Source: Haliclona indistincta (Eukaryota; Porifera; Demospongiae; Haplosclerida; Chalinidae). From it: 64,000 nucleotides of DNA. The DNA is taken from contig OZ024792.1 of NCBI GenBank assembly GCA_964017065.1, positions 8,471,546 through 8,535,545 on the forward strand, written 5' to 3'. Below are positions 1-64,000 of the stretch, piece after piece. A program made the translations under genes and the position numbers. The number at the start of each line of letters is the position of its first letter. The stretch's first letter is position 1. The notes beneath the pieces were generated by a model. The model made no database searches. It was not told the DNA's origin and saw only the letters and a program-made list of their open reading frames with translations.

Positions 1-91
1 AACTAGCTGTACAAAGGTTGTTCAAGTGTGTGAGGTCCGCTTGCATACAGTTAACTAGCTGCACAAAGGTTGTTCAAGAGTGTGAGGTCCG
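1..91 (+). repeat. 39-bp direct duplication running into the tRNA 5' end
   Basis: Positions 1-39 and 53-91 are the same 39-bp sequence with two mismatches. Both copies end in GGTCCG, the first six bases of the tRNA gene, so copy 1 looks like the upstream flank and 5' edge of a second tRNA copy that has been lost. Confidence 0.8.
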
Positions 92-159
92 TTAGCTCAG
101 TCGGTTAGAGCGTCGTGCTAATAACGCGAAGGTCATGAGTTCGAGACTCATACGGACCA
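86..159 (+). tRNA. tRNA-Ile-AAT: tRNA-Ile (anticodon AAT)
   Basis: The sequence folds into a complete cloverleaf. The acceptor stem pairs 86-92 (GGTCCGT) with 152-158 (ACGGACC), with A159 as discriminator. The D stem pairs GCTC 95-98 with GAGC 108-111. The anticodon stem is 113-117 with 125-129 and the loop CTAATAA gives anticodon AAT at 120-122. The T arm has loop TTCGAGA. There is no intron. The gene ends 22 bp before the 3' splice site of the flippase exon at 182, so it appears to lie inside an intron of that gene on the same strand. Confidence 0.95.
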
Positions 160-162
160 TTA

Positions 163-170
163 TTTTTTTT
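163..170 (+). terminator. RNA polymerase III T-run terminator
   Basis: Eight consecutive T residues start four bases after the tRNA discriminator, the standard Pol III stop. The same T-rich stretch also supplies the pyrimidine tract of the flippase 3' splice site at 180-181, so the two transcription units share it. Confidence 0.85.
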
Positions 171-181
171 ATTTTACTTAG

Positions 182-2673
182 CGTTCTGAGCGAAGGCAGA
201 GATGATGCTGTAGACAAAGTGAGTTTTTGTACTATTACAAGAACTGACAACGCTAAAAATGGCAACAGGTATACAGTGAAATAGAGCAAGAAATGGAACT
301 AGTTGGAGCAACTGCAATTGAAGACAAACTGCAGGATGGAGTACCCGACACTATTGCTACCCTGGCTAAGGTCTGCCTGCACCTACCTTCTCACTCTCTA
401 TGCTATCTGATCATTTTACAGGCTAACATTAAGATCTGGGTACTCACAGGAGACAAGCAAGGTATTTCCCGTTCCTGTAGTTAATACATTACGTCATGTT
501 GTTGCAGAGACTGCTATCAACATTGGATACTCTTCAAAATTGCTAACCAGTGAAATGAAAGTGTTTGTGATTGACAAAGATGACTTTGAAGGAGTTTGTC
601 AACAGTTAAATGAGGCAAAAGATGAGATAGAGAGAGTGATGGCGGCAAGTGATGAACAGCTAGGAACAGCTGGTGATCTAGAGCCAACTGGTCCTCCATT
701 TGGTATCGTTATCAATGGTCATAGTCTGGTAAGTATTGATGAGCAGTGACAGAGTGTGATACTACTTTGCACAGCGCTATGCTCTAAGGAAAGATCTTGA
801 GTTGCTTCTCCTGGACACTGCAAGTCTTTGTCAAGCTGTGGTTTGTTGCAGGGTCACTCCGTTACAGAAAGTAAGCGATTTATTTACACTAGTACTGCAT
901 TAATTATGTGTTTTTGCAGAAACGGGTAGTTGATTTGGTAAAGAAGAACAAGAAAGCAGTGACACTGGCTATAGGTGATGGAGCTAATGATGTTGGTATG
1001 ATAAAAGGTGAGTGAGTGTGGTGTTTACCCTACGTCATGACAGTACTGTGTCTCAGCTGCCCATATTGGTGTGGGTATTAGTGGAGAGGAGGGCCAACAA
1101 GCTGTGCTAGCTAGTGACTATTCTTTTGGACAGTTCAGGTATGATGTATGCCGCCATGATGCTGGTATATAGATGTTGCATTGTTGATGTAGGTTTCTAG
1201 AGCGCCTTCTCTTGGTGCATGGCCGCTGGTCCTATCACAGGATGACTCTGTTCTTGGGATATTTTTTCTACAAGAACTTTGCATTTGCATTTACTCAGTT
1301 TTTGTTTGCTTTCTTTTGTGGTTTTACTGCTCAAGTGAGTGTGTAACTATGCAGTGTGAATGTGTTAGTGATATAATCTTGTAGACACTATATGATCCAG
1401 CATTCATTACCGTGTACAATGTTATCTACACTTCTCTACCTATTGTTGCTCTAGCTATTCTTGATCAGGTAAGTACTGTTGTTCCCTCTCGTTATAATTA
1501 TTATGTTCCTCTTTTACAGGACGTTAATGAGAGTATGTGTCACAAATATCCCAAACTATACATTGCTGGACAAAAGAACAAACGATTCAATGTTGGTACT
1601 TTCATTCTTGGTCTCTTGAAAGGAATTGTGGCTGCGTTTACAATATTCTTTGTATTGTTTGGATTTACTTATCTGAATGTGATGTCACGTGGCTATGAAT
1701 GGGACTACCAGAGTGTAGGCAATGCTGCATCTGGTGCTCTGGTTGTTATTGTTAATCTTCAGGTACTGCATCCTTAGCTTAGCACTCTCATTATCCTATC
1801 TCTTCAACTATAGGTTGCATTTGAGGTCAACTATTGGAATCCAATAATTCATTTCTTTGTGTGGCTCAGTATTCTTGCTTGGCCTATAGTGACAGCATTC
1901 ACAAGTGGTGTGGATGGATTATATACCGTTGGTCTGATTGATTCATATGGTGTTACTAATGAAGTGATGGCAGCTGGAGGGTTCTGGTTCTATTGGATAG
2001 TAGCTACTATAGTAACATTGTTCCCTGTCATCACATTCTATGTGTTGTCTGTTGAGCTCAAGCCTACTCTACTGGATGATGTTAGACTGGAACAAACTAT
2101 CGAATGGAAACAACAAGTTAAAGATAAGCTTGTTCGTAAATCGTATGATATTGAAGAACCGACACAAGAAGCCGAGACACAACCGGAGACTACACCTGAG
2201 ACTCAACCAGAGACTACTTCTAGAGAGACAACTCCTTCTCATTTGCTTCGCTCTCGACTGCTCTCTGTTCGTAGCAGTTATGCATTCTCACATGAGGCTG
2301 GTTTTGCTGACCTCATCATGTCTGGTCGATGGATGGGTGCTCGAGAAGATCAAGTCAGAAAGCAGAGAATGCAGCGATCAAACACTTGGATGTGTGAAGA
2401 AACTGATCGAGGACCACTCCTAAAGGATATTCCACGTGATAAGTCTGCTCCTGCAGTGGACAGCACTAGACGGCCACCTAACCTCAGCATAAGGTAGGTA
2501 TAATAAATCATTGACTGATGATGGTACATTATCATGATAATAGATCTAAAACTATGCCAGTTACAGCTGATGATGAAGATATGGAGTTAAAAGAGTAAGT
2601 ACTTTAATTATTGATCACTTGTAAATAAGTTATCTCTCTCAGGTGGGCAAACTCTCCAGTTGATAATCTGTAG
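182..2673 (+). CDS. ATP8B: P4-type ATPase (ATP8B-like phospholipid flippase), 3' part of gene, 13 exons
   Basis: The product is a P4 ATPase that would move aminophospholipids to the cytosolic leaflet. Exons by splice sites and family match: 182-218, 269-370, 422-461, 508-728, 775-870, 920-1007, 1057-1138, 1193-1334, 1385-1468, 1520-1762, 1814-2493, 2544-2594, 2643-2673. Visible landmarks in order are [14 protein letters not shown], the phosphatase-loop word TGDKQ, the hinge word [11 protein letters not shown], and the C-terminal membrane segments from about 1200 to 2060. The cytosolic tail contains [13 protein letters not shown], a word typical of the ATP8B group, which separates it from ATP8A, ATP10 and ATP11. 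The actuator domain, the DKTGT phosphorylation site and the first membrane helices would lie left of the window. Most introns are 46-55 bp. The donor at 371 is GTCTGC, weaker than the others. If the last intron is retained, translation stops at 2596-2598 instead. No frame defect is seen. Confidence 0.9.
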
Positions 2674-2848
2674 ACCTAATAATAAGCAACTATTATAGTA
2701 CCAGTTGAGTTATCATATTATTATTATTATTTTAGAAAGGTGTGTACTTGCAATCACTCATTATCTAAGCAGGTTTTTAGTAGTTCAATATTTATACTGA
2801 ACCTGCGAATATAAAGAGCTGACAACAGGTGGTTAGCTAGCAGCATTC
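2674..2848. other. Intergenic space between convergent genes
   Basis: This 175-bp gap separates the stop codons of the two convergent genes. It holds an ATT microsatellite near 2720-2735 and an imperfect hairpin at 2770-2807 (GCAGGTTT against GAACCTGC). No canonical AATAAA was found for either gene. Confidence 0.6.
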
Positions 2849-3307
2849 TTACTTGTCATTTCTTGTACTAACTGGTTGCGTGGAGAGCTGTGACGAGTAA
2901 TATTGAGACTGCTTGTAGCATTGATCACTGCAAAACTTCTGCCATAGACAGAGGTGAATAGCAGCAGCAAAGAGGGTGTTCTCATAAACTACTGACCTTT
3001 CTGTGTGTGAGATCTAGCACTATTCTTCTACGAAGCGACACATGATAACGAGCTGTTGGTACATCACTCAGTATGTTACTACACATTGGCCATCCACACA
3101 AGAGTTCAATATGGCGTTCTTCTACGACATCATGGTAGTGTCTCGCCTCCATGTACAGAGCCTAGCTAGCACAAACACAAATGAACAACAGATGTGATTT
3201 CTTACTGCCTTTAGTAGTTTTTCTGGTGACAAACCAGGTTGAAGCAGGCGCTCAACCCACTCCACCGCTCTACTTTCTGCCGAAGACAAGGAGACAGCGT
3301 CTGCCAT
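2849..3307 (-). CDS. RPAP2: RPAP2/Rtr1-type zinc-finger protein, short form, three exons
   Basis: Exons on the minus strand are 3307-3206 (34 codons, start ATG), 3161-2997 (55 codons) and 2938-2849 (29 codons plus TAA). All junctions are GT-AG and phase 0. RPAP2/Rtr1 proteins bind RNA polymerase II and dephosphorylate its C-terminal domain. Evidence for the family is the block HYHDVVEERHIELLCGWPMC in exon 2, the beta-hairpin RYHVSLRRR, and KFCSDQCYKQS in exon 3. Together these give the C-x4-C and C-x3-C ligand pairs of the Rtr1 zinc finger. At 118 residues it is much shorter than animal RPAP2 and is essentially the Rtr1 domain alone. The CAA/GTAAGA at the apparent stop could be a donor to further exons, but I could not follow any. 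The family call is firm; the 3' end is uncertain. Confidence 0.8.
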
Positions 3308-3413
3308 AAATTATTATAATCGAGGGGGCCAGGAAGCCGGGAAGAAACGGGCGAAGTCAAAATTTAACAAATTCATGCACCCCGCCCCTTCGTATTACAG
3401 TGGAAGTTAAGGT
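3308..3413. other. Upstream region of the RPAP2-like gene
   Basis: The 106 bp between the RPAP2-like start codon and the foldback element are GC-rich in part (CCCCGCCCC near 3381-3389). No TATA box is clear. The segment TATTACAG/TGG near 3395-3402 looks like a 3' splice site facing right. Confidence 0.4.
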
Positions 3414-3419
3414 CATTGA

Positions 3420-5443
3420 TATGGCGCGCCGTTTGTATCAAAAATAACGTAGACGTAAGTAAGAACAAATTTGGGCCGCGGCAGCGCGGTCGTGGGCTTG
3501 TAGGTGTTGTCGATGTGGGCGTGGTCTATTCACCATCGACCATGTGTACTGCAAGTATGTTTCTTCTGCCAGTAACGGGTCACCCAGTCCCTTGTGTGCG
3601 TTTCACTGTCTCCGTGGACCTGTCTCTGTGTCACTGAGTGTATAGTGTGAGTCATGTTGCCGCCTCTGTGAGCTAGGCTATAGCAGTGCCTGTTGATCAC
3701 CTAGTGGCAGCTAATAGCTTGCTGTCAGTGCCTGTGTGACTAAGTCTGTAATAGTGTAATTACCCTGTGGCTTTGTCGGGTATGCTCTGTTAGCCTATAC
3801 ATGTGTCTGCATATAATTATGTGTCTGTTTATTTTCCAGAATACGACACTGCCGATTATTGACGGTCAATAAGAGTTATATCTCTCATACACCTATTGCA
3901 TCATATACACACAATCTCTTACATTACCTCAGATGTGCTAGCGAGTCAATCATTCACTGATACAATGCGCGAGTTGCTGTGGTGGTGATGACAGTCTCAA
4001 TATTTATAGTAAGACAAGATTTCTATGCACCTTGTATCATGTTTTGTGTGTCTCTATCACCCACACTACTCTGTAGCACTCGTCCAGTAACTCATTGACT
4101 CTATCACTCACCAAGTATTTTTATGCTCTATCACACAGTCAGTGATTACTACTCCCATCAAACACTGTAATGTCGATGTACCTTAATTGTAAAGAGTTGA
4201 CAATGTGTCTTAGTTTGCATTTTTTGCATCCACTGATGGAATACTTTGATTGTTGTGTTATTATGTCATGATTTCATTCACTTCGAATAGCGTGAGTATG
4301 TGCATGGTTGTCGTGAGCATGACTATACACTAGCCACACACGCTTGCTGACGCTATTCGAAGCGAGATGAAAATCAACTGTTATGGTATTAGGAGATAGG
4401 TCTACATAAAATGATTATTCCTCTTTTCACAACACAGGAGCTGTCAACAGATGCTACCATCAGATGGGTGTGTGTTATGGCATGCACGTAAAGCTGCCAA
4501 GTGATCATTCAGACAACCATACTATGTTGCAACTGATTAGTAACTGAAACAAAATCATCGATTGCTGCTTTCTTGTCAATAATCATTGAACAGATGAACA
4601 AGTTGTCAATATTCAAACATAATAATAATATATTATTACAGTACTCTTAAAAACACACAAACTGTGGGTATGGTACTATACTGTGGAGTGATCTTTCTCT
4701 AAAACTAGGGTCTCGTAGTGCTCGCTGGTGCGTTCTACAGTCGTAGGTGCACTATGAGAGTATGTACTTCACTGCTGTTGCCACTGCAGGGAGAGATTCC
4801 ACTAAAACTAGGGTCTAGAGCTCGCCTGTACATTCTACAGTCGTAGGTGCACTATGAGAGTATTAATTTCACTGCTGTTGCCAGCCTGGTGCCACTGCAG
4901 GGAGAGATTCCACTGAAACTAGTCGCCCTTACATTCTACAGTCGTAGGTGCACTATGCGAGTATTAATTTCACTGCTGTTGCCAGCCTGGTGCCACTGCA
5001 GGGAGAGATTCCACTGAAACTAGTCGCCCTTACATATACAGTCGTAGGTGCACTATGAGAGTATTTATTTCACTGCTGTTGTCAGCCTGGTCCCACTGCA
5101 GGGAGATTCCACTAAAACTAGTCGCCCGTACATTCTACAGTCGTATAGGTGCACTATGAGAGTATGTATTTCACAAGGCTGCTGTTGCCAGCCTGTTGGG
5201 AGAGATTCCACTAAAACTATAGGGTATTATAGAGCTCGCCTGACATGTACATTCTACAGTAGTAGACTAGACCAGGCTATGTGAGAGTAAGGATCAGTAA
5301 ATCATTTTATAGACAACCTCTAGACCCTACTGAGCTATTATAGTCTTGTCTCATAGTGGATTTATACCTATAATGGACCCTATAGTGATGTCTCAGAGTA
5401 GCATTCAGTGAAATTGCATTCTCACTGACCTGCAAGCTATTTG
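3420..5443 (+). repeat. Left arm of the foldback element
   Basis: This 2.0-kb arm is the inverted counterpart of 6262-8000. Near 4278-4370 it carries a small internal inverted repeat (CTTCGAATAGCG against CGCTATTCGAAG). The short open frames near 3416-3637 recur in the other arm only because the arms are copies. Confidence 0.9.
4700..5280 (+). repeat. ~100-bp tandem array in the left arm, about six units
   Basis: The word TACAGTCGTAGGTGCAC recurs near 4736, 4836, 4936, 5038 and 5136, with a diverged last unit near 5253. Units share CACTGCAGGGAGAGATTCC and CTGCTGTTGCC. The mirror array at 6470-6720 has only about three units, which accounts for most of the arm length difference. Confidence 0.85.
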
Positions 5444-5945
5444 AAAGAAATCTTTGCCAAGGGCATGTGTGACCAACTAACGAAAGCTAATACAAAGGCC
5501 AACCAGTAACATAGAAGAGCTGTGGTGGCAGGTTCTAACAAACGGTCGCGAGAGAGTCCTAAGTGAGTTTTTGTGAGACTTAGTGGGTCTGAAGTGAGGA
5601 GTAAAAATTGAGGAAGGAATGATAGACCGGCCAGAGAGAATGCAACGGCAAAGGCATATCTTCTGGTAAGTCCTACGTTTTTGGAGAGGAGGCCGGTCAA
5701 GTTTATCCTTTAAACATTGAGGGTATAGGTGCACCAGTTGTTGAGGGTGACCCTGGCCGCAAAATTTTGAACTCTTTCAAGAGAGCGACGATGCACTTCA
5801 TGACTGGGGTCCCAGACAGCAGAAGAATGGTCGAGCATAGGTCCGACTAAGACCTTCTACAGTTGACACAAGATAGTAGGACCTGCTTTACCGAACAGTC
5901 AATAGAGCAGCCCAATTGTTCTCTTTGCTTTAGAGCATATTTCAC
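5440..5945 (-). pseudogene. 3' fragment of a LINE reverse transcriptase ORF, decayed
   Basis: Read on the minus strand from about 5940 to 5440, the translation contains LVRPMLDHSSAVWDP, then SLERVQNFAARVT and, near the end, HKNSLRTLSRPFVRT. This is the order seen after the polymerase domain in CR1/L2/Jockey-like LINE proteins (VRP-LEY-SSVWDP, LE-VQ-RAAR). The frame is interrupted at least once, near the V-TLNNW region, and nothing upstream of it is present. It lies in the loop of the foldback element and probably arrived as a separate insertion. Confidence 0.7.
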
Positions 5946-5977
5946 TAGTACCTTACCCTTGATTTGTGTATTTTTAT

Positions 5978-6238
5978 AACCATTTTTGAGACTGAAATGC
6001 GATGATGAACAAGTTGTCAATTATAATCACAGTGCAATTGCAACATAGTATGATTGTCTTTATGATCACCTGTCGGCTTTACATGCCGTAATGCACATGC
6101 ACCCATCCGATGGTAGTATCTCCTGTGAGGAAAAAAGAATTTACTAAGAATCTATGATTATTTTTAAGTACTATTTAAAGGACCTTGTAGTTTCACAACT
6201 TATTCATCATCATTTCTGTCTCAAAAATGGTTATAAAT
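5978..6238. repeat. Nested ~260-bp palindromic element in the foldback centre
   Basis: TTATAACCATTTTTGAGAC at 5975-5993 is inverted as CTCAAAAATGGTTATAA ending at 6238. The interior (GCAACATAGTATGATTGTC and following, 6048-6130) is a diverged third copy of sequence also found in the arms (4460-4540 and 6885-6990). Confidence 0.6.
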
Positions 6239-6261
6239 CATGGGTATGGTACTACTATTGT

Positions 6262-8000
6262 AAATAGCTTGCAGGTCAGTGAGAATGCAATTTCACTGAA
6301 TGCTACTCTGAGACATCACTATAGGGTCCATTATAGGTATAAATCCACTATGAGAGTAGCATTTCACTAGCCTGACACCACTGCAGACTGGCTGATCCTT
6401 ACACCACTGCAGACTGAATAAAATGATTTACTGATCCTTACTCTCACATAGCCTGGTCTAGTCTACTACTGTAGAATGTACATGTCAGGCGAGCTCTATA
6501 ATTATACCCTATAGTTTTAGTGGAATCTCTCCCAACAGGCTGGCAACAGCAGCCTTGCGAAATACATACTCTCATAGTGCACCTACGACTGTAGAAAGTA
6601 CGGGCGACTAGTTTTAGTGGAATCTCTCCCTGCAGTGGCAACAGCAGTGAAGTACATACTCTCATAGTGCACCTACGACTGTAGAACGCACCAGCGAGCA
6701 CTACGAGACCCTAGTTTTAGAGAAAGATCACTCCACAGTATAGTACCATACCCACAGTTTGTGTGTTTTTAAGAGTACTGTAATAATAATATTATTATGT
6801 TTGAATATTGACAACTTGTTCATCTGTTCAATGATTATTGACAAGAAAGCAGCAATCGATGATTTTGTTTCAGTTACTAATCAGTTGCAACATAGTATGG
6901 TTGTCTGAATGATCACTTGGCAGCTTTACGTGCATGCCATAACACACTGCACCCATCTGATGGTAGCATCTGTTGACAGCTCCTGTGTTGTGAAAAGAGG
7001 AATAATCATTTTATGTAGACCTATCTCCTAATACCATAACAGTTGATTTTCATCTCGCTTCGAATAGCGTCAGCAAGCGTGTGTGGCTAGTGTATAGTCA
7101 TGCTCACGACAACCATGCACATACTCACGCTATTCGAAGTGAATGAAATCATGACATAATAACACAACAATCAAAGTATTCCATCAGTGGATGCAAAAAA
7201 TGCAAACTAAGACACATTGTCAACTCTTTACAATTAAGGTACATCGACATTACAGTGTTTGATGGGAGTAGTAATCACTGACTGTGTGATAGAGCATAAA
7301 AATACTTGGTGAGTGATAGAGTCAATGAGTTACTGGACGAGTGCTACAGAGTAGTGTGGGTGATAGAGACACACAAAACATGATACAAGGTGCATAGAAA
7401 TCTTGTCTTACTATAAATATTGAGACTGTCATCACCACCACAGCAACTCGCGCATTGTATCAGTGAATGATTGACTCGCTAGCACATCTGAGGTAATGTA
7501 AGAGATTGTGTGTATATGATGCAATAGGTGTATGAGGGATATAACTCTTATTGACCGTCAATAATCGGCAGTGTCGTATTCTGGAAAATAAACAGACACA
7601 TAATTATATGCAGACACATGTATAGGCTAACAGAGCATACCCGACAGAGCCACAGGTTAATTACACTATTACAGACTTAGTCACACAGGCACTGACAGCA
7701 AGCTATTAGCTGCCACTAGGTGATCAACAGGCACTGCTATAGCCTAGCTCACAGAGGCGGCAACATGACTCACACTATACACTCAGTGACACAGAGACAG
7801 GTCCACGGAGACAGTGAAACGCACACAAGGGACTGGGTGACCCGTTACTGGCAGAAGAAACATACTTGCAGTACACATGGTCGATGGTGAATAGACCACG
7901 CCCACATCGACAACACCTACAAGCCCACGACCGCGCTGCCGCGGCCCAAATTTGTTCTTACTTACGTCTACGTTATTTTTGATACAAACGGCGCGCCATA
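6262..8000 (-). repeat. Right arm of the foldback element
   Basis: This 1.74-kb arm is the reverse complement of the left arm. Examples of differences are GACAGAGCC for GACAAAGCC near 7645 and TGAGGGATA for TGAGAGATA near 7538. Confidence 0.9.
6470..6720 (-). repeat. ~100-bp tandem array in the right arm, about three units
   Basis: Inverted counterpart of 4700-5280 with fewer units. The shared word, read here as GTGCACCTACGACTGTA, is at about 6580 and 6669, with a diverged unit at 6465-6480. Confidence 0.8.
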
Positions 8001-8006
8001 CATTGA

Positions 8007-8301
8007 ACACTCTGGAGTTAACCCTCAAGACAGACTAGCTGAGGCCTGCATTATCAGTTGTGTGTTGTATAATGGTGCTACAGCCACAGCACTGTGCAGC
8101 GACAGCTGGTCTAGTGGAGATAGTGAAGATTCTCATCGATGTTTATAAAGTGCCTGTAGATATTGTCGATACGGTAATCAAGTGCATACTGTTTTACTTC
8201 AAGTTTATCGACTTTTAGGGTAATCAACGTACAATATAGTTATGAATGGACACAGTGAAGTAATAGAAATAACTGCTAATCGACAAGTATGAAGTCGACC
8301 A
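8007..8301 (+). other. Flank of the foldback element, possible interrupted exon
   Basis: If the element and one CATTGA copy are removed, an open frame of about 53 codons runs from a potential 3' splice site at 3400-3402 across the junction to a TAA near 8148. No family is recognised. The rest of the stretch shows nothing clear. Confidence 0.3.
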
Positions 8302-8446
8302 AGGAACAATGACTGAGGTAGCTACACTAGAGGAGCAATGACTGAGGTAGCTACACTAGAGGAGCAATGACTGAGGTAGCTACACTAGAGGAGCAATGGC
8401 TGAGGTAGCTACACTAGAGGAGCAATGGCTGAGGTAGCTACACTAG
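8302..8446 (+). repeat. 29-bp minisatellite, five units
   Basis: Five head-to-tail units of AGGAGCAATGACTGAGG plus TAGCTACACTAG. Units 4 and 5 share a G variant (ATGGCTG) and unit 1 has AGGAACAATG. The unit length is not a multiple of three. Confidence 0.95.
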
Positions 8447-9905
8447 AGGAGTATTATTAACATCTCTTTACTACTGATCATAGGATGGTAGTACTCAAAT
8501 AATTATCACACTGCTGAGTCAAGGAACATGAAATGTAATTATCAGCAATCACAAGAATAATGAAAAGGTTTAAATTAGTTTGAGAGGTTGAGAGTACGAG
8601 TTGAAAACATGATATTTCTTAGCACTGTGATGGATGGAGAAGAGACTAACACTAACAACTCAGTGGAACACTATGATGATCATGGCTAGACTAGTCCCAG
8701 GCTTGCATGTTGATGTTGATATCACGATCACAGAGGCTTCTAGCTTTTTACAATGACCATTGTACAGTTGTCAACAGCACAGGGGTCCTATGGGTATAGC
8801 TTACGCCGGGTAGTGTAAGAAACTAGTATCCTATAGCTCAGTGAGAGTCGGGTAGCATCACCGTCATCCGGTTCACGCCTGCCGTGGGTCATGATGACAG
8901 CATAGACAGATCAGTGTTACCCAGGGTATGGTATGCTGCTTGTTCATACCTCTAGGTCCTAGCCTGCGCGCTGAAGCGCCCAGAGCAGAGAGAAAGCGAG
9001 AACCGAGCTCAGTTTCAAAACTGATGTGGGCGGAGTCAATGATCAGTAGCAACAAGAGGGTTAATTAATGGAGTAGCTCTATCTGTCCAAAAACCATGTT
9101 TTTCAAGGATTACTCGCTTCTGGTAGTGTTTGATGCCTATCTAAGAACTAAGTGCACTACCCCAGATATATACACATGCGATGGTGCAGGTTTGATAGTG
9201 ATTCGTTCACTCAAGACAGCGCTAGGCTTGTCAAAAGAAGAAAGATGAACAATTCGCGTGGGCGGCGATTTTGTTTTACCACTTTAGAAACGTCTGCCAG
9301 CATCGCCAAAGGTATTTCCATGCTCAGAACAATCGCCTGATCAATCCTAGATGTCTGGAATTTCGAGAAACGCTGCAACAGCGAAGATCTGCAACGCCCA
9401 TCTTGATTTTCGTCGACAAGCAAGCAGTCCCGGCGACTTTCATAGACTTCCTACAAGCGCTCGCACTTCAGATTCCCTTAGAGATAGTGAAAATGCAGTA
9501 GAAATGTATAACAGTAGAGATATGTGCGAAAACTCATTTTCACACATGAGTAGCCGCCATCTTAGTTCGAGGTCATTCCTACATATCATTGCCGATCGGC
9601 AATGATAACTTAACTAGACAACAAGATACTGTTACCATGACAACACCAACTGATGGTGGTAGATTATATTTTTAGTGACAAATTTTTGGTTCTCTTCAAA
9701 CAAGATAATTTTTTAAATTTTATGTTACAGCTTTTCGCCATGCATGTCACGTGACAGATCACATGGTATTGTTGATTAATTAAAATGATCAACATACAAA
9801 GGGAGAGGGTGCTAAGATACTTGTACTCCAGATTAGTGAACTTGAGGAGTGTTCTTCAACCACTCATCTATAAATAGAACACATTACTGGTAGAATTATT
9901 CTAAC
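8447..9905. other. Low-information stretch with one perfect 24-bp palindrome
   Basis: No gene is supported here. Short frames at 9152-9605 overlap on both strands and match no family I know. A perfect 24-bp palindrome lies at 9584-9607 (TATCATTGCCGA and its complement). A TAGCCGCCATCTT word at 9550 recurs at 20651. Confidence 0.5.
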
Positions 9906-10165
9906 TTATGAATACTCACAAGCATTTCTTATAGGTTGACCTCTGGTTGCTCCACGACGGAGCTCTCTCACAGCAGTCTCTAATGGCCTCTTTTCATAAA
10001 CAGCGTGATAGTACGACCAGCAAATAGCCAAATGGATCGTGCCTCTATAGTACTCCACCTCGTTGCATCATGCACCTTCCTCGCTCTATTCGTTGCCTTA
10101 CTGGATAATCCCTTAGCCGCGCTCACGTATCCGTGAGTATGGCCCTTCCTGGCAAAAAACTCCAT
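9906..10165 (-). pseudogene. Possible broken hypothetical gene
   Basis: On the minus strand an ATG at 10163-10165 opens a 61-codon frame. From about 10060 a second frame reads better and continues to a TAA at 9906-9908, giving VEYYRGTIHLAICWSYYHAV and then EKRPLETAVRELRRG. The two could be one gene with a frameshift or a missed tiny intron. No family is recognised, and either frame could be chance. Confidence 0.25.
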
Positions 10166-10297
10166 TGCAACAACACGTGGGTATCTAGGCGTGGTTATTT
10201 ATCCACGCCTTCAACATGACACACCCACTAGTGAACTTATTACTATTCATGTCTGTGCATTATTATAATATTTATTTTGAACAATAATACTATTGCA

Positions 10298-10935
10298 TGA
10301 TGACACCTCTCCACTGCTCCACCATCTCCTTCTCCATCACGATCACCATGGTAACACATGCATTATGTTCTATTATCACACCATCACTAGTTGACATGCA
10401 GTATACCATAGCTACTTACCATCCTCAGGACGATCCATTGAGGCACAGCAGAGTAGCCATCGGTAGTAGCAGCTATCTACAAACTCAAAAACAGGAGTAA
10501 AATATAGCAATACAAGATCATGCATGGAGCAATAGCTGACCGTTATATGTTGTTTGGAGGGTAGAATTTGCCGATAGCATTGACCTGCAGAACTCAGAGA
10601 AGGAGTAAAATATAGCAATACAAGGAGCATGCATGGAGCAATAGCTGACCGTTAAATGTCGTGTGGAGGGTAGAATTTGCCGATGGCAATGACCTGCAGA
10701 ACTTAGAGAAGGAGTAAAACATAGCAATACAAGGAGCATGCATGGAGCAATAGCTGACCGTTATATGTCGTGTGGAGGGTAGAATTTGCTACAGCTGGTA
10801 GTACTTGACCTACAGTAGCAGCAATGAGAATGTGATGACACCAAAGTATAACACAGTGTGATTCTATTACCATACACTAGTACCATGGTGATCGAGGAGG
10901 AGATGGTGATGGTGGAGCAGTGGAGAAGTGTCAAC
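10298..10935. repeat. Diverged inverted repeat around a tandem array
   Basis: CACTGCTCCACCATC with GATCACCATGGTA at 10312-10354 is inverted at about 10862-10922 (ACCATGGTGATCGAGG and GATGGTGGAGCAGTG). The arms are roughly 90 bp with indels and enclose the ~109-bp array, which suggests an old foldback insertion. Confidence 0.65.
10493..10789 (+). repeat. ~109-bp tandem repeat, 2.7 units
   Basis: Units begin at 10493, 10601 and 10710 with AGGAGTAAAAYATAGC and contain GGAGCAATAGCTGACCG and GAGGGTAGAATTTGCCG. The third unit is cut at 10789. Confidence 0.9.
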
Positions 10936-11659
10936 AGTGTGTGCATGTGTGTACATGTTGACCCACTACATGATCCATTATTGACTATACTACATATTAC
11001 ATGACCCATTGCTGACTATAGCACACACTACATGTATGTTACTCCTCACAGCTGTCCTCATGCTATGCGCTAGCTGATGGGGGGGGGGTCACATGGCTTG
11101 ATACTCTTGTAGGCTAAGAATAAAAGAATATCCACATCAACAATTGTTAAGATAAGAACTTGCATCACCAAGCTGCAGGCATGGCTCACAAGCAGTGTGT
11201 TAATTAGTGGGAAAGATGGGATGCTGCTGCTGATGGTGTGGTTTGGGTGGGGATCACAGCTGTGATGAGAGGGAGTAGCTATCAAGCACCAGAGGGAATC
11301 AGTGGTTACTGGATGAGTAGCAGACTACGGCAACATGTCTGACCCTTATGACCTGTAGAGAGAGAAATATAGCCATTCTGGCAGTTAGTGATGTATCTGT
11401 AGCTGTGTTTGCATGAATCACTGCAGTAAGAGACAGAGAAGCACAATTTATGCTCAGTAGCAAGTGTTCGCACCACCGTGGCATGATGATCCTGTAGAGA
11501 AGTAGAGACAATATGGTCAGCACACATGCTACACACTAGGGGAAGATACTCCAAATCAGAAAGAAAGAAGAATATGAAGTCAATAAAGTATACACAAGGC
11601 GCGCAGATGATGAAGAGGTCAGTAAGTAAGTGCTGAAGGACCACAACTGAGCAAGGAAG
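10936..11659. other. No supported gene; possible downstream exons of the next gene
   Basis: This stretch has a run of nine or ten G at about 11081 and overlapping minus-strand frames between 11299 and 11644. Several AG/GT-like junctions (CTCTACAG/G) could make these extra exons of the 11660-12035 gene, but no reading is clearly better than another. Confidence 0.3.
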
Positions 11660-12035
11660 TTAAGAGCGATAAAGAAGCGTCAACAAGAACCGTTGACAGC
11701 GACTAAGAATAGAAAAAGAAAGCGCCATTAATTTTGGTGAACGCGAGTGGCTCGGAGAGGCAAGGTGGTGACCTGCTGCAGGTAGGAAATATTTGGTAGC
11801 CTGCTCTGGTGGTGGGACTGAAGGAAAACAGACAACAAACTCGAACTGTATGTGAGTGTGTGTAGTGTACGTAGTAACTCACGGTGTCAGGGTTCACGCC
11901 GTAGAGACGCGGTGTGCTGGCAGCAGATGATGGCGAACTGAGTCGAAATTCTCGATTTATGATTGAGAAAGGATATGACCTCGATTTATGAGGTAGTTTG
12001 AAAATGGCGCTGTTTTCTTCCCGCGCTCCGTACAT
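11660..12035 (-). CDS. Hypothetical two-exon gene
   Basis: The minus-strand ATG at 12033-12035 opens a 51-codon exon (12035-11883) ending at a good donor, ACC/GTGAGT. A 37-bp intron with acceptor ACATACAG leads to a second exon (11845-11660) of 61 codons and TAA. Without splicing, the same start reads 110 codons to 11703. The first exon is rich in Ser and Pro (LSSPSSAASTPRLYG) and basic. No domain is recognised. The intron would be shorter than any seen in the flippase gene, so either reading is provisional. Confidence 0.35.
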
Positions 12036-12192
12036 AACTAGTATGCAAGGTTACCGCCAACCGGATACTAAAAGAGCAACCCATTCACGATCGAGTGCAG
12101 AGAGCTTTGACATTGACTGCACTGAATACAGCCTGCTGTATTTCTACAAAATCACTATTCAGCCGTAGTATACAACCCTCTCTTGTCTGCAC

Positions 12193-12883
12193 AAACTACT
12201 GTAGCAACATGACTGCACTACCTACTGTAGCAACATGTCTGCACTACCTACTGTACCAACACGACTGCACTACCTACTGTACCAACATGTCTGCACTACA
12301 TACTGCACCAACATGACTGCACTACTTACTGTACCAACATGACTGCACTACCTACTGTACCGACATGTCTGCACTACCTATTGTACCTACTGTACAAACA
12401 TGACTGCACTACTTACTGTACCAACATGTCTGCACTACCTATTGTACCTACTGTACCAACATGACTGCACTACTTACTGTACCAACATGACTGCAGTACC
12501 TACTGTACCAATTTGTCTGCACTACCTACTGTACCAACATGACTGCACTACGTACTGTACCAACATGACTGCACTACTTACTGTACCAACATGACTGCAG
12601 TACCTACTGTACCAATTTGTCTGCACTACCTACTGTACCAACATGTCTGCACTACCTACTGTACCAACATGTCTGCACTACCTACTGTACCAACATGACT
12701 GCACTACCTACTGTACCAACATGTCTGCACTACCTACTGTACCAACATGACTGCACTACCTACTGTACCAACATGTCTGCACTACCTACTGTACCAACAT
12801 GACTGCACTACCTACTGTACCAACATGACTGCACTACCTACTGTACCAACATGACTGCACTACCTACTGTACCAACATGTCAT
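12193..12883 (+). repeat. 26-bp minisatellite, about 26 units
   Basis: The unit is TACTGTACCAACATG plus WCTGCACTACC, with the main variants ACATGTCTG/ACATGACTG and a few 12-bp internal expansions (TACCTATTGTACC near 12380 and 12435). Because the unit has no stop in one frame set, it creates artificial 60-70 codon frames. Confidence 0.95.
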
Positions 12884-12902
12884 CACTGACCTACTGAAAT
12901 TT

Positions 12903-13690
12903 GTTCTGTTACTCAACAAATTTCAACGCCTATCTGCGTTGCAAATTGCATTGGAATGAATATGAATTAGAAGCACTGTTGGTTTCCATGTAGAACTGTG
13001 GGCCGCTCAACATCTTAGCAAAGTAGATTATGCATAGTACAGAGAAAGAAATCTGCTTTTTGGAGTGTTGAGTCACTCAATGAAATTCTACGCCAGTGTG
13101 AATACTGCATTGCAAATTGCATTGGAATGAATATTAATTAGAAGCACTGTTGCTTTCCATGTAGAACAGTGGGCCGCTCAACATCTTAGCAATGTAGTTT
13201 AGACAATAGACTATGCATAGTAGAGTGGAACAAATCTGCTTTTGGAATTGTTGAGTCACTCAACAAAATTCTACGCCAGTGTGAATACTGCATTGCGAAT
13301 TGCATTGGAATGAATATTAATTACAAGCACTGTTGCTTTCCATGTAGAACAGGGGCCACTCAACATCTTTGCAAAGTCGTTTAGACAATAGATTATGCAT
13401 AGTAGAGTGGAACAAATCTGCTTTTGGAAGTGTTGAGTCACTCAACAAAATTCTACGCCAGTGTGAATACTGCATTGCGAAATGCATTGGAATGAATATT
13501 AATTACAAGCACTGTTGCTTTCCATGTAGAAGAGTGGGCCACACAACATCTTAGCAAAGTAGTTTAGACAATAGAATATGCATAGTAGAGTGGAAAAAAT
13601 CTGCTTTCGGAAGTGTTGAGTCACTCAACAAAATTCTACGCCAGTGTGAATACTGTTTTGCAAATAGCATTGGAATGAATATTAATTAGA
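12903..13690 (+). repeat. ~182-bp satellite, about 4.3 units
   Basis: Full units begin with TGAGTCACTCAA at 13069, 13252, 13434 and 13617. A diverged first unit begins near 12903. Internal landmarks are TTCTACGCCAGTGTGAA, CATTGGAATGAATATTAA and GTGGGCCGCTCAACATC. The array ends within one base of the start of the 10-bp satellite. Confidence 0.9.
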
Positions 13691-14112
13691 ATCCACTGAT
13701 AACCACTGATAACCACTGATAACCAACAATAACCACTGATAACCAAGAATATCCAACGATAACCACTGATAACAAACGATAACCACTGATAACCAACAAT
13801 AACCAAGAATAACCAACAATAACCACTGATAACCAACAATTACCAAGAATAACCAACAATAACCACTGATAACCAACAATAACCACTAATAACCAAGAAT
13901 AACCAACGATAACCACTGATAACCAACAATAACCAAGAATAACCAACAATAACCACTGATAACCAACAATAACCACTGATAACCAATGACAACCACTGAT
14001 AACAAACAATAACCACAGATAACCAACGACAACCACTGATAACCAACGATAACCACTGATAACCAACGATAACCACTGATAACCAACAATAACCACTGAT
14101 AACCAACGATAA
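13691..14112 (-). repeat. 10-bp satellite block 1
   Basis: First block of the array that dominates 13.7-58.0 kb. The plus-strand unit is ATAACCNNNN, with the four variable bases mostly ACTG, AACA, AACG or AAGA. On the minus strand the unit is GGTTATNNNN. The unit rarely contains a minus-strand stop and 3 x 10 bp is ten codons, so all three minus frames stay open for long distances and encode the same VIVGYQWLSL-like decamer. These frames are not genes. The 22 blocks add up to about 24 kb. Confidence 0.98.
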
Positions 14113-14638
14113 GTAATAGTTAACTCCCGGTCACTGAGGCGATACGGGATATAAACCGAGGTGGTTAATTATGCTGTCCGAGGGCGGAGCCCGAGGAAGG
14201 CATAATTAACCACCGAGGTATTATCCCGATCGCCGAAGAGACCGGGAGTTAACTGACTTGTACCCCACCACCAGTCTTCTCGTGTTGTTTGTAGCTGCTG
14301 TAGCTTGTAAGCGAAGATCTACGAGAGATGGGAGCCCAGGGCACTCGCCTCCAAGCGCACACTCGCCAGGTCTATAATAGCGAACGCCCGTGTTCAAGTT
14401 GAGTGACAAACGAAGCTGTTCAAGTTGGGCGTCAACTTTTGTGCAGCTAAAACGCAGGGTAACTTGGCTTTCAGGCAGCAATGCTGGCTGACCTTTCCCA
14501 AATGTTAACACGTGCGCCAAAAATTTATTGATAATTTATTGCCGATGGCCCACTAGTATCTGCTATTTTGTGGGGTATAAAGCTCCACGCACTTTCGCCG
14601 GGTGGGCAGGTGTGGACTAGGGACTTGAGCCACTTTGC

Positions 14639-15332
14639 TAGCCTCGTCCCCAGGCTCTCCACTTATCTGTACGGAGAGCCTGGTCGCTAATCTCACGTGA
14701 GCGCAGCGAAGATAATGAGCGTGGGCTTGGACATACCGCACACCCACGCCATTCGGTTGTTAGTCTCGTGCCGGAGCAGGTTTCGGTATCAGGTTACACA
14801 CATCGCGGTATCTACAAAATGCTGAGGAACATCTGTCGGTGTAGCGCATCGGACGAGTGCGATGCTCTAACGAAGAGTCAAGAAGCCCTACAAAATACCA
14901 AATACATGCGTGTGCCGTGAATGACCAAGTCTCTTAGCGAAAGAATTTGGGAAGCTTTCTTCAATGAATCTATGAATGTTAAGTGCACTCAAGGACCTAT
15001 GAGGAAATTCAGCCAGCATCTCTTCCTTGATTGAATCGAATTTCACACGTTTTGGGGCAGGCCCGTCAGTCGCTGCTTCTTGGTATCGACTCTTCAGCCA
15101 CTTCGATTCGTCTGATTCCATCTCTGTACTGTGCCGTAGCTAGTTCCGGTCGTAATTAGGTGGAGTTAGCAAAATAGGTGGGCATGGTGGGCATGCAGGG
15201 CTAGTATGCCCACGCGCACTAATTACCTGTCTACTCTCCGTAGACAGGTAAGGCGCATCACGTGAGATTAGCGACCAGGCTCCCTGTCGGAACAAAATAG
15301 TGCCGAGAGGGTGGAGCCTGGGGACGAGGCTA
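14639..15332 (-). mobile_element. 694-bp Mutator-like element with 9-bp target duplication
   Basis: The termini TAGCCTCGTCCCCAGGCTC and GAGCCTGGGGACGAGGCTA are inverted. The host word CCACTTTGC is present at 14630-14638 and again at 15333-15341, a 9-bp duplication. Undisturbed F1 copies (for example near 37192) have it once. A subterminal inverted block (GGTCGCTAATCTCACGTGA) strengthens the foldback. A 9-bp duplication points to the Mutator/MULE superfamily. There is no transposase inside, only a short host-like frame. Confidence 0.85.
14888..15121 (-). CDS. 77-codon frame inside the Mutator-like element
   Basis: The frame begins ATG at 15119-15121. It has a charged N-terminal half with a possible basic signal (PAPKRVKF), then LSALNIHRFIEESFPNSF and KRLGHSRHTHVFGI. 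The second half has the look of a small winged-helix-like domain that I have seen at the start of transposon-associated proteins in animals, but I cannot name it with confidence. It could be a captured gene fragment or the relic of the element's own first exon. It ends at a stop rather than a clear donor. Confidence 0.4.
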   Translation of the reverse strand: MESDESKWLKSRYQEAATDGPAPKRVKFDSIKEEMLAEFPHRSLSALNIHRFIEESFPNSFAKRLGHSRHTHVFGIL

Positions 15333-15470
15333 CCACTTTGCCACTTCCTGGAAAATATCCATATTTGCCCTTTTTAACTTTAATCTCCTGGAAAATATCC
15401 ATATTTTCCTCTGTATATGTGATATATACCATGCCATTTTCCTTTGATCTTTGGGTGTGGTGGGGTACAA

Positions 15471-16486
15471 CCACTGATAACAAACAATAACCACTGATAC
15501 CCAACAATAACCACTGATAACCAACGACAACCACTGATAACCAACGATAACCACTGAAAACTAACAATAATAACTGAGAACCCATGATAACCACTGATAA
15601 CCAACGATAACCACTGATAACCAACTATAACCACTGATAACCAAGAATAACCAACGATAACCACTGATAACCAACGATAACCACTGATAACCAACGATAA
15701 CCACTGATAACCAACAATTACCACTGATAACCAACAATTACCACTGATAACCAAGAACAACAACTGATAACCAACAATAACCACTGATAGCCAACAATAA
15801 CCACTGATAACCAAGAATAACCAACGATAACAACCGATAACCAACAATAACCAAGAATAACCAACAATAACCACTGATAACCAAAAAAAACCACTGATAA
15901 CCAACAATAACCACTAATAACCATGAATAACCAACGATAACCACTGATAACCAACAATAACCAAGAATAACCAATAATAACCACTGATAACCAACGACAA
16001 CCACTGATAACCAACGATAACCACTGATAACCAACAATAACCACTGATAACCAAGAATAACGACTGATAACCAACAATTACCACTGATAACCAAGAACAA
16101 CCACTGATAATCAACAATAACCACTGATGACCAACAACAACCACTGATATCCAAGTATAAACAACGATAACCACTGATAACCAACGATAACCACAGATAA
16201 CCAACAATAACCACTGATAACCAACGACAACCACTGAAAACCAACGATAACCACTGATAACTTACAATAACCACTGATAACCAAGAATAACCAACGATAA
16301 CCACTGATAACCATCGATAACCACTGATAACCAACGATAAATACCGATAACCAACGATAACCAAGAATAACCAACAATAACCAAGAATATCCTACAATAA
16401 CCACTCTTAACAAAGAATAATCACTGATAACCAACAATAACCACTGATATCCAACAATTACCACTGATAACCAAGAATAACCAAGA
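15471..16486 (-). repeat. 10-bp satellite block 2
   Basis: About 1 kb, rich in the ACTG/AACA/AACG alternation, with many AACGAC and AAGAA variants. It runs from the F1a body end to the F6 body end. Confidence 0.97.
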
Positions 16487-16854
16487 TTAGACCATACCAC
16501 GTGACTTTCGACCAATCAGATCGCTCAAAAAGTGTGCATTAAATAGCTTAATGCACACTTACGTACACTTTTATTAACGCGCACTTTATTAATGCACACT
16601 TTTAGGTAAACAAAGTGAACAAAATAGCAAGCACTCGGTCGGAAAGTCACCTGGTATGGTCTAAAACGTTTAGACCACACTAGGCATGTGCATTACGCGA
16701 TATAAAGCACTCGGGCGTCGTCAATAACGGTCTCGAACGCGTGATAATGCACTCGCCTTCGGCTCGTGCATTATCAACGCGTCTCGACCGTTATTGACCC
16801 CACCATCGTGCTTTATATCGCGTAATGCACCGCCTAGTGTGGTCTAAATATTAC
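16487..16854 (-). mobile_element. Hairpin element family F6, single copy
   Basis: The body at 16487-16664 is bounded by TTAGACCATACCACGTGAC and GGTATGGTCTAA. It is followed by a hairpin at about 16668-16848 from GTTTAGACCACACTAG to CTAGTGTGGTCTAAA, then ATTAC and satellite. The hairpin stem includes TGCATTACGCGATATAAAGC on both sides, and its centre is GCACTCGCCTTCGGCTCGTGC, a variant of the usual core. GTGCATTA words recur in the body. Confidence 0.85.
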
Positions 16855-17707
16855 ATAACCAAGAATATCCAACAATAACCAAGAATATCCAACAATGACC
16901 ACTGTTAACCAAGAATAACCACTGATAACCAACAATAACCACTGTTAACCAACAATAACCACTGATAACCAACGATAACCACTGATAACCAACAATAACC
17001 ACTGATAACCAACAATAACCACTGATAACCAACAATAACCACTGATAACCAAGAATAACCAACGATAACCACTGATAACCAACGATAACCACTGATAACC
17101 AGGAATAACAAACTATAACCACGGATAACCAACTATAACCACTGATAACAAACAATATCAACTGATAACCAGGAATAACCAACGATAACCACTGATAACC
17201 AACGATAACTTCTGATAACCAACAATAACCACTGATAACCAACGATAACCAAGAATAACCAACAATAACCAAGAATATACAACAATAACCACTGATAACC
17301 AATTATAACTACTGATAAACAACAATAACCACTAATAACCAAGAATAACCAAGAATAACCAACGATAAGCACTGATAACTAACAATAGCCGAGAATAACC
17401 AACAATGACCACTGATAACCAACAATAACCACTGATAACCAACTATAACCACTGATAAACAATATTAACCACTAATAACCATGAATAACCAAGAATAACC
17501 AACGATAACCACTGATAACCAACTATAACCAAGAATAACCAACAATAACCACTGATAACCAACGATAACCACTGATAACCACAATTACCACTTATAACCA
17601 AAAATAACCACTGATAACCAACGATAACCACTGATAACCAACGATAACAGAGATTAACCAACAATAACCAAGAATAACCAACAATAAACACTGATAACCA
17701 AGAATAA
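16855..17707 (-). repeat. 10-bp satellite block 3
   Basis: Between F6 and F2a. It contains more AAGAATATCC and ACTGTTAACC variants than block 2. Confidence 0.97.
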
Positions 17708-18182
17708 GTATACGTTATACCATGCCTACCCGTGTTGTATCACAAATAAACGAAGCAATAACTATTAATCCTGAGGGCGTAGCCCGAGGGATTAATGGTT
17801 ATTGCTGAGTGTATTCATGATACACCACAGGTAGGCATGTTATAACTGACTTGTACCATGGCAACCACAAGGCCCACTGATGTCTGTAGGTTTCTTTAGG
17901 ATAAATAAGGGCGACTTGCGCACTCTTTATTGTTTACTGGTGAGGTTGACTCGCAACTCTCACCCCTTATTTTTCTCTCTGGAAGGTAGACCATTTGTAT
18001 GGACTTTTTTTGCCCAGTGGGTGTCATGTGACTTCCCGTGGAATATCAAGATATACCACAGGAAATCACATGATAAACCATGGAATATCTAGTTATTCCA
18101 CAGGAAATCATGTGACTTTCCGTGGTATATCTGAAATACACCACTGGCGGTGCCTTTGAAAATAAGGCTTCCTATGGTACAA
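17708..18182 (+). mobile_element. Hairpin element family F2, copy a
   Basis: The terminal GTATAC is followed by a hairpin from GTTATACCATGCCTACC (17714) to GGTAGGCATGTTATAAC (17846) with core GAGGGCGTAGCCCGAGGG. The spacer TGAC is shared with F1. The body (17850-18182) is bounded by TTGTACCATGG and CCTATGGTACAA. The family word is GATACACCACAGG in the hairpin and AATACACCACTGG near the body end. No target duplication is seen. Confidence 0.9.
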
Positions 18183-19487
18183 CCACTGATAACAAATAAT
18201 AACCACTGATAACCAACAATAACCACTGATAACCAAGAATAACCACTGATAACCAACAATAACCACTGATAGCCAACAATAACCACGGATAACCAAGAAT
18301 AACCAACGATAACCACTGATAACAAACAATAACCAGGAATAACCAACAATAACCACTGACAACCAAGAATAACCACTGATAACCAACAACAACCACTGAT
18401 AACCAACAATAACCACTGATAACCAAGAATAACCACTGATAACAAACAATAACCACTGATAACCAACAATTACCACTGATAACCAAGAATAACCAATGAT
18501 AACTACTGATAACAAACAATAACCAACAATAACCACTGACAACCAAGAATAACCACTGATAACCAACACTAACCACTGATAACCAACGATAACCAAGTAT
18601 AACCGACAATAATAGCATAACCACTGATAACCAAGAATAACCACTGATAACCAACAATAACCCCTGATAACCAACGATGACCACTGATAACCATCAATAA
18701 CCACTGATATCCAAGAATAACCAATGATAACCACTGAAACCCAACAATAACCGAGAATACCACTGATAACCAACAATAACCAGTGATAACCAACGATAAC
18801 CAAGAATAACCAACAATAACAAGGAATAACCAACAATAACCACTGATAACCAACAATAACCACTGATTACCAAGAAAAACTAACGATAACCATCGATAAC
18901 AAATAATAACCAAGAATAGCCAACAATAACCACTGATAACCAAGAATAACCACTGATAAACAACAATAACCACTGATAACCAACGATAACTACTGACAAC
19001 CAACAATAACCACTGATAACCAACAGTAATCACTGGTAATCAAGAATAACCAACGACTATCACTGAAACCCAACAATAACCGAGAATACCACTTATAACC
19101 AACAATAACCAGTGATAACCAAGGATAACCACTGATAACCAACAATAACCTCTGATAACCAACGATAACCACTGATAACCAATGATAACCACTGATAACC
19201 AAGAATAACCAACGATAACCTCTGATACCCAACAATAACCGAGAATACCACTGATAACCAACAATAACCAGTGATAACCAACGATAACCTCTGATAACCA
19301 ACGATAACCAAGAATAACCAACAATAACCAAGAATAACCAACAATAACCATTGATAACCAACAATAAACACTGATTACCAAGTATAACTAACGATAACCA
19401 CTGATAACCAATAATAACCATGAATAACCAACAATAACCACTGATAACCAAGAATAACCACTGATAACCAACAATAACCACTATTAA
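18183..19487 (-). repeat. 10-bp satellite block 4
   Basis: Contains a local higher-order unit: the segment with GGGTTTC-like breaks, CAACAATAACCGAGAATACC, recurs near 18745, 19070 and 19230, so stretches of about 160-320 bp have been amplified together. Confidence 0.95.
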
Positions 19488-19864
19488 AAGAAAATTAAAA
19501 AGATTTCTATCGAAATCAAAAGGATGTAGGGTTGTGAAATCTACCACTGGTCAACAATGTAAGCTAACAAGGACAAGCATGGAATGGTCACGCGATTGAC
19601 TTGCTAACAGACCATAGATCCCTACATCAGTGGCTGCTGTAGTTGACTATAGCTAGTTCAGCTTGTTGCTGTTGACTGACACCTGACGTGCATTCAGCTT
19701 GTGACAGCTTATGTACAGCCACTGATGTAGGGATCTATGGTCTGTTAGCAAGTCTATCGTGTTACCATTCCATGCTTTTCCTTGTTAGCTTACATTGTTG
19801 ACCAGTGGTAGATTTCACAACCCTACATCCTTTTGATTTCGATAGAAATCTTTTTAATTTTCTT
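19488..19864. mobile_element. 377-bp foldback MITE
   Basis: Arms of about 145 bp are near-perfect inverted copies. The left arm begins AAGAAAATTAAAAAG and the right ends CTTTTTAATTTTCTT; both contain GGATGTAGGGTTGTG and CCACTGGTCAACAATG. The spacer is about 75 bp. It lies at the right edge of satellite block 4. A flanking duplication could not be fixed because the right flank is T-rich unique sequence. Confidence 0.85.
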
Positions 19865-20707
19865 GTTTGTGTCCTTTTTTCTTTTTCAGTGAAGTGCAGT
19901 TCGATATCATGCAATTGCTGTGCCATCTTTGTCTCCACCATTGGTTTGGTTTTCCTGTTGTTGATGGCTTTTCTTTATTGTTAACAATTTTAAACTTGTA
20001 GCTAAATAATTCTTATGCTGTAGATATCAGCTCGCCTACGCATGCATGAATACAGTGCATACGAGCCCCACCCAAACTTGTTTACGGCGGTTATAATTAT
20101 CTGGCAAGGCAGAATGGTGATTCTGCACTTGCTAGCTTACCGTTCTTCGAAGACTCCAGACAAATATGTGTTCTCCATGATCTATACGGCGTGGCGATAC
20201 TCAAGCTTGTTCTTGGTCACGTGCGCTAACCACAGCTTGGTCAGTGCGTATTGCGCAATCACAATAATTATTAATGGCGTCTAACACTTAGCTGACAATG
20301 GATCACGATCGAGAAGTCGCGGAATTTATATCGCCGTTTCGCTAAAAACTAAGTTCAAAAGGCACATGCCAGGAGAATTTCACGACTGTTCGTGGGTGTT
20401 TTGGTCTCGGCACTGCTCACGTAAAGGTGCTAGGCGAGTGGAAGAAAGAAAGAAAGAAAGAAAGAAGAAAACGAAGATGACGAAACTCGATTTCACCGTT
20501 TCCAGGTTCGTCACTTTAGTAACAATCTCGAGCAATCTCCTTGCTACTGTAAGATGGGGCAACGCCAGATAGCAGATTTAAGTGTCTTTAGACGTATAAA
20601 ATTCATCACCAGGCGAAATATCAGCGTTTGAACGCTAATACATTGTACGTAGCCGCCATCTTGTTTTCTCGTTCAACCCTACATAGGGAGACACTACCGT
20701 GTCTCCC
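19865..20707. other. Unique spacer with no supported gene
   Basis: This stretch is not satellite. It holds a GAAA microsatellite at about 20441-20466 and a short hairpin at 20686-20709 (AGGGAGACAC-TACC-GTGTCTCCCT). Open frames of 60-80 codons on both strands match nothing I recognise. Confidence 0.5.
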
Positions 20708-21019
20708 TAATACATAGTACGTCATCTTTCACCAATCGGATTGCTCTATTGACCGCGCGTAGCGTCTTCTATAGCAACAAACCGTCGCGTCTTTGCGAGT
20801 TTGAAAAATTCGCGATGTTATTGCGCTCACAGTGAAGAACAATGTAATAAATCATTTATTGCCCTACACAACTTGGGCATTAACCGACATTAATGACCTC
20901 GGGAAAGTCGGTTGCCCTCGAACAGTCTCGGGCGGCGCCCTCGACTGTACTCTGCCAACCGACTTTCCCACGGTACTTAATGTCGGTTATTGCCCTCGCG
21001 TGAGGGCAATAACTAATAC
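20708..21019 (-). mobile_element. Hairpin element family F5, copy a
   Basis: The body, about 20708-20849, begins TAATACATAGTACGTC and ends ATGTAATAA. The hairpin is at about 20856-21013, with ACCGACATTAATGACC on one arm, its complement on the other, and core TCTCGGGCGGCGCCCTCGA. The terminal is TAATAC, then satellite. Only the hairpin side abuts satellite; the body side abuts unique sequence. This is the most diverged of the three F5 copies. Confidence 0.8.
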
Positions 21020-21437
21020 ATAACCAACGATAACCACTGACAACCAACAATAACCACTGATAACCAACGATAACCGCTGATAACCAAGAATAACAACTGA
21101 TAACCAACTATAACCATTGGTAACCAAGAATAACCACTGATAACCAACAATAACCTCTGATAACCAACAATAACCACTGATAACCAATGATAACCACTGA
21201 TAACCAACAACAACCACTGATAACCAACAATAACCACTGATAACCAAGAATAACCACTGATAACCAACGATAACCACTGATAACGAACGATAACCACTGA
21301 TAACCAACAATAACCACAGACAACCACAATAACCACAATAACCACTGATAACCAACAATAACCACTGATAACCAACGATAACCACTGATAACCAAGAATA
21401 TCAAAGAATAACCAATAATAACCAAGAATAACCAACA
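21020..21437 (-). repeat. 10-bp satellite block 5
   Basis: Short block between F5a and the gypsy-split F7a element. Confidence 0.97.
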
Positions 21438-21592
21438 TTAAACTAGGACATGAATAATCCTCTTTGATGTAATGAGGTGTCCAAATTCCCATATACACCT
21501 GCAGCAAAGCCATACAATGCACCACTTATTATACCATTAGCCATACAATGCACCATATAATGCCATACAATGCACCATACAAGCCATACAAT

Positions 21593-21807
21593 TGTAACAG
21601 TGTCGTCGAAACCTGTCTAGTCCTGTTCCTGTATTGTGGTGTATGTGACTGTGATTGAACTTGTGAACTGATGTATTGTGATTGTTGTAGAATAATGGAC
21701 CTCTGTGTTTGTGCGTTGCTGTGTTTTGCACGGCCTCCTGTGTGTTTGTATATAAATGTGCGTGTGATGATTTGAAAGAGAGTATTTTGTGGAAGAACTA
21801 GTTTACA
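21593..21807 (+). repeat. 5' LTR (215 bp)
   Basis: Contains a TATA box, GTATATAAA, at 21748-21756, which would place the transcript start about 30 bp further right and the R/U5 part in the last 25-30 bp. Its two short antisense frames are shadows. Confidence 0.95.
21748..21756 (+). promoter_or_regulatory. TATA box in the 5' LTR
   Basis: GTATATAAA in the 3' quarter of the LTR is the only clear core promoter word. The same word is at 27696-27704 in the 3' LTR. Confidence 0.6.
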
Positions 21808-21808
21808 T

Positions 21809-21825
21809 TGGAGGTTCAACCGAGA
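21809..21825 (+). other. Primer-binding site for minus-strand DNA synthesis
   Basis: TGGAGGTTCAACCGAG starts one base after the LTR. TGG is the complement of a tRNA 3' CCA end. I could not assign the primer tRNA. Confidence 0.6.
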
Positions 21826-21885
21826 CTCTAAACTCTCAGGAACGAGTGGAAGCAGTGACTGTCCAGGAGCCCCAAAGCCCCGAGG

Positions 21886-24800
21886 ATGGCGGAGGGGTCA
21901 GAGTCCAGCGGTCACTGTGGAGCTCACGGAGCTATCCATCGTTCAGAACTGTTGACGCCATGGAGAGCTGAAAGGTCAGCTAAGACGGAGCTTCCCGAGG
22001 GACAGCTCTACTCACTGAACTCAGCCAGGTTGAAGCGACAACATTTGAAGCTTACGGCAGAAGCGTTGGGCCTCCCTGTTGGAGCTGGAGCCGAGGAGAC
22101 TCGCCAACTCGTCGAAGGCCATCTCATAAGCATTGGCAAAGAACCAGGTCTTGTCCAAGTGCTCGTACAGGAGAGCAGACGAGTCACACAGAATCGACGA
22201 CTCTACCTGGTAGACCAAGCGGGAGTATTTGCGGAGGCAGGTTCTGCCGAGGAGTGTCCGCGTGAGTCCGGCGCCATCAGTTCAGAGTTGGAGGAGATGC
22301 GTTCACAGTTGACGAACACACGCGCTCAACTGGACGAGCTGCAGCGTCAACTTCACACTATTGTCGACTCTCACCAGGCAGAGTTACAAATGGAAAGAGA
22401 TCGTGTTAAGCAGCTTTGGAAGCAAATGTGCGACCGCGTGCAGAAGCTTGACTCCGCCCTCGCTGAGAAAGACGAGATAATTGAGGAGCTGAACCAACAG
22501 CTGGCTGGAGCTACTCGTGATCCCAGTCAGGAGAGAGTCAGAGTGCGAGATGCAGAAGAACATGCTGCTTCTAGGAACCTGCAGTTACCTAGAGAGGACC
22601 CACAAGACTCTGTGTATCCTCCTCCCTCTGAATATTCTCTCTCTCCTTCTTGTTCTCTATTGTCTATTCCTAATGCTCTAGATGCACAGTTGCATACCTC
22701 TCACTTCGCAGGTAGACGACAGAGAGAACGTCAGACCTCAGACCGCATAGGTGGACAACAGCGAGAACAGCAAACCACCTCAACTCACCGTCGCAGAGGA
22801 AAGGCGCCTCCAGTAGAACAATTCACTGGTGAAAATCCTGAAGAGTTGCTGGATGATTGGCTTCCTACGCTTGAGCGGGCGGGAGAGTGGAACGGATGGA
22901 GTCGGGATGAACTGTTAATGCAGATGGCTGGACATCTTCGCAGTAGAGCTCTCCAGGAATGGAACTTGTTGTCCAGAGAAGAGAAGAGTGACTGGGACAC
23001 TGCAGTGGTGTCATTGAAGAGTCGTTTGGAGCCCAGGGATAGAGCATTAGCAGCTCAAGATTTTCGACACGCAACTCAGAAGAAGTCTGAAAGTGTGGCT
23101 GACTATATCAGAAGGATCGAGCGTGCCTTCCAGTTAGCGTATGGTCGTGATGCTATGTCGAGAGAGACAAGAGCAATGATACTATTTACTCAATTGCAGG
23201 AGGGATTGCTGTACCGATTGCTCGAGAGTCCAGCAGTATCAGGTGCAAAAAGCTATACTGAACTGAATCTGGCTGCGAAGAATGAAGAGAAGCGACAGAT
23301 TGAGCTGGAGAAGAGAAGAGAATATAGCAGAGGCTTTCGACCAATGGATACAAATGGATACAAATTCAAAACTCCAACCAAAACGCCAACGCTACCTCAG
23401 CCTTCAGCACCAAATCCTGGTAAACCAACACCTGGACCTCGACGATGCTACAACTGTGGAGACCCTGGACATCTTGCCAAAAACTGTCTCAAACCACCTA
23501 CAGAGAGCAAGGGTTCTCACCAGAAACCAAGGAATCGAGGTGTCCATTCCAGACAGGAAAACACTGCACCACCCACATCAGACTCCGCCCATTCTGATCC
23601 ACCTTCTTCCTCTACTCACACTGATCCTCTTTCTTTTCTTTTTTCAGATGAGTCGGACCCGGAGCGGTGTTGCCAAGTGGATGTGAAAGACCAGGGCAGC
23701 CACACTGTCTGTGTTCCGCTACAAGTGGAGGGTGTACCCGCTTATGGTCTCGTAGACACTGGTGCTGATATCACTATCATAGGACCACGCTTGTTTAAGA
23801 AGGTGGCAGCAGTGTCCAGACTTAAGAAAAAAAACTTTAAGCCTGCCGATAAGACACCACATGGCTATGATGGCAGACCGTTTGAGCTTCATGGACGCAT
23901 GCAGCTAACTCTTTCTTTTGACGGACAAGAGATGAAGACGATGGTCTACATAAAGATGGATGTTGAAGATCAGCTTCTGTTGTCGGAAGGTGTGTGCCGA
24001 CAACTGGGCATCGTTAAATATCATCCTAATGTCGAAGTGTGGAGGGGATGCAAGAAGAGGAAGAAGCCGAAGAAGCTGAAGGAGCCAAAGGTTCCCAGGG
24101 TATCCTGCACAGTAAAGCTAGTGAAAACAGTCCATCTAGCCCCACACAGTAGTTCTGTTGTGACCATACAGTCTCAGCTTCCCTCTACCTGTATATTACT
24201 AGAGCCTTTATCTTCCTCTCAATCTGATTCTCAATTACTCTCTCTCCTTGAGTCTCCTGCTCTAGTGAAGACTGATTCCCAAGGAGTTGCTCATGTGGTT
24301 CTTAGTAACCTTCGGAAGACCCCACAGAAGTGTCAGCAAGGAGATGAGCTAGCAATCGCTGTATCCGCTGAAGTGATTGAGCCGGCAGCTGACCATGCTG
24401 TTCCACTTCCGAGGTCACCTGCTGTTCGTGAGATCAGCATTTCAGATCGTATGACTGAACTGTTTTCTCTCCTCCCTAAGGAAGAAATCTCTTTGTCCAC
24501 TTCAGAGCACAAGCAACTCCATCAATGCCTTGAAGAACACCACAGTGTTTTCGCTGTAGAAGAGAACGAGAGAGGACACACGGATCTCGTAGAGATGGAG
24601 ATCTTCACTGGTGATGCGCCTCCAAGCAAGCAACATCTGCGACGAGTGCCTTTTGGAGTGAGAAAAGAAGTGGCCCGGCAGCTGCAAAAGATGCAAGAAA
24701 TGGACGTGATACAGCCTTCAAACAGCCCCTGGTCAAGCCCGATTGTTCTAGTAAGAAAGAAAGACGGTACCTTGCGATTTTGCATTGACTATAGACATCT

Positions 24801-27501
24801 GAATTCCATCACTAAAACTGATACCTATCCTCTTCCAAGAGTTGACGACATCATCGATCAGCTTGGTCCTACTACCAAATACTTCTCCACTCTCGACTTA
24901 GCCTCTGGCTACTGGCAAATCCCCATGGATCCATCTTCTCAGGAAAAGACGGCGTTTATTACCATTGGAGGTCTCTATGAGTTCAAAGTAATGCCTTTCG
25001 GACTTAAGAATGCACCAGCTGTCTTTCAACGATTGATGGAGAAGATCTTACAACAACTGAATCCTGTTGATGGGAGAAAATTTGTATCTGTTTATGTGGA
25101 TGATGTTTTAGTGTTTTCTTCCTCCTTCCAGGAACATGTTGAACATGTCACTCAAGTGTTCAAGGCACTACAGAAAGCTGGTCTGAAGCTGAAACCATCT
25201 AAGTGTCGTCTGTTCCGCAAGGAGGTGGAATACCTTGGCTATCTACTCACTCCTGATGGGCTTTTACCAAACCAGTCTCAGACAGAAGCTGTTGTCAACT
25301 TCCCTGTTCCGACTTCTCTTCATGAGCTCAGACAGTTCGTTGGACTGGCATCGTACTATCGCAGATTCATCAAGGGATTTGCAACTATTGCTCAACCACT
25401 CCATTGTCTCACCAGAAAAGGAGCAAAGTTTGTCTGGGATACTGCTTGCCAAGATGCATTTCAATCACTCAAAGATAAGCTTGTGTCCCATCCTGTTCTC
25501 AGTTACCCTAACTTTGACAAAGATTTCATCCTAGAGACAGATGCCAGTGCCCGAGGTCTCGGAGCTGTTCTCAACCAAGAGCAGAGCGATGGAACACTTC
25601 ATCCTGTTGCCTACGCTAGTCGTGCTGTATCTCAATCTGAAGCAAACTACGCCGTCACAGATCTGGAGACTCTAGCTGTTGTATGGGCATTCACACACTT
25701 TCGTGCTTACTTGTATGGACACCACGTAACGGTATACACTGATCATGCAGCAGTGAAAGCTACGTTGGGTGCTCCTCACCTCAATGGGAAACATGCGAGA
25801 TGGTGGACAAAGATCTACGGCTCAGGAATCAGGAGCGTGGAGATTCGTCATCGATCTGGCAAACAGAATACCAATGCTGATGCTTTGTCAAGAAATCCCT
25901 ACCTTCCTCCACCAGTGAAAGAAATAAACACCGAAACTCAAGTGGCTACTGTGACTTCACAACAAGATGGATCACAAGAGCTAGCAGACATCATGGTAGA
26001 TGAGCTATTACAACTGCCTCCCACAGAACCTCAACTTCCTGACAATCTCAGAAACGAGCAGATGAAGGAACCCAAACTCAGCAGTCTCTTCAACAACCTT
26101 GAAGATGATCGTGTCCCTTCTGATTCTAGAGATGCTCAGCGAGTGGTTGCAGAAGCTCAGATGTTTGCAGTAATGGACGGTGTCCTCTACTATGTTGATC
26201 CTAAGCGACGGAACAGGAAGCGAGCAGTGGTGCCACCTCAACTTCGAGAGAGTATTATCAGAGAATATCACAGTGGACCCATGGCAGGTCATTTCTCTAC
26301 TCAGCGGCTCTACTCGACTATGGCAAGGAGTTGGTGGTGGAAAGGAATGTACACAGACGTACATCATCATTGTCAAAACTGCCCGCAGTGTGCCTTTGTC
26401 TCTAACCCTCGTCACTCCAAACACCCTTTTTTACATCCTATTCCAGTTGGCCGTCCCTTTCAAATCGTTGGAGTTGATATCATGGATCTTCCTAAGACGA
26501 AGAGGGGCAATCAACATGTGGTTGTGTTTCAAGATTTCTTGACCAAGTGGCCTCTTGTATTCCCTGTCCCTGACCAGAAATCTTTGAGGATCGTTAAACT
26601 GTTGGTGGAAGAACTTGTCCCACTATTTGGAGTACCAGAAGCCTTACTCTCAGATCGCGGTACGAACTTGTTGTCACACCTCATGATGGATGTTTGTCAA
26701 ATGCTCGGTACAAAGAAACTGAACACTACTTCCTACCATCCTCAATGTGACGGAATGGTCGAACGATTCAATAGAACCCTCAAATCCATGCTAAGGAAAC
26801 ATGCTGCCACCTATGGCAACCAGTGGGACCAGTACCTATCTGGAGTTCTTTGGGCGTATCGCAATACTCCACATGAAGCTACTCGAGAGAAGCCATCTTT
26901 CCTTCTCTTCGGAGTTGATTGTCGTTCTCCTACTGAAGCAGCCTATCTTCCGACTACTGTTTCTCCTGCAGTTCCTGTTTGTGACTATCGTGAAGAGCTC
27001 ATCCGTTCTCTCAGTTCAGCCAGAGAGATAGCCTGCCAGAGTATCAGAGAAGCTCAACAACGATACAAGTCTCAGTATGACGAGCATTCACAACCTGTGA
27101 GCTACAAGTTAGGAGACTGGGTGTTGGTACGCTTCCCACAAGATGAGAGTGGACGTTTGCGAAAGTTATCAAGACCGTGGCATGGTCCCTACAGAGTGAT
27201 CTCCATTGATGACCCTGACATAATTCTCTCCAAGATTTATTATCCCCAGCATGACCCGATCAAGGTGCATCAATCCAGAGTGAAGCATTGTCCTCCAGAC
27301 CTGTCAGCTGGTTCGTTCTGGTATGGATCGAAAAGATCAGGACCAGGCCGCCCACCCAAATGGACCGAAAAACTTGTTCGACCGGACACTGATGCTGAAG
27401 AACTTGAAGTTCAACCAAATACTGCTAGCGACTCATCCGATGCTAACACTTCCTCTCGTCATCAGACAACTCATCATTATGATCTAAGACCTCGCAAGTA
27501 G
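21886..27501 (+). CDS. Ty3/gypsy Gag-Pol polyprotein, 1871 codons, intact
   Basis: One uninterrupted frame encodes all functions in the order Gag, protease, reverse transcriptase, RNase H, integrase. Landmarks with residue numbers: coiled-coil Gag region around 130-210; one CCHC knuckle at 521-534 (CYNCGDPGHLAKNC); protease DTGAD from D624; RT block LDLASGYWQI and catalytic YVDD at 1070-1073; RNase H TDAS with D1219; integrase HHCC finger from H1469; integrase catalytic D1531, D1590, E1626, which is D,D(35)E. A GPY-type module (WHGPYRV) follows integrase. No chromodomain or envelope is recognised. Gag and Pol are fused with no frameshift or stop between them, which differs from many gypsy elements. 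The first ATG at 21886 is 78 bp after the LTR and is the assumed start. With identical LTRs and an open frame, the copy could be active. Confidence 0.97.
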   Translation: MAEGSESSGHCGAHGAIHRSELLTPWRAERSAKTELPEGQLYSLNSARLKRQHLKLTAEALGLPVGAGAEETRQLVEGHLISIGKEPGLVQVLVQESRRVTQNRRLYLVDQAGVFAEAGSAEECPRESGAISSELEEMRSQLTNTRAQLDELQRQLHTIVDSHQAELQMERDRVKQLWKQMCDRVQKLDSALAEKDEIIEELNQQLAGATRDPSQERVRVRDAEEHAASRNLQLPREDPQDSVYPPPSEYSLSPSCSLLSIPNALDAQLHTSHFAGRRQRERQTSDRIGGQQREQQTTSTHRRRGKAPPVEQFTGENPEELLDDWLPTLERAGEWNGWSRDELLMQMAGHLRSRALQEWNLLSREEKSDWDTAVVSLKSRLEPRDRALAAQDFRHATQKKSESVADYIRRIERAFQLAYGRDAMSRETRAMILFTQLQEGLLYRLLESPAVSGAKSYTELNLAAKNEEKRQIELEKRREYSRGFRPMDTNGYKFKTPTKTPTLPQPSAPNPGKPTPGPRRCYNCGDPGHLAKNCLKPPTESKGSHQKPRNRGVHSRQENTAPPTSDSAHSDPPSSSTHTDPLSFLFSDESDPERCCQVDVKDQGSHTVCVPLQVEGVPAYGLVDTGADITIIGPRLFKKVAAVSRLKKKNFKPADKTPHGYDGRPFELHGRMQLTLSFDGQEMKTMVYIKMDVEDQLLLSEGVCRQLGIVKYHPNVEVWRGCKKRKKPKKLKEPKVPRVSCTVKLVKTVHLAPHSSSVVTIQSQLPSTCILLEPLSSSQSDSQLLSLLESPALVKTDSQGVAHVVLSNLRKTPQKCQQGDELAIAVSAEVIEPAADHAVPLPRSPAVREISISDRMTELFSLLPKEEISLSTSEHKQLHQCLEEHHSVFAVEENERGHTDLVEMEIFTGDAPPSKQHLRRVPFGVRKEVARQLQKMQEMDVIQPSNSPWSSPIVLVRKKDGTLRFCIDYRHLNSITKTDTYPLPRVDDIIDQLGPTTKYFSTLDLASGYWQIPMDPSSQEKTAFITIGGLYEFKVMPFGLKNAPAVFQRLMEKILQQLNPVDGRKFVSVYVDDVLVFSSSFQEHVEHVTQVFKALQKAGLKLKPSKCRLFRKEVEYLGYLLTPDGLLPNQSQTEAVVNFPVPTSLHELRQFVGLASYYRRFIKGFATIAQPLHCLTRKGAKFVWDTACQDAFQSLKDKLVSHPVLSYPNFDKDFILETDASARGLGAVLNQEQSDGTLHPVAYASRAVSQSEANYAVTDLETLAVVWAFTHFRAYLYGHHVTVYTDHAAVKATLGAPHLNGKHARWWTKIYGSGIRSVEIRHRSGKQNTNADALSRNPYLPPPVKEINTETQVATVTSQQDGSQELADIMVDELLQLPPTEPQLPDNLRNEQMKEPKLSSLFNNLEDDRVPSDSRDAQRVVAEAQMFAVMDGVLYYVDPKRRNRKRAVVPPQLRESIIREYHSGPMAGHFSTQRLYSTMARSWWWKGMYTDVHHHCQNCPQCAFVSNPRHSKHPFLHPIPVGRPFQIVGVDIMDLPKTKRGNQHVVVFQDFLTKWPLVFPVPDQKSLRIVKLLVEELVPLFGVPEALLSDRGTNLLSHLMMDVCQMLGTKKLNTTSYHPQCDGMVERFNRTLKSMLRKHAATYGNQWDQYLSGVLWAYRNTPHEATREKPSFLLFGVDCRSPTEAAYLPTTVSPAVPVCDYREELIRSLSSAREIACQSIREAQQRYKSQYDEHSQPVSYKLGDWVLVRFPQDESGRLRKLSRPWHGPYRVISIDDPDIILSKIYYPQHDPIKVHQSRVKHCPPDLSAGSFWYGSKRSGPGRPPKWTEKLVRPDTDAEELEVQPNTASDSSDANTSSRHQTTHHYDLRPRK

Positions 27502-27527
27502 GGTTAACGCTCGGGACGAGCTTCTCC

Positions 27528-27538
27528 AAAGGAGGGAG
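27528..27538 (+). other. Polypurine tract
   Basis: AAAGGAGGGAG lies two bases before the 3' LTR, the expected plus-strand primer position. Confidence 0.8.
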
Positions 27539-27540
27539 TA

Positions 27541-27755
27541 TGTAACAGTGTCGTCGAAACCTGTCTAGTCCTGTTCCTGTATTGTGGTGTATGTGACTGT
27601 GATTGAACTTGTGAACTGATGTATTGTGATTGTTGTAGAATAATGGACCTCTGTGTTTGTGCGTTGCTGTGTTTTGCACGGCCTCCTGTGTGTTTGTATA
27701 TAAATGTGCGTGTGATGATTTGAAAGAGAGTATTTTGTGGAAGAACTAGTTTACA
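27541..27755 (+). repeat. 3' LTR (215 bp)
   Basis: Appears identical to the 5' LTR in length and sequence. It is followed directly by the target duplication CAAT. Confidence 0.95.
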
Positions 27756-27955
27756 CAATGCACATAGTTTAAATAGGTTAAACACCTCGTTGCCATACAA
27801 TGCACCATACAAGCCATACAATGCACCATACAATGCACATAGTTTAAATAGGTTAAACACCTCGTTGTCGGTGTATATGTGAATTTGCACACCTCGGGCT
27901 TCGCCCTCGGTGTCAAATTCCCATATACACCTCCACCTCGGTGTTTAACCTACAT

Positions 27956-28217
27956 ATAAACACTGATAACGAACAATAACCACTGATAACCAACCATAAC
28001 CACTGATAACCAACGATAACCAATAATAACAAACAATAACCAAGAATGACAAATAACAACCACTGCTAACCAAGAATAACCTCTGATAACCAACCATAAC
28101 TGCTCATAACCAACGATAACCACTGTTCACCAACAAGAACCACTGATAACCAGGAATAACCAACGATAACCACTGATACCCAACAATAACCAAGAATACC
28201 ACTGATAACCAACAATT
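27956..28217 (-). repeat. 10-bp satellite block 6
   Basis: A short block, more diverged than average (AACCATAACTGCTC, AACAAGAACC). Confidence 0.95.
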
Positions 28218-28250
28218 ACGCCCTTGAAAATAAGGCTTCCTATGGTACCA
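28218..28250 (+). mobile_element. Fragment of the F2 body end
   Basis: Matches the last ~30 bp of the F2a body (CTTGAAAATAAGGC, CTATGGTACC). The hairpin and the rest of the body are missing, so this is a truncated remnant or a deletion scar. Confidence 0.75.
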
Positions 28251-29487
28251 CCAAGTATTACCAACAATAACCACTGATAACCAACAATAACCACTGATAA
28301 CAAACAATAACCACTGATAACCATGAATAACCAACGATAACCACTGATAACCAACAATAACCAGGAAAAAACCAACAATAACCACTGACTACCAAGAATA
28401 ACCACTGATAACCAACAATAACCACTGATAACCACTGATAACCAACAACAACCACTGATAACCAAGAATAACCACTGATAACCAAGAATAACTACTGATA
28501 ACCAAGAATAATCACTGCGATAACCACTGATAACGAACGATAACCACGGACAACTAACAACAACCACTGATAACCAAAAATAACCACTGATAAACAACGA
28601 TAACCACTGATAACCAACGATAACAGAGAATAACCAACAATAACCAACAATAACCAACAATAAACACTGATAACATACAATAACCACTGATAACCAACAA
28701 TAACCACTGATAACAAACGATAACCAAGTATAACCAACAATAACCAAGAATAACCACTGATAACCAACGATAACCACTGATAACAAACGATAACCAAGAA
28801 TAACCAACAATAAGCACTGATAACCAACAATAACCAATGATAAACAACGAGAACAACTGATAACCAACAATAACAACTGATTACCAACGATAACCAATGA
28901 TAACCAACAATAACCAAGAATAACCAACTTTAACCACTGATAACCAACAATAACAACTAATAACCAACGATAACCACTGATAACCAACGATAACCGCAGA
29001 TAACCAAGAATAACCACTGATGACCAACAATAACCAAGAATAACCAACTTTAACCACTGATAACCAACAATAACCACTGATAACCAACAATAACCACTGA
29101 TAACCAACGATAACCACTGATAACCAACAATAACCACAGATAACCGAGAATAACCTACGATAACCACTGAAACCCAACAATAACCGAGAATACCACTGAT
29201 AACCAACAATAACCAGTGATAACCAACGATAACCACTGATAACCAACGATAACCAAGAATAGTCAACAATAACCTCTGATAACCAAGAATTACCACTGAT
29301 AACCCACAATAACCACTGATAACCTACGATAACCACTGACAACCAACAATAACCACTGATAACCAACAATAACCACTGATAACCAAGAATAACCAACGAT
29401 AACCGCCGAAACCCAACAATAACCGAGAATACCACTGATAACCAATAATAACCAAAGATAACCAAGAATAACCACTGATAACCAACA
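28251..29487 (-). repeat. 10-bp satellite block 7
   Basis: Contains higher-order copies with blocks 4 and 8: the AACTTTAACCACTG and CGAGAATACC segments recur in the same order. Confidence 0.96.
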
Positions 29488-29912
29488 TTGTACCATGGCT
29501 TCAAAGGCGCCGCCCGTGGTGTATTCCAGTTATACCACGGGAAAACAGGATTTCCTGTGGAATATCTAGTTATTCCACAGGAAATCCTGTCGAGTCACAT
29601 GACTCCCACAGGACAAAAAAGACCATCGAAATGATCTACCTTCAAGAGAGAAGGGGTGAGAGTTGTGAGTCAACCTCACCAGTAAACTATAAGGAGTGCG
29701 CAAGTCGCCCTTATTTATCCTATAGAAACCTACAGACATGAGTGGGCTTGTGGTTGCCATGGTACGAGTCAGTTATACCATGCCTACTTGTGGTGTATCA
29801 TGAATACACTCAGCAATAACCATTAATCCCTCGGGCTACGCCCTCGGGATTAATAGTTATTGCTTCGTGTATTCTAGATACACCACGGGTAGGCATGGTA
29901 TTACATATACAT
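29488..29912 (-). mobile_element. Hairpin element family F2, copy b
   Basis: Opposite orientation to F2a. The body starts TTGTACCATGG at 29488. The hairpin runs from GTTATACCATGCC (29772) to GGCATGGTATTAC with core CCTCGGGCTACGCCCTCGG, ending ATATAC before satellite. The body is about 50 bp shorter than in F2a. Confidence 0.9.
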
Positions 29913-32040
29913 AACCTCTAATAACCAACAATAACCACTGATAACCAACGATAACAATGAATAACCAACAATAACCAAGAATGACCAACTATAAACACTG
30001 ATAACCAACGATAACATAGTATAACCAACAATAACCAAGAAAAACCAACAATAAACACTGATAACCAACAATAACCACTGATAACAAACAATAACCAATG
30101 ATAACCAACGATAACCAAGTATAACCAACAATAACCAAGTATAACCAACAATAAACACTGATAACCAAGAATAACCACTGATAACCAACAATAACCACTG
30201 ATAACCAAGAATAGCCACTGATAACCAACAATAACCACTGATAACCAACAATAACCACTGATAACCAACGAAAACCACTGATAACCAACGACCACTGGTA
30301 ACCAATGATACCACTGGTAACCACCAACAACCACTGATAACCCACAATAACCACTGATAACCAAGAATAACTACTGATAAGCAAGAATAACCACTGATAA
30401 CCAACGACAACCAATGATAACGAACGATAACCACAGATAACCAACAACAACCACTGATAACCAAAAATAACCACTGATAACCAACGATAACCACTGATAA
30501 CCAACGATAACAAAGAATAACCAACAATAACCAAGAATAACCAACAATAAACACTGATATCCAACAATAACCACTGATAACCAACAATAACCACTGATAA
30601 CCAACGATAACCAAGTATAACCAACAATAACCAAGAATAACCAACAATAAAAACTAATAACCAAGAATAACCACTGATAACAAACAATAACCTAGAATAA
30701 CCAACAATAACAAGTGATTACCAACGATAAGCAACGATAACCACTGTTAACCAACAATAACCAAGAATAACAAACGATAACCACTGATAACCGACGATAA
30801 CCAAGAATAACCAACATTAACCACTGATAACCAACAATAACAACTGATAACCAACGATAACAAATTACAACCAACTATAACCAAGAATAACCAACTTTAA
30901 CCACTGATTACCAACAATAACCACTGATAACCAACAATAACCAAGAATAACCAACCTTGACCACTGATAACCAACAATAACAACTGATAACCAACAATAA
31001 CCACTGATAACCAACAATAACCAAGAATAACCACTGATAACCAACGATAACCACTGATAACCAACGATAACCAAGAATAACCAACAATAAGCACTGATAA
31101 CCAACAATAACCAATGATAACCAACGAGAACAACTGATAACCAACAATAACAACTGATTACCAACGATAACCACTGATAACCAACGATAACCGCAGATAA
31201 CCAAGAATAACCACTGATGATCAACAATAACCAAGAATAACCAACTTTAACCACTGATAACCAACAATAACCACTGATAACCAACAATAACCACTGATAA
31301 CCAAGAATAACCACAGATAACCTTGAATAACCACTGATAACCAACGATAACCACTGATAACAAACAATAACCACTGATAACCAACAATAACAAGTGATTA
31401 CCAACGATAAGCAACGATAAGCAACGATAACCACTGTTAACCAAGAATAACCAAGAATAACCAACGATAACCACTGATAACCAACGATAACCAAGAATAA
31501 CCAACAATAACCACTGGTAACCAACAATAACAACTGATAACCAACGATAACCAATGATAACCAACAATAACCAAGAATAACCAACTTTAACCACTGATAA
31601 CCAGTAATAACAACTGATAACCAACGATAACCACTGATAACCAACGATAACCGCTGATAACCAACAATAACCACTGATGACCAACAATAACCAAGAATAA
31701 CCAACTTTAACCACTGATAACCAACATTAACCACTGATAACCAACGATAACCACTGATAACCAACGTATAACCTCTGATAACCAACGATAACCTAGAATA
31801 ACAAACAAAAACCACTGATAACCAACAATAACAACTGATAACCAACGATAACAACTGATAATCAACGATAACCAAGAATAACAAACAAAAACCACTGATA
31901 ACCAGCAAGAACAACTGATAACCAACGATAAGCAACGATAACCACTGTTAACCAACAATAACCAAGAATAACCAACATTAACCAGTGATAACCAACGATA
32001 ACCAAGAATAACCAACAATTACCTCTGATAACCAACAATA
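29913..32040 (-). repeat. 10-bp satellite block 8
   Basis: At 2.1 kb, one of the longest uninterrupted blocks. The AAACACTG and AACTTTAACC variants mark amplified sub-blocks of roughly 300-600 bp. Confidence 0.97.
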
Positions 32041-32378
32041 AATATTTGTTATTGCCCTCACACGAGGGCAATAACCGACATTAATGACCGCGGGCAAGCC
32101 GGTTGCCCGAGTTACGGTCGAGGGCGCAGCCCGTGACTGTACGAGGGCAGCCGACTTTCCCGAGGTCATTAATGTCGGTTATTGCCCGAGTTGTGTAGGG
32201 CAATAAATGATTTATTACATTGTTCATCACTGTGAGCGCAAGAACATCGCGAACTTTTCAAACTCGCAAAGACGCAACGGTCTGTTGCTATAGAAGACGC
32301 TGCGGGTGGTCAATAACCTACATTAATGCCCTCGAATAGAGCAATCTGATTGGTCAAAGATGACGTACTATGTAATAA
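32041..32378 (+). mobile_element. Hairpin element family F5, copy b
   Basis: The hairpin at 32048-32206 (GTTATTGCCCTC to GGGCAATAA) has arms with ACCGACATTAATGACC and core GTCGAGGGCGCAGCCCG. The body at 32212-32378 is bounded by TTATTACAT and ATGTAATAA. The family word from the hairpin stem returns in the body as AACCTACATTAATGCCC near 32314. Confidence 0.9.
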
Positions 32379-33186
32379 CAACTGATAACCAACGATAACC
32401 AACGATAACCAAGAATAACCAAGAATAACCAATTTTAACCACTAATAACCAACAATAACCATTGATAACCAACTATAACAACTGATAACCAACGATAACC
32501 ACTGATAACCAACGATAACCGCTGATAAATAACAATAACCACTGATAACCAACGATAACCACTGTTAACCAACTATAACCACTGATAACCAACTATAACC
32601 ACTGATAACCAACGATAACCAAGAAAAACCAACAATAACCACTGATCACCAACAATAACCACTGATAACCAACGATAACCAAGAATAACCAACAATAACC
32701 ACTGATAACCAACAATAACCACTGATAACCAACGATAACAACTGATAACCAACAAAAACCACTGATAACCAACGATAACCACTGATAATCAACGATAACC
32801 ACTGATAACCAACAATAACCACTGATAACCAACGATAACCAAGAATAACCAACAATAACCACTGATAACCAACAATAACAACTGATAACCAACGATAACC
32901 AATGATAACCTAGAATAACCAAGAATAACCAACTTTAACCACTGATAACCAAAAATAACCATTGATAACCAACAATAACAACTGATAACCAACTATAACC
33001 ACAGATAACCAACGATAACCGCTGATAACTAAAAATAATCACTGATAACCAACAATAACCAACTTTAACCACTGATAACCAACAATAACCACTGATAACC
33101 AACAATAACCACTGATAACCAACGATAACCACTGATAACCAACTATAACCACTGATAACCAACGATAACCAAGAAAAACCAACAAT
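32379..33186 (-). repeat. 10-bp satellite block 9
   Basis: Ends at a LINE-like retroposon. The AAGAAAAACC variant becomes common from here to the right. Confidence 0.97.
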
Positions 33187-34017
33187 CATACTCATGGACA
33201 CTGACTGAGACAAGATGGCGAAGACTGCACTGAATACTCCCTTAAGCTATAGAGCGCCAGCTGCCGGGCCTACTGTTAAGAGAAAAAGTGCTCGCCTGGC
33301 CAAGAGGAAGGCCTCTTCTCGAATGTCCTCTTCATCTTCTTCAGTGCCCCTTGATGTTACTGGTCGGTCTCCGCTGACCTCGCCGCGGGTCACAGAGTCA
33401 CAACTGTCAGCTCAGCTCTCTGCGTCGCCAACTCTGAGTCCAGAGTCCCCTGTGTATCTGCGCTCCGAGCCTCCAAGCCCGCAATCCTCAGGGCGTCAAA
33501 GTCGACACTCACCGTCATGTTCCAAGTCACTACGGCCTTCTCGTCCACCTTTTCTTCTACCTACGCCTCCTAGTCCTAAACCTCTGTCGTCTCAATGCTC
33601 AGTCCTTTCTCAATGCTCAGTCCTTTCTAAGCTCCCGTTCCTTCTTTCTCTCTTTCTTATTCTAGTCCTTCTACTATCCCCTCAGTAGTTCTTTCCTCTT
33701 GTTGCATGTGTGTGTGTATTTTCCTGCTAACTCTCCTGTGTTTCACTTCAGTCCTCTCTCTTCTTCCTGGTGACTTGGCTCGTACTATTATTACTATTAT
33801 TACTACCACTTGCTGTTATGACCTTTGTATCAACCTACCTATCATTCATGTTCTGTACATTTCATGTTTGTTCTTCATGACCTTCCACCTTGACCTTTGT
33901 TACATGATTATCACTGAACTTGATCATTATTATTATTATTGGTTTGTACCCTAGGATTAGCATTGCTACTGGTACGACCTAGGTTGAATGCTAAATTGTC
34001 ATAAAAAAACCAAAAAA
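33187..34017 (+). mobile_element. LINE-like retroposon with A-rich tail
   Basis: This is an 830-bp non-satellite insertion with an open frame at the 5' side, an untranslated tract with TTA/ATT microsatellites (33791, 33925), and a 3' end of TTGAATGCTAAATTGTC followed by an A-rich tail. The layout suggests a LINE copy with internal deletion (start of ORF1 plus 3' UTR). The flanks are A-rich satellite (AAAAACC), so the target duplication is not decidable. Confidence 0.6.
33215..33688 (+). CDS. 157-codon frame, possible ORF1 N-terminus of a LINE
   Basis: The frame starts MAKTALNTPL. It has a basic block (KRKSARLAKRKASSR) near residue 25, a long Ser/Pro-rich low-complexity region, a short duplicated CSVLSQCSVLS and a hydrophobic Leu-rich end. 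No zinc knuckle, RRM or coiled coil is visible. A basic, disordered N-terminus is compatible with LINE ORF1 but not diagnostic. The frame is probably truncated by the deletion that removed the polymerase part. Confidence 0.4.
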   Translation: MAKTALNTPLSYRAPAAGPTVKRKSARLAKRKASSRMSSSSSSVPLDVTGRSPLTSPRVTESQLSAQLSASPTLSPESPVYLRSEPPSPQSSGRQSRHSPSCSKSLRPSRPPFLLPTPPSPKPLSSQCSVLSQCSVLSKLPFLLSLFLILVLLLSPQ

Positions 34018-35866
34018 AAACAAAAACCACTGATCACCATCGATAACCACTGATAACAAACTATAACCACTGATAACCAACGATAACCAAGAAAAACCAC
34101 AATAACCACTGATCGCCAACAATAACCACTGATAACCAACGATAACAACTGATAACCAACTATAACCACTGATATCCAACGATAACCACTGATAACCAAC
34201 GATAACCACTCATAACCAACAATAACCACTGATAACCAACGATAACCAACTATAACCACTGATAACCAATGATAAACACTGATAACCTAGAATAACCACT
34301 GATCACCAACGATAATCACTGATAACCAATAATATTATAACCACTGATAACCGACAATAACCACTGATAACCAAGAATAACCACTGATAACCAAGAATAA
34401 CCACTGATAACAACAATAACCACTGATAACCAACGAGAACCAAGAATAACCAACTATAACCACTGATAACCAACAATAACAACTGATAACCAACGATAAC
34501 CAATGATAACCAACAATAACCAAGAATAACCAACTTTAACCACTGATAAGCAACAATAACCACTGATAACCAAGAATAACCACTGATAACCATGAATAAC
34601 CAGTGATAACAACAATAACCACTGATAACCAACGATAACCAAGAATAACCAACAATAACCACTGATCACCAACATAAACCACTGATCACCAACGATAACC
34701 ACTGATAACCAGCTATAACCACCGATAACAAACGATAACCAAGAAAAACCAACAATAACCACTGATCACCAACGATAACCACTGATAACCAACGATAACC
34801 AAGAATAACCAACTATAACCACTGATAACCAACATTAACCACTGATAACCAACGATAAAAACTGATAATCAACAATAACCACTGATAACCAACGATAACC
34901 ACTGATAACCAACGATAACCACTGATAACCAAACATAACCCCTGATAACCAAAAATAACAACTGATAACCAATGATAACCAATGATAAACAAGAATAACC
35001 AAGAACAAACAACTTTAACCACTGATAACCAACAATAACCATTGATAACCAACAATAACAACTGATAACCAACGATAACCGCTGAAAACCAACGATAACC
35101 GCTGATAACCAACTATAACATCTGATAACCAACGATAACCAAGAAAAACCAACAATAACCACTGATCACCAACGATTACCACTGATAACCAACGATAACC
35201 AAGAATAACCAACCATAACCACTGATAACCAACAATAACCACTGATAACAAACGATAACAACTGATAACCAACAATAACCACTGATAACCAACGATAACC
35301 ACTGATAACCAACGATAACCCCTGATAACCAACAATAACCACTGATAACCAACGATAACCAACTATAACCACTGATAACCAATGATAAACACTGATAACC
35401 TAGAATAACCACTAATATCCAACGATAATCACTGATACCTAATTATAACCACTGATGACCAACAATAACCACTGATAACCAAGAATACCACTGATAACCA
35501 AGAATAACCACTGATAACAACAATAACCACTGATAACCTAATATAACAACTGATAACCAATAATAACCTAGAGTAACCAACAATAACCACTGATAACCAA
35601 CAATAACCACTGATAACCAACAATAACCACTGATAACCAACAATAACCACTGATAACCACCGATTACCAAGAATAACCACTGATAACCAGGACTAACCAA
35701 GAATAACCAACAATAACCACTGATAACCAACGATAACCAAGTATAACAAACATTAACCCCTGATATCCAACAGTAACAACTGATAACCAACGATAAGTAA
35801 CGAAAACCACTGTTAACCAACCATAACCAAGAATAACCAACAATAACCACTGATAACCAACAATAA
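34018..35866 (-). repeat. 10-bp satellite block 10
   Basis: Includes small deletions that join units as 19-mers (CTGATAACAACAATAACC near 34410 and 35520), giving phase jumps in the 10-bp ladder. Confidence 0.97.
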
Positions 35867-36204
35867 GTATTAGTATATTGCCCTCACACGAGGGCAATAA
35901 CCGACATTAATGACCGTGGGAAAGTCGGTTGCCCGACTAACGGTCGAGGGCGCAGCCCGAGACTGTACGAGGGCAGCCGACTTTCCCGAGGTCATTAATG
36001 TCGGTTATTGCCCGAGTTGTGTAGGGCAATAAATGATTTATTGCATGGTTCATCACTGTGAGCGCAAAAACATCGTGAATTTTTCAAACTCGCAAAGACG
36101 CAACGGTCAGTTGCTATAGAAGACGCTACGCGCGGTCAATAACCTACATCAATGCCCTCGAATAGAGCAATCTGATTGGTCAAAGATGACGTACTATGTA
36201 ATAA
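35867..36204 (+). mobile_element. Hairpin element family F5, copy c
   Basis: More than 90% similar to F5b by eye. The hairpin is at about 35876-36032 with core GAGGGCGCAGCCCGAG. The body, about 36038-36204, ends ATGTAATAA. The family word is in the hairpin arm and near 36140 in the body. Confidence 0.9.
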
Positions 36205-36683
36205 CAACTGATAACCGACGATAACAAATGATAACCAAGAATAACCATTGATAACAAAGAATAACCACTGATAACCAACTATAACAACTGACAACCAACG
36301 ATAACCACTGATAACCAAAAATAACCACTGATAACAACGATATCCACTGATAACCAACAATAACCATTGATAACCAAGAATAACCACTGATAACCAACTA
36401 TAACATCTGATAACCAACGATAACCACTGATAACCAACGATAACCGCTGATAACCAAAATTAACCACTGATAACCAACAATAACCAAGAATAACCAACTT
36501 AAACCACTGATATCCAACAATAACCACTGATAACCAACAATAACCACTGAAAACCAACGATAACCACTGATAACCAACGATAACCACTGATAACCAACTA
36601 TAACCACTGATAACCAACGATAACCAAGAAAAACCAACAATAACCACTGATCACCAACAATAACCACTGATAACCAACTATAA
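36205..36683 (-). repeat. 10-bp satellite block 11
   Basis: Short block between F5c and F1b. Confidence 0.97.
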
Positions 36684-37331
36684 GTAATAGTTAACTCCCG
36701 GTCTCTGAGGCGATACGGGATATATACCGAGGTGGTTAATTAAGCTGTCCGAGGGCGGAGCCCGAGGATGGCATAATTAACCACCGAGGTATTATCCCGA
36801 TCGCCGAAGAGACCGGGAGTTAACTGACTTGTACCCCACCACCAGTCTTCTCGTGGTGTTTGTAGCTGCTCTGTAGCTTGTAAGCGAAGATCTACGAGCG
36901 ATGGGAGCCCAGGGCACTCGCCTCCAAGCGCACACTCGCCAGGTCTATAATGGCGAACGCCCGTGTTCAAGTTGGGCGACAAACGAAGCCTGGCGTCAAC
37001 TTTTGTGCAGCTAAAACGCACGGTAACTTGGCTTTCAGGCAGCAATGCTGGCTGACCTTTCCCAAATGTTAACACGTGCGCCAAAAATTTATTGATAATT
37101 TATTGACGATGGCCCACTAGTATCTGCTATTTTGTGGGGTATAAAGCTCCACGCACTTTCGCCGGGCGGGCAGGTGTGGACAAGGGACCAGTGCCACTTT
37201 GCCACTTCCTGGAAAATATCCATATTTGCCTGTTTTAACTTTAATATCCTGGAAAATATCCATATTTCCCTGTGTATATGGGATATATACCATGCCCTTT
37301 TCCTTTGATCTTTAGGTGTGGTGGGGTACAA
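36684..37331 (+). mobile_element. Hairpin element family F1, copy b
   Basis: An uninterrupted 648-bp copy. The hairpin is 36690-36824 and the body 36829-37331. The word GGGATATATACC occurs at about 36717 in the hairpin and about 37280 in the body. It provides the unoccupied form of the site where the Mutator-like element entered F1a. Confidence 0.93.
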
Positions 37332-39679
37332 CCACTGATTACCAACGATAACCAAGAAAAAACAACAATAACCACTGATCACCAACGATAACCACTGACA
37401 ACCAACAACAACTATTGATAACCAAGAATAACCACTGATAACCAACTATAACATCTGATAACCAACGATAACCACTGATAATAACGACAACTGCTGATAA
37501 CCAAAATTAACCACGGATAACCAACAATAACCAAGAATAACAAACTTTAACCACTGATAACCAACAATAACCACTGATAACCAACAATAACCACTGATAA
37601 CCAACGATAACCACTGTTAACCAACGATAACCACTGATAACCAACAATAACCACTGATCACCAACGATAACCACTGATAAACAACTATAACAACAGATAA
37701 CCAACGATAACCAAGTAAAGCCAACAATAACCACTGATCACCAACAATAACCACTGATAACCAACGTTAACCAAGAATAACCAACAATAACCACTGATAA
37801 CCAACAATAACAACTGATAACCAATGACAACAACTGATAACCAACAATATCCACTGATAACCAACGATAACCACTGATAACAAACGTTAACCACTGATAA
37901 CCAACAATAACCACTGATAACCAACGATAACCAAGAATAACCAACAATAACCACAGATAACCAACAATAACAACTGATAACCAACGATAACCAATGATAA
38001 CCAAGAATAACCAAGAATAACCAACTTAAACCACTGATAACCAACAATAACCACTGATAACCAACAATAACCACTGAAAACCAACGATAATCACTAATAA
38101 CCAACGATAACCACTGATAACCAACTATAACCACTGGCAACCAGCGATAACCAAGAAAAACCAACAATAACCACTGATCACCAACGATAACCACCGATAA
38201 CCAACAATAACCACTGATAACCAACGATAACCAAGAATAACCAACAATAACCACTGATAACCAACAATAACCACTGATAACCAATGATAACAACAGATAA
38301 CCAATATTAACCACTGATATCCAACGATAACCACTGATAACCAGCGATAACCACTCATAACCAACAATAACCACTGATAACCAACAATAACCACTGATAA
38401 CCAACAATAACCACTGATAACCAACGATAACCACTGTTAACCAACGATAACAACTGATAACCAACAATAACCACTGATCACCAACGATAACCACTGATAA
38501 GCAACTATAACCACTGATAACCAACAATAACCACAGAAAACCAACGATAATCACTAATAACCAACGATAACCACTGATAACCAACTATAACCACTGACAA
38601 CCAGCGATAACCAAGAAAAACCAACAATAACCACTGATCACCAACGATAACCACCGATAACCAACGATAACCACTGATAACCAACGATAACCACAGTTAA
38701 CCAACGATAACCACTGATAACCAACTATAACCACTGACAACCAGCGATAACCAAGAAAAACCAACAATAACCACTGATCACCAACGATAACCACTGATAA
38801 CCAACGATAACCAAGAATAACCAACAATAACCACTCATAACCAACAATAACCACTGATAACCAACGATAACCAACAATAAACTCTGATAACCGACAATAA
38901 CCACTGATAACCAACGATAACAACTGATAACCAACAATAACCACTGATAACCAACAATAACCACTGATAACCAATAATAACCACTGATAACCAAGAATAA
39001 CCACTGATAACCAACGATAACCACTGATAACCAACGATAACCAAGAATAACCAACAATAACCACTGATAACCAACAATAACCACTGATAACCAACGATAA
39101 CAACTGATAACCATCAATAACCACTGATAACCAACAATAACCACTGTTAACCAACGATAACAACTGATAACCAACTATAACCACTGATAACCAACAATAA
39201 CCACAGATAACCAAGAATAACCACTGATAACCAACGATAACAACTGATAACCAACGATAACCAAGAATAACCAACATTAACCACTGATAACCAACCATAA
39301 CCACTTATAACATACGATAGCAACCGATAACCAATAATAACCTCTGATAACCAACAATAACCACTGATAACCAAGAATAACCACTGATAACCAAGAATAA
39401 CCACTGATAACAACGATAACCACTGATAACCAACAACAACCATTGATAACCAAGAATAACCGCTGATAACCAACAATAACCACCGATAACCAAGCATAAC
39501 CGCTGAAAACCAAGAATAACCACTGATAACCAACGATAACCAACTATAAACACTGATAACCAACAATAACCACTGATAACCAACAATTACCACTGATAAC
39601 CAACGATAACAACTGATAAACATCAATAACCACTGATAACCAACAATAACCACTAATAACAGAGAATAACCACTGATAA
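37332..39679 (-). repeat. 10-bp satellite block 12
   Basis: At 2.3 kb, with clear higher-order repeats: the segment with CCAGCGATAACCAAGAAAAACC recurs near 38145, 38600 and 38750. Confidence 0.97.
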
Positions 39680-40239
39680 GTACTAGTTAAACAACAGTCC
39701 GAGGGCAGTATGGAATATACACGAGGGCAATCGAATTAGAGCCCGAGGGGTCTAATTGGATTGCACGAGTGGATATTCCATACTGCCCGAGGGACCGTTG
39801 TTTAACGTGTTTGTATCGCACCTCGTGGGCGTATCCCACTGCATTGTACTGTTTTTAGTATCGCTTGTGCTATTTTTAGTATCACACGTGCTATAGTAAA
39901 GACCACAATGGAACCCACTAGCACAAGGAAGCTTAAGCGGTATATAAAGCAAACGCAATAGTGCTCTGTACCTTCCGGCAGGGCTTGCCCTACCACTATT
40001 TTTCTACCACGTTGTCAACACTGTACCACGTTAAAAATTTTTTGGGCTTCTTGCCCTTTACGCAGATATTGTCTGTTCCTTCAGACAATATCTGCACCCG
40101 GGCAATATATCGTGGCCCCGGGCAATATATTCCATATTGCCCTAGGGCAGCAATATATTCCATATTGCCCAGCAGTTGGGGCAGTATGGAATATATTGCC
40201 CAGGCGGTGCCTTTGATACGCCCACGAGGTGGGATACAA
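39680..40239 (+). mobile_element. Hairpin element family F4, single copy
   Basis: The terminal GTACTA is followed by a hairpin at 39686-39806 from GTTAAACAACAGTCC to GGACCGTTGTTTAAC, and a body at 39811-40239 bounded by TTGTATCGCACCTCGTGG and CCACGAGGTGGGATACAA. The word CAGTATGGAATATA is in the hairpin (39707) and near the body end (40181). The core is the shortened GAGCCCGAGGGG. The body contains stacked GGGCAATATAT repeats near 40105-40200. Confidence 0.9.
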
Positions 40240-41593
40240 CCATCTATAACCACTAATAACTAACAATAACCACTGTTAACCAACGATAACAACTGATAAC
40301 CAACAGTAACCACTGATAACCAAAAATAACCACAGATAACCAAGAATAACCACTGATAACCAACGATAACAACTGATAACCAACGATAACCAAGAATAAC
40401 CAGCATTAACCACTGATAACCAACCAAAACCACTGATAACCAACGATAACAACCGATAACCAATAATAACCACTGATAACCAACAATAACCACTGATAAC
40501 CAACAATAATCACTGATAACCAAGAGTAACCACTGATAACAACGATAACCACTGATAATCAACAATAACCATTGATAACCAAGAATAACCACAGATAACC
40601 AAGAATAACCACTGATAACCAACGATAACAACTGATAACCAACGATAACCAAGAATAACCAGCATTAACCACTGATAACCAACCAAAACCACTGATAACC
40701 AACGATAACAACTGAGAACCATCAATAACCACTGATAACCGACAATAACCACTTATGACAGAGTATAACCACTGATAACCATCGATAACCACTGATAACC
40801 AACTATAACCACTGTTAACCAACGATAACAACTGATAACCAACAATAACCACTGATAACCAACAATTACAACTGATAACCAACGATAACCAATGTTAACC
40901 AATAATAACCAAGAATAACCAACTTTAACCACTGATAACCAATAATAACCACTGATAACCAACAATAACAACCGATAACGATCGATCACCACTGATAACC
41001 AACGATAACCGCTGATAACCAACGATAACCACTGATAACCAACTATAACCACTGATAACCAACGATAACCAAGAAAAACCAACAATAACCTCTGATCACC
41101 AACGATAAGCACTGATAACAAACTATAACCACTGATAACCAACGATAACCAAGGAAAACCAACTATAACCACTGATCACCAACGATAACCACTGATAACC
41201 AACGATAACCACTCATAACCAACAATAACCACTGTTAACCAACGATAACCAACTATAAACACTGATAACCAACAATAACCACTGATAACCAACGATAACA
41301 AATGATAACCATCAATAACCACTGACAACCAACAATAACCAAGAATAACCACTGATAACCAAGGATAACCACTGTTAACCAACAATAACCACTGATAACC
41401 AACAATAACCACTGATAACCAAGAATAACCACTGATAACCAAGAATAACCCCTCTTAACAACGATAACCACTGATAACAAACAATAACCATTGATAAAAT
41501 TAGAATAACCGCTGATAACCAACGATAACCACCGATAACCAAGCATAACCGCTGATAACCAAGAATAACCACTGATAAGCAACGATAACCAAC
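40240..41593 (-). repeat. 10-bp satellite block 13
   Basis: Carries an internal ~250-bp duplication: the stretch with AACCAGCATTAACC and AACCAACCAAAACC recurs near 40400 and 40660. Confidence 0.97.
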
Positions 41594-41946
41594 TTTAAAC
41601 TATGACATGAATATTTCTCTTTGATGAAATGAGGTGTCTGAATTCCCATATATACCTGCAGCAAAGCCATACAATGCACCACTTATTATACCATTAGCCA
41701 TACAATGCACCATATAATGCCATACAATGCACCATACAAGCCATACAACGCACATAGTTTAAATAGGTTAAACACCTCGTTGCCATACAATGCACCATAC
41801 AAGCCATACAATGCACCATACAATGCACATAGTTTAAATAGGTTAAACACCTCATTGTCGGTGTATATGTGAATTTGCACACCTCGGGCTTCGCCCTCGG
41901 TGTCCAAATTCCCATATACACCTCCACCTCGGTGTTTAGCCGACAT
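41594..41946 (-). mobile_element. Hairpin element family F7, copy b (short, non-autonomous)
   Basis: The body is bounded by TTTAAACTATGACATG and GCACATAGTTTAAA and contains CATACAATGCACCATA repeats. The hairpin runs from GGTTAAACACC to GGTGTTTAGCC with core CCTCGGGCTTCGCCCTCGG. Its first ~60 bp match the reversed right end of the recombinase-bearing element at 59412-61264 (TTTGATGAAATGAGGTGT against TTTGATTTGATGAGGTAT, and AATTCCCATATA). The empty target of the gypsy insertion is at 41746-41749. Confidence 0.9.
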
Positions 41947-43375
41947 ATAAACACTGATAACCAACAATAACCACTGATAACCAATAATAACCACTGATAA
42001 CCAACGATAACAACTGATAACCATCAATAACCACTGATAACCAATCATAACCACTTATAACAGAGAATAACCACTAATAACCATCTATAACCACTGATAA
42101 CCAACAATAACCACTGTTAACCAACGATAACAACAGATAACCAAGAATAACCACTGATAACCAACGATAACAACTGATAACCAACGATAACCAAGAATAA
42201 CCAACATTAACCACTGATAACCAACCATAACCACTGATAACCAACGATAAGAACCGATAACCATTAATAACCACTGATAACCAACATTAACCACTGATAA
42301 CCAACAATTACCATTGATAACCTAGAATAACCGCTGATAACAAACGATAACCACCGATAACCAAGCATAACCGCTGATAACCAAGAATAACCACTGATAG
42401 CCAACGATAACCTCTGATAACCAACTATAACCAAGAATAACCAACAATAACCTCTGATAACCAACGATAACAACCGATAACTATCAATAACCACTGATAA
42501 CCAACAATAACCACTGATAACCAACGATAACCAAGGATAACCAACTATAACCTCTGATAACCAACAATAACCACTGATAACCAACGATAACAACTGCTAA
42601 CCATCAATAACCACTAATAACCGTCAATAACCACTTATAACAGAGAATAACCACTGATAACCATCGATAACTACTGATAACCAACAATAACCACTGATAA
42701 CCAACAATAACCACAGATAACCAAGAATAACCACTGATGACCAACGATAACAACTGATAACCAACGATAACCAAGAAAAACCAACATTAACCACTGACAA
42801 CCAACCATAACCACTGATAACCAACGATAACAACCGATAACCAATAATAACCTCTGATAACCAAGAAAAACCACTGATAACAACGATAACCACTGATAAC
42901 CAACAATAAACATTGATAACCAAGAATAACCGCTGATAACCAAGAATAACCGCTGATAATCAACGATAACCACTGATAACCAACGATAACCACTGATAAC
43001 CAACAAGAACCTAGAATTAACAACAATAACCACTGATGAGCAACGATAACCAAGAATAACAAACAATAACCACTGATAACCAACAATAACAACTGATAAT
43101 CAACGATAACCAACGATAACCACTGATAACCAAGAATAACCAAGAATAACCAACTATAACCACTGATAACCAACGATAACAAAGAATAACCAACAATAAC
43201 CACTGATAAATAACAATAAGAACTGATAACCAACGATAACCAATGATAACCAACGATAACCAAGAATAACCAACTTTAACCACTGATAACCAACAATAAC
43301 CACTGATAACGGAGAATAACAACCGATAACGAACGATCACCACTGATAACCAACGATAACCGCTGATAACCAACA
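41947..43375 (-). repeat. 10-bp satellite block 14
   Basis: Shares higher-order segments with blocks 16 and 17 (AAGCATAACCGCTG, TATAACAGAG). Confidence 0.97.
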
Positions 43376-44033
43376 TTGTACTTCACCACACCCAAAGATC
43401 AAAGGAGAATGGCATGGTATATATCCCATATACAGAGGAAAATATGGATATTTTCCAGGATATTAAAGTTAAAACAGGCAAATATGGTTATTTTCCAGGA
43501 AGTGGCAAAGTGGCAAAAGTCCCTTGTCCACACCTGCCCACCCGGCGAAAGTGAGTGGAGCTTTATACCCCACAAAATAGCAGATACTAGTGGGCCATCG
43601 TCAATAAATTATCAATAAATTTTTGGTGCACGTGTTACCCTTTGGGAAAGGTCAGCCAGCATTGCTGCCTGAAAGCCAAGTTACCGTGCGTTTTAGCTGA
43701 ACAAAAGTTGACGCCAGGCTTCGTTTGTCGCCCAACTTGAACACGGGCGTTCGCCATTATAGACCTGGCGAGTGTGCGCTTGGAGACGAGTGCCCTGGGC
43801 TCCCATCGCTCGTAGATCTTCGCTTACAAAATACAGAACAGCTACGAGCAGCTACAAACATCACGAGAAGACTGGTGGTGGGGTACAAGTCAGTTAACTC
43901 CCGGTTTCTTCGGCGATCGGGATAATACCTCGGTGTTTAATTATGCCATCCTCGGGCTCCGCCCTCGGACAGCATAATTAACCACCTCGGTATATATCGC
44001 GGATCGCCTCAGAGACCGGGAGTTAACTATTAC
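43376..44033 (-). mobile_element. Hairpin element family F1, copy c
   Basis: Reverse orientation. The body starts TTGTACTTC at 43376 and the hairpin is 43893-44027, followed by TATTAC and satellite. The left flank CCAACA and right flank ATAACC form an uninterrupted satellite unit. Confidence 0.92.
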
Positions 44034-44461
44034 ATAACCACTGATAACCAACAATAACCAAGAATAACCAAATTTAACCACTGATAACCAACGATAACCA
44101 CTGATAACCAACGATAACCACTGATAACCAACTATAACCACTGATAACCAACGATAACCAAGAAAAACCAACAAAAACCACTGATCTCCAAAGATAATCA
44201 CTGATAACCAACTATAACCACTGATAACCAACGATAACCACTGATAACCAAGAATAACCACGGATAACCAACGATAACCACTGATAACCAACGATAACCA
44301 ATAATAACAAACAATAACCACTTATAACCAACTATAACCACTGATAACCAACGATAACCGTGAATAACCAACAATAACCACTGATAACCTACAATAACCA
44401 ATAATAACCAACGAGAACAACTGATAACCAAATATAACCACTGATAACCAACTATAACCAC
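44034..44461 (-). repeat. 10-bp satellite block 15
   Basis: Short block. It has the AATATAACC and AACGAGAAC variants seen again at 48770, 50990 and 52800. Confidence 0.97.
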
Positions 44462-45381
44462 TTTGGTAGCTCAGGAAGCTCTAACATCAAAGGCACCGCT
44501 AGTGGAATATATCCCATACCACTGCGGATTTCAGGGCAATACTTATATCCCTCAGGAAGTAGTTCTACTTCCTGGGGAATATATATATCGCCCAGGTAGT
44601 CACGCTCACTTCCTGGGGAATATTTATATCCTCCAGGAAGTCAGCTGACTTCAAAAGTTACCTCCCACTTACCCCTCCGTACGAAGGGAGGAGACGCTGG
44701 CTTCACAGAGGGTGAAGCCGAAGTTGCCTTTGAAGAGATTGCGGCGATTTTATAGCACTAAAGTTTCATGACACTTGTGGGACTCAAATAGTGCGAAAAA
44801 AGGGCGTCTTGAACTTGTGGACAACAAAAATAAACCAGCCATAATCATGTAAAGGGAACTATTTGCAGCATCTAAAAGCAAGACTAAGTTTGGAGCATCA
44901 ACCAAGCTCGTCGGAAGGGCCAAGCTCAAGCTTAGCAAAGAACGCGTTACTCGAGACAAACGCCGGGACCGTTCGACAGTGACGAACGACGTCGGTCACG
45001 GAATGGCTGGACAAACTACTGCAACCTAGGTTTGTTAAGCTGCAAAGGCTACATAACTAAATGCGGGACCCACACGTATGCCTCAGCGAGGCTTACCGTT
45101 GCTGTCAGTTCTTCTGGCGGTCAACCAATGATCACTCGCGTACTCGAGAAAGTTGGCTTATTCAGGTTAGTAAACGAACGAAAGTGTGCAGAAAGCCAGT
45201 CTTGCTGTTGGATCTTAGAGCTTTCTGAGCTACAAAATGGTTAACCCATGGGTTATTCGACAGTATGGAATATACCCTCGGCGGTTAATTATACCGCCCT
45301 CGGGCTACGCCCTCGGGCAGTATAATTAACCAGCCACGGGTATATCCCATACCGCCTCGGAACCCATGGGTTAACCTATAC
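44462..45381 (+). mobile_element. Hairpin element family F3, copy a
   Basis: The body at 44462-45237 is bounded by TTTGGTAGCTCAGGAAGC and GCTTTCTGAGCTACAAAA. The hairpin at 45239-45376 runs from GGTTAACCCATGGG to CCCATGGGTTAACC with core CCTCGGGCTACGCCCTCGG, and the terminal is TATAC. The body word GTGGAATATATCCC (44501) pairs with TATGGAATATACCC (45264) in the hairpin. The body also has three near-copies of CTTCCTGGGGAATAT. The unoccupied Harbinger target TTA is at 44947-44949. Confidence 0.92.
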
Positions 45382-46320
45382 ATAACCAACAATGACCACT
45401 GATAACCAACGACAATCACTGATAACCAACGATAACAACTGATAACCATCAATAACCACTGATAACCAGCAATTACCAAGAATAACATCTGATAACCAAT
45501 GATAACCACTGATAACCAGCAATAACCACTGTTAACCAACGATAACAACTGATAACCAACAATAACCACTGATAACCAACATTAACCACTGATAACCAAG
45601 AATAACCACTGATAACCAACGATAACCACTGATAACCAACGATAACCAAGAATGACCAACATTAACCACTGATAACCAACCATAACCACTGATAACCAAC
45701 GATAACAACTGATAACCAATAATAACCACTCATAACCAACAATAACCACTGATAACAAACGATAACCAACTATAAACAGTGATAACCAACAATAACCACT
45801 GATAACCAACGATAACAACTGGTAACCATCAATAACCACTGATAGCCAACAATAACCAAGAATAACCACTGATAACCAACAATAACAACTGATAACCAAG
45901 AATAACCACTAATAATAAAGATAACCACTGATAACCAACAATAACCATTGATAACCGAGAATAACTGCTGATAACCAACGATAACCTCCGATAACCAAGC
46001 ATAACCGCTGATAACCAAGAATAACCACTGAGAACCAACGATAACCACTGATAACCAACTATAACAAAGAATAACCAACAATAACCACAGATAACTAACA
46101 ATAACCACTGATAACCAACGATAACAACTGATAACTATCAATAACCACTGATAACCAACAATAACCACTTATAACAGAGTATAACCACTGATAACCAACG
46201 ATAACCACTGATAACCAACAATAACCACTGTTAACCAACGATAACAACTGATAACCAGCAATAACCACTGATAACCAACAATAACCACTGATAACCAAGA
46301 ATAACCACTGATAACCAACG
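45382..46320 (-). repeat. 10-bp satellite block 16
   Basis: Contains the TATAAACAGTG and AAGCATAACCGCTG higher-order segment shared with 53380-53600. Confidence 0.97.
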
Positions 46321-47002
46321 TTGTACCCCACCACACCCAAAGATCAAAGGAAAATGGCATGGTATATATCCCATATACCCAGGGAAATATGGATATTTTC
46401 CAGGATATTAAAGTTAAACCAAGCCAATATGGATATTTTCCAGGAAGTGGCAAAGTGGCACTAGTCCCTTGTCCACACCTGCCCACCCGGCGAAAGTGCG
46501 TGGAGCTTTATACCCCACAAAATAGCAGATACTAGTGGGCCATCGTCAATAAATTATCAATAATTTATTGGCGCACGTGTTAACCTTTGGGAAAGGTCAG
46601 CCAGCATTGCTGCCTGAAAGCCAAGTTACCGTGCGTTTTAGCTGCACCAAAGTTGACGCCAGGCTTCGTTTGTCGCCCAACTTGAACACGGGCGTTCTCC
46701 ATTATAGACCTGGCGAGTGTGCGCTTGGAGGAGAGTGCCCTGGGCTCCCATCCGCTCGTAGATCTTCGCTTACAAGCTACAGAACAGCTCGTAGATCTTC
46801 GCTTACAAGCAACAGAACAGCTACAAACACCACAAGAAGACTGGTGGTTGGGTACAAGTCTGTTAACTCCCGGTCTCTTCGGCGATCAAGATAATACCTC
46901 GGTGGATAATTATGCCATCCTCGGGCTCCGCCCTCGGACAGCATAATTAACCACCTCGGTATATATCCCGTATCGCCTCAGAGACCGGGAGTTAACTATT
47001 AC
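46321..47002 (-). mobile_element. Hairpin element family F1, copy d
   Basis: Reverse orientation. The body begins TTGTACCCCACC and the hairpin is 46862-46996. It has an extra ~30-bp duplication of CGTAGATCTTCGCTTAC near 46765-46805. The flanks CCAACG and ATAAC make a perfect unit. Confidence 0.92.
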
Positions 47003-49678
47003 ATAACAACTGATAACCAACGATAACCAAGAATAACCAACATTAACCACTGATAACCAACCATGGCCACTGATAACCAAAGATAACAACCAATAACCAA
47101 TAATAACCACTGATAACCAACAATAACCACAGATAACCAAGAATAACCACTGATAACCAAGAATAACCTCTGATAACGACGATAACCACTGATAACCAAC
47201 AAAAACCATTGATAACCAAGAATAACCGCTAATAACCAAGAATAACCACTGATAATCAACGATAACCACTGATAACCAACGATAACCACTGATAACCAAC
47301 AATAACCTTGAATAAACAACAATAACCACTGATAACCAACAATAACCACCGATAACCAAGCATAACCGCTGATAACCAAGAATAACCACTGATAGCCAAC
47401 GATAACCTCTGATAACCAACTATAACCAAGAATAACCAACAATAACCTCTGATAACCAACGATAACAACCGATAACTATCAATAACCACTGATAACCAAC
47501 AATAACCACTTATAACTGAGTATAACCACTGATAACCACCGATAACCACTGATAACCAACAATAACCACTGTTAACCAACGATAACAACTGATAGCCAAC
47601 AATAACCACTGATAACCAAAGATAACCACTGATAACCAAGAATAACCACTGATAACCAACGATAACAACTGATAACCAACGATAACCAAGAATAACCAAC
47701 ATTAACCACTGATAACCAACCATGACCACTGATAACCAACGATAACAACCGATAACAAATAATAACCACTGATAACCAACAATAACCACTGATAACCAAG
47801 AATAACGGCTGATAACCAAGAATAAACACTGATAGCGACGATAACCACTGATAACCAACAATAACCATTGATAACCAAGAATAACCGCTGATAACCAACG
47901 ATAACCACCGATAACCAAGAATAGCCACTGATAACCAAGAATAACCACTGATAATCAACGATAACCACTGATAACTAACAATAACCACTGATCAGCAACG
48001 ATAACCAAGAATAACAAACAATAACCACTGATAACAAACAATAACAACTGATAATCAACGATAACCAACGATAACAACTGATAACCAAGAATACCCAAGA
48101 ATAACCAACTATAACCACTGATAACCAACGTTAACAAAGAATAACCAACAATAACCACTCATAACCTACACAATCAACTGATAACCAACGATAACCAATG
48201 ATAACCTACGATAACCAAGAATAACCAACTTTAACCACTGATAACCAACAATAACCACTGATAACCAACAATAACAACCGATAACCAACGATCACCACTG
48301 ATAACCAACAATAACCACTGATAACCAACAATAACCACTGATAACCAACGATAACCACTGATAACCAAGAAAAACCAAAAGAAACCACTGATCTCCAACG
48401 ATAACCACTGATAACCAACTATAACCACTGATAACAAACGATAACCACTGATAACCAAGAATAACCACTGATAACCAACGATAACCACTGATAACCAACG
48501 ATAACCAAGAATAACCGACAATAATCACTTATAACCAACTATAACCACTGATGACCAACGATTACCAAGAAAAACCAACAAAAACCACTGATCTACAACG
48601 ATAACCACTGATAACCAACTATAACCACTGATAACCAACGATAACCATTGATAACGAAGAATAACCACGGATAACCAACGATAACCACTGATAACCAACG
48701 ATAACCATGAATAACCATGAATAACCAACAATAACCACTGATAACCTACAATAACCAATAATAACGATCGAGAACAACTGATAACCAAATATAACCACTG
48801 ATAACCAACGATAACCACTGATAACCAACAATAACCACTGATAACCAACGACAACCACTGATAACCAACGATAACAACTGATAACCATCAATAACCACTG
48901 ATAACCAAGGATAACCACTGATAACCAACAATAACCACTGATAACCAACGATAACCAAGAATAACCAACAAAAACCACTGATAACCAACAATAACAACTG
49001 ATGACCAACGATAACCAATGATAACCAAGAATAACCAAGAATAACCAGCTTTAACCACTGATAACCAACAATAACCATTGATAACCAACAATAACCACTG
49101 ATAACCAACGATAACCGCTGATAACCAAAAATAACCACTGATAACCAACAATAACCAAGAATAACCAACTTTAACCACTGATAACCAACAATAACCACTG
49201 ATAACCAACAATAACCACTGATAACCAAAGATAACCACTGATAACCAACGATAACCAAGAAAAACCAACAAAAACCACTGATCTCCAACGATAACCACTG
49301 ATAACCAACTATAACCACTTATAACCAATGATAACTACTGATAACCAAGAATAACCACTGATAACCAACGATAACCCCTGATAACCAACGATAACCAAGA
49401 ATAACCAACAATAACCACTTATAACCAACTATAACCACTGATGACCAACGATAACCGTGAATAACCAACAATAACCACTGATAACCAACGATAACCCCTG
49501 ATAACCAACGATAACCATGAATAACCAACAATAACCACTTATAACCAACTATAACCACTGATAACCAACGATAACCGTGAATAACCAACAATAACCACTG
49601 ATAACCTACAATAACCAATAAAAACCAACGAGAACAACTGATAACCAAATATAACCTCTGATAACCAACGATAACCAC
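47003..49678 (-). repeat. 10-bp satellite block 17
   Basis: The longest block (2.7 kb). The part from 48710 to 48930 is the same higher-order segment as 50945-51170. Confidence 0.97.
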
Positions 49679-50933
49679 TTTTGTAGCTCAGGAAGCTCTA
49701 AGATCAAACGCACCGCTAGTGGAATATATCCCATACCACTGCGGATTTCAGGGCAATACTTATATCCCTCAGGAAGTAGTTCTACTTCCTGGGGAATATA
49801 TATATCGCCCAGGAAGTCACGCTCACTTCCTGGGGAATATGTATCTCCTCCAGGAAGTCAGCTGACTTCAAAAAGTTACCTCCCACTTACCCCTCCGTAC
49901 GAAGGGAGGAGACGCTGGCTTCACAGAGGGTGAAGCCGAAGTTGCCTTTGAAGAGATTGCGGCGATTTTATAGCACTAATGTTTCATGACACTTGTGGGA
50001 CTCAAATAGTGCGAAAAAATGGCGTCTTGAACTTGTGGACAACAAAAGTAAACCAGCCATAATCATGTAAAGGGAACTATTTGCAGCATCTAAAAGCACG
50101 ACTAAGTTTGGAGCATAAACCAAGCTCGTCGGGAGGGCCAATTAAGCTCAAGCTTAGCAAAGAACGCGTTATGCGCGTATCAATGAAATGCCCCACTCCC
50201 CCCCACCCGGGGTAGGGTGGGGATTTGTAAAAATTCGTGTGTCAAAAGCCCCACCCCTGGGGCAGTGTAACTACGAAGCCGGTTCACAATTTGCCTAAAC
50301 GATGACACACTACGCAAGTTTTTTGCTGGCAACAGTTGCGCAAAACAAATTTGCCTAGTGAATCATCATTTAAGGCAAACTGTAGACCGACTTCGAATTT
50401 ACTCTGCCCCAGGGGTGGGGCTTTTGACACACGAATTTTGACAAATCCCCCACCCGACCCGGGAGGGGGGGAGTGGGGCATTTCGTTGATACGCGCATTA
50501 CTCGAGACAAACGCCGGGACCGTTCGACAGTGACGAACGACGCCGGTCACGGAATGGCTGGACAAACTACTGCAACCTAGGTTTGTTAAGCTGCAAAGGC
50601 TACATAACTAAACTGCAGGACCCACACGTATGCCTCAGCGAGGCTTACCGTTGCTGCCAGTTCTTCGGGCGGTCAACCAATAATCACTCGCGTACTCGAC
50701 AAAGTTGGTTTATTCAGGTTAGTAAACGAACGAAAGTGTGCAGAAAGCCAGTCTTGCTGTTGGATCTTAAAGCTTTCTGAGCTACAAAATGGTTAACCCA
50801 TGGGTTCCTCGGCAGTATGGAATATACCCTCGGCGGTTAATTATACCGCCCTCGGGCTACGCCCTCGGGCGGTATAATTAACCAGCCTCGGCTATATCCC
50901 ATACCGCCTCGGAACCCATGGGTTAACCTATAC
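49679..50933 (+). mobile_element. Hairpin element family F3, copy b (with Harbinger MITE)
   Basis: The body at 49679-50789 is interrupted at 50172-50497. The hairpin is 50791-50928 with core CCTCGGGCTACGCCCTCGG, and the terminal is TATAC. The body end GAGCTACAAAA is the inverse of its start TTTTGTAGCTC. Confidence 0.92.
50172..50497. mobile_element. 326-bp PIF/Harbinger-type MITE, copy 1
   Basis: The terminal inverted repeats begin TGCGCGTATCAA and end TTGATACGCGCA, with inverted similarity for about 95 bp (GAAATGCCCCACTCCCC; GTGTGTCAAAAGCCCCACC). It is flanked by TTA at 50169-50171 and 50498-50500; F3a has a single TTA at this place. A 3-bp TTA/TWA duplication is the Harbinger signature. 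There is no coding capacity. Confidence 0.88.
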
Positions 50934-51490
50934 ATAACCACTGATAACCATGAATAACCAACAATAACCACTGATAACCTACAATAACCAATAATAACCA
51001 TCGAGAACAACTGATAACCAAATATAACCACTGATAACCAACGATAACCACTGATAACCAACAATAACCACTGATAACCAACGACAACCACTGATAACCA
51101 ACGATAACAACTGATAACCATCAATAACCACTGATACCTAGGATAACCACTGATAACCAACAATAACCACTGATAACCAACGATAACCCCTGATAACCAA
51201 CGATAACCAAGAATAACCAACAATAACCACTTATAACCAACTATAACCACTGATGACCAACGATAACCGTGAATAACCAACAATAACCACTGATAACCAA
51301 CGATAACCCCTGATAACCAACGATAACCATGAATAACCAACAATAACCACTTATAACCAACTATAACCACTGATAACCAACGATAACCGTGAATAACCAA
51401 CAATAACCACTGATAACCTACAATAACCAATAAAAACCAACGAGAACAACTGATAACCAAATATAACCTCTGATAACCAACGATAACCAC
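50934..51490 (-). repeat. 10-bp satellite block 18
   Basis: Connects the two units of the 1812-bp duplication. It contains the unique marker GATACCTAGGATAACC at 51135, repeated at 52947. Confidence 0.97.
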
Positions 51491-52745
51491 TTTTGTAGCT
51501 CAGGAAGCTCTAAGATCAAACGCACCGCTAGTGGAATATATCCCATACCACTGCGGATTTCAGGGCAATACTTATATCCCTCAGGAAGTAGTTCTACTTC
51601 CTGGGGAATATATATATCGCCCAGGAAGTCACGCTCACTTCCTGGGGAATATGTATCTCCTCCAGGAAGTCAGCTGACTTCAAAAAGTTACCTCCCACTT
51701 ACCCCTCCGTACGAAGGGAGGAGACGCTGGCTTCACAGAGGGTGAAGCCGAAGTTGCCTTTGAAGAGATTGCGGCGATTTTATAGCACTAATGTTTCATG
51801 ACACTTGTGGGACTCAAATAGTGCGAAAAAATGGCGTCTTGAACTTGTGGACAACAAAAGTAAACCAGCCATAATCATGTAAAGGGAACTATTTGCAGCA
51901 TCTAAAAGCACGACTAAGTTTGGAGCATAAACCAAGCTCGTCGGGAGGGCCAATTAAGCTCAAGCTTAGCAAAGAACGCGTTATGCGCGTATCAATGAAA
52001 TGCCCCACTCCCCCCCACCCGGGGTAGGGTGGGGATTTGTAAAAATTCGTGTGTCAAAAGCCCCACCCCTGGGGCAGTGTAACTACGAAGCCGGTTCACA
52101 ATTTGCCTAAACGATGACACACTACGCAAGTTTTTTGCTGGCAACAGTTGCGCAAAACAAATTTGCCTAGTGAATCATCATTTAAGGCAAACTGTAGACC
52201 GACTTCGAATTTACTCTGCCCCAGGGGTGGGGCTTTTGACACACGAATTTTGACAAATCCCCCACCCGACCCGGGAGGGGGGGAGTGGGGCATTTCGTTG
52301 ATACGCGCATTACTCGAGACAAACGCCGGGACCGTTCGACAGTGACGAACGACGCCGGTCACGGAATGGCTGGACAAACTACTGCAACCTAGGTTTGTTA
52401 AGCTGCAAAGGCTACATAACTAAACTGCAGGACCCACACGTATGCCTCAGCGAGGCTTACCGTTGCTGCCAGTTCTTCGGGCGGTCAACCAATAATCACT
52501 CGCGTACTCGACAAAGTTGGTTTATTCAGGTTAGTAAACGAACGAAAGTGTGCAGAAAGCCAGTCTTGCTGTTGGATCTTAAAGCTTTCTGAGCTACAAA
52601 ATGGTTAACCCATGGGTTCCTCGGCAGTATGGAATATACCCTCGGCGGTTAATTATACCGCCCTCGGGCTACGCCCTCGGGCGGTATAATTAACCAGCCT
52701 CGGCTATATCCCATACCGCCTCGGAACCCATGGGTTAACCTATAC
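51491..52745 (+). mobile_element. Hairpin element family F3, copy c (with Harbinger MITE)
   Basis: Duplicate of copy b at +1812. The hairpin is 52603-52740. Confidence 0.92.
51984..52309. mobile_element. 326-bp PIF/Harbinger-type MITE, copy 2
   Basis: Copied with the segmental duplication, not an independent insertion. TTA flanks are at 51981-51983 and 52310-52312. Confidence 0.88.
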
Positions 52746-53777
52746 ATAACCACTGATAACCATGAATAACCAACAATAACCACTGATAACCTACAATAAC
52801 CAATAATAACCATCGAGAACAACTGATAACCAAATATAACCACTGATAACCAACGATAACCACTGATAACCAACAATAACCACTGATAACCAACGACAAC
52901 CACTGATAACCAACGATAACAACTGATAACCATCAATAACCACTGATACCTAGGATAACCACTGATAACCAACAATAACCACTGATAACCAACGATAACC
53001 AAGAATAACCAACAATAACCACTGATAACCAACAATAACAACTGATGACCAACGATAACCAATGATAACTAAGAATAACCAAGAATAACCAGCTTTAACC
53101 ACTGATAACCAACAATAACCATTGATAACCAACAATAACAACTGATAACCAACGATAAACACTGATAACCAACGATAACCGCTGATAACCAATAATAACC
53201 ACTGATAACCAACAATAACCAAGAATGACCAACAATAACCACTAATAACAAACAATAACCACTGATAACCAACGATAACAACTGATAACCAACAATAACC
53301 ACTGTTAACCAACGATAACAACTGATAACCAACAATAACCACTGATATCCAACGATAACCACTGATAACCAACGATAACCAACTATAAACAGTGATAACC
53401 AACAATAACCACTGATAACCAACGATAACAACTGATAACCATCAATAACCACTGATAACCAACAATAACTAAGAATAACCACTGATAACCAAGAATAACC
53501 ACTGATAAAAACGATAACCACTGATAACCAACAATAACCATTGATAACCAAGAATAACCGCTGATAACCGACGATAACCTCCGACAACCAAGCATAACCG
53601 CTGATAACCAAGAATAACCACTGATAACCAACGATAACCTCTGATAACCAACTATAACCAAGAATAACCAACAATAACCACTGATAACAAACAATAACCA
53701 CTGATAACCAACGATAACAACTGATAACTATCAATAACCACTGATAACCAACAATAACCTCTTAAAACAGAGTATAA
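52746..53777 (-). repeat. 10-bp satellite block 19
   Basis: The first ~250 bp belong to the segmental duplication. The later part is higher-order related to block 16. Confidence 0.97.
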
Positions 53778-54435
53778 GTAATAGTTAACTCCCGGTCTCT
53801 GAGGCGATACGGGATATATACCGAGGTGGTTAATTATGCTGTCCGAGGGCGGAGCCCGAGGATGACATAATTAACCACCGAGGTATTATCCCGATCGCCG
53901 AAGAGACCGGGAGTTAACTGACTTGTACCCAACCACCAGTCTTCTTGTGGTGTTTGTAGCTGCTGTAGCTGTTCTGTAGCTTGTAAGCGAAGATCTACGA
54001 GCGGATGGGAGCCCAGGGCACTCGCCTCCAAGCGCACACTCGCCAGGTCTATAATGGCGAACGCCCGTGTTCAAGTTGGGCGACAAACGAAGCCTGGCGT
54101 CAACTTTTGTGCAGCTAAAATGCACGGTAACTTGGCTTTCAGGCAGCAATGCTGGCTGACCTTTCCCAAAGGTTAACACGTGCGCCAATAAATTATTGAT
54201 AATTTATTGACGATGGCCCACTAGTATCTGCTATTTTGTGGGGTATAAAGCTCCACGCACTTGTGCCGGGTGGGCAGGTGTGGACAAGGGACTAGTGCCA
54301 CTTTGCCACTTCCTGGAAAATATCCATATTGGCCTGGTTTAACTTTAATATCCTGGAAAATATCCATATTTCCCTGGGTATATGGGATATATACCATGCC
54401 ATTCTCCTTTGATCTTTGGGTGTGGTGGGGTACAA
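53778..54435 (+). mobile_element. Hairpin element family F1, copy e
   Basis: The hairpin is 53784-53918 and the body 53923-54435, intact. The left junction is ATAA/GTAATA and the right is TACAA/CCACTG. Confidence 0.93.
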
Positions 54436-55604
54436 CCACTGATAACCAACGATAACCACTGATAACCAACAATAACCACTGTTAACCAACGATAACAACT
54501 GATAACCAGCAATAACCACTGATAACCAACAATAACCACTGATATCCAAGAATGACCACTGATAACAAACGATAACAACTGATAACCAACGATAACCAAG
54601 AATAACCAAGATTAACCACTGATAACCAACCATGACCACTGATAACCAACGATAACAACCGATAACCAATAATAACCACTGATAACCAACAATAACCAAC
54701 AATAACCACTGATAACCAAGAATAACCACTGATAACCAAGAATAACCACTGATAACGTCGATAACCACTGATAACCAACAATAACCATTGATAACCGAGA
54801 ATAACCGCTGATAACCAACGATAACCACCGATAACCAAGAATAACCGCTGATAACCAAGAATAACCACTGATAATCAACGATAACCACTGATAACCAACG
54901 ATAACCACTGATAACCGACAATAACCTAGAATAAACAACAATAACAACTGATAACCAACAATAACCAACGTTAACCACTGATAACTAAGAATAACCAAGA
55001 ATAACCACTGATAATCAACGATAACCACTGATAACCAACGATAACCAATGATAACCAACGATAACCAAGAATAACCAACTTTAACCACTGATAACCAACA
55101 ATAACCACTGATAACCAACAATAACAACCGATAACCAACGATCACCACTGATAACCAACGATAACCGCTGATAACCAACAATAACCACTGATAACCAACA
55201 ATAACCATGAATAACCAACTTTAACCACTGATAACCAACAATAACCACTGATAACCAACAATAACCACTGATAACCAACGATAACCACTGACAAAAAACG
55301 ATAACCACTGATAACCAACTATAACCACTGATAACCAACGATAACCAAGAAAAACCAACCAAAACCACTGATCTCCAACAATAACCACTGATAACCAACT
55401 ATAACCACTGATAACCAACGATAACCACTGATAACCAAGAATAACCACTGATAACCAACGATAACCACTGATAACCGACGACAACCAAGAATGACCAACA
55501 ATAACCACTTATAACAAACTATAACCACTGATAACCAACGATAACCGTGAATAACCAACAATATCCACTGATAACCAACGACAACCACTGATAACCCACG
55601 ATAA
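54436..55604 (-). repeat. 10-bp satellite block 20
   Basis: Contains segments nearly identical to 47700-47950 in block 17, including CCATGACC followed by AACGATAACAACCG. Confidence 0.97.
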
Positions 55605-56293
55605 GTAATAGTTAACTCCCGGTCTCTGAGGCGATACGGGATATATACCGAGGTGGTTAATTATGCTGTCCGAAGGCGGAGCCCGAGGATGGCATAATTA
55701 ACCACCGAGGTATTATCGCTATCGCCGAAGAGACCGGGAGTTAACTGACTTGTACCCCACCACCAGTCTTCTCGTGGTGTTTGTAGCTGCTCGTAGCTGT
55801 TCTGTAGCTTGTAAGCGAAGAACTACGAGCGATGGGAGCCCTGGGCACTCGCCTCCAAGCGCACACTCGCCAGGTCTATAATGGCGAACGTCCGTGTCAA
55901 GTTGGGCGACAAACGGCGAACGCCCGTGTTCAAGTTGGGCGACAAACGAAGCCTGGCGTCAACTTTTGTGCAGCTAAAACGCACGGTAACTTGGCTTTCA
56001 GGCAGCAATGCTGGCTGACCTTTCCCAAGGTTAACACGTGCGCCAAAAATTTATTGATAATTAATTGACGATGGCCCACTAGTATCTGCTATTTTGTGGG
56101 GTATAAAGCTCCACTCACTTTCGCTGGGTGGGCTGTTGTGGACAAGGGACTAGTGCCACTTTGCCACCTCCTGGAAAATATCCATATTTGCCTGTTTTAA
56201 CTTTAATATCCTGGAAAATATCCATATTTTCCTGTGTATATGGGATATGTACCATGCCATTTTCCTTTGATCTTTGGGTGTGGTGGGGTACAA
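55605..56293 (+). mobile_element. Hairpin element family F1, copy f
   Basis: The hairpin is 55611-55745 and the body 55750-56293. It has a ~30-bp internal duplication around GGCGAACGYCCGTG (55881 and 55915). Confidence 0.92.
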
Positions 56294-57178
56294 CAACTGA
56301 TAACCATCAATAACCACTGATAACCAACAATTACCAAGAATAACCACTGATAACCAAGGATAACCACTGATAACCAACAATAACCACTGATAACCAACGA
56401 TAACCACTCATAACCAAGAATAACCACTGATAACCAACGATAACAACTGATAACCAACAATAACCACTGAGAACCAACGATAACCACTGATAACCAACGA
56501 TAAGCACTCATAACCACAATAACCACTGATAACGAACGATAACCAACTATAACCACTGATAACCAATGATAAACACTGCTAACCTAGAATAACCACTGAT
56601 AACCAACGATAATCCCTTATAACCAATTATAACCACTGATAACCAACAATAACCCCTGATAACCAAGAATAACCACTGATAACCAAGAATAACCACTGAC
56701 AACCTACAATAACCATTAATAACCAACAATAACCACTGATAACCAACGATAACCACTGATAACCAACAATAACCAAGAATAACCAACTTTAATCACTGAT
56801 AACCAACAATAACCACTGATAATCAACAATAACCATTGATAACCAATGATAACCACTGATAACCAACAATAACCAGGAATAACCAACAATAACCACTGAT
56901 AACCAACGATAACCAAGAATAACAAACAATAGCCACTGATAACCAACTATAACAACTGATAACCAACGATAACCAATGATAACCAACAATATCCAAGAAT
57001 AACCAACTTTGACCACTGATACCCAACAATAACCACTGATAACCAACGATAACCAAGACTAACCAACACTAATCACTGATAACCAACAATAACAACTGAT
57101 AACCAACGATAACCAATGATAACCAACAATATCCAGGAATAGCGAACTTTAACTGCTGATAACCAACAATAACCAAGA
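56294..57178 (-). repeat. 10-bp satellite block 21
   Basis: Contains a duplicated ~110-bp segment (AACGATAACCAATGATAACC followed by ATATCCARGAATA) near 56960 and 57105. Confidence 0.97.
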
Positions 57179-57833
57179 TTGTTCCCCACCACACCCAAAG
57201 ATCAAAGGAAAATGGCATGGTGTATATCCCATATACACAGGAAAATATGGATATTTTCCAGGATAAAGTTAAAACAGGCAAATATGGATATTTTCCAGGA
57301 AGTGGCAAAGTGGCACTAGTCCCTTGTCTACACCTGCCCGCCCGGCGAAAGTGAGTGGAGCTTTATACCCCACAAAATAGCAGATACTAGTGGGCCATCG
57401 TCAATAAATTATCAATAAATTTTTGGTGCACGTGTTACCCTTTGGGAAAGGTCAGCCAGCATTGCTGCCTGAAAGCCAAGTTACCCTGCGTTTTAGCTGC
57501 ACAAAAGTTGACGCCAGGCTTCGTTTGTCGCCCAACTTGAACACGGGCATTCGGCATTATAGACCTGGCGAGTGTGCGCTTGGAGGCGAGTGCCCCGGGC
57601 TCCCATCGCTCGTAGATCTTCGCTTACAAGCTACAGAACAGCTACGAGCAGCTACAAACATCACGAGAAGACTGGTGGTGGGGTACATGTCAGTTAACTC
57701 CCGGTCTCTTCGGCGATCGGGATAATACCTCGGTGTTTAATTATGCCATCCTCGGGCTCCGCCCTCGGACAGCATAATTAACCACCTCGGTATATATCCC
57801 GTATCGCCTCAGAGGCCGGGAGTTAACTATTAC
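57179..57833 (-). mobile_element. Hairpin element family F1, copy g
   Basis: Reverse orientation. The body begins TTGTTCCCCACC, the hairpin is 57693-57827 and the terminal TATTAC is followed by ATAAAC. It is closest to copy c (shared TTTTTGGTGCACGTG). Confidence 0.92.
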
Positions 57834-58003
57834 ATAAACGACTTTAACCACTGATAGCCAACAATAACCACTGATAACCAACGATAACCACTGATAACCA
57901 ACTATAACCACTGATAACCAATGATAACCAAGAAAAACCAACAATAACCACTGATAACCAAGAATAACCACTGATAACCAACAATAAATACTGATAACCA
58001 ACG
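57834..58003 (-). repeat. 10-bp satellite block 22 (last)
   Basis: About 17 units. The satellite stops at 58003 in AACGCAGTG and does not reappear before the telomere. Confidence 0.95.
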
Positions 58004-58244
58004 CAGTGAAAACCGGTTATTAACTTAATTATCAAGCAGTTGCTCCCCCTTTTTTGGGCTAGGTATAATTCTAATGCACCCATCCTTAGCCGATTATGTG
58101 CGAAATTATTAGCGCCCACGCACTACCGTATAGCAGTATTAATTTAAAGCACGCAGTAAAATTTCAAAAAATGCAATTCAAAAGGTCATACCTCGTGAAC
58201 GCTTCATCTGCTGTACGAGGAAGTATTTGTGAACTAGAAGAACG
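58004..58244. other. Spacer right of the satellite
   Basis: Unique sequence with ATTCTAATGCACCCATC at 58068-58084, a word that recurs in the same orientation at 63371-63387 beside the telomere. No gene is evident. Confidence 0.5.
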
Positions 58245-58622
58245 ATGACTGTGTTATCTGTTGGTCATACGATCGAGAGCGTTGACTCAGTTGTAGTAGA
58301 ACTATCACCGTCGGCGTCACGCAAACAAGTAAGTATTTACGTGCGTGTAGCTGACCTTTGTTTGTTAAGCTTAAAACTATTGTTACCAAGGAGATCATAG
58401 CTTTACTAAGTGTTAGGTAGGCTATAGTACAGCCAAGAAGCTTTTGTTTACTCTACAACAATGGTTTTAGCCTACAGTCTGCTATACAACTTGTCCCGTG
58501 TGCTAGCCCGTGTGGACGTCTACCAGAACACAAGTATTTATGGTGAACACGCACATCTCACTCGTTCTGTTGGATTGCTAGGACCTGTTCCACTACACTA
58601 CCAATCAAGCAATGAAGATTGA
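58245..58622 (+). CDS. Hypothetical small two-exon gene
   Basis: Exon 1 (58245-58328) reads 28 codons from ATG and ends at a perfect donor, CAA/GTAAGT. A 99-bp intron with acceptor GCTATAG leads to exon 2 (58428-58622), 64 codons and TGA. The predicted 92-residue product starts MTVLSVGHTIESVDSVVVEL and has a helical middle (VLAYSLLYNLSRVL). No domain is recognised. Alternative acceptors (TACAG at 58432) would put exon 2 in a poor frame. Lying between the satellite and a piggyBac gene, it may be part of a mobile element or a chance reading. Confidence 0.3.
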
Positions 58623-59416
58623 ACATTATTCACGAAGGTAATACTTTGACTATTGCTGTGGTAATACTTGACTAATACTGTAGGGTATGACTGTGTGTAT
58701 GCAATGCTAGATGTGATGCTGAGTGTGCCACTTCAAGAAGCAGTCTGATGCATCCCCAGTATGGCAAAGCCAAACTGAGCACTCTTGGCAATACCATGTT
58801 GAGGTAGCACTGATGTTTCTGGTAGCGTGGAGTGCACAGCGACCTCTTTTCCGTATAGCCTGGTTGCCTTCATCAGGCATTGTCATTGGGAAGTGACGGT
58901 ATGGCAGTGTGTGTATGACCATCCCTTTTCGACTACGTCGTCGACGACTGCAGTACTCTCCGATCAGTTCTTTTGCCAGCTGTATGCGAAAACTCTTGTA
59001 ATCGCCGAAAGGGCAAGCTGGACTAAAGTCTTTCATCAAAATGTAAGAATTTGTGATTGTCACATCAAGCAGGAACGTGTATACATATTTGTAGAACTTT
59101 CTGCTCTTGGTTCTGCAGCTATAGTACCCACGGAGCTGATCCCCATGATCGACGCCTCCCATGAACTTGTTGTACCTGATGATGCTCTCGGGACAACTAA
59201 TTGGTACTCTAGAGCCATCTTGTAGCCTTCTCTGTATAGTACCACTTTCATCTGGTTGCAGACAGTGGACATGACCATCACCGTTTTCCGATCCATCCAT
59301 GCTGATGCTGACAGCTGACCTTTTTGTACAGTCACGAAGTCACCCCTAAAAGGTTAGCAACAAACATCTAAGATTGGTAAGGGTTACAATAAAAGAATGT
59401 ACATGTACTACATGTA

Positions 59417-59517
59417 GGTTATACACCGAGGTGGAGGTAAATATGGGAATTTGGATACTGAGGGCGAAGCCCGAGGAATCCAAATTCCCATATTTACCGA
59501 CAACGAGGTGTATAACC
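59417..59517 (+). repeat. Terminal hairpin of the autonomous F7 element
   Basis: 101-bp imperfect palindrome from GGTTATACACCGAGG to CGAGGTGTATAACC. Its centre CTGAGGGCGAAGCCCGAGG is the core shared with the satellite hairpins. It is not in the 10-bp satellite, showing that these hairpins are parts of the elements and not products of the satellite. Confidence 0.93.
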
Positions 59518-59711
59518 GGTTTAAACCATGATGCCGATTAGCGCATTAGTACATTATTGCGCAACTACAAGCTGCATTGTGCAATAATCCACGTGGAACA
59601 AGCAAAATTGCGCAATAGTACACGCGACTATTAAAGGAGACCAGCGCGTGTTGCTGTACCGCATTCTCCAGTGACTCCACGCTCCCTTCACACACGCTCG
59701 GGCCACGACTC

Positions 59712-61139
59712 ATGGATTTCGAAGATGAAATATTTCTTGCTGCTTCGCAAATGTACGAGAAAGAAGTAGAGCTGAGAGAGAAGTATGGCTTTATGGGAGA
59801 AGAAGACTTTACTCTGGATCGCTTGCTTGCAGATATCGATGTACCACCGCCCCAACAGTACCATGCCCAAGAGAACGCAGATGCCGTTAGCAGTTCACCT
59901 CTGAGACCAACACGATTTGCTGCTCCAGTCAGTGAAGAAGACCTTCTTAAGAAAATAACTGGCTCTATACCAAAGGCTACGCGGAAGAGTACAGCTTGGG
60001 CAACAACCACTTGGAAAGATTGGGCTACTAATAGGCAGACAGCAGGCAATGAGTTTCCTCCAAAGCTATCAGAGATCACTAATGAACGTCTCAATTACTG
60101 GTTATCCAGATTTGTAGTCGAGGTTCGGAACAAGCAAGGTCTTGAATACCAAGGTGGTTCTTTGTACAGCCTTTGTGCTGGTGTGCAACGGCAAGTTCGA
60201 TCTGAACGTCGTGTTCTCGCAGATCAAGGACAAATAGATGACGTTGATATATTCAAGGATAGTTCATTTGCCTACTTTCGGAGTGTTCTAGATTCTGTGC
60301 TAAAAGACCTACACAAACAAGGAATTGGAACAACTACCAAGCGAGCAGACTGCATCTCTGAAGACATCGAAGAGAAGCTATGGGAGGAGAATGTACTCGG
60401 AGATGATACACCGGCTAAGCTAGTTGATACTCTTGTGTTCTGCTTTGGTTTGAATTTCGCTTTAAGGAGTGGACAGGAGCATCGAGACCTACGTCCCTAC
60501 ATGCTGCAGCTGGTAACACCACCTGATGCTACAGCCTATCTTATCTACACTGAATCAGGGTCGAAGAATCGGCAAGGTGGCTTAAATGAACGGAAAGTCA
60601 CAAACAAGTCGGTAAAGTGTTTTGCCAATGTTGCTGATCCAAAGAGATGCTGTATTCGACTGTACCAGAAGTATATGGCATTGCGACCTAAAGATTCACC
60701 AAAAGATGTGTTCTATCTGAAGCCATTTGCCAAACCATGTCAAGATTGTTGGTACTACAATCGTGCAATCGGGCACAATGTACTGGGAAATACTGTCAAG
60801 AGACTATGTGCCGCAATAGGAGTTGAAGGGAACTTTACTAACCACTCCCTACGGAGAACATGTGCTACTAGACTTTTTCAAGCTGGAGTTGATGAGCAGC
60901 AGATAATGGGTATAACTGGTCATCGTACTACAAATGCTGTACGGCTCTACAAAGAGATATCACAAGAACAGGAAGAGAATTCGAGCAAGATTTTACAAAT
61001 GGCAAAGAAGGCGAAGCCGTCTAGTGAAGAAAGTAAAGATTGCAAGACTACAAAACTGCTGACCAGTAGCTCGATGAACCTTAGTAGTGTTCCAGTGTAC
61101 AATTTTACTTCTTGTTCAGTTGTATTTCACAATAACTGA
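59712..61139 (+). CDS. Crypton-like tyrosine recombinase, 475 codons, intact
   Basis: A single uninterrupted frame encodes an acidic N-terminus of about 90 residues, a core-binding helical domain (about 95-200) and a catalytic domain (about 220-420). The catalytic residues of the tyrosine recombinase fold are all present: R252 (ALRSGQEHRDL), K285 (ESGSKNRQGG), H378-x-x-R381 (NHSLRRTCATRL), H404 (GITGHRT) and Y413 (VRLYKE). The domain resembles Crypton recombinases and the animal ZMYM/QRICH1/KIAA1958 proteins derived from them. Such enzymes cut and rejoin DNA through the tyrosine without target duplication. The start at 59712 is the first ATG after the hairpin. The tail after 430 is Ser/Lys-rich. 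The gene is antisense to the piggyBac gene around it. No stop or frameshift is seen, so it may be active. Confidence 0.9.
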   Translation: MDFEDEIFLAASQMYEKEVELREKYGFMGEEDFTLDRLLADIDVPPPQQYHAQENADAVSSSPLRPTRFAAPVSEEDLLKKITGSIPKATRKSTAWATTTWKDWATNRQTAGNEFPPKLSEITNERLNYWLSRFVVEVRNKQGLEYQGGSLYSLCAGVQRQVRSERRVLADQGQIDDVDIFKDSSFAYFRSVLDSVLKDLHKQGIGTTTKRADCISEDIEEKLWEENVLGDDTPAKLVDTLVFCFGLNFALRSGQEHRDLRPYMLQLVTPPDATAYLIYTESGSKNRQGGLNERKVTNKSVKCFANVADPKRCCIRLYQKYMALRPKDSPKDVFYLKPFAKPCQDCWYYNRAIGHNVLGNTVKRLCAAIGVEGNFTNHSLRRTCATRLFQAGVDEQQIMGITGHRTTNAVRLYKEISQEQEENSSKILQMAKKAKPSSEESKDCKTTKLLTSSSMNLSSVPVYNFTSCSVVFHNN

Positions 61140-62948
61140 TGACTGTATGAGAATTGCAAAGTATTGTGTGAATTATGAAAAGTGATTGTGCAATAGTACT
61201 AGGTGTATATGGGAATTTGAATACCTCATCAAATCAAAGGGAATTATTCATATCATGGTTTAAAAGCTGTTATGATTATTGAAACTTTATGTGGAAGTTG
61301 AGAAATAAAGATCCATACCTGTTCTCAAGCTGTACTGTTTTCAGTAACTCTGGAAACCCCTTGCGATCTTTACGAGCTGTTCCGCAACTGTATATGTCCT
61401 TCACTAGTAGATCTTGCAGCAGCTTTTCAGCAGTGAAAAAGTTATCAAAGAACACATGATGATTCTTTTTCTGTAAGTGATCTGTGAGCTCCTTCACGAC
61501 CTCTGTCCAAGGTCTTTTTCTCCACTCCCCACTTTCCCAGTGTATACCTGGAACTTCTGAAAGAAGCCGTTGTGGCTGTCTCCTAGTACCCACACCTGTG
61601 TTTTGTAGTTAATGTTATTTTTTGAGGGAAGGATGATGATGTGTTGTAAGATACATTATTGTGTGCACAAGTATATCATGTGCAAACCCTAACGATGTAT
61701 TGTTTGCCTAGTAATGCCATAATTTTTATTAGTGTGTAAAATCACCTTGATTCCTCTTTTGATAGGTTTCATCGGCATGTACTGCTTGATAGATGAATGC
61801 CCGGTGAACTTAATCATCGCCTCATCCACTGCTACCTCTTTGTGGGGCTCATAGAGATCAACAAACGACTGTGAAAGATGGTCGATAATTGGGCGCACCT
61901 TTCCCAACCAATCGTACCCAGGTGATCCTCGCGATGGAAGGCTGGTGTTGTCCACAAAGTGCAAATAACGAGATATTTCTCGGAATCGATCTCTCGAGAT
62001 TCTGTCTGCAATGGCAGGATAGTGCAGGACAGGATCTGTGCTCCAGTAATCGTCTAGAGCTGGGTGTATGGTAATTCCCATCAGGATGCAGAAACCGATG
62101 TAAGCTCTAAGCTCTTCTCTGGTGATCTTATCCCATTTATTGTACTTCTCTTCTCCCATTGTCTGTTTAGCAAACAGGTTTGTCTGGGCTACAATCTGGT
62201 CTAAGAATGGCTCAGTGAACATCAAGCTGAATATCTCAGATGCAGTCTCGGAGACTGGCACAGTTGGACCAACATAGCTGCTAAAACTTTTGATGGTAAA
62301 TGATTGAAGTGTGGTGGACCATGAATTAGTAGGGGGGTGAGCTTGGTGTAGAGGAGATGGGGCTGTTTGTTGTTGAGTTCTGCGGCGATCAGATGGGGTT
62401 TGTTGTTGGGTAGTGGGTTGACGGGTTCGGCGGCGGCGAGGAGTTGCGGTAGTTCGCTGTTGAGCGGAGGATGGGTGGAGAGGAGTTGCGCTAGTTTGCT
62501 GTTGAGCGGAGGGTGGGTGGAGAGGAGTTGCGCTTGTTTGCTGTTGAGCGGAGGGTGGGTGGAGAGGAGTTGCGCTTGTTTGCTGTTGAGCGGAGTGTGG
62601 GCGGAGAGATGTTGGGATTTGTTGCTGTTGAGCAGAGGGTGTGTGAGTTTGGTTGGGAGGAATTGAGATATGTTGAGCAGGGAGTGGAACACTTACAAGT
62701 AACTGTGCAGGTTGAATAATTCTACTGTCACTTTGCTCTTCTTCCAGGTCATTGAAATAATCAGTTTGCAGAGGAGAAATGGGGATATCTTCAGCACGGT
62801 TCTCATTCCTGTTTTCATCACTGTCGTCACCATCGTCAAACTCGTCGTCACTTCCTGGCATCATCGGCTCATCAAAATCTTCACAGTCTATCTCATTCAG
62901 CACCTCTTCAACTGTCATATACCTAGCTCTCTTTGCCATCACTAGCAC

Positions 62949-63274
62949 AGTATTGTGTGTTAGATACGTAATAATGAGTTGAATGTAATGGTAGTGCTAA
63001 ACGTGCTTACGTTGTAAAATGCTAACATTGGCTTGTAATAAATAGTTTACCTTGCAAGACAGATTGCGCAAATAGTTTATATAGAAGCCTTAGTGGAGAA
63101 CTACCAAGAGGAAAGCTGTGAACACTAACACGACTTCTGGTAGCTTGAAAGAGCCGTGCGCGTTGAACTGCATGTATAATACTAGCTGCTGTAGCAACGG
63201 TACGGCTGGACATGCCGAGGTGTCTATTGCGCGCGCGCGCACGGCACGCGCAGGTGACTATCACGTATAATCGG
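62949..63274. other. Upstream region of the piggyBac gene
   Basis: No gene is evident. A (GC)n-like run, GCGCGCGCGC, lies at 63228-63239. The piggyBac left terminal repeat would be expected here but could not be recognised. Confidence 0.4.
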
Positions 63275-63470
63275 TTAAGCATCAATTATGTTCTAGGGCG
63301 GAGTTATAGTTTTATGAATATTAATGAGTAAAAAGAACATTGACTCATATGAAAGAGCTTAATGAGCTGATTCTAATGCACCCATCGTTAGGCATCACTT
63401 ATCCTGAGGGGCGGAGTTATTGATTTACGAATATTAATGAGCATAAACAACATTGGCTCATATGAAAGGG
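63275..63470 (+). repeat. 113-bp subtelomeric repeat, two units, abutting the telomere
   Basis: 63275-63357 and 63388-63470 are related copies (GGGCGGAGTTAT, AATATTAATGAG, CATTGRCTCATATGAAAG). The linker carries ATTCTAATGCACCCATC, also found at 58068. The second copy runs directly into telomere repeat. Confidence 0.85.
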
Positions 63471-64000
63471 TTTTAGGGTTTAGGGTTTTAGGGTTTAGGG
63501 TTTAGGGTTTAGGGTTTAGGGTTTTAGGGTTTTAGGGTTTAGGGTTTAGGGTTTAGGGTTTAGGGTTTAGGGTTTTAGGGTTTAGGGTTTAGGGTTTAGG
63601 GTTTAGGGTTTAGGGTTTAGGGTTTAGGGTTTAGGGTTTAGGGTTTTAGGGTTTAGGGTTTAGGGTTTAGGGTTTAGGGTTTAGGGTTTAGGGTTTAGGG
63701 TTTAGGGTTTAGGGTTTAGGGTTTAGGGTTTAGGGTTTAGGGTTTAGGGTTTAGGGTTTAGGGTTTAGGGTTTTAGGGTTTAGGGTTTAGGGTTTAGGGT
63801 TTAGGGTTTAGGGTTTAGGGTTTAGGGTTTAGGGTTTTAGGGTTTAGGGTTTAGGGTTTAGGGTTTAGGGTTTTAGGGTTTAGGGTTTTAGGGTTTAGGG
63901 TTTAGGGTTTAGGGTTTAGGGTTTAGGGTTTAGGGTTTAGGGTTTAGGGTTTAGGGTTTAGGGTTTAGGGTTTTAGGGTTTAGGGTTTAGGGTTTAGGGT
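63468..64000 (+). repeat. Telomere, (TTTAGGG)n with TTTTAGGG variants
   Basis: About 533 bp of near-perfect 7-bp TTTAGGG, G-rich strand running toward the window end, so this is a right chromosome end. Scattered 8-bp TTTTAGGG units occur (densest at 63470-63570, then near 63640, 63770, 63835, 63875 and 63970). No TTAGGG (6-bp) units were noticed. The array is not closed by other sequence. Confidence 0.97.

Follow-up and report, generated by a model that had tools for sequence, protein, structure and literature searches.

Animal Cryptons, like CryptonA, are one-gene transposons encoding a DUF3504 tyrosine recombinase (YR), and short gene-less derivatives are common among them. As far as the available text of the 2011 survey goes, terminal repeats were not found in animal Cryptons, which lack recognisable ends, fungal and oomycete Cryptons have terminal direct repeats of 4-6 bp, and Crypton movement was proposed by analogy with prokaryotic elements, for fungal Cryptons via a circle; the same source traces the DUF3504 domains of KCTD1, QRICH1 and ZMYM2-4 to Cryptons (Kojima and Jurka 2011, PMC3212892). 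Integron cassettes, served by the tyrosine recombinase IntI, are described in the accessible parts of two sources (PMC8946536, PMC3053210) as carrying two inverted half-site pairs around an imperfect palindrome of variable length, the attC site, with strand-tied imperfections, and as forming head-to-tail arrays. The available text on bacterial SE elements (PMC9345347) reports imperfect terminal inverted repeats, a 6-bp spacer, tyrosine recombinases and evidence for one-strand exchange. Helitron2, in the part of its description at hand (PMC3627910), has terminal hairpins together with inverted repeats that are asymmetric, one repeat lying within a hairpin.

Traits of each of these systems recur in a group of inserts within a stretch of 64,000 nucleotides (the window) from the sponge Haliclona indistincta, the evidence for one-strand exchange being indirect. 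The direct repeats of fungal and oomycete Cryptons are not seen here.

Elements in a chromosome-end satellite

The chromosome end carries an ATAACCA-based 10/20-bp satellite (ATAACCAACAATAACCACTG), delimited at 13693..58003 (no strand assigned) by Tandem Repeats Finder and satellite masking; inserts break it throughout 13.7-58.0 kb of the window. The window contains 20 elements of eight families: seven F1, two F2, three F3, one F4, three F5, one F6, one F7 and two F8. The original prediction of about 17 insertions in seven families sharing a plan of hairpin plus body was right about the plan and low in its counts, its F7 comprising the related F7 and F8. Both ends were parsed by script in 16 of the 20 elements, and the single two-module plan holds where tested. 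The other four, starting at 20707, 21438, 29488 and 35867, have mutated ends or an insertion and were placed by reading, with blastn checks against loci fetched from the genome. Two outer ends found by script, at 21019 and 27955, come without a body end. Placement by the longest inverted repeat put an end 1-2 bases farther out, in A runs, in 5 of the 16 parsed elements (three F3, F8 and F7); these ends were shifted to the half-site rule, so that their agreement with it on that side is in part built in.

Read on the strand that begins with the hairpin, the plan consists of TAW, an N6 spacer, a hairpin between two half-sites, 5 nt, a body between two half-sites, and the target's N6-WTA. All 25 hairpins fit an inner spacer of 5 nt, a length that the parse itself demanded. 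Half-sites are TTA-like (TTAAC, TTGTAC, TTAGAC and others), and those of body and hairpin appear to be recombinase half-sites of one kind, with weakly elevated likeness within families (0.661 against 0.611 by chance; 410 of 20000 permutations; 23 hairpins). The GTTA...TAAC boundary first ascribed to every hairpin is not universal: F6 has TTTAGACC...GGTCTAAA, F5 ends in AATAA and one F8 copy starts with GCTAAAC. What had been read as an outer end close to TANTAC or TACAT is actually a 6-nt spacer that each family keeps as its own, often GTANTA or ATNTAG (ATATTT in F5a).

The clean F1 copy (36684..37331, +; script parse) comprises, all on the plus strand, the outer spacer GTAATA (36684..36689), the hairpin defined by folding (36690..36824), TGAC between hairpin and body (junction J2, 36825..36828; 76 exact J2 genome-wide) and a body with inverted half-sites TTGTACCCC...GGGGTACAA (36829..37331); its right flank has TT, not TA, at +8/+9. 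F1 hairpin statistics come from the copy at 14113..15470 (+), which at 1358 bp is longer than other F1 elements, apparently owing to an internal insertion, and is flanked by TAA on the left and by TA at +8/+9 on the right. The remaining F1 elements, all parsed by script, lie at 43376..44033 (-), 46321..47002 (-), 53778..54435 (+), 55605..56293 (+) and 57179..57833 (-). Script parsing also gave the F6 element (16487..16854, -) and the F5 element at 32042..32378 (+), while reading and blastn placed two further F5 elements, one with a degenerate body end and an approximate left boundary (20707..21019, -) and one with a mutated hairpin start (35867..36204, +). No recombinase-coding partner for F1 or F6 was found by blastn against the fetched loci.

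Among the other families there are non-autonomous derivatives with the same ends as YR-encoding elements. The F2 elements at 17708..18182 (+; script parse) and 29488..29910 (-; reading, mutated hairpin start) match the YR element L059 over 149 bp, at 91% on the hairpin side and 94%, respectively, and the F4 element (39680..40239, +; script parse) matches the upstream part of the YR element L061 (78% over 229 bp). Two script-parsed F3 elements, at 44464..45381 (-) and 49681..50933 (-), are 83% and 85% identical to L071 over 157 bp; the third (51493..52745, -; script parse and reading) is apparently a segmental copy of 49681-50933 including flanking satellite. One F8 element (21438..27955, -) is split by a Ty3/gypsy-like retrotransposon, and its ends are 98.0% (102 bp) and 99.2% (122 bp) identical to the YR element L033. 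The other (41595..41946, -) is an internal-deletion derivative of L033, with 97.5% identity in a stretch of 122 bp and 95.1% in one of 102 bp; the blastn alignments stop at L033 positions 1227 and 3099, and both ends are common to L033.

Recombinase, genomic copies and target site

The F7 element (59412..61263, +; script parse and blastn), whose end was earlier put at 61264 and is corrected under the half-site rule, starts with the outer spacer ATGTAG (59412..59417, +) and a hairpin with a C(GAA)G tip identified by folding (59418..59516, +). Its single long ORF is an intact tyrosine recombinase gene of 475 aa (59712..61139, +) with YR domains only, of DUF3504/Phage_integrase, Crypton type; DUF3504 is the best Pfam domain, and the R-K-H-R-H-Y set is present. 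Structure comparison places Cre, XerH and Tn1549 Int among its fold neighbours, IntI4 is among several YR matches, and the named proteins among the matches listed are all from animals. A YR alignment searched against a viral collection gave one distant locus among 79 matched stretches. A second F7 copy elsewhere (L032) is 98.7% identical over its whole length by blastn and has different flanks. An Rfam scan of the window returned a single match, a tRNA. On this evidence the inserts are YR transposons, Crypton-type by enzyme.

Exact outer ends number 82 for F1 and 88 for the H family across the genome. Genome searches for copies scored the best 40 of 121 and the best 90 of 292 candidates, so that copy numbers are lower bounds. 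The claim that the two modules always stay together is borne out for F1: the body begins at the same junction in 30 of 30 fetched hairpins, one body half-site base differing in L016. On contigs C1-C5, 96 F1 arm ends resolve into 42 two-armed hairpins and 12 single arms. The exact junction is present in 41 of the 42, the last being L016 with its one substitution; of the single arms, three have the body junction, seven the outer spacer and two neither. The spacer GTAATA is kept in 35 of 37 F1 ends; the outer-end pattern admitted GT[AC][AT]TA only, and all 30 fetched loci matched it.

The target, TAW|N6-WTA, consists of two inverted half-sites flanking a spacer. Its logo rests on 19 F1 copies, which remain from 36 F1 ends after removal of 9 without a body end and 8 in satellite, and in these copies positions +1 to +6 are weakly biased. 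Drawn from the 30 F1 copies fetched outside the window, they also supply the independent copies with the same two boundaries and non-satellite flanks that the original prediction had named as confirmation. TAH precedes the spacer in 22 of 25 hairpins, the exceptions being L061 (CAA), L066 (TAG) and L073 (ATG). Target duplication is absent: the joined flanks of 15 satellite inserts preserve the 10-bp register, the end having been shifted 1-2 bases to the half-site rule beforehand in 4 of them (three F3 and F8), and the joined flanks of L013 equal, with one base different, a repeat found uninterrupted at window positions 19714-19763. The transposon nature of the elements and the target rule are solid. 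Each repeat of the 10-bp satellite provides one target, and the whole forms a dense target array; the match between the satellite period and the target spacing would explain why elements crowd into one chromosome-end satellite.

Some units form head-to-tail arrays, which include a minority of copies. Exact F1-F1 array junctions are rare (one in the genome), and neither the L195 junctions nor the final junction of L043 match letter for letter. Six arrayed YR-less units were checked for passenger genes, which are typical of integrons; they contain none, and no ORF exceeds 97 aa.

Strand-specific hairpins and the mode of recombination

Folding of three hairpins, a check proposed at the outset, gave z-scores of -16.7, -11.5 and -13.5, with 0 of 200 shuffles as good for each. 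Strand features were compared in 25 hairpins with clear ends, leaving aside duplicates and close relatives (L032, L035, L039-L042, L044, L045, L048, L049, L051, L052, L054, L058, L060 and L064) and unclear or very short ones (L067 and L072). Tandem mismatches on the hairpin-first strand are GA/GA in 51 cases and TC/TC in none, and C(GNA)G loops close 20 of the 25 hairpins. Control foldbacks contain few mismatches. By predicted fold energy, the hairpin-first strand is the more stable one in 23 of 25 hairpins, the opposite strand in F2 and L059. The hairpin families are partly related, and common ancestry could account for part of the strand bias. The tip pattern also occurs in at least 120 stretches of a viral collection, which was taken as chance.

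These strand-specific imperfections point to a folded single strand. The reading we favour, at a probability of about 0.62, is a superfamily of Crypton-type DUF3504 elements with bipartite ends that recombine via a folded single strand, like integron attC. The substrate of the recombinase would be the hairpin-first strand in a folded, single-stranded state. In a circular form, the two outer half-sites would pair, both spacers would stay mostly unpaired and the hairpin would form the tip, which is the architecture of a folded attC site. Exchange of one strand would take place where the spacer borders on the body, and replication would finish the joint, as in integrons, so that the element keeps its spacer and the target its own. 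Bodies may hold the recombinase gene or be gene-less, and cassette-like arrays would arise where a new unit enters at the end of an old one. The single-strand step is inferred; the evidence base is sequence analysis of one assembly, and circles and single-stranded intermediates are proposals.

An ordinary Crypton-type YR transposon moving as a double-stranded circle, with the hairpin as an accessory duplex site such as extra recombinase binding sites, is an unlikely alternative. A circle route is known for Tn916-like elements, YRs normally recombine duplex cores, and the fold here is near those of Cre, XerH and Tn1549 Int. In the target two half-sites form a palindrome, and the spacer between them lies within the 6-8 bp given as usual in the available survey text (PMC3212892). 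Two-strand exchange, however, should mix unmatched spacers, yet GTAATA is retained and the target spacer is only weakly biased; nor does a duplex site give a reason for the preference for GA/GA or for GNA tips.

A role of the hairpin as RNA, for instance in silencing or as the 5' leader of the mRNA for the recombinase, terminal only because the gene starts there, is still less probable. The YR gene has the hairpin-first strand as its sense strand, so that such a role would yield an equal strand bias, and sheared GA pairs and compact loops suit RNA too. Yet F1 copies, for which no gene was found, keep hairpin and junction; the hairpin begins 6 nt from the element end, so that a leader covering all of it would have to begin within these 6 nt or in the host sequence; and only 18 GT pairs stand beside 1243 Watson-Crick pairs. 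The GNA loop with G-C closing pairs is, moreover, described in the accessible part of its source as extraordinarily stable in DNA (PMC4686876).

The absence of target duplication, the hairpin at one end and the single-strand character would also suit an HUH mechanism of the Helitron or IS200/IS605-like kind, with single-strand transposition and subterminal hairpins. HUH targets are one-sided tetranucleotides or A^T. The target here is two-sided and palindromic and the gene found within elements with such ends is a tyrosine recombinase, that of F7 having YR domains only, and this very improbable mechanism was set aside. Chance neighbourhood of two separate inverted-repeat elements (adjacent MITEs), suggested by the inverted repeats of each module, and satellite recombination scars are hardly credible and were dropped, the former for F1, since all 42 two-armed hairpins on C1-C5 are joined to a body and the 19 two-ended F1 copies lie outside satellite.

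Relation to described systems

Compared with animal Cryptons as the available survey text presents them (PMC3212892), the Haliclona elements have inverted half-sites at the body and, on the 5' side of the gene, a long imperfect hairpin, besides the target TAW|N6-WTA, a kept end spacer and arrays; the word hairpin is absent from that survey. With inverted half-sites and a hairpin instead of Crypton direct repeats, they are classed as a Crypton variant rather than a plain member. The original prediction knew of no class with exactly this plan: the enzyme class is known, while the hairpin layout was not found reported in an animal genome. Literature searched by title and start of abstract contains no description of hairpin-ended Cryptons; subscription journals, Repbase Reports and bioRxiv lay outside its scope, and a prior description is possible.

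With the order half-site, body, half-site, hairpin, half-site, spacer, the elements have the layout of an integron cassette. The recombinase, however, is of DUF3504/QRICH1 type instead of IntI, the half-sites are TTA-like in place of RYYYAAC/GTTRRRY, tandem GA pairs and GNA tips replace the two extrahelical bases of attC, and insertion occurs, unlike in integrons, into scattered sites. SE elements, as far as their description is available (PMC9345347), are 7 kb long with two YR genes (intA, intB) and two further core genes, and an inverted repeat in their target was not detected. The 6 bp that an SE circle carries originate next to attL in the donor and come to lie next to attR, whereas the spacer here is element-owned and stays at the hairpin end. 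The enzyme of Helitron2 is a Rep/helicase according to the accessible text (PMC3627910), in contrast to the tyrosine recombinase here.

Whether this animal genome holds diverse, apparently recent integron-like cassettes is, in our estimate, evenly balanced: these would be DUF3504 recombinases and gene-less units with shared folded single-strand sites (tandem GA, GNA tip, unpaired spacers), exchanging single strands at their targets, forming head-to-tail arrays, recognised by structure more than by sequence, and independent of integrons in origin. Since the Haliclona indistincta genome provides exact ends as well as a target rule and a structural code, the reaction can be tested with short DNAs. 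Should the folded strand be the substrate, recombination at single-strand sites would extend beyond bacteria, and host genes such as KCTD1, QRICH1 and ZMYM2-4 would derive from enzymes that bound folded DNA.

Composition of the elements and their surroundings

The satellite of 10/20 bp that spans 13.7–58.0 kb of the window is broken up by inserts belonging to a superfamily of Crypton-type tyrosine recombinase transposons, whose bipartite ends are defined and whose target rule matches the satellite. The original prediction of about 17 insertions in seven families on one plan holds for the plan, not for the numbers: 16 elements in the window have both ends parsed by script, and four further ones were placed by eye with blastn backing, in eight families. 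Each element consists of a hairpin of ~90–180 bp, a few bases and a body with inverted ends. In a folding check on three hairpins, each gave a much better fold than shuffled versions. Protein matches place relatives of the recombinase in Amphimedon and in the molluscs Patella, Mytilus, Saccostrea and Ruditapes; together with the short introns of the first gene in the window, they suggest an animal host, perhaps a sponge.

Hairpin and body were also proposed to stay together, and the body is indeed found at the same junction in all 30 fetched F1 hairpins. A search of the genome (144 Mb, 46 contigs) yields 169 occurrences of the 12-base arm end of F1 and 76 of its exact hairpin–body junction. 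On contigs C1–C5, 41 of 42 two-armed F1 hairpins show the exact junction, the remaining one (L016) having a single substitution; this count refers to two-armed hairpins, and among 12 single arms three show the junction.

Some elements are also joined head to tail. Locus L054 comprises three units, the first with a recombinase and the second 766 bp long, and each begins precisely where its predecessor stops. The array at L043 is similar, with a third unit from another family and a one-base irregularity at the joint, and L196 shows the pattern again. Other joints connect F2 to F7 (L032), the body end of F3 to F1 (L001) and a truncated F1 to F1 (L002), the exact F1–F1 junction occurring once in the genome. 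In the H family, a hairpin-element family counted by its outer ends, 88 ends include 10 pairs of neighbours no more than 4 kb apart versus 0.23 expected, eight on the same strand and two on opposite strands; at L195, three consecutive H outer ends are joined less exactly. Two H outer ends also face each other 131 bp apart at G000:C2:1612610-1612765, as if an outer end lay on each side of one hairpin. Locus L066 (G000:C2:18947195-18954220) contains three recombinase matches at an exact spacing of 2925 bp and a minisatellite of ~40 bp upstream of the element.

The window further contains a P4-type ATPase-like gene with short introns (1–2690, from sequence reading), a tRNA-Ile (AAT) at 86–159 and a foldback of ~4.6 kb (3421–8010). 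The two arms of the foldback share 98% identity over 1.47 kb, and the left one includes a tandem repeat of 101 bp. A Ty3/gypsy-like retrotransposon at 21595–27755, inside an F8 element, has an unbroken ORF of 1871 aa, and its terminal repeats are 100% identical over 215 bp. At 33185–34005 the satellite is interrupted by an insert that has an A-rich end and is by eye outside the hairpin class; it is perhaps a retrotransposed sequence. The F7 element is flanked by minus-strand fragments, at 58707–59300 and 61689–62948, of a transposase gene of the piggyBac type (DDE_Tnp_1_7). The window closes with an (AGGGTTT)n array at 63467–64000, a telomere-like chromosome end; this repeat is typical of plants and occurs here in an otherwise animal-looking genome.

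Target site and spacer

The boundaries put forward in the original prediction recur in independent F1 copies outside the satellite, 19 of them with both ends. To the left of these copies, position -3 is T in 16/19, -2 is A in 17/19 and -1 is never G (0/19). To the right, +7 is A/T in 16/19, +8 is T in 18/19 and +9 is A in 17/19, while the strongest column from +1 to +6 is a T in 10/19. The target is TAW|N6-WTA, an inverted half-site pair flanking a spacer, and a tyrosine recombinase requires inverted half-sites around a spacer. Elements insert at the spacer's left edge, and no sequence is duplicated. Locus L013 provides a natural test, in that its joined flanks match the uninterrupted repeat at 19714–19763 of the window with one base different. 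TAH precedes the outer ends in 72/88 cases for the H family and in 57/82 for F1.

In the window, with the ends of five elements shifted by 1–2 bases to the half-site rule, TA is present on both sides of 15 of the 16 scripted inserts and the 10-bp register is preserved across the joined flanks of the 15 satellite inserts. The satellite repeat units can be read as target sites, because TA recurs about every 10 bases, which is the TA–TA spacing of the target itself. F1 junctions are enriched towards contig ends, with 11 of 70 on C1–C9 lying within 150 kb, versus 2% of the sequence.

The spacer GTAATA adjoins the F1 hairpin in 35/37 ends and in 38/42 two-armed copies on C1–C5. A two-strand exchange over an unmatched spacer would mix the spacers of element and target at every move; a one-strand exchange at the body edge, finished by replication, would leave both in place. 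One-strand exchange completed by replication is described for integron cassettes (PMC8946536). Bacterial SE elements, as described in PMC9345347, exchange one strand, as proposed for F1, yet take along 6 bp from beside attL, whereas F1 keeps its own spacer.

Strand-specific features and the recombination substrate

Among 25 hairpins, the hairpin-first strand contains 106 CGAG versus 2 CTCG, and tandem mismatches are GA/GA in 51 cases and TC/TC in none. GA pairs in tandem take a sheared, stable form. There are 156 mismatches of the kinds that a folded strand stabilises (A-G, G-T, G-G) and 13 of the complementary kinds, and per hairpin the bias favours the hairpin-first strand in 24 cases and the opposite strand in none, with one tie. 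This bias is not made by the folding program, since the fold of the other strand is a mirror image. Six control foldbacks give 8 versus 10 with no GA/GA, and one larger foldback 12 versus 18. The 379-bp foldback at 19484–19862, which lacks the GA/GA signature, served as a control, and a related repeat elsewhere hosts the F1 copy L013. Predicted fold energy is better for the hairpin-first strand in 23/25, the other strand being better in F2 and L059.

A C(GNA)G apical loop is present in 20/25 hairpins, the exceptions being F4, L059, L062, L066 and L071. For the tip pattern CGAGNGCGNAGCNCGAG there are 836 matches and for its reversed control 0, compared with 913 and 20 when any three-base loop is allowed, so that GNA makes up most of these counts (836/913), many of which are copies of the same families. 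Both-sided changes are found in 20 of 48 pairs of seven related hairpins. DNA mini-hairpins with G-C-closed GNA loops are characterised as extraordinarily stable in PMC4686876.

From several signs we infer that the recombination substrate is a folded single strand. The hairpin may instead act as an accessory site in duplex DNA, or it may act as RNA. Along the body-first strand of an element, the order is half-site, body, half-site, 5 nt, half-site, hairpin, half-site and spacer, and joining the two ends in a circularised element would create another core, the gap of which is 7 nt. In a fold of one strand, the body ends would pair, the two gaps would lie opposite each other, and the hairpin would extend the stem; all seven tested junctions are predicted to fold as one long hairpin. 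The enzyme places these elements in a known kind, of which their ends and likely mechanism make them a clear variant, and they likely operate in the manner of integron cassettes, although they are not integron cassettes themselves.
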